This document shows, one piece after another, positions 1 through 64,000 of a stretch of DNA of 64,000 bases (position 1 is the first letter of the stretch; each line of letters opens with the position of its first letter). The stretch covers positions 1 through 64,000 of the forward strand of contig NW_026570330.1 in NCBI RefSeq assembly GCF_019649055.1. Reading direction: 5' to 3'. A model generated the notes under the pieces. That model had not been told where the DNA came from, ran no database searches, and worked only from the letters and a program-made list of their open reading frames with translations. Made by a program: the position numbers and the translations under genes. The DNA is from Paramacrobiotus metropolitanus (Eukaryota > Tardigrada > Eutardigrada > Parachela > Macrobiotidae).

Positions 1-489
1 CGGCAGCCCTAACGGGCCAAGCTCAGCCACAGATGGGCCAAAACCACGCCCACGGGCCAAAACGTGCTCTAACCACCAGGCATACCGCCAACAGCGGCCA
101 TGCCACCAGACCAGCTGCCCAACCAGGCCAGGCCAAAATGCGCCCATGCTGGTCCAGCTCCCGAATGGAGCATACGCATGGATGGCGTCCAACGGAACTA
201 TCCAGCCGCACCGCCAACCAATGCAGGTGCTGATACCACAGCAGCTAACACCTGCCCCATCACCACTGCCGTCCAGCTCTAGAGCAAATAAAGGAAATGG
301 CCCAAGAGATGGAAAAGCCAACGAGCTCGTCCGCACCGAGTTGCCAAAATTGATGGCGGATCTGTAGGTCGTCTGATCTGGAACAAACCAGATCCGGACT
401 TTATTGCATTTACATGGCCCTATCGGACCTGTAAAGAGGTACACTGGCCAAGCCAATCGCGAAGACGAGGACGGCTGGCCAGTAGAAGA

Positions 490-1623
490 GTGGCCCAAAA
501 TTTGCCACTCGATATGGCGATGATAATCGCAGGCCACTGCCATGAGAAATACACGGTATTACCAGCACCTGACCGAAACCCTGAGCAGTACTATGATGCC
601 ATGCTAACTCTCCAGACGCGCTGGCTTGGACGACACAATGACCTCCACTTCCTGAGGGAGAACGTCAAAGAGCCAGAACTGCGCCGCGCTCTGGACATCC
701 GGATACCGAAGTCACCGGCAGAATTCTGACTACGTCCGGCAATACACAATGGAAAGCCGGAGTACGAAGGGAAGGCGGGCCGCGGATACCCAACCATTCG
801 AACGGCCATACAAACGCCATAAGCCCAAGTCGTACCGCAACAACCGGCACTTTATCCCGCAGGCTACACAAGCCCAAATAGAGGCAACATACGCCGCCAT
901 CGCGGCCTTGAACCTAGCCTCCCACAACGTGGGTCTACACCGCCCAACGGCGGTAGTGGCGGCTATGGCCAGGCCCGGAACCAGGGCAACTATAGCTACG
1001 GCCAGGGCAATAGCGGCAGGACCAAGGCAAGTTTTCCAAGGCACAACGCCAGCTTTAACGGAAACCAAAGCGGCAACAGCCCTGGGGGACAAAACCGAAG
1101 CCCAGGAGGCCAGAGCGGCCAACGCCAGACTCTGAGCCCCGAAGAGGCCCGCAGACAAGAAGACATGTATATCGACAGAGTCGAGCGCATGTTCGAACGA
1201 TGGGCCAAAGACGGGATAATCACCTGCAACCACTGCCTGTGGGGAAACCACCCAACCGAGGGCTGTGGCTACGCAAACAGGCCATATGGCGAAAATCCAA
1301 ACCGGAAATGGTATTTGGATTGGCGAAATCGCTATCAAAAAGGCTACCCTACTGGGTCAGCCAATCCTAACCGCCTCGGCTTAGTGCCACCCAAACAACC
1401 CAGACCACCACGTGGTAGTGGGGGGACCGGCAGCCGAAGGCAATCCACCGGCTCAGGAAGTGGGTCAGGTGGTGGCAACCGGCAGAACGGTCCAAAACAG
1501 GGATACCAGACGCCAGCCAACGAAAGGGCAGCGCTACCACCCATACCGGACCAGCTGGTGAAGCCAAATGGCAATGGCGGCGGCGGCCCTAGCCGGGCCA
1601 GCCCAACCGCGGGAAACGCCTAA
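490..1623 (+). pseudogene. gag: gag remnant with CCHC zinc knuckle
   Basis: The structural polyprotein of the retroelement, in pieces. A capsid-like helical segment is open at 490-729 and then stops. A second frame is open from about 823 to 1623 without an ATG until 1165. This part is Gly/Gln/Asn-rich, followed by a canonical retroviral-type zinc knuckle CX2CX4HX4C (CNHC...H...C, about 1225-1266) and a Gly/Ser/Arg-rich tail, as expected for nucleocapsid. The knuckle normally binds element RNA during packaging. At least one frameshift separates the capsid and nucleocapsid parts, so no full Gag can be made from this copy. The true gag start probably lies upstream; short open stretches between 33 and 367 could belong to it. 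Confidence 0.7.
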
Positions 1624-2178
1624 GGTCGGGGAGTATCGGCAACTCACCCGACCTAAGACCGGAACCGAAACCGCCGGACATAACCCATAATCCGTACTTA
1701 ACTAATCCCTACATGGATCCCAAACTAACCCCTATGGCTCAACAGCCCACCAGTGGATCCAGGCTCAGCGGCAAACCAGCGCTTGAGCCACCTGGCTCTA
1801 AAGTGATGCCAGGCCGACAGTCGTCCAGCTGGCGACCAAGTCGATTTTCGGAGCCTCAACTAACCCTAAGGCCAACCGATCACCAAAACTCGGAGCCTCA
1901 ACCAACCCAAAGGCTAACCGAATACGTGGCAAAGCGAGACGTCGCACCACGAACATGACGTATCCACAATCGGCGTCAGACACATCCTCCGACAGCGCAA
2001 CGGAAGGATGGTCCGTACAAGATACGGACAGCGAGGTCGGATCCTAAAAGATTGACAACCGAACCTCTTGAGGCGTTAAGTCCCCGTACCTGCTGGCCCC
2101 AGATCGGTGGACAACCCTCGGCACCACACCAACGGTGCGAACCATAAACAACTCACGGACCTTCCTTAATACCAAAGC
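1624..2178 (+). other. gag-protease linker, no intact gene
   Basis: A short open stretch at 1713-1958 is Pro/Thr/Gln-rich and contains a near-repeat of about 13 codons (two SEPQxT blocks). It resembles a low-complexity linker rather than a folded domain. Nothing else is recognisable here. Confidence 0.4.
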
Positions 2179-2698
2179 ATGTTTTCCACCCTACGGGTTG
2201 CGGAAACACCACCACAGGAAGAGTCTGTCCAGAAGGAGCCTCCATCACAACAGTACGCTCCTGACGATCCAGGACCAGTGTCGCTAATCCCCATTGTACC
2301 GGTGATGCGGGAAGTGACAGTTGGCCTTGACGAAAATCGCAAACCGAAGACCGTCAGAGCATGGACACACAAAGTCCAAATTGGACCAGTCCACACGCTC
2401 GCCATGCTGGACACTGGAGCGGAGACATCCTCATCAGCCAGCAATTCTGCACCGCCAATGGCATCAAAACGGAGCCATTAGGACGGAACACCAAAATCTC
2501 TGGTGTTGGCGGACAAACCGCCTTGTGGTCTCCCACTGCTGCACCGTACCGGTGACACTGCAGGGATACAAGAGCCACCACACGTTCTTCGTCCAACCGA
2601 CGTTAACGGACGTGCACGTACTACTTGATGTGACTATCTCCACTCCAAGTTCACCTTCATTCTTAAGCCAAACGAAGAAATCGTTTGGGACGCGGTAA
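2179..2698 (+). pseudogene. Retroelement aspartic protease, frameshifted
   Basis: The catalytic loop LDTGAE of retropepsin-like proteases is readable at about 2407-2424 in the frame beginning 2179. The expected downstream flap and strand sequences (including a GVGG segment) continue in a second and then a third frame at 2421-2698. At least two indels therefore break the domain immediately after the active site. In an active element this protease would release Gag and Pol products. The position between the CCHC knuckle and RT is canonical. Confidence 0.7.
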
Positions 2699-2699
2699 A

Positions 2700-4029
2700 G
2701 TCTATCCCGATACCAGAGGCACCGGGACCCGATGATGAAGTGAGAGTTAATCGGCTTGATCACCCGAAAGGTTCTCCTTCTACCTGCTGGGAATGCCTGG
2801 ATACCATTGAAAGCCTCATATGGGAGCTGCGTCCATAACGCAATCGAGCGTTATATGACTCAATTCCGTGCAGGCATACTCAAGCAAATCACGGGATAGT
2901 AAAGACTATCCCGATACCAGAGGCACCAAATAACGGCCGGTGCCTGACAGAGAAATTAAGGAGAACCTGGTCCAGCGCTATAAAACTTGGTTCACAGGAG
3001 TAAGAAATTTCCTGGAATACCGCGTTAACCAACTCCTTGCTCTAGAAGAGAGCTGGCTTGAAGAAAAAGGCGAACCACTAACGTGGCCGCAAATTGCCGA
3101 ACAATACGGACCATTCGCCCAAGAATTGGACGATTTGGTTCAAGAAGGAGCATTATGGGAGGACGAACGTCTAGCCCTAGTGTGGGAATACAGGAGTACC
3201 ACATGGAAATGCCGAAAGCCCTTCAAAAGATGTGCACGGATCTCTTCGATGACATCATAAAACTTCGAAGACAAGTGGCCCAACACCCTGGCTTAACCGT
3301 CAGCATATGGCCAAAGTACGACCTGAGCCTGACTAACGTTAGGACCATACCGGAACCATTGCCGGAAGCTGCACCGCATATAGCGACAAGGTGCGCTTCA
3401 ATGATGGCCCACACCCAGAACAGGGAGGCCATCGAAGGGACACCAGCCAGAACGAGCAGGACCCTTCATCAGAGGAAGTCCAATTGACTTGTCCTCTATG
3501 TGGAGACGGCGTTGAAGCAGTAATACGGGCCATACAAACCCGTTCGACTCAACGTTGGGCAAAGGCCGACCAGCCTCGCCACTCCCTAACGGGAGCCGTC
3601 CAACCACTTTGGCGGAACTGGACGAACCTGAGAAACAGGAAATCGCAACCGGGACGCCAGAGATCCAACCAGCGATCTCATAACAGAACCGGTACCAACG
3701 GTGACCGGCGGGCCGCCAGCCTCTAACGAGGATAAAGGCGAGCCAAAACAAGTGCAGGACGACAAACCCGAGTCTACCGATTCGGACGTCCAAAGCTCAA
3801 GCGACTCACCGGACACGGACCCGATAACCAATCATCGGAGGAGTCAAGTGATGACGAAGAGGACACAGAAATCCTCCAACTTCGAGCCGAAGCACCGGTA
3901 ATCCGCAAACTGCGGACCGGACGTCCAACCGACGTTTTAAAGGAGGAGAAAGAAGTCGTTTTCGTTCATCAGCGGTACACCTTACCAGCTTACTCAACCT
4001 GCTGGATTAAGGTCCGGTCCTATCGGACT
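2700..4029 (+). other. Protease-RT spacer with broken open frames
   Basis: This 1.3 kb region is unusually long for the protease-RT spacer. A helical, charged segment is open at 2940-3260 and a second, Arg/Gln-rich one at 3391-3726. A sentence-like repeat of the word ATCCCGATACCAGAGGCACC occurs at about 2705 and 2909, a direct repeat about 200 bp apart. No conserved domain is recognised. It is most likely decayed polyprotein sequence. Confidence 0.4.
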
Positions 4030-5643
4030 ATGGACCCGGGACGGCCAATCCACTTTAAATCGCTGAGACGACCACACCGCTTGGTCATACCGATCGAAGC
4101 AGAGGTCCAAACTCGAAACAGCGAACACGCGTGGATTCAGGTCCAAAATAAGTCCCGACGCGACCAAATCCTCCGCAAAGGTGCAAAAGTTGGCCATATG
4201 TACTATAGCGACATATATGAGCCAGACATCAAGGAGGACGGCGTAGATTGGTCAATTCCCAACGCCGACGCCTTACCATGGCCAAAAGCGGCGGGGAACA
4301 ATCCAAATCGGTACCGCACCATTAACGACCATGCTATGGTCCGGGCAACTGTAAAAGTGGAACTCCCACCGGAGTCCATTACCCCGGTCCAAGTCAGCAT
4401 TGATTATCCTGTCGATCCAAGACAGAAACTTATGTACCTCGGAAGCCAAGACACCAAACGGAGTCTGGCCATGCTCGACGGACCAGTCCAGCATAATGGC
4501 AACAGTTTCACCATATTGGTGTCAAACTACTCCAAAGAGCCCCATATACTCCGGAAAGGAGTTAACATGGGCCAAGTGGAGCCATACGAGGAAATCTCGG
4601 ATGAAGATTATGCCAAGATCAATTCCCTCCAGACCGGAGAGGAAGATCCTGAAGTGGAGCGCGAAATTCGCGCTCACATCGCTAATGCACACTTCGGCGA
4701 TCACCTGACCGAAGAGCAGACCGCTCTACTCCGTCAGGACTTATGGGAACTCCGGGCCATATTCCCGACGTCCAAAAAGCCTTACGGCGACGTTAAAGGA
4801 GTGACCCACGTCATAGAAGTTGGCGACGCTGCACCGATTAAAATGAACCCAACCCGAACGAGTTGGAAGGGACGAGAGTTCATCAACAAGCACGTCCAAG
4901 AAATGTTGGACCAAGGCGTAATTGAACCGTCCATGGCAGCGTGGAGTTTCCCAGTGGTCCTCGCCTCGAAGAAAAACGGCGACGGGACCATGGGCACCCG
5001 GTTCTGCATAAATTACATAAAGCTGAACTCGGTGACCAAAAAGAACAACTACCCATTGCCCAATCCAGACGAACTTCTGGATCAATGTGCAGGCAACGCC
5101 TATTACGGCAAGGTAGATTGTCAGTCCGGATTCTGGCAAATCCCCATGGATCCAGCGTCGATGGACTACACTACCTTCGTGACTCCAGAAGGGATGTTCC
5201 GGTTCAAACGAATGCCGTTTGGCGTCTGCAACGGGCCAGCCACATTCCAAATGACAATGGACAAGATTATGGCGCCAGCACGCAAACAAGGCGGCGTCTT
5301 CGCATACATCGACGACGTGATATTCTTCGGCAAGACATTCGAGGAATTCAGGAAGGCGTTCAGAAACACGCTCCTCTGCCTCAGAGACGCCGGATTCACA
5401 ATAAAACCGTCGAAATGCGAATTTGGAATGGAAAAACTCCAATTCCTTGGACACATCCTCAGCAAGGACGGTGTCCATACCGATCCCGAGAAGGTAGCGG
5501 CCATCGCCGAGAAACTACCGCCCAAGACCGAGCGTCAACTTCGCTCGTTCCTTGGACTCGCTAACTACTACCGGAAGTTCATTCTGGGCTACGCCCAGAA
5601 GACTTCAAGATGTATGAACTACTGCGGAAGGAAAGTTCAGTGA
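4030..5643 (+). CDS. pol: Ty3/gypsy reverse transcriptase (3' end frameshifted)
   Basis: An open frame of 537 codons from an ATG. Residues 1-60 resemble the beta-rich region that precedes RT in gypsy Pol. The RT fingers and palm follow from about residue 255. Motif A contains the first catalytic Asp (KVDCQSGFWQIP, Asp about 363). Motif B lies at MPFGVCNGPATFQ, and the catalytic YIDDV box is at about 426-430. The connection begins at LGHILSKDGV and RSFLGLANYYRKFI. The frame ends 12-20 residues after YRKFI in a nonsense tail, because a small deletion or frameshift near 5590-5605 moves the rest of Pol to another frame. The product would copy element RNA to DNA. RT itself is intact, but a fused RT-RNase H cannot form from this copy. 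Confidence 0.88.
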   Translation: MDPGRPIHFKSLRRPHRLVIPIEAEVQTRNSEHAWIQVQNKSRRDQILRKGAKVGHMYYSDIYEPDIKEDGVDWSIPNADALPWPKAAGNNPNRYRTINDHAMVRATVKVELPPESITPVQVSIDYPVDPRQKLMYLGSQDTKRSLAMLDGPVQHNGNSFTILVSNYSKEPHILRKGVNMGQVEPYEEISDEDYAKINSLQTGEEDPEVEREIRAHIANAHFGDHLTEEQTALLRQDLWELRAIFPTSKKPYGDVKGVTHVIEVGDAAPIKMNPTRTSWKGREFINKHVQEMLDQGVIEPSMAAWSFPVVLASKKNGDGTMGTRFCINYIKLNSVTKKNNYPLPNPDELLDQCAGNAYYGKVDCQSGFWQIPMDPASMDYTTFVTPEGMFRFKRMPFGVCNGPATFQMTMDKIMAPARKQGGVFAYIDDVIFFGKTFEEFRKAFRNTLLCLRDAGFTIKPSKCEFGMEKLQFLGHILSKDGVHTDPEKVAAIAEKLPPKTERQLRSFLGLANYYRKFILGYAQKTSRCMNYCGRKVQ

Positions 5644-7991
5644 AAAACGACTGGACCGACGCCCACACCGCTGAGTTCAACGAAATCAAAAAGGCCCTAA
5701 CGGAAGCCCCAATATTGGCCAAATTCGATGCAACTAAGCAGACCACCATCGAATGTGATGCAAGTGGCGCTGGCATCGGAGCCATACTCAGCCAGGACTC
5801 GAGGCCAATTGCCTACGCAAGCCGCGTCCTACATGGAGCTGAGAAGAACTACGGCGTAACCGAATGGGAATGCTTAGCCGTAGTGTGGGCCGTCCAAAAA
5901 TTCAAACACTACATCGACCATGGACCATTTACCGTAAGGACGGACCACAGAGCCCTAACCAATCTGCTCAGATGCGAGTCTAACCGGCCCGGCATCAATC
6001 CTCGTCTTACTCGATGGGCCCTCGCCTTACAGGGAAGGGACATCACCATTGAGTACAAGCCAGGCACATTCTGTGACAATGCTGATGCATTGTCCAGATG
6101 GCCACTCGAACGGGACGACGACAAAGGCCCACACGAAGAGTTGGACCAAGTCCCTAACTTCGAGGATTATAAGGACGAGATTCCAGCACGCATCATAAAG
6201 GTGCGCAGGCTGCAAGTCACGGACGAGGACCCCGCAACCGAATGGGATAAGCCTCTCCTTCCCGATTGCAACGCAATTACAGATTGGGATCAATTCAGCA
6301 CGGCGGACATACGGGTCATCAATGTACCGGCGCCCGCACCGGGAGAGCCAGAGCCCGAAGTCCCACCGTGTCCAGAAAAAGTCACGGACCGCACCGCGCA
6401 AGAACTGCGACGGATGCAACACCGTGATCCAACTCTGGCCAAGAAAATCTATGAGTTGGAACATCAAAGCGAACTGGACAAGAGGTCCAAACTACCTGAA
6501 CATTACCAGATGGACAAAGGTGTGCTCTACCGACTCACCGACATCAATGCGAAACTCGAAAGGAGGTTCGTTGTCCCTCTGTTCATGCGGAAAAACATTA
6601 TCCAGTCCCTCCATGACGGAAAAACAGGGAACCATTTTGGATACCGCAAGACCATTGAAGCAGCCAAACTCCGGTACTACTGGGACCGCATGAGCTGCGA
6701 CATACACGACTACATCGACCTATGTCAGACGTGCATTTTCGGCAAAGTACCGCGGCGAGCTACCTACGGTATGCTGCAGCCGACTGAAGCTGTTGCGCCA
6801 TGGTACCGCGTCTTCGCCGACTTCAAAGGACCTCTACCGGTAACACAAACAAAGAAATACCGGTATATCGCTGTGGTGGTCGACCAAATGACGAAGTTCA
6901 CCATAGCCCGGCCGACCAAGACAAATTCGGCCAAGGAATTTGAGAAGTTCTTTGTCGAAGAAGTCGTACTAAAGTACGGCATGCCACATACAATGCACTC
7001 CGACCGGGGCACGCACTTTACGGCAAAATCCTTCGCCAAAGTGGCGAAAATCTTCGGCATCGAGCAGACCTTCGGATCCGCTTATCATCCAGAGGGCCAA
7101 GGCCAAGTCGAACGCCAGATGCAGACCATCTGGGACGGAATTCGAAACTTCGGCGGCGCCGGCGACGAACATCGTTGGCACCGGGCCCTACCTTACGTGA
7201 TCTCCGGCATGAACCATGCCGTTCACGCAACCACTGGATTCTCGCCATACCACATGCTGTTTGGACGAGAAATGACCATACCACAAGACGTCCTTGCTGG
7301 GACCAACGTCCCAGAAACTTTTACGACTAACGAACGTTATGTCAAGAGGATGCAGCAGCGCCTGAACCGGGCGCATGAAATTGCCAAAACGCGGATCGAA
7401 GAAGGGTTCCTCAGGGATGCGGCCATCTATAACAAAAAGAAGTCGCAGGCCGAGTTCAAGAAGCGGGACTTGGTCACCCTAAAGAACATGGTGGACGACC
7501 CGACTAATCCAAACAAATTCGAAGGCGTCTACATCGTCATCGGCATACCTAAGCCGAACACTTACTGGATTCGAGAGCGGGACACCGGTGTGGAACACAC
7601 CGTATGTGTTGACCGCCTAAAGCCTTACCTCAATCCGGACGGCCCAACTCGCAGAATAACTCGCTCGACTAAGAAGAAGGGCGGCGACGCCGAACCGGAA
7701 GGTACAGAGTCAGGAAGGTGCAACAACAAGGCAGAGCCGGGACAAGATGCAGAGCTCCCACATGCCGAGAGTAAACTTGAGACGCTGCTGAAGAAGCAGA
7801 AGCCCGGAAAGGGCCCGTCCAAGAAACTCGTGGCGGAGCAGCAAAAGACTTTGCGAATCCCTGGCTATGGCCCACCTGACCCAAAGATATCAGACCCAGA
7901 GCCACCAGTAAAGCGTGGCCCAGGCCGACCTCGAAAGGCCAAACCGGATTTCGAGACACCGGCGCTTCAAAACTTCAAAACCAGCCATTAA
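5610..7991 (+). CDS. pol: Ty3/gypsy RNase H and integrase with AT-hook tail
   Basis: 793 codons, overlapping the RT frame by 34 bp in a different frame. RNase H starts near residue 45 (IECDASGAGIGA, catalytic Asp about 50). Integrase has an HHCC-type zinc domain (His about 335, then CX2C at 372-375). The catalytic triad is D404, D465 and E501, with exactly 35 residues between the last two. A GPY/F-like module ends in VDRLKPYL near residue 670. The C-terminal 120 residues are Lys/Pro-rich and include an AT-hook core (KRGPGRPRKAK, about 768-778), which in other proteins binds the AT minor groove. No chromodomain is seen, so the AT-hook may serve target choice (inference). The ATG at 5610 is probably not native; this segment is the displaced 3' part of pol. 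Confidence 0.87.
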   Translation: MYELLRKESSVKNDWTDAHTAEFNEIKKALTEAPILAKFDATKQTTIECDASGAGIGAILSQDSRPIAYASRVLHGAEKNYGVTEWECLAVVWAVQKFKHYIDHGPFTVRTDHRALTNLLRCESNRPGINPRLTRWALALQGRDITIEYKPGTFCDNADALSRWPLERDDDKGPHEELDQVPNFEDYKDEIPARIIKVRRLQVTDEDPATEWDKPLLPDCNAITDWDQFSTADIRVINVPAPAPGEPEPEVPPCPEKVTDRTAQELRRMQHRDPTLAKKIYELEHQSELDKRSKLPEHYQMDKGVLYRLTDINAKLERRFVVPLFMRKNIIQSLHDGKTGNHFGYRKTIEAAKLRYYWDRMSCDIHDYIDLCQTCIFGKVPRRATYGMLQPTEAVAPWYRVFADFKGPLPVTQTKKYRYIAVVVDQMTKFTIARPTKTNSAKEFEKFFVEEVVLKYGMPHTMHSDRGTHFTAKSFAKVAKIFGIEQTFGSAYHPEGQGQVERQMQTIWDGIRNFGGAGDEHRWHRALPYVISGMNHAVHATTGFSPYHMLFGREMTIPQDVLAGTNVPETFTTNERYVKRMQQRLNRAHEIAKTRIEEGFLRDAAIYNKKKSQAEFKKRDLVTLKNMVDDPTNPNKFEGVYIVIGIPKPNTYWIRERDTGVEHTVCVDRLKPYLNPDGPTRRITRSTKKKGGDAEPEGTESGRCNNKAEPGQDAELPHAESKLETLLKKQKPGKGPSKKLVAEQQKTLRIPGYGPPDPKISDPEPPVKRGPGRPRKAKPDFETPALQNFKTSH

Positions 7992-8365
7992 CCGCCATTG
8001 ATCCAACTTTGGCCCCGGCGGAACCAGTACAAGAGACATCCGCTACGGACAAGCCAGGGGCGACTAAAGGGCCAAAGGTGGCCCTGGCGCCCAAGGACAA
8101 GCCCAAGAAACCAAAGACGCCCAAGAAGCCTAAGGCAACCCTTACGGCCCAGCAAGTCCTGGAAGAGGATGTAGTTGCTGAAGATGAGGCGGATAAAGAC
8201 TTATTCACCCGCATAGCTACAGGACGGGAGAAATCAGAGAAAGTCGCAAAGGGCAAAAAGCAGAAGTCCAATACGGTCCTACCGGACGTATCGGACAAGT
8301 CCAGTACAGTCCCACCGGATGTACTGGACAAGGCGGTTGATAAGGCTGGACAGAATGACGCATAA
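7992..8365 (+). pseudogene. Lys-rich pol C-terminal extension, out of frame
   Basis: An open stretch without any ATG continues from about 7976 to 8365 in a frame different from integrase. It encodes a Lys/Pro/Ala-rich sequence (PKDKPKKPKTPKKPKA) like the preceding integrase tail, and ends with two similar VLPDVSDK / VPPDVLDK repeats. The simplest reading is that the integrase tail once continued here and a one-base shift near 7960-7990 introduced the present stop. A separate small basic protein is possible but has no start codon. Confidence 0.45.
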
Positions 8366-8639
8366 CTAATTCTTAAAGCATATCTGACATGGTAGACTTA
8401 GAATTAGTCTAACTAACCTAAAGCCCCACGATCATCTTCGTGAGCTGCTACCGAAACTAACTAACCTAAACTTAACTAACCTTAACGACCAGTAGCTTAG
8501 AAGCAGCTTAACTTGGTCCAATATCCGTAACCCTATCCGACATGGTAGCTTAAGAATTAGCTAGCCGTACTTTGAACTAACATAGTAGGTAGGAGTCTAA
8601 CACCTCGTGATTCGTCTCGTGACAGCGCCCCATTCAACG
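8366..8639 (+). other. Spacer with repeated GACATGGTAG motif
   Basis: A noncoding spacer between pol and the giant ORF. A block with (C/T)GACATGGTAG followed by TTAGAATTAG-like sequence occurs at 8384 and again at 8537. The core recurs at 19142 in the 3' noncoding region. CTAACTAACCTAA words are frequent. It could contain an internal promoter or a splice signal for the downstream ORF; no direct evidence separates these. Confidence 0.45.
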
Positions 8640-11600
8640 ATGGAAGGACGCCGACGTACTGATCGCTCTGATGACTCCGACCGCAGTAACCGCACACACC
8701 CATATTCACGACCGGAATCCCGGCCGGGCGGATCTTCCACTCGGTCGTCTAACCGGCCTCCGAGTGTACAGGTACCGAACATCAGAGCTAACCTAACAGC
8801 TGAGCAGCTGGCAACTATGTCAGTCGGCCCCAGTTCACGGGCCGACACACCGCTACCGCGGTCACAGCCCCTGCCACCTCGAGCCATCCCGCCACAACTT
8901 TGGGCGCCAGGGACATTCTCTGACGTCACTGGACTCTTGGTGAATGCAGCAATAGCCGGCAGCCAGCCAAGCTCTACGTCGGGCCAAACGGTCCGACGCT
9001 ATCCTCACGGCCGTACCGGCTCACATCAGCCAATTCGGTATGGTGGCCTACCGACCACTTCGGCGAGTCAGCCAGTTTTCACCACTGCGGCAGTCGGGCC
9101 AACGGTCACGACTACACCGGTCCATACTGGACCGCGGCCACAGTACACTCCGCCTCCATACCATAACCCTTACTATGGATATCCACCATACCCTGCGCCT
9201 GGACCTTCAAACCAGCCGCAGCCGGATCCGAATCAGTGGCGATACCCACCACCGTGGATGTATCCGCCTACACCTTATGGATATCCACCGCCTTATGGCG
9301 GATATGGAGCATACGGCCAACCGCCGTATAGCCCACCTTCAGCGGCACAACCTGACCCAACGGGCCAGGCGCCGTCTGACTCATCCATTGAACCTCCACG
9401 AGCGGGACCGGACGCGTATCGAACTCCAGCGCCGCCGGAAACCCAGCCAAGCACATCACAGCTCAACGAGCCAAGTGATTACCCATTACGGGTATTTGTG
9501 AATGGACGGCTCACCATATATAACCGGCCAGAAGAGGTTCCACCGGAATTAGCGGCCCAACTTGGCCTAACTGAACCGGCACCGGCAGCACAACCACCAC
9601 TGAACCCAGTGTGTGTAATAAGGCGTGACCAGACTGTCCCACCGACAGAATCTGTGTCTTCGCCAGAGCCGGAAGACGAAGGGGACGTCCAATGGGACCC
9701 AACTACCCCACCATTGCGGATTGAATCCCCCACAGAACCTCTGGCCGACGGCCGGACTCCACTCTACCAACTTCAGGACAATCTGAAGGAAGTAGAGAAC
9801 GCCATCCAGGAATTGGAGGCCATGATTCGAGAACTGGACAGGCACAGCCCTCACTACCGTGAGATGGCTCAGCGCATCATTCTCGATCAAGACGAGTTCC
9901 GGCGCCTCGCTCATGAACTTAGTGAGGAAATAGCGACCCGCCAAGCTCAAAACGAGATATTTCCTTTGCACGACCAAACTGGTCAAGCACTGTTGGCGGC
10001 ATCTCGCAGGCTGAGGGACCAGCTGGAACAGTATCGGACGGAAAGACAGCTGCGGACCGAAGGACCCGCAGCACCAACACGTCCGCCACCAGCACCATCA
10101 GCACCACCTCCATCATTGAACCCAACAGTCGTAGTTACCGCTACGACAGGGGAATCTTCCGCGCCACCAGTGGCCCAGCCTACGTCTACCGACGAGGCAA
10201 TGTTGACGGCCACTGGATTGGAATCGCGTGAACCAGCATCCTCTCCGTATGACTTAAGGGCCTATCCAGACATACCTCCCTTGGAGCGTGAACTCCACGC
10301 CGCGGAACGCCTCGAAGAGGAAATCCGCAAGGTTATCAGTGGCCTGAAGGGAGTGGACATCGCCACCTTACGGAGAAAAGTCGCGTTGGACTTAGAATTC
10401 CAGCGCGTCCTGGAGTACATTACCAGGATTAGACGGGCCATGCTTCGGTTTATGGATAAGCCGTTGGATACGGCCAACGACGCACCATCATTGCGCGATT
10501 TCCGTAACCGGCAGTATCAGCTTGGCCTGATCGACGAAGCACTTAGGCGCGTGTTACCCAAACCCCGACCGGGGCAGCCAACACGCGTCGGACAAACCGG
10601 ACTTCTCATACCGACACGGTCCTCAACACGCCAACCGGCAGAAGAATTGAGGATGCGAGTCTCGAGAATTATGCGGATCTCGGCTGAACGATTTGCAGCC
10701 GGACCAGCACTAAGTCGACCAGCCAGCGCGTCGGACACAGAAACCGACAGCGACATTGAGTGGTTCGACATGCCAGACCCAACCCCCGTACCAGGACTTA
10801 CAGCTCCGCCTGATCACCTGGTCGCGCCAGAACGACAGGTCCACCCGAGGCCAACTTCATTGGCGCCGCCACCAGCCATAGCGGAACGCCTGGAATCGAT
10901 CATGCGGGGCAACGTCACGCGAGGCAGAACGGCCTACGCGGACGACTTCCCGCTACTAAACCAGCCGGATGACGACAATCGACCGGCCCCTCGGACTTTA
11001 CGTCAGCAATGGGATGATGAACAGGCAGCAGCGAACCAACGGTTACGCGAAGCTGACACTGGGCCCATGCAAATGACGGTTGTCCAAGCACTGAGCATTC
11101 GGCACCTTATCAGCGATGCTGGAGATGTCGAACGCCGCATAACCAACCGGATCCAAGAACTCAGCCCGTTCGACCCAGAAGCGGTCAGGCTGACGGAACA
11201 GCAACAGAGCTTGGCCCAACGGGTGGCTCTGCTTAAAGGTCTTACTTCTAACCATACGATGCCTACCGGTCCATCGTTAACGGTTATGGACCACACCACA
11301 AAATGGATCCGAGAATTTATCGAAGATTACTGGAAAGTCCCACGTCCGCCAACGGCGGCACGCCCGAGTAACTTCGATCCAGTAAACGAATGGCGACCAT
11401 CACCGGTGTCTGCGCCAACACCTTTGACCCTGACATATGTACCGGCCGCCTCAACATCAGTTGGACAACCAACTCCAGCTGAATTGGCCCAGGCCCTAAC
11501 GGTGCCTGGTCAAACATCTGACCAACTTATGGACACCGCTGGAACCGCTATAGCGGGCAACAGTACAGAAGTCCAACAGCAGGACGTCGAAATGGACGTA

Positions 11601-14600
11601 GCCCTGCAAGACAAAACTCTGGAACTCTCGCCAGAGAAGTCGGCCGAAACGGAGCCAACACCAGTCCAACCGGCTGGTGAACCTACAAGTCCAATGGTTG
11701 TAGATGCGCCAACGGCGTCATCACAGCCTACACCGAAGCCAATTGAAGGCGACACATCAAGTGGCACCCTCGTTGTCCGGCCAATGCCTAGGAAATCGAC
11801 AGGAGGACGGCCAGAACCGGCCACTCCTGCCACAACAAGTGGCCCACGGTCGCCTAGATTTGAGAAGAAGAAGAGGACTCCTCCGGAAGCGGAAGAGCCT
11901 CCTTCACAGCGGTCACTCCCACCTTGGCGAGGACCAAGGGAGAACTTGGAGTTGGACCGACCACCCAGGTCCACTCCACCAGCGGTGAGTGACCCAGTAA
12001 GGGACTCAGACACTACTGGCCCTACCAGGCCAGGTCGGTCCATACTCAAGCCAAAGAAGGCGGAACCACCGACTTTGGTACTTCGTGGCCTACCAACCAA
12101 GAAGAGGAAGTCGCCGCCGAAGAATTTTCCTGGCAAGGGACACGTGCTCTCCCCACCGGAAGCACCAAAGATTCCGTCAGGAACGACACAGCCATTGCGG
12201 GACGAACCTCCAACGAGGCATCGTATCCGATTGACTCAAACGGAGTCATGGGATGACCCGCACAACCGACTTGTAAGCGAGATCATAGAACTTGATCTAC
12301 GCTTAAATCTGACTGAGGAAGATATGCGCCAGCGACTACGCGCCGGCGATCCTACACTAACGGACCGAGAGATTGACCGCATCAACCGCGGCTGTCAACA
12401 GATGGTCCAAGGACGTACAATCCTCATCAGAAAACTGATGGCCATGCGAAGTAAAAGCCAGGCCCTTCGCCAACGCAAGTTGCCTAGCGAAATCATCGAG
12501 CATGCCATCTACATCCGTGGCCCTCACATTAACCCAAGGGCATGGACAGTTGAACCCCGCCCACGACCAGGCCAGCCAGTGGAAGACGAACTTCCACCGG
12601 AAGAAGCAGAAAGTGAGGACGAACGTCCTCAACTGCCAGCGGCCTTCTGGGGCGTCTCCTCCAGCGAGGAGTCGGAGATCGAGGAAGACTTGGACGAAAA
12701 CGTCCAAAGGGCGCTATATGAGACCAGCCAGGTCCGGCCACCTTCAACGAAGGAATCGCCGCGCCAAAGCCGATCTCCATCAAAACGGATTTCTCCTGGA
12801 CGCGCCACATCAACTCCGGCGCGAATGCCCAGCATGCCGGCCATCGAACCGGCGCCTGCCAGGTTCACACCGAGCCGGCCAGGCAAGTCTCCAACCAAAG
12901 AGAGGACGGATACAATACCTCCTCCAGAGCCAACTATGACCATCACTGTGGAAAGAGTCGCAGCACCTACGGTGTCCGCAGACTCAACACTTGAACCAGT
13001 AACGGTCACGGTTAGGACTCCTGCACCAATGGTCGCACAATCGGCCAGAATGATGGTGCGGATAACTCCGGCTGTCTCGGCCCAAGAAATGGAAGCCGAC
13101 GCGGCCTTGATGCCCATGAGTGCTCTCACTCCTATCGAGCAGAGACACTTACTGATCCATGCTGACCATAATGAGCGCCGGCAATATCCGTTCCTGCTCA
13201 CAAAGAGACAGGAGGCCAAGGAGCAGAATCGTATGGAAGAATACGACATGATAACCGAAATGCTCCGATCCTTGGTCCTACGGATGATAGATGATTACCG
13301 GCGCCGTCGCAACCAGAAAGCCTTCCCCCCACCGGAGGAAGACTTTAGAATGGCTGAAACCCTGTCGTCAAATGCGCCACCAACCGTGGTACCGCCAAAG
13401 ACGCAGGCACAACCACCAGCGGCTTCAGAGCCAATGGACACTTCTCCGTCTGGACCTGTGGCCACAGCACCACAGCCAGAACCAGCCCAACCGGAGGAGC
13501 CACCGAAGGCCATTTCGTCGGCACAAGAATCGGCAGGCCAAAGTCAGTCCGGAACAGGGCCAACGGCCGCTGCTCCGATAAACTTGACGAACATGCCTGC
13601 CAGCATCGACGATATACCTTTTGGCCGTCCAGTTACTTTCCCTGCAACAGGGACAATGGAGAATTTCGCACTCGGCCTGGGTGTGATTCACTCAGCTAAC
13701 TCCCAACGGAGTAAGCAGCCGAGAAAAGCCAAAAATCCAGAGAGGGCCAAACCGGCCTCTCGTCCAACTTCCCCACAATCGAGGGCCAAACCGGCCACTC
13801 GTCCAAACTCCCTCAACCGAGTGGGGAGTCAGGCGGCCACATCTCGGCCAACATCGAACCCAGAGGCCGAACGGAACCGCCAGAAGAAACAAGCGGCCAA
13901 AGACAAGAAAAGTCAAGAGGCCAAGATCGCCCAGCTCGAAAAACGGCTGTCAGGCGATGAAGATGTCCAAGTCCTATCAGACAGTATGGACAAGTCACAA
14001 GAGCCACCACAATATCGTCCATGGCAAGAAGAGGAATTTGAGCCAGTTCCCGACGGTGAACCGCCTTCGGAGGAAACAATGCTCCCCGCGCCGGCGGACG
14101 ACGAAGCTGAGCTCCCGGACCCTGGACCGGAGGCCACGCACATTGAGATCCCAACGGGTCCATATGTGCGCCAATGGGTGGCAGCGGCCAGGATCATGAG
14201 ACGTACAACAGGAAGAGACATGTATCAATGTCTCGTCCGAGTTCTCCGAGCCAGAATGGCACATGGAGAAGAATTCAGAGGGCTACCGCCAGCGGACCGT
14301 GTACTAACGGCACCCTTCATGCGGCGTGTAGTAACTCTTATCCTGGACATGGGACTCCTGGTCCGCACACACCGTGACTGGACCAGCATGACGGAGCTTC
14401 ATGTGCCTCATCGGCCAGCAGGGCTTTCCCGTAGCCGGGATTACGCCTTTCACCAAATATGCAGGACCATTGCTTACCTGCACAATCCAAGAGGCTCCAA
14501 CTTAGTTGACATTGTCAGGACCATTAACGCCCTCTACTACAAAGGAGAGGCGGACCAGAACGAACTGGAAAAGGTCATACTTGACGAGTTATTAGCATTG

Positions 14601-16223
14601 GTCAAGGATGGAACTTTGGAAACAACTAACGCCTACCGGGCGGAGCCGATCCGCTTCACTATTCCTGGGTTCATCCCGCAGAAGACCCAACGGTCTCTGT
14701 ATGTGTCACACGATGTGGGCACAAAATGGGATCCAGACAGAAAGAAAGCGGCTGGACCGCCGAAAGACAAGTTGACCGGCAGAGCCAAGGAGGCATACTT
14801 GATCTCCCAAGTGGCCAAACTGCCTGGTCCAAAGAAGTTGCCGGTAGAGAAGCCTCCTCGACCATCCGTCACAAGACGAGAGCTGGCTGCACGCCAAGAA
14901 GCGGAAGACGAGATGCGCGCAGCCGGAATTCGGCCTGTGCCCAGGGACACTGTGTCACTGCCTAACGCAGCTGGCCGGTCCAGACCTCCTTCGCCAGCCT
15001 TATCGGCCACATCCACAAAGAGCCGAAAGGCCACGGCCACAAAGAAAAGAGGGAAAAAAGATCCCTCACCGCAGCCAAGCGACTCGGACTCTGAGGACTC
15101 ACAACCGGAGGACTCAGAGGACGACGAACAAGAAGAGCCGGACCAGGACCAAACCATGGAGTCCCAAAAGTCCGACTCTGACGACGATGATGACCAAAGC
15201 CCTGGAAAACTTACCATGGACCTCCCACCGGACCATGACATGGAAATACCACCCGGTGATGAGAACAAGCCACCTAGCGGTGATCAGGACATGGAGGACC
15301 AGGGTGGCGCAGAAAGTGCCAACCAGGAACACGACAGCGCGGAAGGCGCTAGCCAAGAAAGTCCGGCCAGCGTAGATAACGCCGAGCCAAGTGGAAACGC
15401 TGCATCGCCCGAACGGGAAAGGATGCGCGACTCGACCTCACCAGAATCAGATGATGGCGAGATTCCATGGACTTTACCTGACCCGTGCCCGGCCATACCG
15501 CGGATCGATTACGTCTCGCCACCAACACCAAAGGTGGCCAGGAAATGGCCTGGCGGAGACCCTTCCAAAAAGCCAAGGATCTCCAATTCTGACAAGCGAT
15601 GGGCATACATTAAGGCGGCCCTAAAGGCGTTGTCCCAAACGGGTACAACCCTTGCTACAGGGGGCTTGGCCTTCCAACTCATCAAGAAATGGAATGGCCC
15701 ACCGCTGTCCAAGTCCAAAGTGATGAAGTACATACAGATGGCCTACAATGAAGGAGCTATACTACGGACCCATCTGCCTAACACGCAGATTTTCTACACA
15801 TTCCCACCGGAAAAAGTGGATAAGGCTCCTCAAGGCTACTGGGAATGGCGTAACGCCGTCCTCACAGTGCTGACCACCACTCAGCACCCATTAGGCCTCA
15901 CACGAGGCGAAATAGCCAACCAGCTCCTGGGCCGATACGATCTGAACGTCATCTCGCACCATCCACAACTCATCGATGGGATAGCATATGTGCCGAACCA
16001 GGGCCGCCCTAGCGGGTTGTACCCTATCTGCGAGGACGTCAGATACGTCGTAAGGAAGATGTTAAACGAAGGATGGCTCGAGCAAACTGTTGACGAGCCC
16101 GAGGCCCAGCAGCGGTACAGACAACATAACGTCCCACCGGATCGTTACGGCCCTCGTCCCACCGAATCCGACTCCTTGGCCTCAACCAAGTCCAAGAAGA
16201 AGCGGCGTACTCACCATCAGTGA
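8640..16223 (+). CDS. 2,527-residue retroelement-encoded protein with winged-helix-like C-terminus
   Basis: A single uninterrupted frame. I place the start at the first ATG (8640), 33 bp inside the open frame. From N to C: Arg/Ser-rich start; Tyr/Pro/Gly-rich low-complexity at about 170-240; then five helix-turn-helix-hairpin-like charged segments (about 374-435, 547-607, 819-867, 1210-1278, 1497-1559) separated by Pro/Thr-rich linkers; an RPTS/KPA repeat near 1700-1750; and an acidic Ser/Asp/Glu tract (about 2143-2187). Four modules around and after the tract (about 1831-1915, 1931-2005, 2318-2390, 2399-2490) each show helix, HTH-like helices and a terminal beta-wing pattern typical of winged helices. 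It has no RT, helicase, envelope signal peptide or membrane segment. Function is unknown; the modules suggest nucleic-acid or chromatin binding. Staying open for 7.6 kb beside a decayed pol is remarkable. Confidence 0.8.
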   Translation: MEGRRRTDRSDDSDRSNRTHPYSRPESRPGGSSTRSSNRPPSVQVPNIRANLTAEQLATMSVGPSSRADTPLPRSQPLPPRAIPPQLWAPGTFSDVTGLLVNAAIAGSQPSSTSGQTVRRYPHGRTGSHQPIRYGGLPTTSASQPVFTTAAVGPTVTTTPVHTGPRPQYTPPPYHNPYYGYPPYPAPGPSNQPQPDPNQWRYPPPWMYPPTPYGYPPPYGGYGAYGQPPYSPPSAAQPDPTGQAPSDSSIEPPRAGPDAYRTPAPPETQPSTSQLNEPSDYPLRVFVNGRLTIYNRPEEVPPELAAQLGLTEPAPAAQPPLNPVCVIRRDQTVPPTESVSSPEPEDEGDVQWDPTTPPLRIESPTEPLADGRTPLYQLQDNLKEVENAIQELEAMIRELDRHSPHYREMAQRIILDQDEFRRLAHELSEEIATRQAQNEIFPLHDQTGQALLAASRRLRDQLEQYRTERQLRTEGPAAPTRPPPAPSAPPPSLNPTVVVTATTGESSAPPVAQPTSTDEAMLTATGLESREPASSPYDLRAYPDIPPLERELHAAERLEEEIRKVISGLKGVDIATLRRKVALDLEFQRVLEYITRIRRAMLRFMDKPLDTANDAPSLRDFRNRQYQLGLIDEALRRVLPKPRPGQPTRVGQTGLLIPTRSSTRQPAEELRMRVSRIMRISAERFAAGPALSRPASASDTETDSDIEWFDMPDPTPVPGLTAPPDHLVAPERQVHPRPTSLAPPPAIAERLESIMRGNVTRGRTAYADDFPLLNQPDDDNRPAPRTLRQQWDDEQAAANQRLREADTGPMQMTVVQALSIRHLISDAGDVERRITNRIQELSPFDPEAVRLTEQQQSLAQRVALLKGLTSNHTMPTGPSLTVMDHTTKWIREFIEDYWKVPRPPTAARPSNFDPVNEWRPSPVSAPTPLTLTYVPAASTSVGQPTPAELAQALTVPGQTSDQLMDTAGTAIAGNSTEVQQQDVEMDVALQDKTLELSPEKSAETEPTPVQPAGEPTSPMVVDAPTASSQPTPKPIEGDTSSGTLVVRPMPRKSTGGRPEPATPATTSGPRSPRFEKKKRTPPEAEEPPSQRSLPPWRGPRENLELDRPPRSTPPAVSDPVRDSDTTGPTRPGRSILKPKKAEPPTLVLRGLPTKKRKSPPKNFPGKGHVLSPPEAPKIPSGTTQPLRDEPPTRHRIRLTQTESWDDPHNRLVSEIIELDLRLNLTEEDMRQRLRAGDPTLTDREIDRINRGCQQMVQGRTILIRKLMAMRSKSQALRQRKLPSEIIEHAIYIRGPHINPRAWTVEPRPRPGQPVEDELPPEEAESEDERPQLPAAFWGVSSSEESEIEEDLDENVQRALYETSQVRPPSTKESPRQSRSPSKRISPGRATSTPARMPSMPAIEPAPARFTPSRPGKSPTKERTDTIPPPEPTMTITVERVAAPTVSADSTLEPVTVTVRTPAPMVAQSARMMVRITPAVSAQEMEADAALMPMSALTPIEQRHLLIHADHNERRQYPFLLTKRQEAKEQNRMEEYDMITEMLRSLVLRMIDDYRRRRNQKAFPPPEEDFRMAETLSSNAPPTVVPPKTQAQPPAASEPMDTSPSGPVATAPQPEPAQPEEPPKAISSAQESAGQSQSGTGPTAAAPINLTNMPASIDDIPFGRPVTFPATGTMENFALGLGVIHSANSQRSKQPRKAKNPERAKPASRPTSPQSRAKPATRPNSLNRVGSQAATSRPTSNPEAERNRQKKQAAKDKKSQEAKIAQLEKRLSGDEDVQVLSDSMDKSQEPPQYRPWQEEEFEPVPDGEPPSEETMLPAPADDEAELPDPGPEATHIEIPTGPYVRQWVAAARIMRRTTGRDMYQCLVRVLRARMAHGEEFRGLPPADRVLTAPFMRRVVTLILDMGLLVRTHRDWTSMTELHVPHRPAGLSRSRDYAFHQICRTIAYLHNPRGSNLVDIVRTINALYYKGEADQNELEKVILDELLALVKDGTLETTNAYRAEPIRFTIPGFIPQKTQRSLYVSHDVGTKWDPDRKKAAGPPKDKLTGRAKEAYLISQVAKLPGPKKLPVEKPPRPSVTRRELAARQEAEDEMRAAGIRPVPRDTVSLPNAAGRSRPPSPALSATSTKSRKATATKKRGKKDPSPQPSDSDSEDSQPEDSEDDEQEEPDQDQTMESQKSDSDDDDDQSPGKLTMDLPPDHDMEIPPGDENKPPSGDQDMEDQGGAESANQEHDSAEGASQESPASVDNAEPSGNAASPERERMRDSTSPESDDGEIPWTLPDPCPAIPRIDYVSPPTPKVARKWPGGDPSKKPRISNSDKRWAYIKAALKALSQTGTTLATGGLAFQLIKKWNGPPLSKSKVMKYIQMAYNEGAILRTHLPNTQIFYTFPPEKVDKAPQGYWEWRNAVLTVLTTTQHPLGLTRGEIANQLLGRYDLNVISHHPQLIDGIAYVPNQGRPSGLYPICEDVRYVVRKMLNEGWLEQTVDEPEAQQRYRQHNVPPDRYGPRPTESDSLASTKSKKKRRTHHQ

Positions 16224-16413
16224 CCTAGGCGTAGAATTCGCATAGGGTCTAGGGGGTGATCCCGAAATAATTCACCGGGCAAGAAAAGCCTAGTTAACAA
16301 ATCACATGTAAAATCATAGGGACGTAAACCATAGGGCGTAATTATTATAGGGACCCGTCATAGAAAGCGGACTTAACCTCATTCTGCAAGTTTCATTTCT
16401 GTTACCACAGAGA
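16224..16413 (+). promoter_or_regulatory. Spacer with splice-acceptor-like sequence before ORF3
   Basis: Noncoding spacer. Just before the next ATG (16414) there is a branch-like CTTAACC (about 16373), a T-rich stretch and TTCTGTTACCACAG ending at 16410, i.e. a good 3' splice site with the ATG 3 bp downstream. Retroviral-type elements often express a 3' ORF from a spliced RNA, so this is a plausible acceptor. The matching donor was not identified. Confidence 0.4.
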
Positions 16414-18378
16414 ATGGGACTTACACCGCAGCAGAAATACGAACCGCGATGCTCGGACTGCAGACGCAACAGCGGCGATAGCATGACACATCCTCACCGC
16501 CGGGACAATTCCTCACGGGAGTTGTTCCCCTGCGCATACCACCTGCGGCCGGGCTTCCGCGACGAGAGCGAACGAGCCTACTGCTTCTACCTGGAGGTGG
16601 TGAGAGGCAATTTCGATGCTTATATACACATGACCAGCCGCGACGGTAGCCACTTGATTCCCCTACTGAGGGACCATGAGCAGATAGAGATCTACGATCT
16701 CTACATGCAACGTAGTGGCGCCCGACAACCTGGCTGGTGCAGTACCGGAACTCCGATTCCTCCACTCAGCCAATCGGCTCGAGAACGGAAGGACGAGCGG
16801 GACCGGGAACGTCGATCCCGCAACTCTGGATCTGACCAGTCCTCAGGGCGTGGCCCAACGGCCGACCCGAGAAATTACGACCATCAGCGACCATCATCAG
16901 GCTCTCGATCCTACGGACACGAGTTGCCCACGCCCATGGAATACAACCAGGGGTTCGAAAAAACGATCCTGGAAAACATCAACAAAGCTATGGTTGACCA
17001 GGTGGCCCGACAGCTGATGGAAGGTGGACTGCTGGACGCCTTAAAAAGCCAATACCAGCCAGCGCGCACTGAACAGCGCACACCACTGACACCGCTACCG
17101 CGGAACCCCGACGACTTACGTCACCAGATCCAGAGCCGTAACCAGGACCAAAGTGGACGCCAAAGCCGTAGCCAGCCCGAGCGCCAACCGCGCACATCAC
17201 CCGGGAAGCGAAACGAGACGGAGTCCAGCCTGGTTGTCGCGCAGTCCACCAAGCGACCAGAACGAAGTGTCAGCTCGGTGGCCCACAATATCAGCATCCA
17301 GATACCGATGGAAACGGAGCCCGCACCGCCGTCGTCGGACCCATCGGCCCGACAAGACGCGAGCATCAGTGCCACGGGCTTCGATCCATATAAGCACGCG
17401 GAGGACCAAGGCATCAATATCCGACCACTTCCCCACCGGGAGGTGACGGATTACATTATGAGGGCCATCCCATACCCCAGGGACAGATGGGCCCAAGTTG
17501 ACGCCATGGTCCAAAATCTGCAAACCTTCGTCACCCGGTCCGGCCTCGAAATGGAAATGCAGAGGAAAGAGTGGCCCCGCGACTTTAACATGAAGGACCA
17601 CATTGAGAACCGAGAAGGCTACCCAATGGTCCGTGACAATGCTCTATCGAGCATCACGGACGTGAACTTACTTGGACAGCCCATCACCAGACCGGACTGG
17701 AATGACTTGTGCCAACTGCACATTAAGGACGACCAACTTGATGTCGTCAAATATCTGGCCCAGTTTGTCCTACCGGACGCGAACGCCAGTTTTATTATTG
17801 CAGCCTGCAGAGCGGCCATAGAAATCCCATGCAAGCCAGCCGATCACAAGGACGACCCAGCGACACAAACCTATTCCTATAATGGCACGATGATACGCAT
17901 TTTTGCCGCCAGACTTGGTCACCTACACTGCCATTGGGAACTGGAAGTTGCCTACCGGCAAGGGAAAATCGTCCCTCGGCTATTGACCCAAGTGGCTCTC
18001 CTGGGAAACCAGATCCACGAGATCGAAGCGGGAGTCAAGATCCAAAGCGCCCTGAACATTTACAGGAGTCGCGCTAAAGATTACCGCTATAAACAGCCAA
18101 CGGACTTCGACGATAATGCGGAAGTGTTCGTTAATCGAACAGCAACCAGGAAACTTCCAACGAAGTTTCGAACCCAGCGATCCTCAACAGGATCGTCCGC
18201 ACACGTCCAAACCCAGGACGTCCAACCAGACCAAGAAGTCCAGCCGGCCAGCACCTCCAGCCAAAATCAACAAAACCTGACAGAACAGGAATTGGCGGCC
18301 ATGGAAGAAAGCGTCATCGACCCACTCAATTCTGGGTCGGGCGACGGCGACCAAGCCGGACAAGGAGGGCAGGGATAG
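16414..18378 (+). CDS. 654-residue retroelement protein with N-terminal zinc-finger-like motif
   Basis: The ATG sits directly after the acceptor-like sequence. Residues 13-43 contain Cys13-X2-Cys16-X23-Cys40-X2-His43, a plausible zinc site, followed by a compact folded region to about residue 110. Residues 120-320 are low-complexity, rich in Arg, Gln, Ser and Pro. From about 330 to 560 a mostly helical, Trp-containing domain follows that is charged but soluble. The tail is Gln/Gly-rich. There is no signal peptide and no transmembrane segment, so it is not a classical Env despite its env-like position. It could be a second Gag-like or nucleic-acid-binding protein; I do not recognise the fold. 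The frame is intact. Confidence 0.75.
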   Translation: MGLTPQQKYEPRCSDCRRNSGDSMTHPHRRDNSSRELFPCAYHLRPGFRDESERAYCFYLEVVRGNFDAYIHMTSRDGSHLIPLLRDHEQIEIYDLYMQRSGARQPGWCSTGTPIPPLSQSARERKDERDRERRSRNSGSDQSSGRGPTADPRNYDHQRPSSGSRSYGHELPTPMEYNQGFEKTILENINKAMVDQVARQLMEGGLLDALKSQYQPARTEQRTPLTPLPRNPDDLRHQIQSRNQDQSGRQSRSQPERQPRTSPGKRNETESSLVVAQSTKRPERSVSSVAHNISIQIPMETEPAPPSSDPSARQDASISATGFDPYKHAEDQGINIRPLPHREVTDYIMRAIPYPRDRWAQVDAMVQNLQTFVTRSGLEMEMQRKEWPRDFNMKDHIENREGYPMVRDNALSSITDVNLLGQPITRPDWNDLCQLHIKDDQLDVVKYLAQFVLPDANASFIIAACRAAIEIPCKPADHKDDPATQTYSYNGTMIRIFAARLGHLHCHWELEVAYRQGKIVPRLLTQVALLGNQIHEIEAGVKIQSALNIYRSRAKDYRYKQPTDFDDNAEVFVNRTATRKLPTKFRTQRSSTGSSAHVQTQDVQPDQEVQPASTSSQNQQNLTEQELAAMEESVIDPLNSGSGDGDQAGQGGQG

Positions 18379-19190
18379 GCCAATGGCCATTCCTGCATGT
18401 TGGCCCTAAACAGGGACCAACATCAGCTGGACCGGACTTGAACACCATAATGGGTGCAATCCAACGGTTGTTACCCTCGCCCAACAAACGTGGCTTACGG
18501 CCATGTACCGTCTACCTTACCGGACCTAAATCCCTGGATCTTAACCGGATTCCCCGGATAGGCTCTGGCTTAGCGGCTGGGACCATGAATTTGGCTCGGC
18601 CATCCCAGACCATCCGACGGAGTCCACCGGACCGAACTTGGCACAACGCCTAAGTTCACCGGCACGGAAAGGATCCAGCGCCCAGAATGTGGCGACGGCC
18701 CGCATAGAAGTTGCGACAAGCCGTGGATCAGCCTGGCCCGCATACAAGTTGCGACAAGCCAAGGCCAAGTCCTGGCCCATAGAAGTTGGACCAGGCCCAC
18801 TATGCGTCTAACCGACCATAGATGGCTCACGAGTTTAGTTGCCATACCAGGCGACTGGGACAAGTGAGTTCGGGAGCCACATAGAAGTTGTGGTATACCC
18901 ATTTTGCATGCCATGTCCATCATCCTCACCACGGACCGCCCAGAGGCCCATCTAAAAGATGCACCGCCCCGAGGCCAAACGAGGATGCTTCTAGTCAGCA
19001 GACCGACTCCTTTGTGGAAAACGCCTACCGGCGTCCACAACTTAATTTTTTGGAGTTTGGCCCGGCCAACCTGATGTTTTCGTCAGACGCCACTTAATTT
19101 TGTTATGGCCACGGTCTCAGCGAAACCTACCTGACTCATCGGACATGGTAGCCAACTCATGGCCCACGGCCAGTGAGACGGACCAACTTT
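18379..19190 (+). other. Retroelement 3' noncoding region
   Basis: No open frame of substance. It contains short echoing phrases, for example three copies of a CATAGAAGTTG / CATACAAGTTG word (about 18705, 18740 and 18779) and CAAGCCGTGGATCAGCC-like words, suggesting local duplication. Composition matches the element, not the host flank. Confidence 0.5.
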
Positions 19191-19510
19191 GGCCCGCCAT
19201 CAACCTTGGACCGTCGAAAAAACGACTAAGTCCTTTTGGCCCGCCATACACCTTGGACCGTCGAAAAAACGACTAAGTCCTTTTGGCCCGCCATACACCT
19301 TGGACCGTCGAAAAATCGACTAAGTCTTTTGGCCCGTCCAATGACGTGGCCCACCAAAAATTTTCTAAGTCTTTTGGCCCGTCCAACGACGTGGCCGACC
19401 GAAAATTTTCTAAGTCTTTTGGCCCGTCCAACGACGCGGCCACTGGAAAATCGACTAAGTTTTTTGGCCCGTCCAATGACGTGGCGCATCAAAAAACGAC
19501 TAAGTCCACA
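19191..19510 (+). repeat. Tandem array, 45-47 bp unit, seven copies
   Basis: The word GGCCCG(C/T)C recurs at 19191, 19238, 19285, 19331, 19376, 19421 and 19466, giving periods of 47, 47, 46, 45, 45 and 45 bp. Each unit ends in a T-rich stretch after GACTAAGT or TTCTAAGT. The first three units share GCCATACACCTTGGACCG-type sequence; the last four share GTCCAA(T/C)GACG. This is a minisatellite-like array inside the element's 3' noncoding part, not coding and not CRISPR. Confidence 0.85.
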
Positions 19511-20960
19511 TCGGAGAGCCAAACCCGGTTATACAGGACCCACACCACAGCAAAGGCCTGAGACAAGGCCATACTATTCCGGAACCCTGTATCCCGGTCC
19601 AGAGCATGTCAGAGACCAAGTTTGGACCGCCCCAACGGGTTTGGTCCATTACACCACTTGGTCCTCGGACTTAGAAATTTTTCCATTATGGCCCTCCTGG
19701 ACTTAGAAGATTTTTGGACCTAGGTGCATGACCAAACCGGCATGCAAGGCCAAAACCGGTCCAAGTTAGAGACCCATATGGGCCATCCAAACGGAATTGG
19801 TCCAAGCACACCATTTTGGATAGCAGGAGCACCCCTCCCGCTCAGAGGCATCATTTAAAAGCCTTTATGACCACCCTAACGGGTTTGGTCCATTTCACTA
19901 CAGGAGCACCTCTCCTGTCCAGAGACATCACTCTGGCCCACCATGGACCGCCCAACCGGGCTTGGTCCACCACAATCAGGAAGGGGACAACTTGTCCTTG
20001 CGCATGCAACTGTGCCTTCCTCATACAACTCCGCTGGAATTACTTCACTGGACCCTTGTGGACATCTCTGGGAACCGTCGCCCCGGATTCACAGGACCAG
20101 TCATATCCTACCGGATAAAGCGGACCATTGACTAGGACCCCTGTGGACAAAAGCGGCCCTGTGGTATACCTAGTCGGAATAAGCCTTTTGTTTCGTCTAG
20201 TTTTTTAACCAAACCTGGTTTTTCTAGACTTTATTAACCAAAGATGATGTTTTTATTTAGCCATTTAACCAAAGGAATTGGCTTTGGGATCTCTAACTAC
20301 GATCTTACTTTCTTTAATTCTCACCTGGAATTGTGATCTTTTTTATTTCGATGTTTAACCTATGAGCCTTATAAACTTTATTTTTTTACTTGTTCGACCA
20401 ACCAAGCCTTCAAACCCCACTGGAACCCCCAGCAACCAGAGTGCACTCCAGATTTCGGCCGTTCGGTGCACTGCACCGCGGGTCTGGAGGAAGCGACCCT
20501 ACCGGGTTTAGAGACAAAGTGGCATCCGGCCCTACCGGGTATCGGATCCTGGCACCCTACCGGGTCGGCCAGGGGCAGAGTCGGAAGGTGCTCGCAGGAG
20601 CTCCCACTCCCGCCCAGAGGCATGTCAGAGACCGCTCACTCGAGGCGGTAGACACCTCTTGTGGCTTTGCTCTGTCGCCCGCCCGCACATGGCTACTCCA
20701 TTCGTGCCGCGCTATTACGCTGCTTACTCAGCGTATACTTTGTCTACGCTGACCAATCAGCGCATTTCTCTGCACTCTTGGGGGTGGAGCCCTGCGCCTA
20801 CGGGCGATTCCATGCTTTGCAGCATCAGCAGTTGCATACCCGCAGCACGCGGAATCATTAATCACGATTCCTCACCAGCGCACTGCAGGCACTTTTTCCA
20901 GCTTTTCCCGCATTGGGTTTTCTGTTGGTTTTTGTGTTGTTGTTGTTGCTTTATTGTACC

Positions 20961-20966
20961 AATAAA
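20961..20966 (+). terminator. Polyadenylation signal AATAAA of the retroelement
   Basis: AATAAA preceded by a TTGTTGTTGTTGC stretch and followed by T/G-rich sequence, about 170 bp before the right boundary of the element. Confidence 0.55.
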
Positions 20967-21016
20967 GGCGATATTTGCCCCATTTTCCATCTGCCTCTGT
21001 GTCATATCTGACAAGA

Positions 21017-21103
21017 GAAAGGTTGATGCGCTCTGGCAGAAAGGTTGATGACCTTTAGGGAAAGGTTGATGCGCTATGGCAGAAAGGTTGATGACCTTCA
21101 TTG
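21017..21103 (+). repeat. Two-copy tandem repeat at the element's right edge
   Basis: A unit of about 42 bp, beginning GAAAGGTTGATGCGCT and ending CAGAAAGGTTGATGACCTT, occurs twice. Each unit itself holds two GAAAGGTTGATG words. It marks the last part of the element before the junction. Confidence 0.75.
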
Positions 21104-21140
21104 AACGTCAACCATCAACCCGTCAACCCTTCCTGCCGGC

Positions 21141-21192
21141 TACAAGCGCATATGTACGCCAGAATAAGAACGTGGTACCGTACGGTATTTAT
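21141..21192 (-). pseudogene. Type-1 knottin gene remnant, cut by the retroelement
   Basis: Reading leftwards from 21192, the sequence matches the first 17 codons of the signal peptide of the intact genes at 40.3 and 53.5 kb, but the start codon is ATA instead of ATG. Homology stops at about 21141, exactly where retroelement sequence begins. Upstream (21193-21600) the promoter-side flank of the same gene type is still recognisable. The body of the gene is missing. Either the element inserted here or a deletion joined the two. Confidence 0.65.
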
Positions 21193-21600
21193 GATGGTTA
21201 ACTCAAGCCGATCTGGCTCCAGTTCGTATCTAGTGAATAGTAGATTAACCTGTGCGCGAGAACCAGCAGAGAAATAAGCGCAAATTAGTCATTCCAGCTA
21301 GAATACCGCGATGCTTATAATATCGTGCCTGGTCAGCACTGGTATCCGGTCATATTGATCTAAACTAAGAGATAAGTGCTATCTGCATAAGACCTTCAAA
21401 CTGGTCATAGGCAAATGACACAATCATTGCACTAACGTGTACCAAATATAACCACGTACAGGTACTAGTAAATGGACTGATGTAGTCGGTTTAATTTTGA
21501 TAAAACGATTTACACAAATCCACAATTCTGACTATCCTGAGACGGATGTGACTGTAGCGCCATCAACCAGCAGGTTGTGGCAATGACTCGCCTTTTTTAA
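21193..21600 (-). other. Decayed type-1 knottin promoter flank
   Basis: Shares long stretches with the 5' flanks of the genes at 28.3, 40.7 and 53.8 kb, e.g. GGTATCCGGTCATATTGAT, AACTAAGAGATAA and CACAATTCTGACT, in the same order. A TATA-like TTATAA is present near 21316. There is no coding sequence. Confidence 0.6.
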
Positions 21601-21664
21601 AAACTAAAACAGCAGCTGACCTGAGCGATATATTATCGTGTACTGATGAAACGGCATCGCGAAG

Positions 21665-21994
21665 CTACCCTGATTTTAGTTTGGGCGGTGGAAGCGTGCG
21701 GTATGCCGGCACATCGAAGTAGTCGTTGATATGCCGACATTCCACACTCTTCCGCCGACTAAAATACAGATTACGCCGCTGGTAGCTGTTGCTACCGTCC
21801 GGAGCACGATAGCCCTTCGTGCCAAATAGACTGTCAAGGCCGCCACGGAGGCCCGTAAATTCGCCGGAAGCGGCGTTGCCGTACGGTAAAGGCGACCCGT
21901 GTCGGCCACGGTTAGAGGAACTGAAAAGAAGGTTACTGTGATTTTTAAAAACATCAACCATTACGCCAAAACACCCAGACAATTCTGCAGTCAA
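21665..21994 (-). pseudogene. Type-3 knottin relic
   Basis: The frame encodes a Gly-rich prodomain-like stretch, a dibasic RRKS and then ECRHINDY, which matches ECRHINNY at the start of the knot in the intact type-3 gene at 57.7 kb. After this the sequence departs: none of the remaining five cysteines is present, and no signal peptide is visible at the N-terminal side. It is a truncated paralogue without a functional knot. Confidence 0.6.
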
Positions 21995-23219
21995 AAATGC
22001 ATTTCTTGTAAGGCAATGCTGGATTCAGTACTGATCACAAGCTGCTGCTAAAAATACTGTACTTCCTCTTTTCCGTCAATTTTTTTGCGTCATTTCCGTC
22101 TTGATTGCAGGTGATGTAATTGCTACACCGTAATCCTTATTGGTGCAATCTATAATACTTTTTCGTCAATGTACTAATCAGGGTGCTGCTGAATGCTGAT
22201 CGATACCGGACGAATAGTACGTAGTATGGTGTGCAAGCTTGTCCGGTAATTTCCTACGTAAAGGTACAGACAGCTAGCGCGAAGTCTGCGCTTATAACGA
22301 TGGCTACTTCACTACGTTTATCAAATTGCCTAAATGCGCTCCGCAGTTAGATTGCCGCTTACTGCACCTACCGTTCTCTAGCACCATCCATCAGGCAATA
22401 ACGATTGTACTCATTAAAATACGTGCACCGACCCACCAGCCAGCCAAACGCATGTTACTTGTGTAAGCAGTGTGGCTTAGCGCCCCGTTGTTTGGATTTT
22501 GGCGTAACAAGCAAATTTGTATATTTCGCTGCATTAATCGTCAGAAAATACCGGACAAGCTTGTATGCTTTCTTCTTGTTTATCTTGAAAGTTGAACGTA
22601 TAATTATGATGACGTAGTAGAGACCGACGCCGTACAAATCCAGCATAACATGCCAACTGGAATGAAAACAAAAGCCAGACGAGTATGCTGTATTAGTTCT
22701 TGTATATGAGAGCTAGGTTGTTCCACTATACCATCAAAGTTATTGGTTGTGAGTAGTCGAATGACTGGGTTGCTTTTATGGGTATAGTAAACAGCAAACC
22801 TTACTTAGTAAGCCAATTTTGCGATTTACTAATGAAGTAAAACGTAAGTAGACAGCAAAACAGGAATGTAAACGTAAGAGCAGCCACCTCATGAGAAGTA
22901 AATAGTAGTAGTAAGTAACAGTAAGGGGTGTAAAATGGAGAAAGTTTAATTAGTATACTAACAGAATGGCCCGCAACAAATGTAACGCGGTCGGCAGTAC
23001 AGAAACTCTGTTAAACTCGCATTTTCCGTATGATTCACGTTTCACAATACAGATTTTCGCATACAGTGTAAATTTTCGCTGCAGCGTAAAAGGGCAAAGT
23101 AAGTAAGCGGTGGAGCGATACTGATCGTGAATACAAATGTCCATGTACGCTTTTTACGCGTAAGCAAAATAGCAATGCATACACTGGAGCATTATGGATG
23201 ACAAAAACGTGAGACGCTT
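21995..23219. other. Gene-free stretch with a duplicated segment
   Basis: No gene recognised. Positions about 22,236-22,470 match about 49,558-49,790 in order and orientation (GCTTGT(C/T)CGG, CTAAAGGTACA, GCGCTCCGCAG, CCAGCCAGCCA), and a shorter part recurs at 39,340-39,400. The remainder is AT-rich. Confidence 0.5.
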
Positions 23220-23610
23220 TTAGAGACAGACGCCGTGTTGGCCGGGGAAGCGGACGTAGCAGTTGCTGTTGCAGCAGTGCTCGTTGAAGTAGCAGTAGTT
23301 GTTGATGTGCCGGCATTCCGCGGCACTCTCCCGCCCCTCTTAACCACGCCCATTGAAGTTGATAGTGCCTCCCTTTCCTCCCAACCCGACACCGAAGATG
23401 CCTCAGCCTCCCTGTCCTCCATTGGCAACATAGGTGGTGAATCCTCCGCCTGAAGATTTTCCGGTCGGCTGCATACGTTTCGGCATGCGGGGCAATCCGG
23501 AGCCCATGCTGTCCAGTTCCGCAGAATCGAAGGCCTCGCTGTTTATCGGATAGAGCGAGAGAAGGCATAAACGCCGACAGAGTAACAACAAGAGAAACCG
23601 AAGGCGCCAT
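23220..23610 (-). pseudogene. Type-3 knottin pseudogene with intact cysteine pattern
   Basis: An ATG at 23610 opens a hydrophobic signal-like start, but the frame must shift within the first 20-25 codons. The next frame carries AFDSAELDSMGSGL (compare AFDFAKLAGIGSGL at 57.7 kb) and a Gly-rich prodomain, then two in-frame stops (TGA near 23403, TAA near 23341). Between and after them the prodomain motif GLGGKGGTINFNGRG is still readable. Downstream all six cysteines are kept as C-X6-C-X5-CC-X3-C-X10-C, ending at TAA 23220-23222. The knot region seems better preserved than the prodomain. Alternative: sequencing errors, which would need three independent changes. Confidence 0.7.
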
Positions 23611-24295
23611 TTTTCTCGGTGGACAAAATTATGCCTTGTATTAATTTTTTCAACAAATGTTATACTATTAATTATTGAACTGGGAACGAATTAGGGCAAA
23701 TTCAGAAAGGCAGCGATATTAGGCGCAGGTCTTAAGTAGCGCTTGGACGGCTGTGGAATCGCCGATGCTTATCGGCGATTGCAGGCGATAATACGATATC
23801 GGCGTTGGCTCATGACGCTTTGGTAGCTTACGGAACTAAGCAGATGAAATTGGTGCGCCATGGCTGCGTACGTAATTAATGGATCCCAGAAGAATGTCCA
23901 ACAGTTAACTATCTGGACTACATAAGCTGTCTTCACATGTTTTCAAACTGTTACTGGTCAATGTTTAATACAAGTGCGAGATGATGGGTCTGTAAAGCCA
24001 GTAAAGGTACACAAATATGTTTTCGATCTATGTACTCATTACGGATCACGTTCCACCATAGTGTAATTACATATATAGCAGACAGTGAGATTTCTCTCAA
24101 GCGTAGCTGATTAACTTGAAACCGTATGTTAACAAAACTCCATTACGCAGAGATGGGATGGTGTAATAGAGACATTACGTACATGGCTTTCTATCCTGAG
24201 AGCAACGGTGTGCCATGGTTCTCTATTAAAGAATATGACATACCCTACGGTGTGCCATGGTTCTCTATTCTGTGAGCACATACAAATAATACAAG
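23611..24295. other. No gene recognised
   Basis: AT-rich. The phrase GTGTGCCATGGTTCTCTATT occurs at 24208 and again at 24250, a short direct repeat beside the retroelement fragment that follows. Confidence 0.4.
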
Positions 24296-25259
24296 TTGGC
24301 ATCGGTGTACGCTGTGCAGCCTCTCGTTTCCAGATTTTGCGCGCCATCTGGTGACCATATGACGCAATCGGCTGTAGAGAACTGGCTTCAGATGACACAC
24401 TGCTCGCTACCAGAAGATTGTGTGCGAAAGTTTCAGTACGTGTGGGATGTACCGATGATTGACAGGGATGTATCAAAACTGATGTTATCAACGGTTGGTA
24501 ATGAGCGCGCAAGAGCCGTATTGTTGGCTGCATTTAGCAGAGATTCTGGGGCCTGGCTGAATGCATTACCGGCGCCTTGTCTTGGAACGTTTTTACGAGA
24601 TGAAGAAGCCAGAGTAGGAGTGGCATTACGTTTTGGATTGCCCGTAGTGACAGCTCATAACTGCGTGGCATGTGGCGAATTAGTGGAAACGAATGGTCAT
24701 CGCGGGCTTTCCTGCAATAAATCAACGAAAGGGCGATGGGCCAGACATAGATAGAGAAATGAACAGTATTGCCAAAAACTGTTGCGAGAGTGCAGGATTC
24801 CCATGTCAACTGGAACCAACAGGCCTATCACCAAGTGCGGCGATTCGACCTGACGGCATGACGCTTATTCCAGTCCGGCAAGGAAAGTCTGTTGTATGGG
24901 ATGTCACAAGTTGGTGCACAGTAGCCGATTCCCATGTCCACGGAAGTTCGAAGAAGGCAGGAAGTGTGGCCCACCTGGCAGAAAATGAGAAGCGACGGCA
25001 GTACTCTCCACTGGAAAGCAGACACCTTTTCTATCCCTTAGTTGTTGAAACGTTCGGTGTCTTTGGCCTAGCTTTAAGTGAATTTGTACATTTTATGGGC
25101 CTTAAAACTCGTGAATTAACTGGAGAAGCGCGTTCTACTGCTTTTATGAAGCAACGTTTTAGTTTGGCTGTCATTAAGGGAAATGCTACTGCTGTGTTAA
25201 GTACGTTGCCTTTTAACCCGCGGGCGGATAGAGATTTTGGTTGTTTTTTTAATGTTTAA
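24296..25259 (+). pseudogene. Non-LTR retrotransposon fragment (C-terminal endonuclease part)
   Basis: Matches the last third of the RT protein at 42.8-44.8 kb: GAWLNALPAP, then a CX2C...HRGLSC zinc motif, then the nuclease-like block IRPDGMTLIP...VVWDVTSW, then VVETFGVFG, FMKQRFSLAV and GNATAVLSTL. The frame changes once near 24,725 (between GRWARH and EMNSIAKN), so it is broken. No RT palm is present: the copy is 5'-truncated before the catalytic domain. It has diverged strongly from the 42.8 kb copy, so it is an older or different lineage. An AATAAA lies at about 25,320. No TSD was found. Confidence 0.78.
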
Positions 25260-25687
25260 ATTTTAACTGTAAAGTAGTGTGTCCGCGCTTGCACTTTTGT
25301 TGTTATGGCGGCTATTGCCCAATAAACACTTACCTAATACAAGTACTTGTATAGTTGCTGTTCAAAACTGCCCATTATTCTATTATTCGGCCTGCATCAA
25401 CAAGTTCATGTGTTTACAATCAACATTTAAACGAAACACAAACAAGATTAAAAATTTCCAATTCAGAACCACGCTGTACTATTTAATGCAGTATCAATTC
25501 GCCTAGCATAACCATTGCAGTCACAATTTATCAAAAATAAACAAGTTTTCTTCTGCAAGATGTGATGGTGCTGCAAACTGAACTTTAATCAGTACCAGCA
25601 AAATTTAGTATCACGTATAGTGTGTTGCCATGTACATACAGTGTAATGCCATTGAATAAAAGGTTTGACATGTTGCATAAGAAACGA
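25260..25687. other. No gene recognised
   Basis: AT-rich flank between the non-LTR fragment and the foldback-like element. Contains AATAAA words (25,320 and 25,655) that could serve as polyadenylation signals. Confidence 0.4.
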
Positions 25688-25696
25688 GCAAGAAAT

Positions 25697-25885
25697 GGCC
25701 AATGTCAAAAAGAGGAAGGAAATTTTAGAGGAAGGAAATTTTGTGTGGTCAAAAGGAGGAAGGAAATTTTAGAGGAAGGAAATTTTGTGTGGTCAAAAGG
25801 AGGAAGGAAATTTTAGAGGAAGGAAACTTTTCGGGGTCAAAAGGAGGAAGGAATTTTTCGGGTCAAAAAGAGGAAGGAAAATTTC
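25697..25885 (+). repeat. Left terminal inverted repeat with subrepeats
   Basis: Contains about three copies of a GGTCAAAAGGAGGAAGGAA-type subunit with alternating AATTTT spacers; complementary to 27190-27384. Confidence 0.85.
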
Positions 25886-27189
25886 AAAAAATATGGTAAA
25901 ATTTTTAATTTAATTTAGTAAGTGGATAATTAACTTTGTGGATCGTACGTGCGTAAATCGTAATGCATAACGGCAGTAATCAGTGGTCATAGCGTACGAG
26001 TATAACGCCAGTTATCTCGTTGTACAAAACATGCAACAGTAGAATTTTTATCGAATGAAATTTTAATAACCCAACTCTCGGTAACGCTTCGAAACATATG
26101 TAAATTTATAGGTCGTACGGTAATTGCTAACACACAACTATGCAAGCTATTGTTATTTTCGTACTGTTTTCATCGAATCGGTATCAGGAAAGTACGTTTC
26201 AATAATATAAAGAAATAAAAAAAACTAACAAGTAATTAGGTGCATTTTCATTCCACTCAAAATTATTATGGTTATGTAGCTTTTGTTTGCCTCGAAGTAC
26301 ATCCTGATTGTTAACTTTGTTTAGTACGAGCATAGTACTTTATATACTGCCTTCGGCATTGCAGATATAAATAAATAAAAAGCTTGATTCAGGTAAAGTT
26401 TGGCTCAACTTATGCCAGTAAATTTTAAATGCAAGAAAATGACATAAAATAATGCCAAAATAATGTCCTTAGGCTGGAGGTAGATCTTCACCGCCACTGT
26501 CGTCGTCAGTTTCAACTGCTTCATAACCTTCCATCCTGGATAAATGTGTAGCTCCCTAGCATTATTTAGTTGGTAAAACTTTTAATAATGAGCAGGTAAA
26601 AAGCAATTCTATATGTTCCGTATAGGTAAAATTCAACCATTTTCTTTGTGAACAGAAAAACAGCATGAGTAAAGCTGCGTGTAGAAGGCGCCCATGTGCG
26701 CTTTACCCGGCTACCGGCTAGACTGCTGCTGTTCCTCGTCAGCTGTGTGGGTCTGGGCATGGGAAAGTTTGGTTGTGTTGAGGAGCACCAAAGGGATCAG
26801 TCAAGATCACACTTTCTTATTATCGTGAAAAGCTTTTGTTCGTGAATTTGTTTGCCGCTTGCATCTGGCTTCGCGGCGCGCGTATTATGTTATGTCATAC
26901 CGATATACAGTGCTCGCTGTGGTAAAGTGCACGGCAGACCTACAGTATTATGCGCTACTTCAATAGCGATTGGGCAATAGTTTGCTATTTTAATATTTTT
27001 ATATAATATTTTGTGAAATGCGTGTTTCACATGCGTGCGGTGCTTAGAAAAAGAAAGTATTCAGACCATTCAGAAGAATCTATTCAGACATTTACGATTG
27101 CTATTAAAATTAAACTTAGGTAACCTTTCTTTAAAATAGCAGAAGAGAAGAAACGAAATCTCCAATGCCTGCGATCGTCCTTTTCACCA

Positions 27190-27384
27190 GAAAATTTTTG
27201 ATTTTTGCCTGAAAAAACTCCTTTATCTTTTTGACCCGAAAACTTTCCTTCCTCCTTTTGACCCGAAAACTTTCCTTCCTCCTTTTGACCCAGAAAAGTT
27301 TCCTTCCTCTAAAACTTCCTTCCTCCTTTTGACCACACAAAATTTCCTTCCTCTAAAATTTCCTTCCTCCTTTTGACATTGGCC
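27190..27384 (-). repeat. Right terminal inverted repeat with subrepeats
   Basis: Reverse complement of the left end, with one or two additional subunits (TTTTCGGGTCAAAAGG) towards the interior. Confidence 0.85.
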
Positions 27385-27931
27385 GCAAGAAATAATATAA
27401 TGCCATCGTAGAAAAGGTTTGCCCGCTTGCAGAGATTGTTATATTGCAGGCAGTCTGATAAGACAATGCACTTAAATAATGCGCTGTCTGGGATTATTGA
27501 ATGGTGCCTGCCTATCATAATGGGCAGGAGAAACGGTTCAGCTGAATCTTCGAAGCTACTCTATTACACCATCTCCTCAACTCCATTTAGTTAGAGGCAA
27601 CGCTAATTACATTTTTGTCCTTTAACATCGACAAGTTGCAGATAGAGCGGCAGAAAGAAGAAGACGGACTACAGTAGTAGACTTTGGTTCCACTTATTCC
27701 TGTACAATGAAATGTTACGCGCACAAACCATTTTCTCAGTAGCGAGCATTTGCGTCACTGACACAAAAGTATTCATCGAAAGATTCGGAATTTTCGTTAC
27801 TGCAGTACTAATAGCGCTTAATTGAACGCAGTTAAATCCATCGTTCCACGGCAATGAAAACCGTGATATTCCTAAGAACAACGCAAAACGATAGCGAAAG
27901 TACCGAGCAGAATTGGGCGCATCAGGTGCTA

Positions 27932-28292
27932 TTATCGACAGAAACCGGGATAGCCGGAAATCGGAGCAAGGCACGAACCTGCAACAGTGATGGCTAAAAA
28001 GACAGCGGCTCCCAACGCGCCGGCATTCAGTGCCGCTAGCGACCGCGCCGGGCGTAAACGTATGGACCATTCCGTTGCTGTCGACGTAGACGCTTATACC
28101 GGGCGCTCCGTATCCACTGCCGCCCTGCGCAATGTTAAGCACGCTCCCGTCACCGGAAAGGAACGTTCCGGCGTGACCTGCGGCAACCGCAGCGCCACCT
28201 GTCCGTCCAGCGGCCACCGACGTCCAGGATTGAGAATACATAAGAACGCATAAACACCCAAGAGTAAGAATGTGCTTTCGTACGGTATACAT
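27932..28292 (-). pseudogene. Type-1 knottin gene inactivated by one-base frameshift
   Basis: ATG at 28292. Signal peptide (MYTVRKHILTLGCLCVLMYS) and Gly/Ala-rich prodomain with SVYVDSNGMVHTF are intact, as are the first four knot cysteines (C-X6-C-X5-CC). Directly after CC one base is missing compared with the 40.3 and 53.5 kb genes, so the last two cysteines are out of frame; in the alternative frame they are still present and end at TAA 27932-27934. The shifted frame runs on to 27669, giving a nonsensical 100-residue tail. A TATATAAG box lies at 28410-28417, about 120 bp upstream, as in the intact copies. The loss looks recent. Confidence 0.82.
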
Positions 28293-31200
28293 GGCGGTTT
28301 ACTTGAATCGACCAGGCTTAAGTTAAAGTTCCTTAATAACGGATTATCCGATACTCGAAAACTGACAAATAAAATAAATTAGTATCGTTCCGGCTAGAAT
28401 ACCACAGTGCTTATATACCATGCTTGGTGAACACTAGTATCCGGTCAAATTGATGTACACTTGGAGATAACTGCTATCTGTAAACTGGTCATATTGTTGT
28501 CAAATGACACGTAACATTGATGTGTACCAACGATAATCAAGTAAGCAAACGGATTGTATCGGCTGTAATCTCGATCATGCACGGGAATGCTGAGACGGAA
28601 GTGACGGTAGCGTCATCCTCTTACGCTGCTTCCGTTCCAGGTGGTATACCTGACACAGTGGTGGTTTGCATGATGGAACCTTCTGATAAATGCAGCATTC
28701 CAGAAAAGTTAATGGCTTGCTAAAACGTTGTTATCACCGTGAGACTGTTGTAAAACATTTGCGAGAGCTGCGCTGATTGTACCAGAAACGTCTGGTGGAC
28801 ATACGGCTGGTACTTGACTAGTTGTAATCATTATCTAAACAGATCAGCTCGGTGGTCGGGAAAACATCGACAGAAAAGAAATCTTGAACGCTACACTAGT
28901 GCTGATCAGACCTGGCTAAACATTTGGCAGATGTTTTTGCTGAAGTAGGGTCTTCAGTTAAGTTGTAAATTATTGCATTAATTAATGACACCTCAAGCAT
29001 GCGGATTAAAACGTGCCTGCGGCCCTGCTGTACAATTCGTTTGTGTGTACGCAGCACGATTCATTTAACAGTCAGTGCTTGCGTTTTCTCTGGTGATCCA
29101 CTGCTTATTACTGGTCCAACGCATTTGTATTTTTTGCTGTGTGTCATCCATCGGTGACGCATTCTCCTTTCACATTTTATTTCGCGATATCTTTCTTGAG
29201 AAGATTAGCTAGGATTGATCGGGCCTACTGCACATTTTCTGTCGTATATGGTCCATAGAACAACCACACGATTGTCACGAACGCCCTGCACGGCTTGTGG
29301 AACACGGAATATGGCCAGATTTCAGCATGAGCTGCCAGCCATTGGCTGCATCCGAAACTAGTAACCTTCGATATTCCGCGAATTAAAGACGTGAAAGAAC
29401 CGATGTTTTTTGTGGGCAGATACTGATAGGCTACGTTAAAGTAGAGTTCACGAGAATGTTTTTCGGGCGTTGGGCGGGCCAGGTTTTTACTCCCGCGTAA
29501 TCGTACGTAACGGCCGGTGTACATAACTTTCCGGTCAATGGAACAAGTAGCTTTTCGGTGGTTTGGTTCTTCGAATCAAGCGACTTCTTTCATGTATCGC
29601 TTTTATTCGGGCCAGTACGTCGGTCATTTTGCAGCACAAAACTCTATCTATACCGGCATTTTTACGCATTTTTAGATAGAAAGCAGAATATGTCCCGCGG
29701 AATCCGACACAATACTACAAATCGACATACACGCTACTTCTTACTTTTTTAAATAGAGATTTATGACTATTACCATGGAGCTTGGACGTGTTTAATAGCT
29801 GTTGCCTTCACGCCAGCTGGAAAATCACTTCGCTTATCTCTATATAATAATCGCGTAAGCCTTAATCTTTGTTGAGTCCGTCAGCTCGACGCACTGATCC
29901 AAACTGCCGTGACAATGTATCATTCGATAGCCCTTAAAGTGTAGGTTAGCCATCACAAATCAGTTTTTGAAGAAAATAAGTTTGAAAGAAAACTTTCAAA
30001 AACATTAACATACAAAGTCTATGGGAAAAGCTAAGAACCCACCACTGCTAAATCGACCAGTCCATCACTGTCTCAACAGCCAACACGCTTTTTTGCGAGT
30101 TTCGATGCAGATGGAAGGAACTTAACGTTCTATAACAGATAACATTCCATCGTTTTTAATGTATATTTCTCATCAAATTTAGTTTTGAAAAATAAAATGA
30201 AGCGAAAGAAAGAAGACAAAATAGCCGCGAAGATTATGATTATGCGTCAGTAGGATGGTTCTGAAGTCTGATTTTAAAACGTACCTGACCCCCGCAGTGG
30301 TTTATTTAGTTTCCGCTTAACTACGCTGTGAAATGCCTTCCCGGGCGGGCGCGATTGCCTTTCTTGGCTGAACTGCCTGCGATTTAAGGGAAATTTGCTA
30401 CTTTTTTGGTTTCAATAGATAAGGTGGTGTTGAGAAAGACATACGGGGAACTTGGAATATTTAAGATTTGCTTCGAAGAACAGCAAGCTGTTTGCTTCGC
30501 ATGTTACGTGGTGTTTGGATTAAAGAACGTCTGATACATATCAATGCAAATCCAACTTTCTGCACAAGCTAAATCATGTTCGGTTTAAAAATGGGTGGGG
30601 TGGAACTGAATGTGGAGCGAATTGTACTATGTAAGGCGGAATGCTGCATTGTTAAGTAAAAAAGGACAAATGAATTTTTCAGTTCGCTGTACATCGGTAG
30701 CATGCTGGAAAGCGAAGTAGCAGGCGACGCCGAGCTGCGGCGCAAGCGGAGCCCGCGAAGCAGCAAGCATGTAAGAATTTCGCTTAAAGTTCTCGCTTTG
30801 AAGAAAAATTACCGTAAAAGCGAAGATGGAAACCCAACGAAATGCGTTTGTTCTTATTTAAATTTAAAGCGTGCGAATGTGTTCTGTGGTAAGGGCAATG
30901 GTAAAAAAGAAACGGCGATAGCAAGAAGAACAGTTACTCTGTTTGTGTACTGATCGTTTAGCTGGCCAGGTGGTATAAAGGGCACCATTGGTGTCAGTAT
31001 TCAAATTGGGATTTAAAGTACAAGTAAACTGTTATCGGAAAGTCTACGGCTCTACAGCTTAAAAAAGCGCAGAATGACAAAAATGGGAACGGAGAGCAAC
31101 TTCTAATAAATTACGGATGCTCTCTTCAACAGGTGCACGAAATTTAAATGACTGGATAAGTGATCTGGAAAATAAAATAGATGGAAAACTAATGAGCAAA

Positions 31201-31351
31201 TTTCTCCGCTTTAACACGCAAAATTTCGCATTTTAGGTTTGAGATAATCTCCACAGTCAATTAAAGCGACAGCCAAATTTTTCAGTAGACATTATCGTCA
31301 TCTCTGGACTTTGGTATATTGTAGAATTTTACGCTTCGTCCATAAAATAAA
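28293..31351. other. Knottin-cassette flank, then gene-free sequence
   Basis: Positions 28,293-29,600 share order and words with 40,680-41,570 and 53,820-55,400, i.e. a third or fourth copy of the duplicated cassette lacking its type-2 gene. From 29,600 to 31,340 nothing is recognised. The sequence is AT-rich with no supported coding region. Confidence 0.55.
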
Positions 31352-32124
31352 GGGTGGTACTATAGGCGTACCCCTTTTACCACCGTTTGCTATAGGCACC
31401 TCCTGTTGCACCCTGTAGGCACCCATTTTCAGTTATCTAGATAGTTCTCGCACCCGGTATTTTTCCGCCGACTATAGGTGCCTATTTTTAGTTTTTTGGC
31501 AGTTTTTTGGGTTCACAAAAATTTTTTCGACAATCTGACATGTGACTAGGTCAGGCATTCACATAAAAAAGTGTACCAGGGACCAAGGGAGTAGGGACCA
31601 CATCGACAAGGGGCCGGTTTGGATGATCGGATAGCATACCGCAGATCACATCGTTTGACTACGAATGTTTGGAACGTTTCTCTTTGATGCCGCTTGAAAG
31701 CAACTTGGAATGCGGAAAAGCCAAAAAGGCCGGGTAACTGCTGGGTAGCCTTCAGGTACACCAGGTCATTGTCAGATCGTGGATGATCTTCGGATGGGCT
31801 ACTTATTAAAGAACTGTCGGACAATATGAATACAGAGCAATATCAGTTCTGCTGGAGAGTTTGCATGTATTACAAGAGAAAAAATCTGAAGCCGATAGTG
31901 CATATGACCTGAAAATTCTTAGCTAGGTCACGAAATTCGGTCTTAATAGTTAAAACGTAGCACAGGACAACAAAGGGTCAGCTTATAGCTTTCGCACGCG
32001 ACGGGGTGCAGGGATTAATTAATCGAAAAGTGGTGCCCACTTTGACTCAAAGTGGGTACGAAAGGGGATGCCTGTAGATAAAGGTGGGTGAAAAGTGGTG
32101 CCTATAGCCATTTCCTAAAATAAA
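31343..32124. mobile_element. Second TIR element with 9-bp TSD (MULE-like)
   Basis: TAAAATAAA flanks the element directly on both sides (31343-31351 and 32116-32124). The 764-bp body (31352-32115) begins GGGTGGTACTATAGGC and ends, on the other strand, GGAAATGGCTATAGGC. After both, similar CACC/ACCCCTTTT(A/C)ACC sequence follows, so the termini are imperfect inverted repeats with CTATAGGC at identical spacing. The word TATAGGCACC occurs repeatedly inside each end. A 93-codon open stretch on the minus strand (31546-31824) has no recognisable transposase motif. TSD size fits Mutator-like elements. The repeat is older than that of the 25.7 kb element. Confidence 0.7.
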
Positions 32125-32289
32125 ACCTAGACTTTACCTGCAGGCTGCAGTGATGAGTTTTAATTTTTGTACAAGGTTATGATTTGTCCATCGGATTAAT
32201 TATTCCGCGCAATTTGCGCGGGGTCTGCTAGTGAAAAAATAAATAAATAGATAAGTGTGTCTAAATTGAATAAAAATTTCGCTGAGCCG

Positions 32290-34880
32290 GTTATGGTGTG
32301 CATGCATGAGTGATATCACACTTGTATTGGGTAACTTGTATTGTTATTGGGTAACGTAGTGTGCAAACTTTATTAGCATAGAATTACTAATACCGACAAT
32401 TGCAGTATACTTAAATACGAGTATGAAATACAGGAATCCTTTTGAACCGTTCGGACGCCGCGCCGACCTTCCTAACTGTTATTAAAAGGTGGCAGTTCCA
32501 CTTGGCGCTAGATAGACGTGCACTACAGTATATGGATCGCAAGGGTGACGTGCGTAAGTGATTAGCAAATAAACGTTCCAGCTGCGCCATGAAGGAAAGA
32601 ATTTCTGATTTTTCCTTTTCAAGAATTCAAATTACATTGTGCAACGTAGCAGCTTACCGGTTTGCCAGTTCCAGCGAACGTTTTTGTTGACAGTTGAACG
32701 AATAATAACAGGAGCAGTACGTTATCCCTGCGGCAGATGTGCCACTACCAAACTTGGTATACATAACCTGGGCGTGTAATTACAGCTTAGGACTAAAAAG
32801 ACGCATAACCCCATACCCAGATATCCGTACGCACGTGGCAAGTGCACTTGTACGACAACCGGATATTTCAGCTGACCATGAGTCGTACAGCGCACTGCGC
32901 CGCATGCGTTCGGAATGCTGTGGGTGGGATTATGCGTCTTTTTAGTCCTATTATAGCTGTATCTCGTTGTGAGAAGCTCGTCTGGTGGTTAACTAGACGA
33001 TTATTGGTAACTTTACTAGCAGTATCTTTCTATCTTGAGCATTACTGAACACGGAATGGGAAACCAGGAAACTGATCCGCTGTTGATTGCCCTCACACCG
33101 AGCTTTCCTTATATGCTTTTCAGTGTGTGGATCAGAGTTCTACCTGAACGGTTCTGCCGGCGTGTGTCTGCGTAACCAGGCGCACTACAAACTTTTGAGA
33201 CCTGCGAAGAAACGTCGCCGGCGTCCGAACGTTTGCATGTGCGCTTGATTGGATTACCATCGCACTGCGACAGAAACCGTCCGGCTGCGAAAACACTACG
33301 GCTTTGAGTACAGTATTATGCAATTTCGTGTGCCGTTCCAGTAAAAATGTGCCCCTCCGAATAACCTTTGCGTTTTTCCACCTGGATGCAAGCACTTTAT
33401 TGGAGTGAAAGGTTTCCATAATTTCTATTGCTTTATAGCGTAAATTAGTCTCACCGAGCTCGCAAATAACGGTTTGCTTTGGCTAGTTGACCTTTTTTGG
33501 CATTACAGCTTCTTAACAGACCGACATGGCTTTTTTAGACAAGCGCAGCAGAATGAAAACCGAACTCCTAGCTGTGGCAGTGTGACTATATGTTCGCGCA
33601 CTTAGCTGTAAAAATGTTTTTTGCCTGCTTTCCTTTAATATTTCGTGTCCCAGTAACGGGTCATTCTTTTACTGCCTCAAATACCGGCCACCAGCGTTAA
33701 CGTGCTGCTTCTCGCTGTACTGCCGTTCCATACAAATATCAAGTTGGGCGTTAGCTTTTAGTCCAACATTACGTTCTCAGACAAACCCGCTCGTTACTGA
33801 ATTGTGAGCGATCAGCAGTACAGCATGACCAGGATAGCACAGAGGAAGTGTTTTTGTTGTGAATTTTATTTTAGTAGTCACTACTCAGTTTGTACTTGTG
33901 ATACTTATTAAAGGTTCACGGTTGGCGAAATGTCCCGTTGGCAAAATGGAAGGACACCCAAGTGCTTAGGGTTTACTTAGGATGTCAAGCACTACATTTT
34001 CATATACAGTACTAGCCGGGCACGTTTCCAGAGTCTGAGTTCCAAAAGATCTCCTTTCTTGTAAAATAATAGTGACATGCTATGCGGAAGTCGCACTACG
34101 ACTACCGCACTAGATGACCAAACCTTACTCAATCGACAAAGTGGGAAAATAAGAAAGTAAAATGTTTTCTTATGTCGAAGTTCTACTTACCAAACTGTTA
34201 CCTATTCCTACGTGCACGACTGAGTTCTGGAAGATGTAATTATCCAGATTAATTAAAAGGGATGTGACTTCCGGTAGGTACACGCTAATGCTTTCGCTAC
34301 TAGAAGACACGAGAGATCTCAGATTCAGGATGTTATTATTTAATTGCAATTTCAAAGATGTTCCAGTCAAGACTGAATTGCACATCGAAATTCAAGAGAG
34401 ATAACGCCGCAATTAACATGGGATCAATCTGGCGCTAGTGAGTCATAGAAGCTAGCAGTTATCTACCAATTAGCGGCAACATAAGCAGAACAATTCTCGT
34501 ACAATCATCAACCTGTACGACGCTGTCTGCTATCCCAGCGTCAGTAGCGTCTGTAATTGGTGCGCTCCATCCGTAGAGGCCGTGACCAACAAAAAGTAAA
34601 ATACATGGTGGATACGATTTAATGTTCACCGACCGTAAAGTGCTGCACACCGATTGTCGGCATAACAATCTCCATGACAACGACGTTGCTAACAAGCGGT
34701 GCAAAGCCGAATATCTCGAATTCAAAGTAGTGAAAGTACTCTGTTCAGTGTAGCACGTTCAGTATATGTGGCAGTAATAAATTTCTTACTACCTGTTAAC
34801 CACATTACTGCATCGAGCGCGAGCAACTGTCTGCATTATCAATACCACAGGAAAATGATGAGTCATTGAGTAGCACATTG
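32290..34880. repeat. Segmental duplicate of 46.35-47.46 kb
   Basis: Blocks collinear with the later segment: GTAACGTAGTGTGCAAACTT and TAGAATTACTAATAC (32,350-32,395 versus 46,372-46,414); CGTCGCCGG, GGATTACCATCGCA, GGCTGCGAAAACACTAC and GGATGCAAGCACTTTATT (33,210-33,420 versus 46,582-46,755); CATAACAATCTCCATGACAACG and CTGCATCGAGCGCGA (34,660-34,870 versus 47,207-47,440). The copy here is longer, so either this one gained or the other lost sequence. No gene is recognised in it. Confidence 0.75.
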
Positions 34881-35084
34881 CTTTTTATTATCCAGGCAAA
34901 ACTATGCCTTTAACGAAGACTGAATTGCATCGTTTCGCGCTCGCGCACGGTGCAGAATCGGAAGTTTATTTATCCAGATCCAAGCCTGAGCGAACACAGG
35001 TAAGCGTTTTGGTATCCGTATAAATACATAAAATGGCATCAGGTAACGCAGTTCCTGTAGTGAAACGGTGCCAGGGAAGTGGCA
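34881..35084. other. Short gene-free flank
   Basis: Nothing recognised. Confidence 0.3.
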
Positions 35085-35760
35085 GCCTCTAATTTTTCCG
35101 CAATGGCGGACATGCCTTACAGGCGGTTCTCGCTATTAAATTTTTACACAACCAACCTGGATTTCGGACTGAGCAAGTACCGAATACAGCACTTTGCCGC
35201 TTGATAGCACCCTCCCTCGGCTGGCTGCTCGATCTCTCCGGTAGGTACACCATTACTCCTCCGGTTTTTGCCTGTGTCGTCGCTTCTTTCCCCGGCTCGG
35301 CCCGATCGATCTTGACTGTGACCTTGGCCACGCCCTTCTACATTGGTGCGCACGATGGCTACGTCAGCCACTTCCGTGGACGCGTGGTGTTCTTGGCCAG
35401 CTCGTATTTTTGAGCCATCTCCAGAGCCTTTTCAAGCGTCGTGAAATCCTTGGTCATGAGATGCTGACGCGTTGCATTGCTGGCCACACCGTTCAGGAAC
35501 GTCGACGACATGTTTTTTTTCCAGCACGTCTACGGCAAAGTTCCAGTTAATTGCCTTCCGTCGCAGCTTGTGGGAGAACGCCAGCAATGTTTCCTCCAGT
35601 TTATCCACAATCTGGGCATTGGTGTTGTCATCCGGGTTACGCGGCAAGCCCATAGGGTGCAGCATCTACATCGCGTCCACGCCCAAGGCGTCCAGCAGGA
35701 TAGCCTTCTGTTCATCTGTGTCCGTAACCTTCCTCGTTGCGGTATCGGTAATATAGCTGC
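35085..35760 (-). pseudogene. gag relic of an LTR retrotransposon (second lineage)
   Basis: On the minus strand, readable in two or three frames: LPRNPDDN, IVDKLEETLLAF, then (after a shift near 35,500) the segment FLNGVASNATRQHLMTKDFT and LEKALEMAQKYELAK. This is the typical layout of a Gag capsid domain, ending with the 'LTLEKAL..A' helix of gypsy-type Gag. Several stops and shifts are present. No protease or RT follows on the minus strand. Confidence 0.55.
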
Positions 35761-35949
35761 GATATCGGAACTGCCATGACCTCCACGTCATGACAGCGGG
35801 TGCGAACCGCAGAAGGCCGGATCCACCAATCTCCTCACGGGGCGCTGCGGGAGTTGCAGAGGAGTCACATTACCCGTACCGGGCATTTTTGCTCGCGGAG
35901 TTTTGCACTAGTCGTACCTTCACGGCACTGTCACGACTTAGTACTTTAC

Positions 35950-36425
35950 TGCACAACTCACAGCACGCAGTCATGCACTCATCGCATGCAGTGTACCATA
36001 ATTGGTGGCAACTATACGGTTGCTACGTCACAAGTAGTTTCTTCTTGCCTTCGTGCGAAAGTTTTTTGCCTTTCGCAATTTGGCGGCCTCCTTGGTATTG
36101 TACTGCTAACTCAAACAGTGTGTCAAACTTTTCAACAGATGACTCTGATAACGTGTTCTGGTTGCCTCATTCTCCACTCCAGCTGTGAAAGCTGCACACA
36201 GCTGATCATCCAGCTGCGCATCTGCATACTTGCACTTGCTGATTTGAACCCGCAGCTTATTCGCGAACTCACCAGTGTCTTGCTCGGCTGCTGCCTGAGA
36301 GCCATGAAACTCGCCCGTTCCGCCCGTACGTTCACCAGTTTGCTGTAAGCAGTCTCAAGTTTCTTAAACAGCTCCGTCACCGTGTACCTACTCGGTTCTT
36401 GCGGAAAACACATCGAAACTATCAT
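35950..36425 (-). pseudogene. gag relic of an LTR retrotransposon (first lineage)
   Basis: Minus strand. TELFKKLETAYSKLVNVRAE at about 36,380-36,320 is followed, after a frame change near 36,275, by EFANKLRVQISKCKYAD and LDDQLCAAFTAGVENEATR. After a second change near 36,130 comes FDTLFELAVQYQGG. These are capsid helices of a Gag, different in sequence from the relic just downstream, so two gag relics lie head to tail. Broken; not translatable. Confidence 0.6.
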
Positions 36426-36586
36426 CTCCCGCGCTGGTCCCGCTGCTGTGAGCTACTACCACTTTTGGTGGGCATCCTCACGCCACTTTGTCGTGTTTAT
36501 ACACTTCAATAAATAATATTACCTTTTCAGCTGCTCACAAACTCAACTGACGACCTTTCGCTCACAAGTCACAACTGCATACAAGA

Positions 36587-36928
36587 CTAATATCGGTTGC
36601 TAAACACAATACAGTGATACAGTAAGACTTCACAGTATCTGTTCTGAAGACCGCACGCAGTTATACTGAAAACCCACAAACCATTGCGGGTCATCGAACT
36701 GATTTTTAAAGTAGATGGAATATTACCGTATACGTGCGCTTGGTGTTCAAATTTACACATGTTTATCATATCAGCTGAGGTTTTCCCTTTTTTTGTTGAT
36801 TGGCTTGGTAACTCTGCAACAAGCGGACGTTTACTGGTATGATCAGTCATTTCAGCAGGCTGCACTTCTTCTTGTGGATCGTCAGGGTCGATGACGCCAA
36901 TATCTAATTCACAATTTTTTATGGTCAT
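36587..36928 (-). CDS. Uncharacterised 113-codon open frame, doubtful
   Basis: Begins with an acidic, Pro-rich segment (DPDDPQEEVQPAEM) followed by a Lys-rich tract. No known domain. It may be an exon end of an unseen gene or a chance frame. The surrounding sequence to 37,500 shows no other supported gene. Confidence 0.2.
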   Translation of the reverse strand: MTIKNCELDIGVIDPDDPQEEVQPAEMTDHTSKRPLVAELPSQSTKKGKTSADMINMCKFEHQAHVYGNIPSTLKISSMTRNGLWVFSITACGLQNRYCEVLLYHCIVFSNRY

Positions 36929-37508
36929 TGCAGACGAACTTACATATGCCTGTAGAAATATGACTTGTTATATCCGGATTCGAAGGCCACCATGGTTGTA
37001 CTCGATGGGGATGAGATCATGAATATCGACAGCATAACAAAACCAACTGAATATCGAGAGCATAACAACAATGCCATGCTGGACACAAAGGTCACAGAGG
37101 TCAGACAATCTCGTGGCATCGTCGCCACTGCACTACGCCACAGTAAGTAACAGCAGCAGCAGGCGAGACTACTAACCATGTGCGAGAACATGAAGGACAT
37201 CTGTACAATACACCACACTCGCCCTTCACTTTTTCAGTTGGCAAAGTATAACAACAAACAATCAACAATCCAATAAAATAGTACTTTTCCTCTTGTTTGT
37301 TGTTTGTTTGTTTGTTTAATCAGCTTAACGTCTACAACAATCAGGTAAACGCCTGCACGAGGTTGCAGACAAACGTTCAAGATCAGCTGCCACAAAAAAT
37401 GACAGCCCCTTTCAAAAATTCTTCCAGCTATCGTAATCACAATGCACAGTAAACAAAGTTATTTCAGTATGTAACATAAAACGAAGGATATCACAATAGT
37501 CAACAAGA

Positions 37509-38534
37509 TCAATCAGTACACCCATTCTCGCACGAAAACGTTGGAGGGCCAAAGTTCAGGTCGTAGGATTTTATCAGCATCGTCTTTGAATATTCCAATC
37601 CGCGCAAACGTCGCAGTGCGCTTGTCTCCACGTGGGGAACAAAAACACTTACGAATCTGGTAGAAATTCCTTCGCTGTTCAGCTGATTGGCGATGAAATT
37701 GTTGTATGCTTTCACACTGGTGAAATTTGAATTTTCAAGGCGAGGAATACCTTTCACGCAAAAATCAGCATGTGGTTTTCGCTTACACTGCAGGGTCTTG
37801 CTCAATTCATTGCGAGGTTCCACGTCAGCACCGTTGTAGATCTGACATCCACGAATAGATTTTGGCAACCGCTTAGTAGCAACGACATGTGCATACGAAG
37901 CATGGGTTGGCGGAGATGACATAGGCGAAGGGTTCGATCGGGTTTCAATGCCAGCTGGCATAAACTCAGGACATTTCATCGCACCAAGCCGCGGCACTTC
38001 AACTTTTCGAGGTTTCCACAGTGCCCCTTTTTTCTCCATCGTCTTCCTCTTCTCATCCAGAAGTTCCCAATTTCCCGGAGCGTATCCGAAGTTTTCATCA
38101 ACAACACGCGCAACAAGAGGGTCCGAGATCACATCATCACTGTCGTATCCCCGCGCAGGGGTCTCACCGCCAGTGGCGAGTCCACATTCTATCACGAAAA
38201 CTCGTTCACATAGCTCTTGCACTCCGTTCTTTAATTCAGCGATATCATTAGACGACAAAAGGTTCTCCTTAGGAGGCTCCACGGCAAGACTTGGCAAGGT
38301 TGTGAAGGGAGTGAATTTCAGCTGGTTCTTGATGGCCACATTTTCGACAGTCAATTCTTCGATTTTCGATTCCAGGCACTTTACATGGTTAACAAATTTC
38401 TTAAGTTCGGGTATAAATTTTTCCCAATTAACTTTTGAGCCAGAAAAGTCAAAAGAAAAGTCGCAATCAGTCATGTTTCCAAAATATTCCAAAAAGTGCG
38501 AATTTCTGATAAGTTGGCAATGATATCTTGACAT
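37509..38534 (-). CDS. Coiled-coil protein resembling a retrotransposon ORF1 product
   Basis: An open frame of 341 codons. I use the ATG at 38534; the frame is open a little further upstream without another ATG. Residues about 35-70 form a heptad-like helix (FVNHVKCLESKIEELTVEN). A middle Pro/Ser-rich linker (SPMSSPPTHASYAHVV) precedes a C-terminal globular part with FCVKGIPRLENSN and ALRRLRGLEYSKTMLIKSYD. In L1-like ORF1 proteins a coiled coil is followed by an RRM-like domain that begins with a similar 'V.GIP' strand. This resemblance is weak. No RT follows within the window. A host gene of unknown function is equally possible. Intronless and uninterrupted. Confidence 0.5.
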   Translation of the reverse strand: MSRYHCQLIRNSHFLEYFGNMTDCDFSFDFSGSKVNWEKFIPELKKFVNHVKCLESKIEELTVENVAIKNQLKFTPFTTLPSLAVEPPKENLLSSNDIAELKNGVQELCERVFVIECGLATGGETPARGYDSDDVISDPLVARVVDENFGYAPGNWELLDEKRKTMEKKGALWKPRKVEVPRLGAMKCPEFMPAGIETRSNPSPMSSPPTHASYAHVVATKRLPKSIRGCQIYNGADVEPRNELSKTLQCKRKPHADFCVKGIPRLENSNFTSVKAYNNFIANQLNSEGISTRFVSVFVPHVETSALRRLRGLEYSKTMLIKSYDLNFGPPTFSCENGCTD

Positions 38535-39899
38535 AGCGTCCGCTCTCTCAGTTCTTGACGGCACGCCCTTTAGTTTCGTTTCACTTTGGCGTTACAAAAC
38601 GTCGTACGGTTCTTTTTCTACCGTAACGTATTTGTTCCTAGAGCTGTGTCACGTATTGCGAAATACGTATATTTATTTAACCAGCGCGAGAGAACTAACT
38701 GATCTGTCTGTCAGGAAGGTAAACATTCATATACTCGTTGCTAAGGGCTCCCTGACACTTCGTTGCTGGTTGCTAAGCACATGAAAGGTCATATACTAAA
38801 GCACTTGCCGTCACAAGTTGGAAAACTTCAGTTGGCTGTATGTAGGTGCTGATAGCACACTCCTGCAATGCGACAATATGCCCGCCACTTATCGCTCATA
38901 ATCATTGTCCCTTCCAAAAGAGGAGCTTGTATAACTGACAGCAATGTTTCAGCACTCCTGTCATTAGCAAAAACAATAAACTCTTACTTGATTTCCCTGC
39001 ATATAACTCCAACTGCCAACTGTTCGTTCTTTCGTTTGACAAAAGCATGATTGTATTTTTTTTAAATGAAAGACTCGTCAATCTCCACTGTTACTCCAAT
39101 ACCACCGACTTTTGCGACCCACAAATCCGTAACTATTTTAGCTTCGCATGCCCTTCGCGCCATAAATGGCCTTTTGGAAGACGGTATAGTATGTTCGCTG
39201 AAATTAATATGAAAACATAATTTCCTTTGATTAAAGATTTCATGAGCCCAGAAGCATATTAACCGAACAGCCTTGTGAAGTGGAAGATGTGAATCTTCGG
39301 AAAAAGTGCCCATCTTCATGGAATATCGGCTGTACCAGCTTGTCCGGTAATTCCATACGTAAAGATACAGAATGCATAATATGTTCAACGCGAAATTTGC
39401 CCTATGCCAGTTGCCCTATGCCAGTTGCAACAACACTACAGATACGTCGTGAATTTGTACTTATGTTTCACTGTATTGATTCGTAGGAATATACCGGACA
39501 AGCTTAATTGTACGCTGGCTAATTACGCCAAAATGTCCATGGGAACATAGCACGGTATTTTCTCCATGCAGTTCGCAATATTTCATTACTATGGCCAGGA
39601 TATACTTTATTTAGGATATACTTTATTTTCGAAGCCAGTCCCGTTTTGGACCGCACTGAAGGTGATCAGGGTGTCTCCTTAGTAACGGTCTAGCACGGGA
39701 AGGATGCCACATATCGGCTAGTGTTAGAAAATGCCTTTATTCGAAAACGGCCTAAGATACACTAGGAAGAAAGACGTGGGTTATGTACTTTGATAGATTG
39801 GAAGAGATCACGGGTGATGGCAACAGCTCAGCCAATATGACTTCCATACGTTAGAAGAAAGTTACAAGTTTCAAGTTATAAAACTACGAGTACGTACTG
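38535..39899. other. No gene recognised
   Basis: AT-rich. Contains a GCTTGTCCGGTAATTCC...TACGTAAAGATACAG segment (39,338-39,371) that also occurs at 22,238 and 49,560, and a 17-bp direct repeat TGCCCTATGCCAGTTGC (39,395-39,430). Confidence 0.4.
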
Positions 39900-40315
39900 T
39901 AAATAAAATCCCGTTAGTGAATAAAAACAATAAAGATAAACGCGATTTTGCCAGAAGTACATACCTTTATAAGATACCAAACATAATTTTACGTGGTCAA
40001 CCATGTGACAAAAGCATTTAACGCGTAAAGTGTGTTGCGTAGCGGGCCGTGGTATGGAGCGTAGCGAAACCCAGAAATCCTGTATTTCTCGCTGTACCTT
40101 TACGCAAAAAATAAATCACCGGGACTGTACACTGTGAAAGACCCACCGGCATACCACATGTTACTGAAAGACACTACAGCGTAACAGGAAATAAAAAGTT
40201 TCTTTTACGGCGCTAACATCTGTGCCTCATTTTAAGAAACCGATTTCGGGTTGATGTATTAGCAATACATCCAACAACTGGAAAATATTCCACAGGATTG
40301 TCGCGTCCGGCGTCC

Positions 40316-40678
40316 TCAAAGGCAGAAACCGGGATAACCAGAAATCGGAGCAAGACATGAACCGCTGCAACAGTGACGCTTGAAAAGACAGCGGCTCCCA
40401 GCGCGCCGGCACTCCGTGCCGCTGGCGACCGTGCCGGGTGTAAACGTATGAACCATGCCGTTACTGTCGACGTAGACGCTCGTACCGGGCCCTCCGTATC
40501 CACTGCCGCCCTGCGCAATGTTGATCACGCTCCCGTCAGCGGAAACGAACGTTCCGGCTTGGCCTCCGGCAGCAGCGGCGCCTCCCGTTCGTCCAGCGGC
40601 CACGTGCGTCCACGATAGAGCACACACAAGAGCGCATACGTACGCCAGAGCAAGAATGTGTTTTCCTGTAGTGTACAT
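40316..40678 (-). CDS. Type-1 secreted knottin precursor (intact)
   Basis: 120 residues. Start at the ATG 40678, the same Met as in the paralogues; the frame is open 28 codons further upstream but that part is promoter sequence. Residues 1-about 26 are a signal peptide (MYTTGKHILALAYVCALVCA). The prodomain is Gly/Ala-rich with INIAQGGSGYGG and TSVYVDSNGMVHTF. The C-terminal 36 residues carry six cysteines as C-X6-C-X5-CC-X3-C-X10-C, the inhibitor-cystine-knot spacing known from defence peptides, venom peptides and antimicrobial peptides. No dibasic site directly precedes the knot. A TATA-like TTATATTATA lies at 40791-40800, about 115 bp upstream. Target and role are unknown; secretion is expected. 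Confidence 0.85.
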   Translation of the reverse strand: MYTTGKHILALAYVCALVCALSWTHVAAGRTGGAAAAGGQAGTFVSADGSVINIAQGGSGYGGPGTSVYVDSNGMVHTFTPGTVASGTECRRAGSRCLFKRHCCSGSCLAPISGYPGFCL

Positions 40679-40790
40679 GGTGGGTGAGTCCAGTCGATCT
40701 AGCTTTTGGTGACATCCGGTGCAATAACAATAATGGACAATTCCACAGACATATAAACGCAAATATGGTTCAGTTTTAATACTACATTGC

Positions 40791-40800
40791 TTATATTATA
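40791..40800 (-). promoter_or_regulatory. TATA-like element of the type-1 gene
   Basis: TATAATATAA on the minus strand, about 115 bp before the ATG; the corresponding position is TATATAAG in the 28.3 and 53.8 kb copies. Confidence 0.5.
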
Positions 40801-41888
40801 CCGTGAGTGTTTAACACTGATATCCGGTCGTCATGATGTAAACTAAGAGATAACTGCTATCCGCGCAAGATCTTTAAACTGGTCATAGGCAAGCGACAGT
40901 CATTACGCTAATGTATACCTCTATCCGCCATAATCATGGATGTTTTCGGTTTAATCTTGATGTCGCACACATGCACAATTCTGACTGTACGGAGACGGAT
41001 TTGACGGTAGCACCCTAAGCGGTAAGGGGCTTCCGTTATAGGAGGAAGAAAATTAAGTTGGTGTGTTGATGGAATCTTCCGATTAATACAGCATTTCAGA
41101 CAAGTTTAACTAGGCAGTTCGCCGAAGCGTTGTAATCACAATGTACTGTGCATCGGCAGAAGCTTTACTGATTGTACCAGAAATCTCTTGTATGCGCACA
41201 AATGCAGCGGCAATCATAATCTTTAACACATTTGCTAGCTGGTCGAGCAAAAAATATTGGCTGAAAAGAAATCTCGACCACTACGTTGGACCGCTGATAT
41301 CGCATATGTATTTTGTAAAGGACAACCATAACCTTCATTGCGAGGCCCAGTCCGTAAACCCGCAAATATCTCGTCGTGAAAGAACCCATGTTTTCTGAAA
41401 ACAGACAACTATGTTTAGTATGTTACGTTATCGTAGTGTGCCGGCGGTGGTTCTCGGGCACCGTGCACTATGGGCAGCGTTTTCGTCCGCATGCAACGCG
41501 TCAATGTGAATGGATCAAATACGTAGATTTTCGGTAATTCTATCATTTGGAATCTAGCGACCGGAGTTTCTTAGTCATTCGACTACGCGCAAGATTCCAG
41601 TTGATAAGATGCAATCAGTATCTTGCTTGTCGATGCTTTTGACTATGGGTCCAGTGCAACACTACACAGCTGATCGCTGCTGGAAGTAAGATGGATATTT
41701 AATAATGTTGCACGTGTTTTAGCGAGTATCTTGAATCTCCACGCGCGTCGGCTGAGTAGCATATCTGCGTGACACACTTCATACTTCGTGGAACGATCGG
41801 TGAATTTTTCGTCATTTCCTTCACTGTTACGCTAAGGCAAATGACGACATCAAATTTACTGACTAACTAGACTGCTTTGTTCCTGATC
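40801..41888. other. Shared region between divergent type-1 and type-2 genes
   Basis: Noncoding, 1.1 kb. Alignable over most of its length with 53,940-55,700 (minus the 54.1 kb element). Conservation of the whole divergent interval suggests recent duplication rather than selection. No other gene. Confidence 0.6.
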
Positions 41889-41896
41889 TATAAAAG
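41889..41896 (+). promoter_or_regulatory. TATA box of the type-2 gene at 42.07 kb
   Basis: TATAAAAG followed 32-40 bp downstream by TTCACTCAGTT, an initiator-like sequence. The ATG is at 42067, predicting a 5' UTR of about 140 bp. In the copy at 55.9 kb the same site reads CATAAAAG. Confidence 0.65.
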
Positions 41897-42066
41897 GCTG
41901 GCTTGAGTGATTGCTACTTCACTCAGTTATTTTTTTTTTGAAGCGTTTTTTGCTAAACTCAGCAGCCGTTTGCAAGTTACCCAGAAACTTGAGCATTTTC
42001 ATCAGTATCCGCGGGAAGCAATAGCCCTTACCACGCTTTCACAGCTCCTGTATCCAAACTTTCGCA

Positions 42067-42465
42067 ATGCATTTCTCGATATCTGTGGCAAGCACAATTT
42101 CCGTGGTGTATCTGTTGGTTTGCGGACATTTTCTAGTTTGTGATGCGTGGGGAACGGTTGCCGGTGGAGTGGGACTGGGCATCCTGACTGCGTTATCCGG
42201 GAGTGGCAGTGGAAACGGAGGCGGCGGAGGAGGATCCAACACCAACATCGCACATGGCGGCATCGGATTGGGCGGTCAAGGAGGCAGCGTCTACATCGAC
42301 ATGAGCGGTCGTTCTGCAGGTGGCAGCAGCGGCTTCGAGCGGCGCAGTCACGGCCGGAGGAAGCGTGCCGTTTTCGGCGTATGCCGGGCCTTGTACAGAC
42401 CCTGTGCTATCAACTTTCAGTGCTGCAGTCGTCTCTGTACACGCGGGTTTTGCCGAATCTCTTAG
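42067..42465 (+). CDS. Type-2 secreted knottin precursor (intact)
   Basis: 132 residues. A signal peptide (hydrophobic VVYLLVCGHFLVC, cleavage near Asp-Ala-Trp-Gly) is followed by the Gly-rich prodomain with GGGGGGSN and the family motif GGIGLGGQGGSVYIDMSGRS, then RRSHGRRKR, a good furin-type processing site. The 32-residue C-terminal peptide after KR has C-X6-C-X5-CC-X3-C-X4-C. The short last loop distinguishes it from types 1 and 3. Two polyadenylation signals (42600 and 42616) follow 135-150 bp after the stop. It lies divergent to the type-1 gene at 40.3 kb. Likely an extracellular peptide; its role (antimicrobial, toxin-like or structural) cannot be told from sequence. Confidence 0.88.
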   Translation: MHFSISVASTISVVYLLVCGHFLVCDAWGTVAGGVGLGILTALSGSGSGNGGGGGGSNTNIAHGGIGLGGQGGSVYIDMSGRSAGGSSGFERRSHGRRKRAVFGVCRALYRPCAINFQCCSRLCTRGFCRIS

Positions 42466-42599
42466 CGGCGTTGTGGGATAAGAGGCTGATTTAAATTTAT
42501 TCATTTAGCGCCGTTTGTTACCCACCGCGTTACTTGAAGGAGAAATTCTTGTGCGCCTCTGATATGCAGCTTTGTGTAAAAAATGTTTTGAGAAATGAT

Positions 42600-42621
42600 A
42601 ATAAACCGAGACAGAAATAAA
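42600..42621 (+). terminator. Two AATAAA signals after the type-2 gene
   Basis: AATAAA at 42600-42605 and 42616-42621; both are conserved in copy B near 56,399 and 56,415. Confidence 0.6.
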
Positions 42622-42788
42622 AGACCTCGATATTACTGCATCGATCGTATGCTGCTGTAAAATATATGGATAACAGCACTATAAAGCAATGGTTAGGCGA
42701 TCCCGCGTACGTCATTAATCTTCTGATTACATAGTAATAGTCTTCAGCGGATATAAATGTCAGAGCGTTGCGACAAGTCAGCCGTCCA

Positions 42789-44765
42789 ATGGGGCAACGT
42801 CGTAAAAGCTTTCAACCAGAAGGACTGACGCTACGCCGTATTATCGCTAAAATTGTCTGTACGAAAGTAGCCGACAAAGTAACTGCAACCCTCTGCCCGC
42901 TGCAGTTAGGATTCAACGCACGTGGTGGTGCTGAGGCCATAGTCCATGGTACCAGAAGATACATCGAGTCAGATCCCGAGACCGTAAAAGCCGTATTGAA
43001 AGTCGACTTCAAGAACGCATTCAACACCGTGTCCAGAGAAGCTGTGTTGGACGCTGCGCGTACATACTTTCCGGAATACAGTGCGTTCCTGCAATCGGTT
43101 TACGGATATCATTCGTCTCTGTTTTTGGACGACCATATTTTAACATCGGAGTCTGGCGTACAGCAGGGAGATCCTTTGGGGCCACTGTTATTCTGTCTCG
43201 TTCTCCACATTCTGGTCATTACCTTAACCACCGAACTGAACGCCTGGTTTTTGGACGACGGGACATTAGGCGGTTCCCCTGCGAGCGTCCTCGACAATTT
43301 TGCTCGAATTGTTAAAGACGCGCATTCTATTGGGCTGGACATAAACATTGCGAAGTGCGAACTATTTGTTTGCGGAGGGACGGAGGACGCTCGACAAGAC
43401 GTAATTGCTGACTTTATTGCCCGGTACCCTCAGCTCCGCGTCATGACCAGCTCTACCCTTACGCTGCTTGGAGCTCCTGTGTTAGACGATGCGATTGGCC
43501 CATCACTCACGGAGAAAGCTACAACACTGACTAAGGTTTGCGAGAGACTCCAGCTGCTGCCACGTCATCATGCGCTGTACCTTCTCAGACATTGCCTCGG
43601 CGCGCCGAAAGTTGTTTACATGCTGAGATGCCCTAACGCTTGGAGGTACCCACAGCAGCTCTACGAAATAGATGAGATGGTGCGTTCCTGTTTTCAGGTT
43701 CTGTGTAATGTCAGAACAACTCACGACGACTACCCATGCTGGCGACAGGCCAGTTTGCCCGTCAGCAGGGGCGGTATTGGCATACGCCGGTCGGAGGAAT
43801 TAGCGCTTCCAGCCTTTCTGGCTTCGATTCACTCCGTATCGGATATGGTGTCTGCACTGCTCCCTGGCTTTGCGACTGTTGATCTGACAAATGCTTTCGA
43901 ATTATGGAAGAAGAACGCCTGCCAACCCGATCTGCCTGAGCCGAATTTCCGAAAACAACAGAAAACCTGGGATATACCACTATGCAACGTATCTTTGTCC
44001 ACCCTGCTGGAGGTTTACCGCGATGATGATGTTAACAAAGCGCGCCTTCTAGCACAGTCAAGACCGGAAGCCGGGATCTGGTTAAATGCGTTGCCTTCCG
44101 CCCACATTGGCAATCTCCATGATGATGACACTCTAAAAATCTCCGTTGGCCTCAGACTGGGTGTGGCCATATGCGAACCCCATGAATGCATGAAGTGCCA
44201 GAAGCACGTCGACAAATACGGACACCACGGTCTTTCCTGTGCATTCTCTGCCGGTAGACACCCACGACACGGAGCACTGAACAGCATTATGTGTCGATCT
44301 TGTGTTTCGGCTGGAATTCCGGCAAAACTGGAGCCTCGTGGCACTTCACATACTTCCGAGAGACGCCCAGACGGTTGCACAACCTTTGCCTGGCAGAGAA
44401 GAATGTGCCTAGCTTGGGACGTCACTTGTGTTGACACTGTTGCACCATCTCACATAAAGTCTACGGCAGCTAACGCAGGTGCAGCTGCTTCGGAAGCGGA
44501 AGAAAAGAAGTCGCGGCTCTATTTTTACCTAAATGGCCGGTACATTTTTGCACCGATAGCTTTCGAAACAATGGGCCCATGGGGACCGTCAGCTATAGCC
44601 ATTGTTAAAGAGCTGGGCAAACGACTGAAACAACATACTGGCGAAAGCCGTTCCCATGAATTTTTGCGTCAGAGATTATCACTGGAGATACAACGGGGTA
44701 ACGCAGCATCGGTTTTGGGAACAATGGAAGGAGCAGAAAAGTTTAATGAACTTTTGATGTTATAA
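42789..44765 (+). CDS. Non-LTR retrotransposon RT-endonuclease, 5'-truncated
   Basis: 658 codons. The first 12 codons from ATG 42789 are host flank fused in frame; element sequence starts at 42824. RT: a conserved GGAEAIVHGTRRYI block (about 46-59), motif A KVDFKNAFN (Asp about 73), motif B SGVQQGDPLGPLLF (about 122-135), and catalytic FLDD (154-157). The C-terminal half has a CX2C...HHGLSC zinc motif (about 467-484) and a PD-(D/E)XK-like block RRPDG...WDVTC (about 526-543), i.e. a restriction-like endonuclease as in the R2 superclade. An upstream AP-type nuclease is absent, but 5' truncation could explain that. The RT palm begins without the fingers, so the protein is probably inactive although the frame is uninterrupted. 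Confidence 0.85.
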   Translation: MGQRRKSFQPEGLTLRRIIAKIVCTKVADKVTATLCPLQLGFNARGGAEAIVHGTRRYIESDPETVKAVLKVDFKNAFNTVSREAVLDAARTYFPEYSAFLQSVYGYHSSLFLDDHILTSESGVQQGDPLGPLLFCLVLHILVITLTTELNAWFLDDGTLGGSPASVLDNFARIVKDAHSIGLDINIAKCELFVCGGTEDARQDVIADFIARYPQLRVMTSSTLTLLGAPVLDDAIGPSLTEKATTLTKVCERLQLLPRHHALYLLRHCLGAPKVVYMLRCPNAWRYPQQLYEIDEMVRSCFQVLCNVRTTHDDYPCWRQASLPVSRGGIGIRRSEELALPAFLASIHSVSDMVSALLPGFATVDLTNAFELWKKNACQPDLPEPNFRKQQKTWDIPLCNVSLSTLLEVYRDDDVNKARLLAQSRPEAGIWLNALPSAHIGNLHDDDTLKISVGLRLGVAICEPHECMKCQKHVDKYGHHGLSCAFSAGRHPRHGALNSIMCRSCVSAGIPAKLEPRGTSHTSERRPDGCTTFAWQRRMCLAWDVTCVDTVAPSHIKSTAANAGAAASEAEEKKSRLYFYLNGRYIFAPIAFETMGPWGPSAIAIVKELGKRLKQHTGESRSHEFLRQRLSLEIQRGNAASVLGTMEGAEKFNELLML

Positions 44766-44861
44766 AAAATCGTGCTGTTCTTTATTAATGTATATTACGT
44801 TATACCCAAGGTTAATAAAAAACATCCGCATCCGCGGCAACATAAAAAAAAAACCAGAAGG
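42814..44861 (+). mobile_element. Non-LTR (LINE) insertion with 10-bp TSD and poly(A)
   Basis: AACCAGAAGG occurs at 42814-42823 and again at 44852-44861, directly after a TAAAAAAAAA tail. The inserted body is 42824-44851 (2,028 bp). The homologous site in copy B (about 56,655-56,668) reads AACTAAAAGGTG without insertion, which proves the boundaries. The 86-bp 3' UTR contains AATAAA near 44,815. Confidence 0.92.
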
Positions 44862-44865
44862 TGGT

Positions 44866-45689
44866 GATCTGTTCATTTGTCCGACTACTGGGGTGTGGTG
44901 AGAATTAATTTCAGCTGGATTGGTCTGTTTTCTCGGTTGTGTCCCCGTGTTACAACTGTTCCAGTTGTTTTTATGCTTCTTCAGTTAAACCGGGTTCAAA
45001 ATCCACGCAGAAATGATAACCGAATCATAACCGAATCTGTACTAACTGTTCCGTTGAGAATTGAAAAGAGCAAATGAAAAAGACAACGACAACCTTTGCG
45101 AGACACGCCTATGTCACCGACTAAAGCGTTCGGACGACCATGACGTCACGGCGTCGGCTGGCGTCGCCTTGGGGAATTCGTGTACTTCGCGGAATTCGTG
45201 TACAGGCTTGTACATACGTACATACAACTGTCAATCAGCCCATTCAATGAATGAAGTACTCTGTACGTACAGTACATGTATAGAAATACCGCTCCTGCTA
45301 TTGCGCTAGATCACTGGCACGCTGCGCCTCCGCCCTCTTCCGGTTCAATCGTACTTGTTACTGTTCTTAAAATGGTTTTCGATGTTCTTTTCTCAAAAAC
45401 AGGAAATTTCCTGCAAGGTTAAAACTGAAATTTGCTTGGTATTCTCATTGTGACAGTTCTGACTGGAATTTGGAAAAATGTTAAAGTAATGGTCATTTGC
45501 GCACCCTGCCATGATTGTAAGCAGTCAGGTAAACTATGACACTGCTCCTTCGCCGTAAACATAAATAAATTTTTTGACGTAACGTACCAATGATTAATTA
45601 TTCCTTATTTAAACATTTAATTTTCACCCAACTGTATACAAGATGTGTAGTTTTAAGCTGTAGGTAACCCTTGTGCAATGCTTTATTAT
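44866..45689. other. Cassette tail, noncoding
   Basis: Aligns with 56,680-57,480 of copy B (TTTCAGCTGGATTGGTCTGT, CGGACGACCA(T/C)GACGTC). No coding region recognised. Confidence 0.6.
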
Positions 45690-45873
45690 GCCGAGTGTGC
45701 CTGGTTGTTATTGGACCCTCCCCCGCCTCCACTTCCGACGCCCTTGTTCCCCATTGTCGTCAAGGCCGAACCAATGCCCACCAATTTGCAAAATCGAAGG
45801 CACTGCTCATTTGCAAGCAAACGCATAAACACACTGCTAACATAGCCAGATGACTGAACCGCTGAAAATTCAT
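45690..45873 (-). pseudogene. Type-3 knottin, truncated and frameshifted
   Basis: ATG at 45873. A clear signal peptide (MNFQRFSHLAMLAVCLCVCL) is followed by AFDFAN, then a frameshift relative to the 57.7 kb gene. In the other frame the GSGGGGSNNNQAH prodomain part continues and stops at about 45690. The GGQGGSVFID motif, the processing site and all cysteines are deleted. The TATA region upstream (about 45,995) has lost its TATAAAAG. Confidence 0.75.
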
Positions 45874-46363
45874 TGTGGTCGGACAGTGACTCTTCTTAAC
45901 TACAGAATTCGGTAAATACTGTGACAGAACAACATAAACCCCCAGTTGCTTGAAGTAGGAAAGAAAATATTCTGCGTCGTTGAATGGTAGGCTTGCTGCT
46001 TTTTCTGGGTTGGTTCCGGTTAAGCCATAGGTCCTTAATCAGTGTAACACGTTTGAGATTCAGCGCCTCATCCTGCCAGTGTCGCAAAGTCCCGGGAGGA
46101 AAACCGGGATGTAAAGGTGAAAGATGCAATTTCGGTTACGCCTGTGGATGGAAAAAATCATCTGAGAATTACTGTCAGTCACGAGGCTGTGGAGAAGGAT
46201 GCGGAAGATGGGGAGATGTTGTACCCGGAAGCGTTCTCCACGTTCCGTCCGCCGGCACGCGACCAGCTACGGCAGCGGCTGAAGGGCGGACCGGCTTAGT
46301 AGTTCTGATTAATGGCGACTGCGCAGTTTACGAATGTGCAACGATTTACTGGGAATACAATAA
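45874..46363. other. No intact gene
   Basis: A 5' flank of the truncated type-3 gene, then sequence with short open stretches (45984-46376) lacking recognisable domains. Confidence 0.35.
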
Positions 46364-47460
46364 ATACATACGTTAGCGTAGTGTGCACACTGTATTGGCG
46401 TAGAATTACTAATACTGTAATGACACAGGTTTAAGGAACGCTCCAGGGGCCGGGCAGCGCACGCGAGTCGTCGGCCCGTTTCAGGATCAAAGAGACCGAC
46501 GGTCCGGGTGCGCTGACCACGCCTCCCCTACGTTCCTTAAACCTGTGTCATTACAGTACCAGCAAAGGTAATGCGAACGAACGTCGCCGGTGTACAAACG
46601 GTTGCATAGGCGTTTGATCGGATTACCATCGCATTACGGCTGCGAAAACACTACCGCTTTGAGTAAGGTATTACGCAGTTCGCTTAAAGTTCCAGCAAAA
46701 TTTGCACCCCCAAAGAATCTTAGCGTTTTCTACCGGGATGCAAGCACTTTATTTTAGTGAAAGGCTTTTCATTCTTTTTATAGCCTTATATCAAAAATAA
46801 TTCGCAAAAAAGTGTTGAAGTTCAGCGCGGAAATGCCGCTTCTGTTTGGGGAACTGTTCGTTGTTCAAAAGATCTAGAAGAGCTTTTTCATTTATTCTAG
46901 CTGCTGGATATTTGAGTTTTAAGTTTAAATGGAATTTGCTTGTACAAGTTGTGAAATAAAGGTTCTATTATTTGTAGGAAAAAAATTCGCAAAAAATGGT
47001 TTGCTCTTGCTAGTTGACCTTTCCGGTTGATTATTTCCGGTATTGCAACTTCTCGACAAACCGACAAGGATAGGAGATCGAATGACCACCGAACTTCTGC
47101 TAGCGCATTTAACTAAACTGTTGCAAAATCTCTTGAAAGGATGGGTGTTGTTTACTAGTTATTAGTAGTAGGTAGACGTCGCTTCCGGTTGAAAAAATTT
47201 GTTGGCATAGCAATCTCCATGACAACGCCGTTGCGACCACGTGGTGCAAAAGTCGAATATCGCGAATTGCGATTACCCTGTTCAGTACGTATAACGTATT
47301 CACTGTAGCACTACATACTATGACACATTTCTTACCAGCGGTCATTATACTGCATCGAGCGCGATCAGCAGTCTGCATTTTCAATATTCGAAGTACCTCA
47401 GGAAAATATTGAGTCACTGAGCAGCAAAACGCGTTTTATTATTATTATGTATACAATCCC
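46350..47460. repeat. Segmental duplicate of 32.29-34.88 kb
   Basis: The shorter partner of the duplication, carrying the MITE at 46.4 kb that its partner lacks. No gene recognised. Confidence 0.72.
46413..46558. mobile_element. 142-bp palindromic MITE flanked by TA
   Basis: The ends are perfect 26-bp inverted repeats beginning CTGTAATGACACAGG (46415-46440 and 46531-46556), flanked by TA on both sides. The GC-rich interior is itself imperfectly complementary (CAGCGCAC...CGTCGG on both arms), so the whole unit can fold into one hairpin. The homologous site at about 32,395 reads ACTAATACCG without the insertion. TA target and small size fit Tc1/mariner-type MITEs. Confidence 0.88.
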
Positions 47461-47524
47461 TACTCCACCGTTTGTTTTTTTTGTTTCTTAGCAGATTTCA
47501 CAAAAAGAAAATAAAATTTTTTCG

Positions 47525-47577
47525 AAATAAGGGATCACTGGTATTTTTTTGGAATAAGGGATCACTGGTGTTAAGGT
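47525..47577. repeat. Two-copy direct repeat
   Basis: AATAAGGGATCACTGGT occurs twice, 28 bp apart. Neighbouring sequence to 47,820 holds no gene. Confidence 0.6.
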
Positions 47578-47825
47578 TGTTTGCTATACGCGACGAAGTA
47601 AGTGATTTCAGGGAAACTGTTTAGATAGTATTCGCACTGCAATAATGGTAGTAGATCATCCTGTTACGAGTCTGACAATACTTAATATTAGCAGATCAGT
47701 AATTCCATAATATTGATAATAATTAAAATATTTAAATTATAATATTGAAACCATAATCAAAAATCAATCTCGTTTTACCTAACCGAGGCCGGAGGCCTTG
47801 ATTGGGCTTGTAAGAAGAATTTTAA

Positions 47826-49031
47826 TTACGTTGTCATGGGCGGTGTGCCCTCGCGTCTGGATAATTTCGTCGTTATCCACGTTTGTAGCCATCTCACAAA
47901 ATCCCAATCATTCATAGTAATCTCGAAAACATTCTTTACAATAAACACAAACGTGCTTTCGGTAAACTGGTTCATGGACCAGAGATAAATACGAATGGTA
48001 AGAAAGGGAATATTTTCCAGGAATAAATTCAGCATCTGATGAATCATTTTCCAAATTTTCCGCGGTCGATCATGCGCGAAATTCGTGCCGCTCAGCTGGA
48101 ATAAACCAATTGTCGGCAGAAAGATCTGGATGGACACAAACAGCAGAATGGCATACTTGACCGCCGGCTGCATCTTTGGCTGTTCGGCGTGACCATCATC
48201 ATACAGGAAATTCAGTAATTCCACGGAATCAATGATGTCCATCAGTACTCTGCCGGTCAGATAACTGATGACGGCTCGTTGCTGTTCCTGTCCGCGGGGA
48301 ATCTGCTTGTGTCCCAACACCACGAAGGCAAATACACACGCTGTGCTGACGAACGCCAGCTCCAGCATGTTGGACTTGAAGAGCAGTTTCACGTCCAGCT
48401 GTTGGCCGTGCCGCAGCAGTATAACCAGCATTTTGCCGATCAGTATCGAGGAATAAATTGCCCAGCTGATGTAGGCCAGCGGCAGTGCTCCCAGATGGTA
48501 TTTCGTCCGCAGTCTGCCCGCTTTGAGATGCTGCATCTTTTTATCATCGCGCGCTTTATTAAGCCGGTCCGATAAATCGATATTTTCGGCAACATTTCGA
48601 TTATTGTGGGCATTACTGTCTTCTCCGATAACACGGCAAATATCTTCATGCTGCTCTTGGTGATATCCATCGTCCGCATCGTCAACGTTGTCGTTTGCCG
48701 TCAAATTCCGGTTATCTTCCTCTTGTTCATTGGCAACGGTTTTGTTGGTATCATCCGCGCTGATGGCTACTGCACGTAGAGGAACGGACACTGCATCTTT
48801 TTCGCATGATTGGCTTTTGAAGTATAGATCTGCATAAACATAAGATACCACAAACGTTGCGGCCACGATACAATCCGCCGCAATCCAGCCGTACGAAGCC
48901 TGGCTGCCGTAGTAAATTAAGTACCAATCCAGGATAACCGCTTGCAAGATAATGGTAACGAGACTAGCCGCGCGATGAAAACATTCCCCAATGGTCGGTA
49001 GCGGCAGACAAAAAATATGGTGCCGACTCAT
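47826..49031 (-). CDS. TMEM26-like multi-pass membrane protein
   Basis: 401 residues from the ATG at 49031; the GTG just before is not used. Hydrophobic segments lie at about 20-42, 48-68, 187-207, 220-240, 290-312 and, weakly, 340-385. Two blocks resemble TMEM26 family proteins: GRVLMDIIDSVELLNFLYDD (compare the 'aaDiLEF' region) and ENIPFLTIRIYLW...FVFIVKNVFEI (compare 'dgPFLvvRl...FFavKN'). Between the second and third membrane segments is an unusually long acidic, Asn-rich loop (about 75-175). TMEM26 function is poorly known; the protein should reside in a cell membrane. It is intronless and the only conventional-looking host gene in the window. Confidence 0.6.
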   Translation of the reverse strand: MSRHHIFCLPLPTIGECFHRAASLVTIILQAVILDWYLIYYGSQASYGWIAADCIVAATFVVSYVYADLYFKSQSCEKDAVSVPLRAVAISADDTNKTVANEQEEDNRNLTANDNVDDADDGYHQEQHEDICRVIGEDSNAHNNRNVAENIDLSDRLNKARDDKKMQHLKAGRLRTKYHLGALPLAYISWAIYSSILIGKMLVILLRHGQQLDVKLLFKSNMLELAFVSTACVFAFVVLGHKQIPRGQEQQRAVISYLTGRVLMDIIDSVELLNFLYDDGHAEQPKMQPAVKYAILLFVSIQIFLPTIGLFQLSGTNFAHDRPRKIWKMIHQMLNLFLENIPFLTIRIYLWSMNQFTESTFVFIVKNVFEITMNDWDFVRWLQTWITTKLSRREGTPPMTT

Positions 49032-50206
49032 CACTACGAGTACCGTACATCAGACAGTGCAAATAGAGAAGTTCCATAATCCTGTAACAGTTCGATCTGA
49101 GGAGATATTTCCAAATTAATGGCATGGGTTAAATCTGGAATAACTGAACTGCAATAAACATTAAAATCGAACAATTACAATGTGAAATTTGACACGCTAC
49201 GTACTGTTAGCACAATTTCAGCTGCATTACTCCATGTTTCAACTGCCTACAGCAGTTTTCCGCATGGAGTACCGTGATTCTCGATCTGGCGTAGCTTCAC
49301 AAGGTGCTTCCAGCCTTCCATATAGATACATTAGCATGCCGAGATGCGTATGTCGATCGATAACTCCAAAGTTAACCATGTGGAAAAACTGGTTGTGCTT
49401 ACCTTGGCAGGAATGTATTCTAAGTTATACTGATTGTGAGATACTCGTATGATCCTGCATATCGACCAAGAAGCCGGCTGGTCAAATGAACAGACAAGCA
49501 CATGATACGATCATACGAGTATATAGACTTCTTTTCATGCATAGAACTACCTACGTACAAGCTTGTTCGGCAGTTTCTGTCCTAAAGGTACAACTAGCGC
49601 GAAATTTGCGCTTAAAAATATGATGGCGGCCACGTCACAACGCTTATCGGATTGCCTAAAGGCGCTCCGCAGATAGATTGTCTATTACTACACGGACCGT
49701 TTTCTAGCCACCTTCGGCCAGGCAGTTACTATTACTCCTTAAATAATTATCTGGCGTACACCCAGCCACCAGCCAGCCAGATGCATGTTAGTGTTCTTAG
49801 GTTTCCTTAGGTTTCTTAGGTTTTTAACCGGGTTCATGTGGGATACATATTGGAGATACGGAGGGATACTGCAACAATCGAACGGACGTCAAAAAATTGT
49901 AAGGATACATGAGGGATACGTAGAGGGTACCGTGGAATACGGCAGGATACTGTGGGTATAACCGTATAAGCAAAAAAACATGCCTCGAAAAATTTAGCGT
50001 GTACGAAGTCGTCCATATGACCATAATATCTAATTTAAATGCATCGAAAATCTAAAAGCCTCCTCCACAATATCAGCCTCCTCTGCTGTATAAGCCTCCC
50101 CCTAGGCACCTTTGAAAATTTAGACGCCCATGCACGCCTTCTAATTCGAAAAACACGGTAATCATTAACACGTATAGTGGCAGTCGTTAAATGCCGCATT
50201 TATGTA
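49032..50206. other. Gene-free stretch with small repeats
   Basis: Holds an inverted repeat ATACTCGTATGATC / GATCATACGAGTAT (49441-49454 and 49509-49522), the copy of the 22.24-22.47 kb segment (49,558-49,790), three TTAGGTTT words at 49,797-49,820, and a GGATAC-rich stretch at 49,840-49,960. No gene seen. Confidence 0.55.
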
Positions 50207-51211
50207 GGGGGAATTCAGTGCCGCACTCTACCTCTCCCCTGTACTGCTCCGGTCATCCGTATGGACGGCCACGTTATGGCTAAACAGGGGTTTCCAAAGC
50301 GCTGCATTTATCCCTGCACATTGATGCAAGTACTGTACATACGGCGCAATGATAATCAACCAAGTGCTGCAATCACTGCAGTGATACTGCAGAATATGCA
50401 TTTTGTTGTGCGTCGCACAGGCAGAATCCTTACAGTGTGCTCGAATCTGGTTCAAAACGGCACATTTATCACTTAAAATGATTCCCGTAACTTATTCTTC
50501 ATTTTGCAACCAAAGTTGCAAAGAAGAAACCACTTTTTCGCCCGAAAGTCGAAAATCAAAAGATTGGAAGATTGTGAAGGCCGATAGCTCCGCCTTCACG
50601 ATTGGCCATTCGCCGTTGTGTTTCGCTGTTTCTGGGGATTTCCATCCCACACATTTCTGTGGTGTTTGACGGACCTACAGCACAGCTGCGCTGGCTGTAG
50701 GATCCGATCTCATTAGTCGGTGTTTGCTGCGCCACGGTGCGCACCTTAGATTTCGGCATTAAAGCCTCAATCCGGGTTCTCCGCTGTTTCGCCGTCGAAG
50801 GTACGTGGGCGCCCATAAGGCCCCACGTTACAAGATTTCGAAAACTCTCAAAACGTGAGCCAAATCACGGTACCATACCGGGCGGTGCCACCTGCGTCAC
50901 GCGCCGGATATCCACAGAATTCGTTTTTCCAACAATAATGTTAATAATTGTTAAGAACTCAGTACAATTCGGATTTTGATTGATAACCTCAACTCAACAG
51001 TTTTGTTCGTTATTAATATTTCGATGGATATGCAATCCGCATTAATAAAACGAATAAATTAATAAAGTTTGCACGGTATATGTACCTGCATCAATGTGCA
51101 AGTATAAATGTGGCGCGTTTTAAAAGCCCTGTTCAGCCATGACGTAAAGTGCGTACGGAATGACTGGGGCAGTACAGGGAAGATGTAGAGTGCGACACTG
51201 TTTTCCCCCTA
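50205..51211. mobile_element. TIR element of about 1.0 kb, TA-flanked
   Basis: Left end 50207-50352 and right end 51066-51209 are imperfect inverted repeats of about 145 bp. Shared words reading inward: GGGGGAA, CGCACTCTAC, CCCTGTACTG, GTCAT, ATGGCT(A/G)AACAGGG and GCACATTGATGCA. TA lies at both edges (50205-50206, 51210-51211). The interior has only short open frames and no identifiable transposase, so it is non-autonomous. The superfamily is uncertain; TA suggests Tc1/mariner-like, and the long TIR is atypical. Confidence 0.75.
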
Positions 51212-51512
51212 TATGCTATAGGGAAACTCGCCAGTCCACTTCTGATTCCCTAGTATCAGCAGGCGGAGCGTTCGCTCTTATTGGACCATCAGTAATTCAA
51301 CCGCAATCGACTTCGCTAAAATACTGGCCTGCTTGCACCCAAACGACTGCCAGACCTTCCACAGTGCCGAAACGACTTTGCCACTGTCATAGTGGGCGAA
51401 TATGTGTACCTTGTTTGAATGATCTTGTATATCTGAAGTAGCAGGTACGCCCAAGGAACCGGTTCGTATGACTGCTAGCTGTGTGCGGCTGGACAGGCGA
51501 CGTAGGATTTGA

Positions 51513-51686
51513 GAAATCGTGCCACCTTTATCTGAGCCGAGACTGGGGCATTGTGGATTCGCGTATGATAACAAAATTTTTGTCTATGGTGGCAGCCACG
51601 AAGGAGTATTCAACCTAACTATAGAGATGCACGAAGTTGACGGCAATAAACCATGGCAGATAGTCAAACTGAAACGAAGCGAGTGA
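51513..51686 (+). CDS. Possible exon with one Kelch-like repeat
   Basis: A 57-codon open stretch without ATG. It reads PRLGHCGFAYDNKIFVYGG and then NKPWQIVKL, matching one Kelch blade (basic-Gly start, 'Y.nkiyvyGG', terminal Trp). A single blade cannot fold alone, so this would be an exon or a relic. No splice sites were confirmed. Chance similarity is possible. Confidence 0.35.
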   Translation, partial: EIVPPLSEPRLGHCGFAYDNKIFVYGGSHEGVFNLTIEMHEVDGNKPWQIVKLKRSE

Positions 51687-51689
51687 AAT

Positions 51690-52473
51690 GAGTATCACAG
51701 GAAACTGTCCATGTCAGCAGAGATAAACCGATACGAGCGTACTGAGGTTACGGGTATAGTTCCGGTATGCACGTGCTGATGTTTCTGCAACTGTTGAATC
51801 GGCGCAAAAGACTGTAAAGATCGGCTTTGCATGACAAGGTTAGGCAGTATTAAATGTGCTTTTGACAGAAAAATCTGAGAAGCAATCAAATGCGAAGCTG
51901 TACTTACCTCCACATCCGATTTATTAGTCTTCTGTAGCCGCCAAAACCATTATACGTGTAGTTTGTACTTTATGGCACTTACGTATGCCATCACTGACAA
52001 TGTAATATCACCCACTAAAAATATTCTACCAGGTGCGGAATCTGTCGAATGGGAAGCAACTGCTGAATATCTCGGTGGTGGTAGCTGTTTGTTAGTTAAG
52101 CTTTGCTACAAGCCTACAGTTAAAATCCGGTTGACCGGTTTTGTCTTCCATGGACTTCTTCTCGGCTTCCCATTTCATTTCAAGCATTGGGCTCTTGTTT
52201 GAATGATCTTGCTCTTGTTTCTGTAATCAATCAAAACAATAAGACTGTACTGATATACTTCACTACTGCTTTGCAATTAGAAAGGCAGCAGTTTTCTGAA
52301 AAATAACGTAATAAAACTGTAGTTTATTCCTTTCCTACCCGTGGCGTCGACGAAAAAGGGTGAATGAGAAAGCAATTAAGTATTTAAGCACGTGATTGGT
52401 ATTTCAAAAAATCAAACAAACGGTGGCATTATCACCTATTTTTGGTACGAGGAGAGAGCAAGCATCTTCGGTA
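51690..52473. other. No gene confirmed
   Basis: A 79-codon open frame at 51963-52202 begins with plausible protein sequence (ITDNVISPTKNILPGAES) but has no known domain. It could belong to the same lost gene as the Kelch-like exon. Confidence 0.25.
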
Positions 52474-52726
52474 GCGCGTTCGAAAAGTCAAGACCCTTTG
52501 AACACTGCGCCAATTGTGCGACAGCATGATTCACTTAACAGCCAACCGTGGAATGTTGCCCATCTGCGTACACCTCACCGTCAACCGTGGATGGGTGCCC
52601 TGATTGACAGTGGCCATAAAACGTGGACTGCCAGCCTTCCGCGGTTGACCGTTACGCCAGATTTGCAGCCACACGACTGACACGAGTGTGTTCAAAGTGT
52701 CTTGACTCTTGACTATTCGAACGCGC
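52474..52726. mobile_element. 253-bp foldback MITE
   Basis: Starts GCGCGTTCGAAAAGTCAAGA and ends, on the other strand, GCGCGTTCGAATAGTCAAGA. CTTTGAACAC follows on both arms. The interior also contains complementary CAACCGTGGA and TCCGCGGTTGA-like words. No clear TSD. Confidence 0.75.
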
Positions 52727-53453
52727 TTTTTTAAGAAGTGTTAAGGTGTAAAAGCGTGTAAGTTACAACATAGAGAGGTAATAACGCAAATTGCTTTGGC
52801 AGCTGCTCTTTTTCACACGAAATGAGACAAATTAATTTACAAGTGTTGGATTTTCATTAGTTTCGGATGTCTTATGTACGTAAGTAGGTGCGGGTCAAGT
52901 TCTGCCGATAAAATATAATAAATGTGTAATTATGTGTTTAATAACTCTGAACTAGCTTATAGGCATACTTACTCGTAATACCGTATTACCGAAACACGAA
53001 TTTATGAACGCAATACCGAAATAACAATGTATCTTTGGCGCGTTAGTGGATAAATAATACAGATTAACGCGAATTTACCAAAAGCACCTATGTTTATACG
53101 ATACCAACAAAAATTTTGACGTGTGTCAACTATGCCAAATGCATGTAACGCGCAAAGTGAGTGGCATGGCGGGCCGTGGTGTGGAGCGCAGCGCAGCCCA
53201 GAAATCTGTATTTCTCGCTGTACCTTTACGCAGAAACTACTGTAAATCACCGAGTTGTACACTGTGAAAGACCCACAGGCATGACACATGTTAATGAAAG
53301 ACACTTCAGCGTAATAGGAAATAAACAGTTTCCTTTCCGGCGCTAGAATCTCTGCGTCATTTTAAAAATCTGGTGACGCAATTTTTGTCAGTGTATTAGT
53401 AACACATCAAACAGTTTGGAAAATATTCCACAGGACTGTCGCGTCCGGCGTCC

Positions 53454-53816
53454 TTAAAGGCAGAAACCGGGATAACCAGAAATCGGAGCAAGACATGAAC
53501 CGCTGCAACAGTGACGCTTGAAAAGACAGCGGCGCCCAGCGCGCCGGCACTCCGCGCCGCTGGCGACCGTGTCGGGTGTAAACGTATGAACCAGTCCGTT
53601 GCTGTCGACGTAGACGCTCGTACCAGGCGCTCCGAATCCACTTCCTCCTTGTGCAATGTTGATCACGCTCCCGTCAGCGGAAATGAACGTTCCGGCTTGG
53701 CCCCCGGCAGCAGCAGCGCCGCCTGTCCGTCCAGCGGCCACGTGCGTCCAGGAATGAGCATACACAAGAGCGCATGTGTACGCCAGAGCAAGAATGTGCT
53801 TACGCGCAGTGTACAT
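53454..53816 (-). CDS. Type-1 secreted knottin precursor (intact)
   Basis: 120 residues, paralogue of the 40.3 kb gene. ATG at 53816, giving MYTARKHILALAYTCALVYA as signal peptide. The prodomain has INIAQGGSGFGAPG and SVYVDSNGLVHTF. The six cysteines keep C-X6-C-X5-CC-X3-C-X10-C. The mature part differs from 40.3 kb only at isolated positions (e.g. AGRRC versus AGSRC), and both frames are open, consistent with selection to keep the peptide. A TATATAAG box lies at 53933-53940, 120 bp before the ATG. Confidence 0.85.
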   Translation of the reverse strand: MYTARKHILALAYTCALVYAHSWTHVAAGRTGGAAAAGGQAGTFISADGSVINIAQGGSGFGAPGTSVYVDSNGLVHTFTPDTVASGAECRRAGRRCLFKRHCCSGSCLAPISGYPGFCL

Positions 53817-53932
53817 GGTGGGTAAGTCCACTCGATCTGGCTGTTGTTGATATCCGGTGCAATAACAGTACTGGACAATCCACAGACAAACGCGAATAAA
53901 TATCGTTCCAGTTAGGATACTGTAATGCACTG

Positions 53933-53940
53933 CTTATATA
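53933..53940 (-). promoter_or_regulatory. TATA box of the type-1 gene at 53.5 kb
   Basis: TATATAAG on the minus strand, same distance from the ATG as at 28.4 kb. Immediately upstream, the phrase TATACCGTGCCTGTTCAACATG is duplicated in tandem (53,937-53,980). Confidence 0.65.
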
Positions 53941-54141
53941 CCGTGCCTGTTCAACATGTATACCGTGCCTGTTCAACATGGTATCCGGTCACACTGATGT
54001 AAACTAAGAGATTACTGCTATCCGCGCAAAATCTTTGAACTGTTCATAGGCAAGTGACAGTCATTACGCTAATGTGTACCACTATCCTCCATAACCATGG
54101 ATGTTTTCGGTTTAATCTTGATGTCGCACACATTCACACAT

Positions 54142-54877
54142 TAGATTCTTATCGCCCCACAGAAGCGATATACGGTCCGGTGTACGATACGGTGGGACAC
54201 CGTATCGTGCCATACCGTTGATAAGCTAGAGTGATCGCAGCGCGCAGACGGTAAACGATACGGTCCAATCCTGCCTCTGACGTGAAAACGCTGTGGTTCA
54301 AATAAGTTTTAAGGCTTTGGCAGATGGTAACAATCGTTCAGCTGAAATCTCGATGAAAACTAAAATTCTGAACTATTTTTTGATACCAAAACATCCGGAT
54401 TTAACAGCCCATGAACCTTTCTACGAGCATTTGAATTTTAACACAGGCGCCTATGGAGTTTAAATGGCAGCTCGCGCAGAGTACTTCAACGGCTCCGTAA
54501 GCTTGGTATGCTAAATTCAGATGGCTGCAGAATCGTTCGTTTTCAGATAAACCTCCCTCGCTTGGTATCAAAAAACTCCTTAGAATTTTATCTTTCTTCT
54601 AATATCCTTTTCTAATGAATCAAGAAGAATTAAAATCTACCAGAACAATTTTAAAGTTGCATGATTTGGCAGCTGCACACGTTGTGCTTCATGCCACTGC
54701 CACTACGGGAGGTTGCTATATCGCAAATGTCAACGGTAGGCATTACGATATCTCAGCCTTCTACCGTCAATCCTACCGTCGAACGGTCCGGTAAGGGTAC
54801 GCCGTGATGACGTAGAAGAGCCTACCGTATATCGTACCGTCTATCGTAGGTCCATTTTGTGTTGCGATAAGAATCTA
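54142..54877. mobile_element. 732-bp TIR element in the divergent promoter region
   Basis: Body 54144-54875, ends GATTCTTATCGC in inverted orientation, TA on both sides. Both ends are rich in ACGGT and GATACGGT words (e.g. GTACGATACGGT; CCTACCGT on the right). The homologous interval in copy A (about 40,975), at 21.5 kb and at 28.6 kb lacks it, so it arrived after duplication. No transposase frame: non-autonomous. Confidence 0.82.
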
Positions 54878-55704
54878 TTCATAAATTCTGACAGTACGGA
54901 GACGGAAGTGACGGTAGCAGAATGCGTGGTACGTGGCTTTCCTGCTAGGCGGAAGCAAAAGTCACCAAGTTGTTGTGTTGATGGGACCTTCCGATTAATA
55001 CAGCATTTCAGAAAAGTAGGCGATCACAATCTGAAATACATCTACGCGCTGGTCGGCAAATACATCTACGCGCAAAAGTCGGCTGAAAAGAAATTTCGAC
55101 CAGAAGTCCAGATACTCCAGATAAATGCTGTCGTATATTATGTATTTTCCATAGGACAACCACAACCTTCGTACGAAGGATAATTTATTGCGAAAGGAAA
55201 TCAAGGGCGTGAAGAAACCCATGTCTTCTGAAAACAGACATGTTACACGTACTAGTACGTTAGTGCAGTGTGCGGGCGGTGGCTCTCGGGCGCTGCACCC
55301 TACGGGTAGCGTTCATATTCGCACAAAACTCATCAAATGTCAATGGAGCAAATAACTAGATTTTCGGTAATTCCATCACTTCGAACCTCGCGACCGGCGT
55401 TTCTTAGTCATTTGACTACGCGCGAGATTCTAGTTGATAAGATGCGATCAGTATCTATTTTCTTGATGCTTTGGACTACGACTCCTATGCAAGTTCCAAC
55501 ACTACACAGCCGATCGCTGCCGGAAGCATGATGGACATCTAATAATGCTGCACGTGTTTTAGCGACTATCTTTAATCTCCACATGCGTCGGCCGGGTAGC
55601 ATATCTGCGTGAGACACTTCACACTTCATGGAACGATCGGTAACTTTTTTGTCATTTCCTGCACATCAAATTTGCTGACTAACCAGACTGCTACGTTTCT
55701 GATG

Positions 55705-55713
55705 CATAAAAGG
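55705..55713 (+). promoter_or_regulatory. Altered TATA box of the type-2 gene at 55.9 kb
   Basis: CATAAAAGG where copy A has TATAAAAGG; the downstream sequence to the initiator region is otherwise conserved. Confidence 0.5.
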
Positions 55714-55882
55714 CTGACTTGAGCGATTGCTACTTCACACAGTTAATTTTCTTTTACGTAGCGTTTTTGCCATAACTTAGCAGCAATTTGCAAGTCAGCC
55801 AGAAACTCGAGCATACCAAACAGTATCCGCGGCAAGCAATAGCTCCAGTATCCTAACTTTTGCAATCCATTTCTCGTTATCA

Positions 55883-56263
55883 ATGACAAGCGTCGTGTCG
55901 GTGGTGTATTTGTTAGTTTGCGGGCATTTTCTGGTTTGTGACGCGTGGGGAACGGTTGCCGGTGGAGTGGGACTGGGAATCCTCACTGCATTATCCGGAA
56001 GCGGCAGTGGAAGCGGAGGCGGCGGAGGAGGATCCAATACCAACGTCGCACATGGCGGCATCGGCTTGGGAGGTCAAGGAGGCAGCGTCTACATCGACAT
56101 GAGCGGTCGTTCTCCAGGTGCCAGGAGCGGCTTCGAGCGGCGCAGTCACGGCCGGAGGAAGCGTACCGTTTTTAGCGTATGCCGGACCTTGCACAGACCC
56201 TGTGCTATTAACTATCAGTGCTGTAGTCGTCTCTGTACGCGCGGGTTTTGCCGAATCTCTTAG
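55883..56263 (+). CDS. Type-2 secreted knottin precursor (intact, later start)
   Basis: 126 residues. The ATG used in copy A is ATC here (about 55,867), so the start moves to ATG 55883, six residues later. The hydrophobic core VVYLLVCGHFLVC is kept, so secretion should still work. Prodomain, SVYIDMSGRS motif, RRSHGRRKR site and the C-X6-C-X5-CC-X3-C-X4-C pattern are all present. By eye, the mature part differs from 42.07 kb by five amino-acid changes in 32 codons, against about five in the 75-80 codons of the prodomain. Polyadenylation signals follow near 56,399 and 56,415. Confidence 0.85.
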   Translation: MTSVVSVVYLLVCGHFLVCDAWGTVAGGVGLGILTALSGSGSGSGGGGGGSNTNVAHGGIGLGGQGGSVYIDMSGRSPGARSGFERRSHGRRKRTVFSVCRTLHRPCAINYQCCSRLCTRGFCRIS

Positions 56264-56599
56264 CGGCGGTGTGGGATGAGAGGTTGATTTTAAATTTATT
56301 CATTTAGCGCCGTTTGTTACCCAGCGCGTTACTTGAAGGAGAAATTCTTGTGCGCCTTTGATATGCAGCTTTGTGTAAAAAATGTTTTGAGAGATGGTAA
56401 TAAACCGAGACCGAAATAAAAGACCTCGATAATATTGTTTCGATCGTATGCTGCTGTAAATAATATGTATTATGGATTAACAGCACTTAAAAGCAATGGT
56501 TTATACAGTAAATATGGGTTAAGGCGGTCCCGCGTACGTCATTAATCTTCTTTTGATTACATAGTAATAGTCTGCAGCGGATATAAATGTTAAAACGAT

Positions 56600-57665
56600 G
56601 TACGTACTTAATAAGTCAGCCGTTCAGTTGGGCAGTTTCGTAAAAAGCTTTTAACTAAAAGGTGTAGATCTATTACTGGGTGTGATGAATTAATTTTAGC
56701 TGGATTGGTCTGTTTTCTCTGCTGTGTCCCCGCGTTACAACTGTAACAGCTGTTTTTATGCCTTCTTCAGTTAAACCGGGTTCAAAATCCACGCTGAAAT
56801 GATAACGAATCATAACCTTAACGAATGTGGACCAACTGTTTCGTTGAGAAATGGTAAAGAACAAATGAGAAATGAAAAAGACAACAACACCGTTTGCGAG
56901 ACACGCCTAGGTCCCCGACCAATGCGTCCGGACGACCACGACGTCCGGCGTCGGCTGGCGTCGCCCGTCGGAATTCGTGTACATACACACATAGCCCACA
57001 AGTACATTCGTGTACATTTAGTGTCATTTAGCCCATTTAATGAATTGCATACATGTATAGAAATGCCGCTCCTGCTATTGCGCTGGATCACAGGCATTCT
57101 ACGCCTCCGCCCACTTCCGGTTCAATCGTACTTGTTGCTGTTCTTAAAATGGTTTTCGCTGTTTTTTTTTCAAGTACAGGAAATTTCCTGCATTGCATTT
57201 GGCAAGGTTAAAACTTAATTCTGGTACTCTCATTTTGACAGTGCTGACTGGAGTTTAGAAAAACGTAAAAGTAACGGTCATTTGCGCATACTGCCATGAT
57301 TGTAAGCAGTCAGGTTAACTATGACACTGTTCTTTCGCCGTATACATAAATAAAGTTTTTGACGTAGCATATTAATAATTAATTAATCATTAACTAAACA
57401 TTTAATTTTGACCCAATTGTATATACAAGATGTGTAGTTGTAAGCTGTAGATAGCAGTTGTGTAATGCTTTATTACACCAAGCTATAGTACAGTATCTGT
57501 ACAGCACACTTAATAGTTAACACTAAGTCAACATCATGTCCGACAATGACTCGCTAGCTTTAAACCCTGCACAGAAAAAAACAGTTTTCATGAACAATTA
57601 TACTGCAAATAACCTTCACTGAGGAAGGTGATATTATAAGAAACTATATCATTGACAAATGAATA
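56600..57665. other. Cassette tail, noncoding
   Basis: Collinear with 44,866-45,690 and contains the empty site of the non-LTR insertion (about 56,655-56,668). A 139-codon open stretch (56799-57218) has no recognisable domain and has no counterpart frame in copy A, so it is taken as chance. Confidence 0.55.
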
Positions 57666-58067
57666 TTATAGACAGACGCCGTGTTGGCCGACGACTTGGA
57701 CGCGGCAGATGCCGTTGCAGCAGTGCTCGTCGGCGTGGCAGTAGTTGTTGATGTGCCGGCATTCCGCGCGTTTCCAGCGCCTTGCGCCGTTACTGCGCTG
57801 CTCGAAGCCGCCACCCGCAGCGGAACGGCCGCTCATGTCGATGAAGACGCTGCCTCCTTGTCCGCCCAATCCGATGCCGCCGTGTGCCTGGTTGTTGTTG
57901 GATCCTCCTCCGCCTCCACTTCCGCCGCCTTTGATAGCATTCCCCATCGTCGTCAACCCGGAACCGATGCCCGCCAACTTGGCGAAATCGAAGGCATTGC
58001 TCGTTTGCAAGCAAACGCATAAGCATACTGCTACCACTGCCAGATGACTGAACCGCGGAAAATCCAT
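57666..58067 (-). CDS. Type-3 secreted knottin precursor (intact)
   Basis: 133 residues, ATG at 58067. Signal peptide HLAVVAVCLCVCLQTSNA, then FDFAKLAGIGSGL, a Gly/Asn-rich stretch, the family motif GGIGLGGQGGSVFIDMSGRS and RRWKR as processing site. The C-terminal peptide has C-X6-C-X5-CC-X3-C-X10-C and ends GQHGVCL. It is the only intact member of its type here; relics are at 21.7, 23.2, 45.7 and probably 60.4 kb. TATAAAAG lies at 58194-58201 on the minus strand, 130 bp upstream. It is convergent to the type-2 gene at 55.9 kb and divergent from the one at 58.7 kb. Confidence 0.87.
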   Translation of the reverse strand: MDFPRFSHLAVVAVCLCVCLQTSNAFDFAKLAGIGSGLTTMGNAIKGGGSGGGGGSNNNQAHGGIGLGGQGGSVFIDMSGRSAAGGGFEQRSNGARRWKRAECRHINNYCHADEHCCNGICRVQVVGQHGVCL

Positions 58068-58193
58068 GCTTGTCGGACAGAGACTATTCTCAACTGCAGA
58101 ACTCGGTAAATACTGTTAGGGAACAATTTAATCTACCACTTGATTGAAGTATGGAAAGAAAATATTCTGCTTCATTGAACATTAGACTTGCTG

Positions 58194-58201
58194 CTTTTAT
58201 A
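58194..58201 (-). promoter_or_regulatory. TATA box of the type-3 gene
   Basis: TATAAAAG on the minus strand, 130 bp before the ATG; the homologous place near 45,995 is mutated in the truncated copy. Confidence 0.65.
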
Positions 58202-58715
58202 CTGATTGTGTTCCGGTAGTGTCAGAGACCCTTAGTTACTGAACTACGCGTGAGATTCCATTTGATAAGATGCGATCAGTGTACTGCTTGCACGGCATGC
58301 TGTAGTGTTCGATCAGCCAGCGCATCACTACACAGCTGATAGCAGCTGCATCGGAAGTGTGACACATCCAATAAATTTGCACGTGCATTTTTGGGTTACC
58401 TTTGCTCCTGACGTAGGCTGGTTGGCATTTCTGCGAGATATACTACAAATTTCCTCGAACGATCGGTGAAGTCCTTCCACTTTCCTTGTTTCTTCTGCTA
58501 GTCGAGTAATGTCAATGACGATTTCAAGTTCGCTGACTAACCAGATTTCCTGGTTGAGGACGAATAAAAAGCCGCTCTTAAGCGAAGCGGTGTTTATATC
58601 GCAACTGATGCTTGTCTAAGCGTTTGGCCAAGCTTAATTTTCTCAGTCAAGCAGCCAAGTTTTCTGCTTTTTTTTCCGCACCATTTATATTGTCTTGACG
58701 CGCCGAACTTTCACA

Positions 58716-59141
58716 ATGAACTCCAGTATGCCAACGACAGGGGCCGTGTCCGTGTTGTATCTGTTATTTTGCGGGCATTTGCTGGTGTGTGACGCGTGGG
58801 GAACAGTTGCCGGGGGAGTGGGACTGGGCATCCTGACTGCGTTATCCGGAAGCGGCAGTGGAAACGGAGGCGGTGGAGGAGGATCCAACACCAACATCGC
58901 CCATGGCGGGTTCGGGCAGGGAGGTCAAGGAGGCAGCGTCTACATCGATATGAGCGGCCGCTCTTCAAGCGGCAGCAGCGGCTTTGACCGGCGCAGCCAT
59001 GGCCGGAGGAAGCGTGCCGCATGCCGGGGCTTCCTCAGCCACTGTACCTCCAATGCGCAGTGCTGCAGCCGCCGCTGTGGGACCCTGTCAAACCGGAACA
59101 ACCCGGTAGCCGACCTTCGCGTCGGTCGGTATTGCCGATGA
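58716..59141 (+). CDS. Type-2 knottin precursor with long last loop (intact)
   Basis: 141 residues; ATG 58716 is the first ATG of the frame (another at 58728). The signal peptide (VLYLLFCGHLLVC) and the Gly-rich prodomain are nearly identical to the 42.07 and 55.9 kb genes, with GGFGQGGQGGSVYIDMSGRS and RRSHGRRKR. The mature peptide is different: C-X6-C-X5-CC-X3-C-X18-C, i.e. the last loop grows from 4 to 18 residues and the sequence between cysteines is unrelated. A TATA-like AATAAAAAG lies at about 58,563. This shows strong divergence of the knot behind a constant precursor. Confidence 0.86.
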   Translation: MNSSMPTTGAVSVLYLLFCGHLLVCDAWGTVAGGVGLGILTALSGSGSGNGGGGGGSNTNIAHGGFGQGGQGGSVYIDMSGRSSSGSSGFDRRSHGRRKRAACRGFLSHCTSNAQCCSRRCGTLSNRNNPVADLRVGRYCR

Positions 59142-60391
59142 TTCTTTTCTCAGTGACAATTGACAAGTCGATCTTGTACTGCAAGTTGCTTTTCGCTAGG
59201 GTTACCTGAAGCAGTGCCGGCATTTTATTCTTGGAATTGATTTTTCACATGTTCTTCCGATTCACATATCTGTGATCTGGATAATAGCGTGCTAAACCGT
59301 TGTATCCGTACAAGTTCTCATTAAAAAGCCGCAAATGGTAATTTTTAACAGTTTTCCATATATTTCCTTCGGATAGATTGTTTGTTTGTTGTGCTCAATA
59401 TCGGGATGGCATCTGCCTCCTTTAAACTGTAGACACACTATGCTAACTTATAATAAGCTCAAAACAAAGGTCACCGCTCCTTCGATGCCTTACGTTCGGT
59501 GTCTTTATTTGGCATCATCCGATGAACTTTGTAGTGTATGCAATACGTATACCGGCAAACAAGCGGTACTGGCATGTTTTTGCATCAAATTGCAGTTTTT
59601 GTTAGTCAGGTGTCTACTGTCCACTGCAAATCTCTTATTCTGAATATGATATGGTTCTACAGCCAGCGATCGTTCAGACAAATAAATCTGGTTGCTCAGA
59701 AAAGTTGCACTGAAACATTAAGATTTCTGCTTCAGTACATAGCTGCATAAAATAAAGTGTCTATTTTGAAAATATCGGTACAAGCGGAATGTTATTGTAC
59801 TATTAAGAACGAGAATATTAAGTGGAATTTAGGCAGTAACAATTATTGTATAAACCGAATTAACCGATGACCGGCTTCTTTCTGTTTACGATTTTGATGC
59901 ATACATTGGGTTTACTTTAAGTACAGCAAGGCTTAAAATAATAGGTTCACATACAGCCCCATACACCCATAATTTCAATTTCTGGAGGGGATGTCTGCTC
60001 CTCGTTTCTGTTATACATAACATCTGCGTTGTTAATTAGCACGCTGTTGCTTGTTAGTTCCATGCCCAAGAGTCCGACCCTACTCTATATTTCAGAGTCA
60101 GATCCTATTCTATATTTCTGCTTACATCGAGCTGCTGATAGATCAGGAGTTATTTTACGCTTCTGCATATAATCGCTCAAACAGATGTGCAAATTTGTTT
60201 CCTTAGATTGATCAAAATGATTGTAATGCGACAGTTGCAGCATTTCAAAACTCCATTTTCAAACGTTTATCGTCCACAAATACATATAAAACAGATAAAC
60301 GATATTTTATTGTGCTACATGGTATAATATTACATAAATCAAGCATGCGTTATGCGGTAGAAATACAATCTTCGCAAGTACAGAGTGCAGC
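59142..60391. other. No gene recognised
   Basis: AT-rich. Short open frames (59386-59750) lack known features. A phrase AGAGTC(C/A)GA(C/T)CCTA(C/T)TCTATATTTC is repeated at about 60,070 and 60,096. Confidence 0.4.
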
Positions 60392-60751
60392 CTAAGAAGC
60401 AAGCACCGTGTTAATTGACGACGGTGATGTGACATATGTCGTTGAAGTCGGCGTAACAGTTGTTGATTGGTCGGCATTCCGTCTTCGCCGTCCGTGGCTG
60501 CGCCGCTCGAATCCGCTGTTGCCGCTGCTAGAACGGCCGCTCATGTCGATGTAGACGCTGCCTCCTTGTCCGCCCAATCCGGCGCCGCCGTGTGCCTCGT
60601 TGCGACTGGACACTCCTCCGCCGCTGTTGCCTGCTTTCTTGTAGTCTAAACTCAGGAAGTCAAAGATACCCGCCTCACAAGTCAAAAACTGTCCGCACAG
60701 TAGCAGACACGCTACGGACACGGCGCCCGCCATCCACATCCCGGAATGCAT
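60392..60751 (-). pseudogene. Hybrid knottin precursor with lost knot
   Basis: ATG at 60751. The signal peptide (VACLLLCGQFLTC) and the prodomain motif GGAGLGGQGGSVYIDMSGRS with RRSHGRRRR are intact and type-2-like. Behind the processing site the frame carries a Ser/Thr-rich tail with no cysteine. In another frame a type-3-like ECRPINN start is visible, but with only three cysteines, no CC pair and a stop at 60411-60413. So the knot was lost by frameshift plus decay while the prodomain stayed open. It could still make a secreted Gly-rich peptide. Confidence 0.7.
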
Positions 60752-62213
60752 TGCCGAAGTTTGGAGTATGCGGATGATACAAGGCAACTACAGTAAAAGC
60801 AGTCAGCAATGCTTCTTGCCGCCACAAATCTTGATATTCCACTAACTTGTCCAACTGAGCTGGCGAATCGCTTCGAAAAGGAAAGGCGTTTGTGAAGAGG
60901 CAATCACTAACGCACAGCGTTTTATTTATCCCGAACCAGGAAGTTGGGTTGATCATTGCATTTGAAAGCGTCACATTGCTAGAAATGCGCAGGAAATGAG
61001 ACAAGTTGAGAGACTTCAGCGACTGTTCGAAGAAATGTGTAACATCTCTCGCCGAATTGCTAACCAACTCTAGCAGAGTGGAAAGGTTATCGCTACAACA
61101 CGTGCAGCCTAATCGGATGCGTTACACTTCCGGCAACGATCAGCAACGTAGTTATCGGGTTGATCTAACGCTTTAGCAGTCAAATCTTGATTAACCAGTG
61201 AATCAATCGTGATACCATCTTGCGGAATCGGCGATGACAAACACTGATAAACCTCGCCGACGCAATCAGCAGCCGCCAAAAAGGTACTCTGACTGATGCC
61301 TATGTCTTATGAAACTTGCCAATTTATTTATTGTATTGAAGCAATATTTATTAAAAACTCTACTTTGTACATGTACGAAAATGACACGCCTTTGTTGGCT
61401 CGACATTGCTGGTCCCACATTTGGTCGTGTTGGTAGTTGGATAGATCCGTGTTTGGTACGCCGTTTGTCAAAAAACTGAAAATGAGAGCAGTGCTCCCGT
61501 TGGTACTCAACATTACTGCATGCCATAATCAGGAAAACCGTTCAAGAGGGTAGAAAACAGAGCGCCTGAATATTGTTGCATGATGTCCTGCTGTATCACT
61601 ACACAGGTGGATAATCAGCAGTGACTAGCGCGACCCCCCTCGACCTCGAGACATCTTTCTAGAGCGAATTTGACCTCGGGATAGTTTTTATCGCATTTTT
61701 CTGATACAAAAACCATTTTTCAAAATTTTTTTTGAAAGAAAAAATTTCTGACTGCCGGGGCCCCATCCGCCCCTCAGTCATCTTGGGCGGTTGCCATGGC
61801 GCCACTAACAAATCTTTTATTTTTGCATTTTAAAGACTTTTTCTAGGTAAGTCGATATCGCTGATTTTGAATGTAACCGATAATCTGATAATTAGGAATA
61901 AAAATGTTTTATTTTGTAATGCGCTGTAGTAGCAATAAGCTCCGCTGATTTTTTTAAATCCTCTGTTCTTTTTAAAGTGAGACAAATAAGACCGCCAAGA
62001 TATTTGCGTTGGATGCACACATCGTCGTTGTAAAAGGCGTTACGCAGAGCAGATTAACATATACTTGATTTTGTGTATGTGATGTGAAAGAAACTCCAGT
62101 GTACTGTAAAATGTTTCATCAGAGAACAGTGCTAGGAGGCCGGTGCCACCGCCCAGGATAGTGGGGCTGCGTGGATTGCCGCACCGTCTCTCCGGTCTGT
62201 TTTTTGCCGATTC
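60752..62213. other. No gene recognised
   Basis: The upstream flank of the 60.4 kb copy, then unclassified sequence. Short open stretches on the minus strand (60675-61067, 61266-61526) show no domain. A GC-rich patch lies at 61,755-61,805. Confidence 0.4.
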
Positions 62214-63958
62214 GGCCGTGTATTAAAATACACGGCCTTCACTTCTGATTTTCCGCATCTCCCAGCCAAGAATATCTTGACTGGTCGATTCTGTTCTCCT
62301 TTTGCTCCCATCTGGGATTTGATATCATCCTGCGGATGATTTTAGATTTGTCGGGCCTTGTTGCCTTTATTAAAATTTCATTTTAATAAACGATCTGTTT
62401 GGCAGCCGTCTTGTTCCGTCCACATTCCTGTGCGACGCGCACAGCGTGCTTTCATGGTGGAGATTGCGGTTTCGATCTCCGCATCCCTGTAGTCTGTGAT
62501 TTTTTTTAATGAGCAAGCAGGCAATTAGCCCTGTGAGCTACAATTAGCCGATTGTCCGCACTTTGAACTGAGCGCATCGTCAACCGTGCGCAAAGCCGAA
62601 TTTCTCTGTTTGGCTAACCGGATTCCACACGCAGCGTACAGCGACGGGGTGGATTGAGCCTTACGGAGTGCCTTCAGGAAATAGTTCAGCTACCTCCAGC
62701 CTACAGCGGAGTTCCTGAACGATTTCACCACACCACCGGATATCAGCAGCCTCATCCATACGTCGGGAACAAGCCCAGACATCAGGCATTCACCGGTGGA
62801 TAAAGCCGAAGCGGAAAAGCGTCTGCGTCTCGGACAAGCATTCGGGAAGCAGCACCAACCGTCCCTCCATCGCTCACTGCAGTCCTGTCGCGTCAGCAGC
62901 AGGTAAGCCGTGTTTGCTGTGGCAAACAACCAGCCGAAAAATTCTAGAATAATTCTAGAAGGTTTGCCGATAATTCTAGAAGCTTTCTCTAGAGTTTTTA
63001 CGATTTTGTCGTCGAACAACAGCTGTTAAAAGCTGTCGTACCGTATCGCCGTTTATCGTAGTCCTGTCTACGTTTTCCGATCAAATTAACGATGTTAATT
63101 TTGAGTCTCACTGCCGATCTAGATTACTGAAAGAATCTAGAATTTTTCTAGAGAATTGCCGTGTAATTCTAGATGCAATCGCTCTAGAAATTAATCGAAT
63201 TTCGCCGCGTGCAGTAGCTCCGAAAGCTACTGTATTTTGCCGCCGTATTGCTATCGTTTTGTGGAGAATTTCTCGTGAATTCTACCACAATAATTCGATT
63301 CCCTTGAACGGATAGAGCCGAGAGTTTCTGAAGAAATTTTCAGAATATTACGCCGTATTATTCCGTGAATAATATCGCGGAAATTTCCGAATTATTGATC
63401 AATTACGGTAGCCGTTACAAGCTACCATATTGTAGTCAATGTCGTTGACTTTGCCGTGATAATAACGATGTTTTTATCGATTTTGCTCTCGAATTTAACT
63501 CTGCAATAGCAGAGAATTATCACCGTAAAATCCTGATATTTTCGAAGGATAAATTCGTTAGAATTTATCCACAATAACGAAACCTAGCCGTACACGAAAG
63601 CCGTCAACGTTTTGTATGTTATCGCTTTCGAAAACCGATTATAATAATTATGAGTATTTCTACAGAGCCGATGAAATACGGTCGCCGAAGCAATTGTATG
63701 TAGTACGCGATACTCCTGCATACTTTGCTGTACTTTTCGAATGGTCTATTTCCGATAAATTATTCGTATTTTATTGGAACAATCGCCGATAAATTGCCGA
63801 TTATTATACGATATTTTGTCAAATAATCGCGGTGAAAATACCGCGATTCAACCGTCGTGAAATTCGAAAATTGCAAGGTCAAAATCCAAAGTCGACTGCA
63901 GATAATTGCAGTGGAACCTGCCGATCGTTATCACACGCGGAAGCTACTGCTACCGTGT
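62214..63958. repeat. Dense array of different short hairpins with GCCG words
   Basis: At least two dozen inverted repeats with small loops. Strongest: 62214-62237 (11-bp stem GGCCGTGTATT), 62366-62390 (11 bp), 63083-63101 (8), 63118-63141 (8), 63212-63232 (8), 63356-63374 (8, loop 3), 63547-63570 (10, GGATAAATTC, loop 4) and 63825-63848 (9, AATCGCGGT). Others with 5-7 bp: 62324, 62428, 62912, 63019, 63057, 63326, 63407, 63434, 63499, 63595, 63654 and 63895. Stem sequences are all different. GCCG recurs between or inside them about every 30-90 bp from 62,900 on. Not coding; not tandem copies of one sequence. It continues to the window end. Confidence 0.75.
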
Positions 63959-64000
63959 TAGGCAGCAGCCGTACTGTTCCGTCCATCAACCTTGCAGCTA

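Follow-up and report, generated by a model that had tools for sequence, protein, structure and literature searches.

The 64,000-nucleotide window of Paramacrobiotus metropolitanus contig C110 analyzed here is the edge of a larger, apparently undescribed family of 36 loci, 21 of which keep an intact six-cysteine frame. The reading we favor, with a probability of about 0.5, is that of a jointly regulated tandem family of secreted prepropeptides, acting most likely in extracellular defence or in hydrolase or channel inhibition at an epithelial surface. The immune or toxin-like role suggested by the initial annotation may apply.

Twelve loci lie in the window at 21145-60751, ten found by tblastn and two by DNA similarity. 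Six are intact and six are broken, fragmentary, or frame-shifted, in agreement with the initial annotation. The cluster extends to 109.9 kb of the same contig, and further copies are found on another contig, C9. BLAST E values between copies reach ∼1e-52, and synonymous changes exceed nonsynonymous ones in most comparisons between copies; homology and selection together rule out chance open reading frames. No Rfam or tRNA content was found. Among possible viral relatives, none of 102 pattern matches was confirmed, and a weak match on contig C23 proved to be a Pro-rich frame, not a knot.

Table 1. Family members and candidate control elements in the window
Feature	Position	Strand	Details
Type B remnant	21145..21561	-	5' part and upstream flank; blastn 68%/422 bp to 40.3k unit, 81%/125 bp to 53.5k unit
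Type A fragment	21684..21715	+	Cleavage site and first cysteine; blastn 87.5%/32 bp to 57.7k unit, E 1e-4
Second such type A fragment	about 21.72-21.75 kb		Opposite direction; both directions read by eye
Broken type A gene	23220..23570	-	One TGA and one TAA inside; 86%/103 bp similarity
Damaged type B gene	27938..28478	-	Frame lost within knot
Intact type B precursor	40316..40678	-	120 aa; C-x6-C-x5-CC-x3-C-x10-C; dibasic site absent directly ahead of knot
GATA-containing 16-bp upstream element	41602..41617	+	One mismatch
Intact type A precursor, N1xM2	42067..42465	+	132 aa; cationic knot, short last loop (x4)
Broken type A gene (N2 type)	45515..46061	-	Lacks ∼400 bp of 57.7k unit
Intact type B precursor	53454..53816	-	120 aa; duplicate of 40.3k gene
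GATA-containing 16-bp upstream element	55435..55450	+	Exact
Intact type A precursor, N1xM2	55883..56263	+	Duplicate of 42.0k gene
Intact type A precursor, N2xM1	57666..58067	-	133 aa
GATA-containing 16-bp element	58263..58278	+	Exact; lies in the 648 bp between two head-to-head genes (58068-58715)
Intact type A precursor, N1xM3	58716..59141	+	141 aa; RefSeq LOC129597870
Frame-shifted type A (N4)	60392..60751	-	Prodomain and RRRR site retained; out-of-frame Thr/Ser-rich tail in place of knot

Type A precursors consist of a signal peptide, a Gly-rich prodomain (13 to 37% Gly) with the core sequence GGQGGSVYIDMSGR, an R-x-K-R site, and a ∼33-residue peptide. The site precedes the knot in all 17 intact type A genes and in none of the three type B genes. 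The SVYxD motif described in the initial annotation is present, but its GGQGGSVYIDMSGRS form belongs to type A only, the type B counterpart being SVYVDSNG. The net charge of the prodomain is +4 to +11 in type A and -1 to -3 in type B; that of the knot peptide is +3 to +6 in M2-4, 0 to +5 in type B, and -1 to -3 in M1. Antimicrobial peptides are typically, not universally, cationic. The spacing C-x6-C-x5-CC-x3-C-x(4, 10 or 18)-C was found, as claimed, in all six intact window loci.

Inhibitor cystine knots follow the spacing CX3-7CX3-8CX0-7CX1-4CX4-13C, into which 20 of the 21 six-cysteine genes fall; the exception is the 58.7k gene, whose last loop of 18 exceeds the upper limit. Structure prediction of the C-terminal peptide with AlphaFold2, a check the initial annotation had proposed, gave a compact, cystine-knot-like model (pLDDT 92.8). 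Its structural neighbors are mostly inhibitor cystine knots, although colipase and a trypsin inhibitor from a plant are also among them. The family profile matched mostly cystine-knot toxins, namely venom knottins (best E, 9.7e-4). Spacing and predicted structure support the scaffold proposed initially: the peptides are predicted inhibitor cystine knots, a known fold whose disulfides pair I-IV, II-V, and III-VI.

Conotoxins have a conserved prepro region and a variable mature region, a pattern that the M2-4 subset here shares with the O type; the CC-containing knot framework is also common to both. The best score to the O-type family PF02950, 21.0 bits, is below the Pfam cutoff of 25.1. A peptide-level match to the knottin Dg12a (PDB 6px7), a fly venom peptide, extends over 21 positions and leaves out the last loop. 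The plant knot peptides SOTI-III, PAFP-S, and bidentatide are fold neighbors that differ in kingdom, precursor, and sequence. Spider knot toxins (the Shiva superfamily, PMC4029134; Aps III, PDB 2m36) are likewise made as prepropeptides, but the Shiva propeptide, as given in that source, is acidic (-4), variable, and 20 residues long, whereas the type A prodomain is long, Gly-rich, and basic, with a conserved core. A short acidic propeptide before a basic site was not found; the type B prodomain is acidic but is not followed by a basic site.

In Pfam and NCBIfam, no family scored above its cutoff for these precursors or their prodomain; Stig1 and UPF0506 came near but remained below. A PDB search with the full profile returned antibody linkers (best E, 0.0037), which we read as low-complexity Gly similarity. 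The sole match in a large protein search was the uncharacterized P. metropolitanus protein LOC129597870; it corresponds to the window gene at 58716-59141, and its RefSeq model has different last residues, lacks the last cysteine, and names no family. Across these searches no characterized family matched the prodomain, in line with the initial annotation. A protein search with the 57666-58067 gene alone had no match despite this existing RefSeq relative, and an empty result from it is therefore no proof of absence. The literature found for tardigrades and cystine knots names tardigrades only in passing. A survey of tardigrade immunity leaves undecided whether novel antimicrobial peptides exist in these animals (PMC7056985); the 36 loci found here, with their common control element, make up a concrete set of candidates.

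Rapidly evolving toxin superfamilies combine a conserved prepro region with a variable mature region. The four N1xM2-4 genes, of which three lie in the window, show this pattern (pN/pS, 0.17 in the core and 0.70 in the mature peptide); it is reversed in the 13-gene M1 main group (0.35 and 0.18). The claim that the prodomain is the most conserved part thus holds for the fast cationic genes only. As to a function of its own, also proposed initially, one frameshift that destroys the knot is common to three copies, and purifying selection on the prodomain persists in them, suggesting that the prodomain may have its own role. We consider it possible, although well short of even odds, that the Gly-rich core does the work itself or serves as a delivery cassette whose payload can be exchanged. 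The payload would be one of several kinds of knot or, in the three frameshift copies, a linear Thr/Ser-rich peptide. This tardigrade would then make modular peptides whose constant functional part is the prodomain rather than the knot. The frame-shifted trio also lends itself as a natural test of selection on a prodomain that has lost its mature peptide.

The genes look like mosaics, with differing N-terminal modules on one core and knot cassette. Between N1xM1 and N2 genes, pS falls from 0.77 in the N-module through 0.43 in the core to 0.32 in the knot; the N-modules are ∼30% identical over their middle, and the 3' flank of the 90.4k gene matches an N2 gene. These observations speak against a history without exchange, in which N1 and N2 both started out with M1 and M2-4 arose by fast divergence. 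We regard that history as unlikely, although AU test P values of just 0.042 (mature tree) and 0.161 (N-module tree) leave it some room. The family offers an apparent case of module exchange among small-peptide genes. A related two-exon gene on contig C47 has a knot roughly 50 to 65% identical over the matched stretch and a different N-terminal part; a guess that this part is aerolysin-like found no Pfam support.

Little variation in M1 across 13 genes (pN/pS, 0.18) is the opposite of an arms race and would suit an endogenous ligand or hydrolase inhibitor whose target, be it a receptor, a channel, or a digestive enzyme, belongs to the animal itself, with extra copies providing dosage. The pairing of a similar knot with another N-terminal part in the two-exon gene, and the plant trypsin inhibitor and colipase among the fold neighbors, point the same way; but a hormone would not usually have 17 intact type A genes alongside numerous broken copies and fast-changing cationic variants, and we hold this to be a minority possibility.

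It is improbable that the peptides are venom or saliva components that a stylet-feeding tardigrade directs at its prey. The conserved prepro and fast mature regions of the N1xM2-4 genes recall cone-snail toxins, the knots of these genes are cationic, and profile matches are chiefly to venom knottins. However, the majority of family members are conserved, all Pfam toxin families score below their cutoffs, and the word venom is absent among the literature matches listed; the propeptide of the spider superfamily also varies, according to PMC4029134. Least probable is a structural or desiccation-related role, with the Gly-rich part of the secreted protein being what counts and the knot serving as its anchor: the Gly content and the prodomain kept in the knotless copies fit, but a furin-type site would part prodomain from knot, and in the largest group conservation is highest in the knot.

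In the favored reading of defence or inhibition, anatomy, predicted fold, selection, mosaic pattern, and shared element are computed, and we infer cleavage, expression site, and function. The signal peptide would route the chain into the secretory pathway, where a furin-like convertase may cut type A after R-x-K-R and free the knot mini-protein; type B may use another release route or keep the knot joined to its precursor. M1, conserved, slightly acidic, and His-containing, would be a first tier that purifying selection maintains because its target is stable; the cationic, faster-changing M2-4 would be a second that resembles defence or toxin peptides. Duplication and exchange of N-terminal modules and knot cassettes would supply the diversity. 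Five head-to-head pairs, 648 to 721 bp apart, are arranged around the GATA-containing 16-bp element. Family genes seem to share a candidate control element, on which a GATA factor probably co-drives many copies, plausibly in the gut epithelium.

Tblastn and blastn searches bore out the initial annotation's count of 12 loci in the window, of which six are intact; the other six are broken, fragments, or frame-shifted. Genome-wide (169,799,020 bases, 533 contigs), four family precursors gave at least 34, 27, 23, and 26 matches, lower bounds in which some matches are split and some repeated. In total, there are at least 36 loci, 34 found by tblastn and 2 fragments detected by DNA similarity only. 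By hand count, the six-cysteine frame is intact in 21 (17 type A, with R-x-K-R before the knot; 3 type B, without it; 1 on contig C47), 1 (96.9k; loci are named by position in kb) has lost a cysteine, 3 are frame-shifted yet open (60.4k, 100.9k, and 109.4k), and 11 are broken or fragmentary. All but the C47 locus (35/36) lie at C110:21-110 kb, on the contig of the window, and C9:1.270-1.298 Mb. Within the window, a block at 40-46 kb is repeated at 53-58 kb (blastn, 83-85% over ~1-kb units); a third unit matches at 80-86% over parts only. The family is real, sizeable, and of a known structural kind, and it is set apart by an unusual prodomain, a mosaic pattern, and a shared control element. It is apparently undescribed, and any function is one that we infer.

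Type A precursors run from a hydrophobic N terminus through a variable N-module and a Gly-rich core to RRSHG (in most), R-x-K-R (17 of 17 intact genes), and the knot. The core in most genes reads GSNxNxAHGGxGxGGQGGSVYIDMSGR and is shortened in three (98.7k, 107.0k, and C9 1297.4k). Type B cores are related, with SVYVDSNG; none of the three type B genes has a basic site directly ahead of the knot. No type A or B frame has an intron from start codon to knot. Knot spacing is C-x6-C-x5-CC-x3-C-x4/10/18-C. Among mature knot types (M1 to M4), net charge is -1 to -3 in intact M1 knots, which have 2-4 histidines, and +3 to +6 in M2-4; type B knots carry 0 to +5. In the RefSeq model LOC129597870 (window 58716-59141), the C-terminal residues differ from the open frame and the last cysteine is lost, perhaps through a spurious splice.

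The proposal that the prodomain is the most conserved part holds locally and fails in the larger M1 group. In four genes joining an N1 N-module to an M2-4 knot (42.0k, 55.9k, and 58.7k in the window, 77.1k outside), pN/pS is 0.31 in the N-module and 0.17 in the core versus 0.70 in the knot; in 13 M1 genes, excluding 96.9k, the values are 0.60, 0.35, and 0.18. Pairwise Fisher tests gave p values of 6e-7 to 0.049 for the M1 knot (five chosen pairs) and no significance for the M2-4 knot in four chosen pairs (0.12-0.61); the M2-4 core was significant in three of the same four pairs, the exception being 42.0k/55.9k (p = 0.23).

The frame-shifted copies share a small deletion near the cleavage site that shifts the knot out of frame, leaving a Thr/Ser-rich tail of 21-33 residues; knot remains are still detectable in another frame. 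Their cores have few nonsynonymous changes (pN/pS 0.16; Fisher p = 0.0008, 0.013, and 0.0008 for the three pairs). The 5' flanks are alike (scores 51-65 versus a shuffled maximum of 29) and the 3' flanks weakly so (23-39 versus 26). Two readings fit: a useful prodomain or new tail, or a frameshift that is recent or was spread by conversion.

Three genes (83.6k, 86.7k, and 90.4k) join an N1 N-module to an M1 knot. Averaged in 45-column windows, identity between these three and the N1xM2-4 genes is mostly 0.7-0.95 across the N-module and drops to 0.4-0.6 across the knot. With N2xM1 genes, the corresponding values are 0.25-0.6 (about 0.3 in the middle of the N-module) and 0.75-0.98, and the cross-over lies in the core. 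Module trees of 16 genes, leaving out the two N3 genes and the frame-shifted copies, support each split at 100/100. The AU test was marginal for the mature-part tree (p = 0.042) and did not reject the alternative for the N-module tree (p = 0.161). One mosaic gene has a 3' flank resembling that of an N2 gene (score 94 versus a shuffled maximum of 26); best scores for the other two are 25 and 28. Exchange or gene conversion is the best reading of these sequence patterns, short of proof. M1 knot DNA at C110:76-110 kb is about 0.75-0.98 identical between copies, and flanks just past the stop codon are shuffled-like in most pairs, a contrast that reflects either conversion limited to coding sequence or strong constraint.

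Five gene pairs are head to head, with start codons 648-721 bp apart, and three more face each other across 1.4-2.1 kb. The GATA-containing 15-mer GATAAGATGCGATCA occurs 13 times in C110:1-124000 with up to three mismatches. Eleven of these sites lie immediately upstream of a locus of the family, in one case a broken copy, and are usually 440-500 bp before the start of N1/N4 genes or 205-255 bp before N2/N3 starts; 17 of 24 upstream regions contain the element. Its exact 16-mer form has three copies genome-wide, all in this cluster; one mismatch gives 10, five within the family, versus 2 for the reversed pattern. Inside the window there are three matches versus 0.42 expected, and 0 of 100 shuffles gave as many as three. 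The element is the most conserved block of the upstream alignment (0.90 versus a mean of 0.61), a contrast partly due to selection of sites because the alignment was anchored on the element itself. According to PMC4207467, TGATAA is the intestinal ELT-2 site of C. elegans, but it lies within 1.5 kb of 54% of random worm genes. The element might have a gut role in P. metropolitanus.

A 20-sequence profile matched one of 6454 candidate proteins at E up to 0.001, the species' own RefSeq protein, encoded on C110; a search with the C47 protein matched none of 157. Such searches depend on shared words, and an earlier run missed a known relative; restriction to this tardigrade lineage is likely rather than shown. 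Among the titles and abstract openings listed by literature searches, none describes the family, and neither "secreted" nor "cysteine" turned up when the P. metropolitanus transcriptome paper was searched for these words. The C47 gene has only the knot in common with the family; its N-terminal part differs and is partly on a separate exon. It is possibly an ancestor or a fusion.

Features of the window and loci related to the C47 gene
Feature	Position	Strand	Remark
Large element, presumably Ty3/gypsy-like	1-18378		A-rich strand throughout
Reverse transcriptase of this element	3736-5643		
RNase H and integrase of this element	5565-7991		
2540-aa open frame	8601-16223		Downstream of integrase frame
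675-aa frame	16351-18378		Also downstream of integrase frame
Two small type A fragments	21684-21760		Back to back, opposite directions
Reverse transcriptase frame (RVT_1)	42789-44765		Between two genes of first duplicated block copy
CECR6/TMEM121-family gene	47826-49031	-	Within peptide cluster; E 7e-30
C47 two-exon gene	L042 6132-7236 = C47:195132-196236	-	Similar knot after five-arginine run; unrelated N-terminal part
Relative of C47 gene's first exon	C64:112886-113125		With stops

The large element at the start of the window is one that we take to be Ty3/gypsy-like from its domain order; its last two frames have no Pfam match at E 0.01. By eye, a C-terminal remnant at 24359-25259 resembles the RVT_1 frame. 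One short repeat unit occurs twice in opposite orientation, ~1.4 kb apart (25704-25885 and 27229-27377), and by eye looks like the terminal inverted repeats of a putative DNA element.
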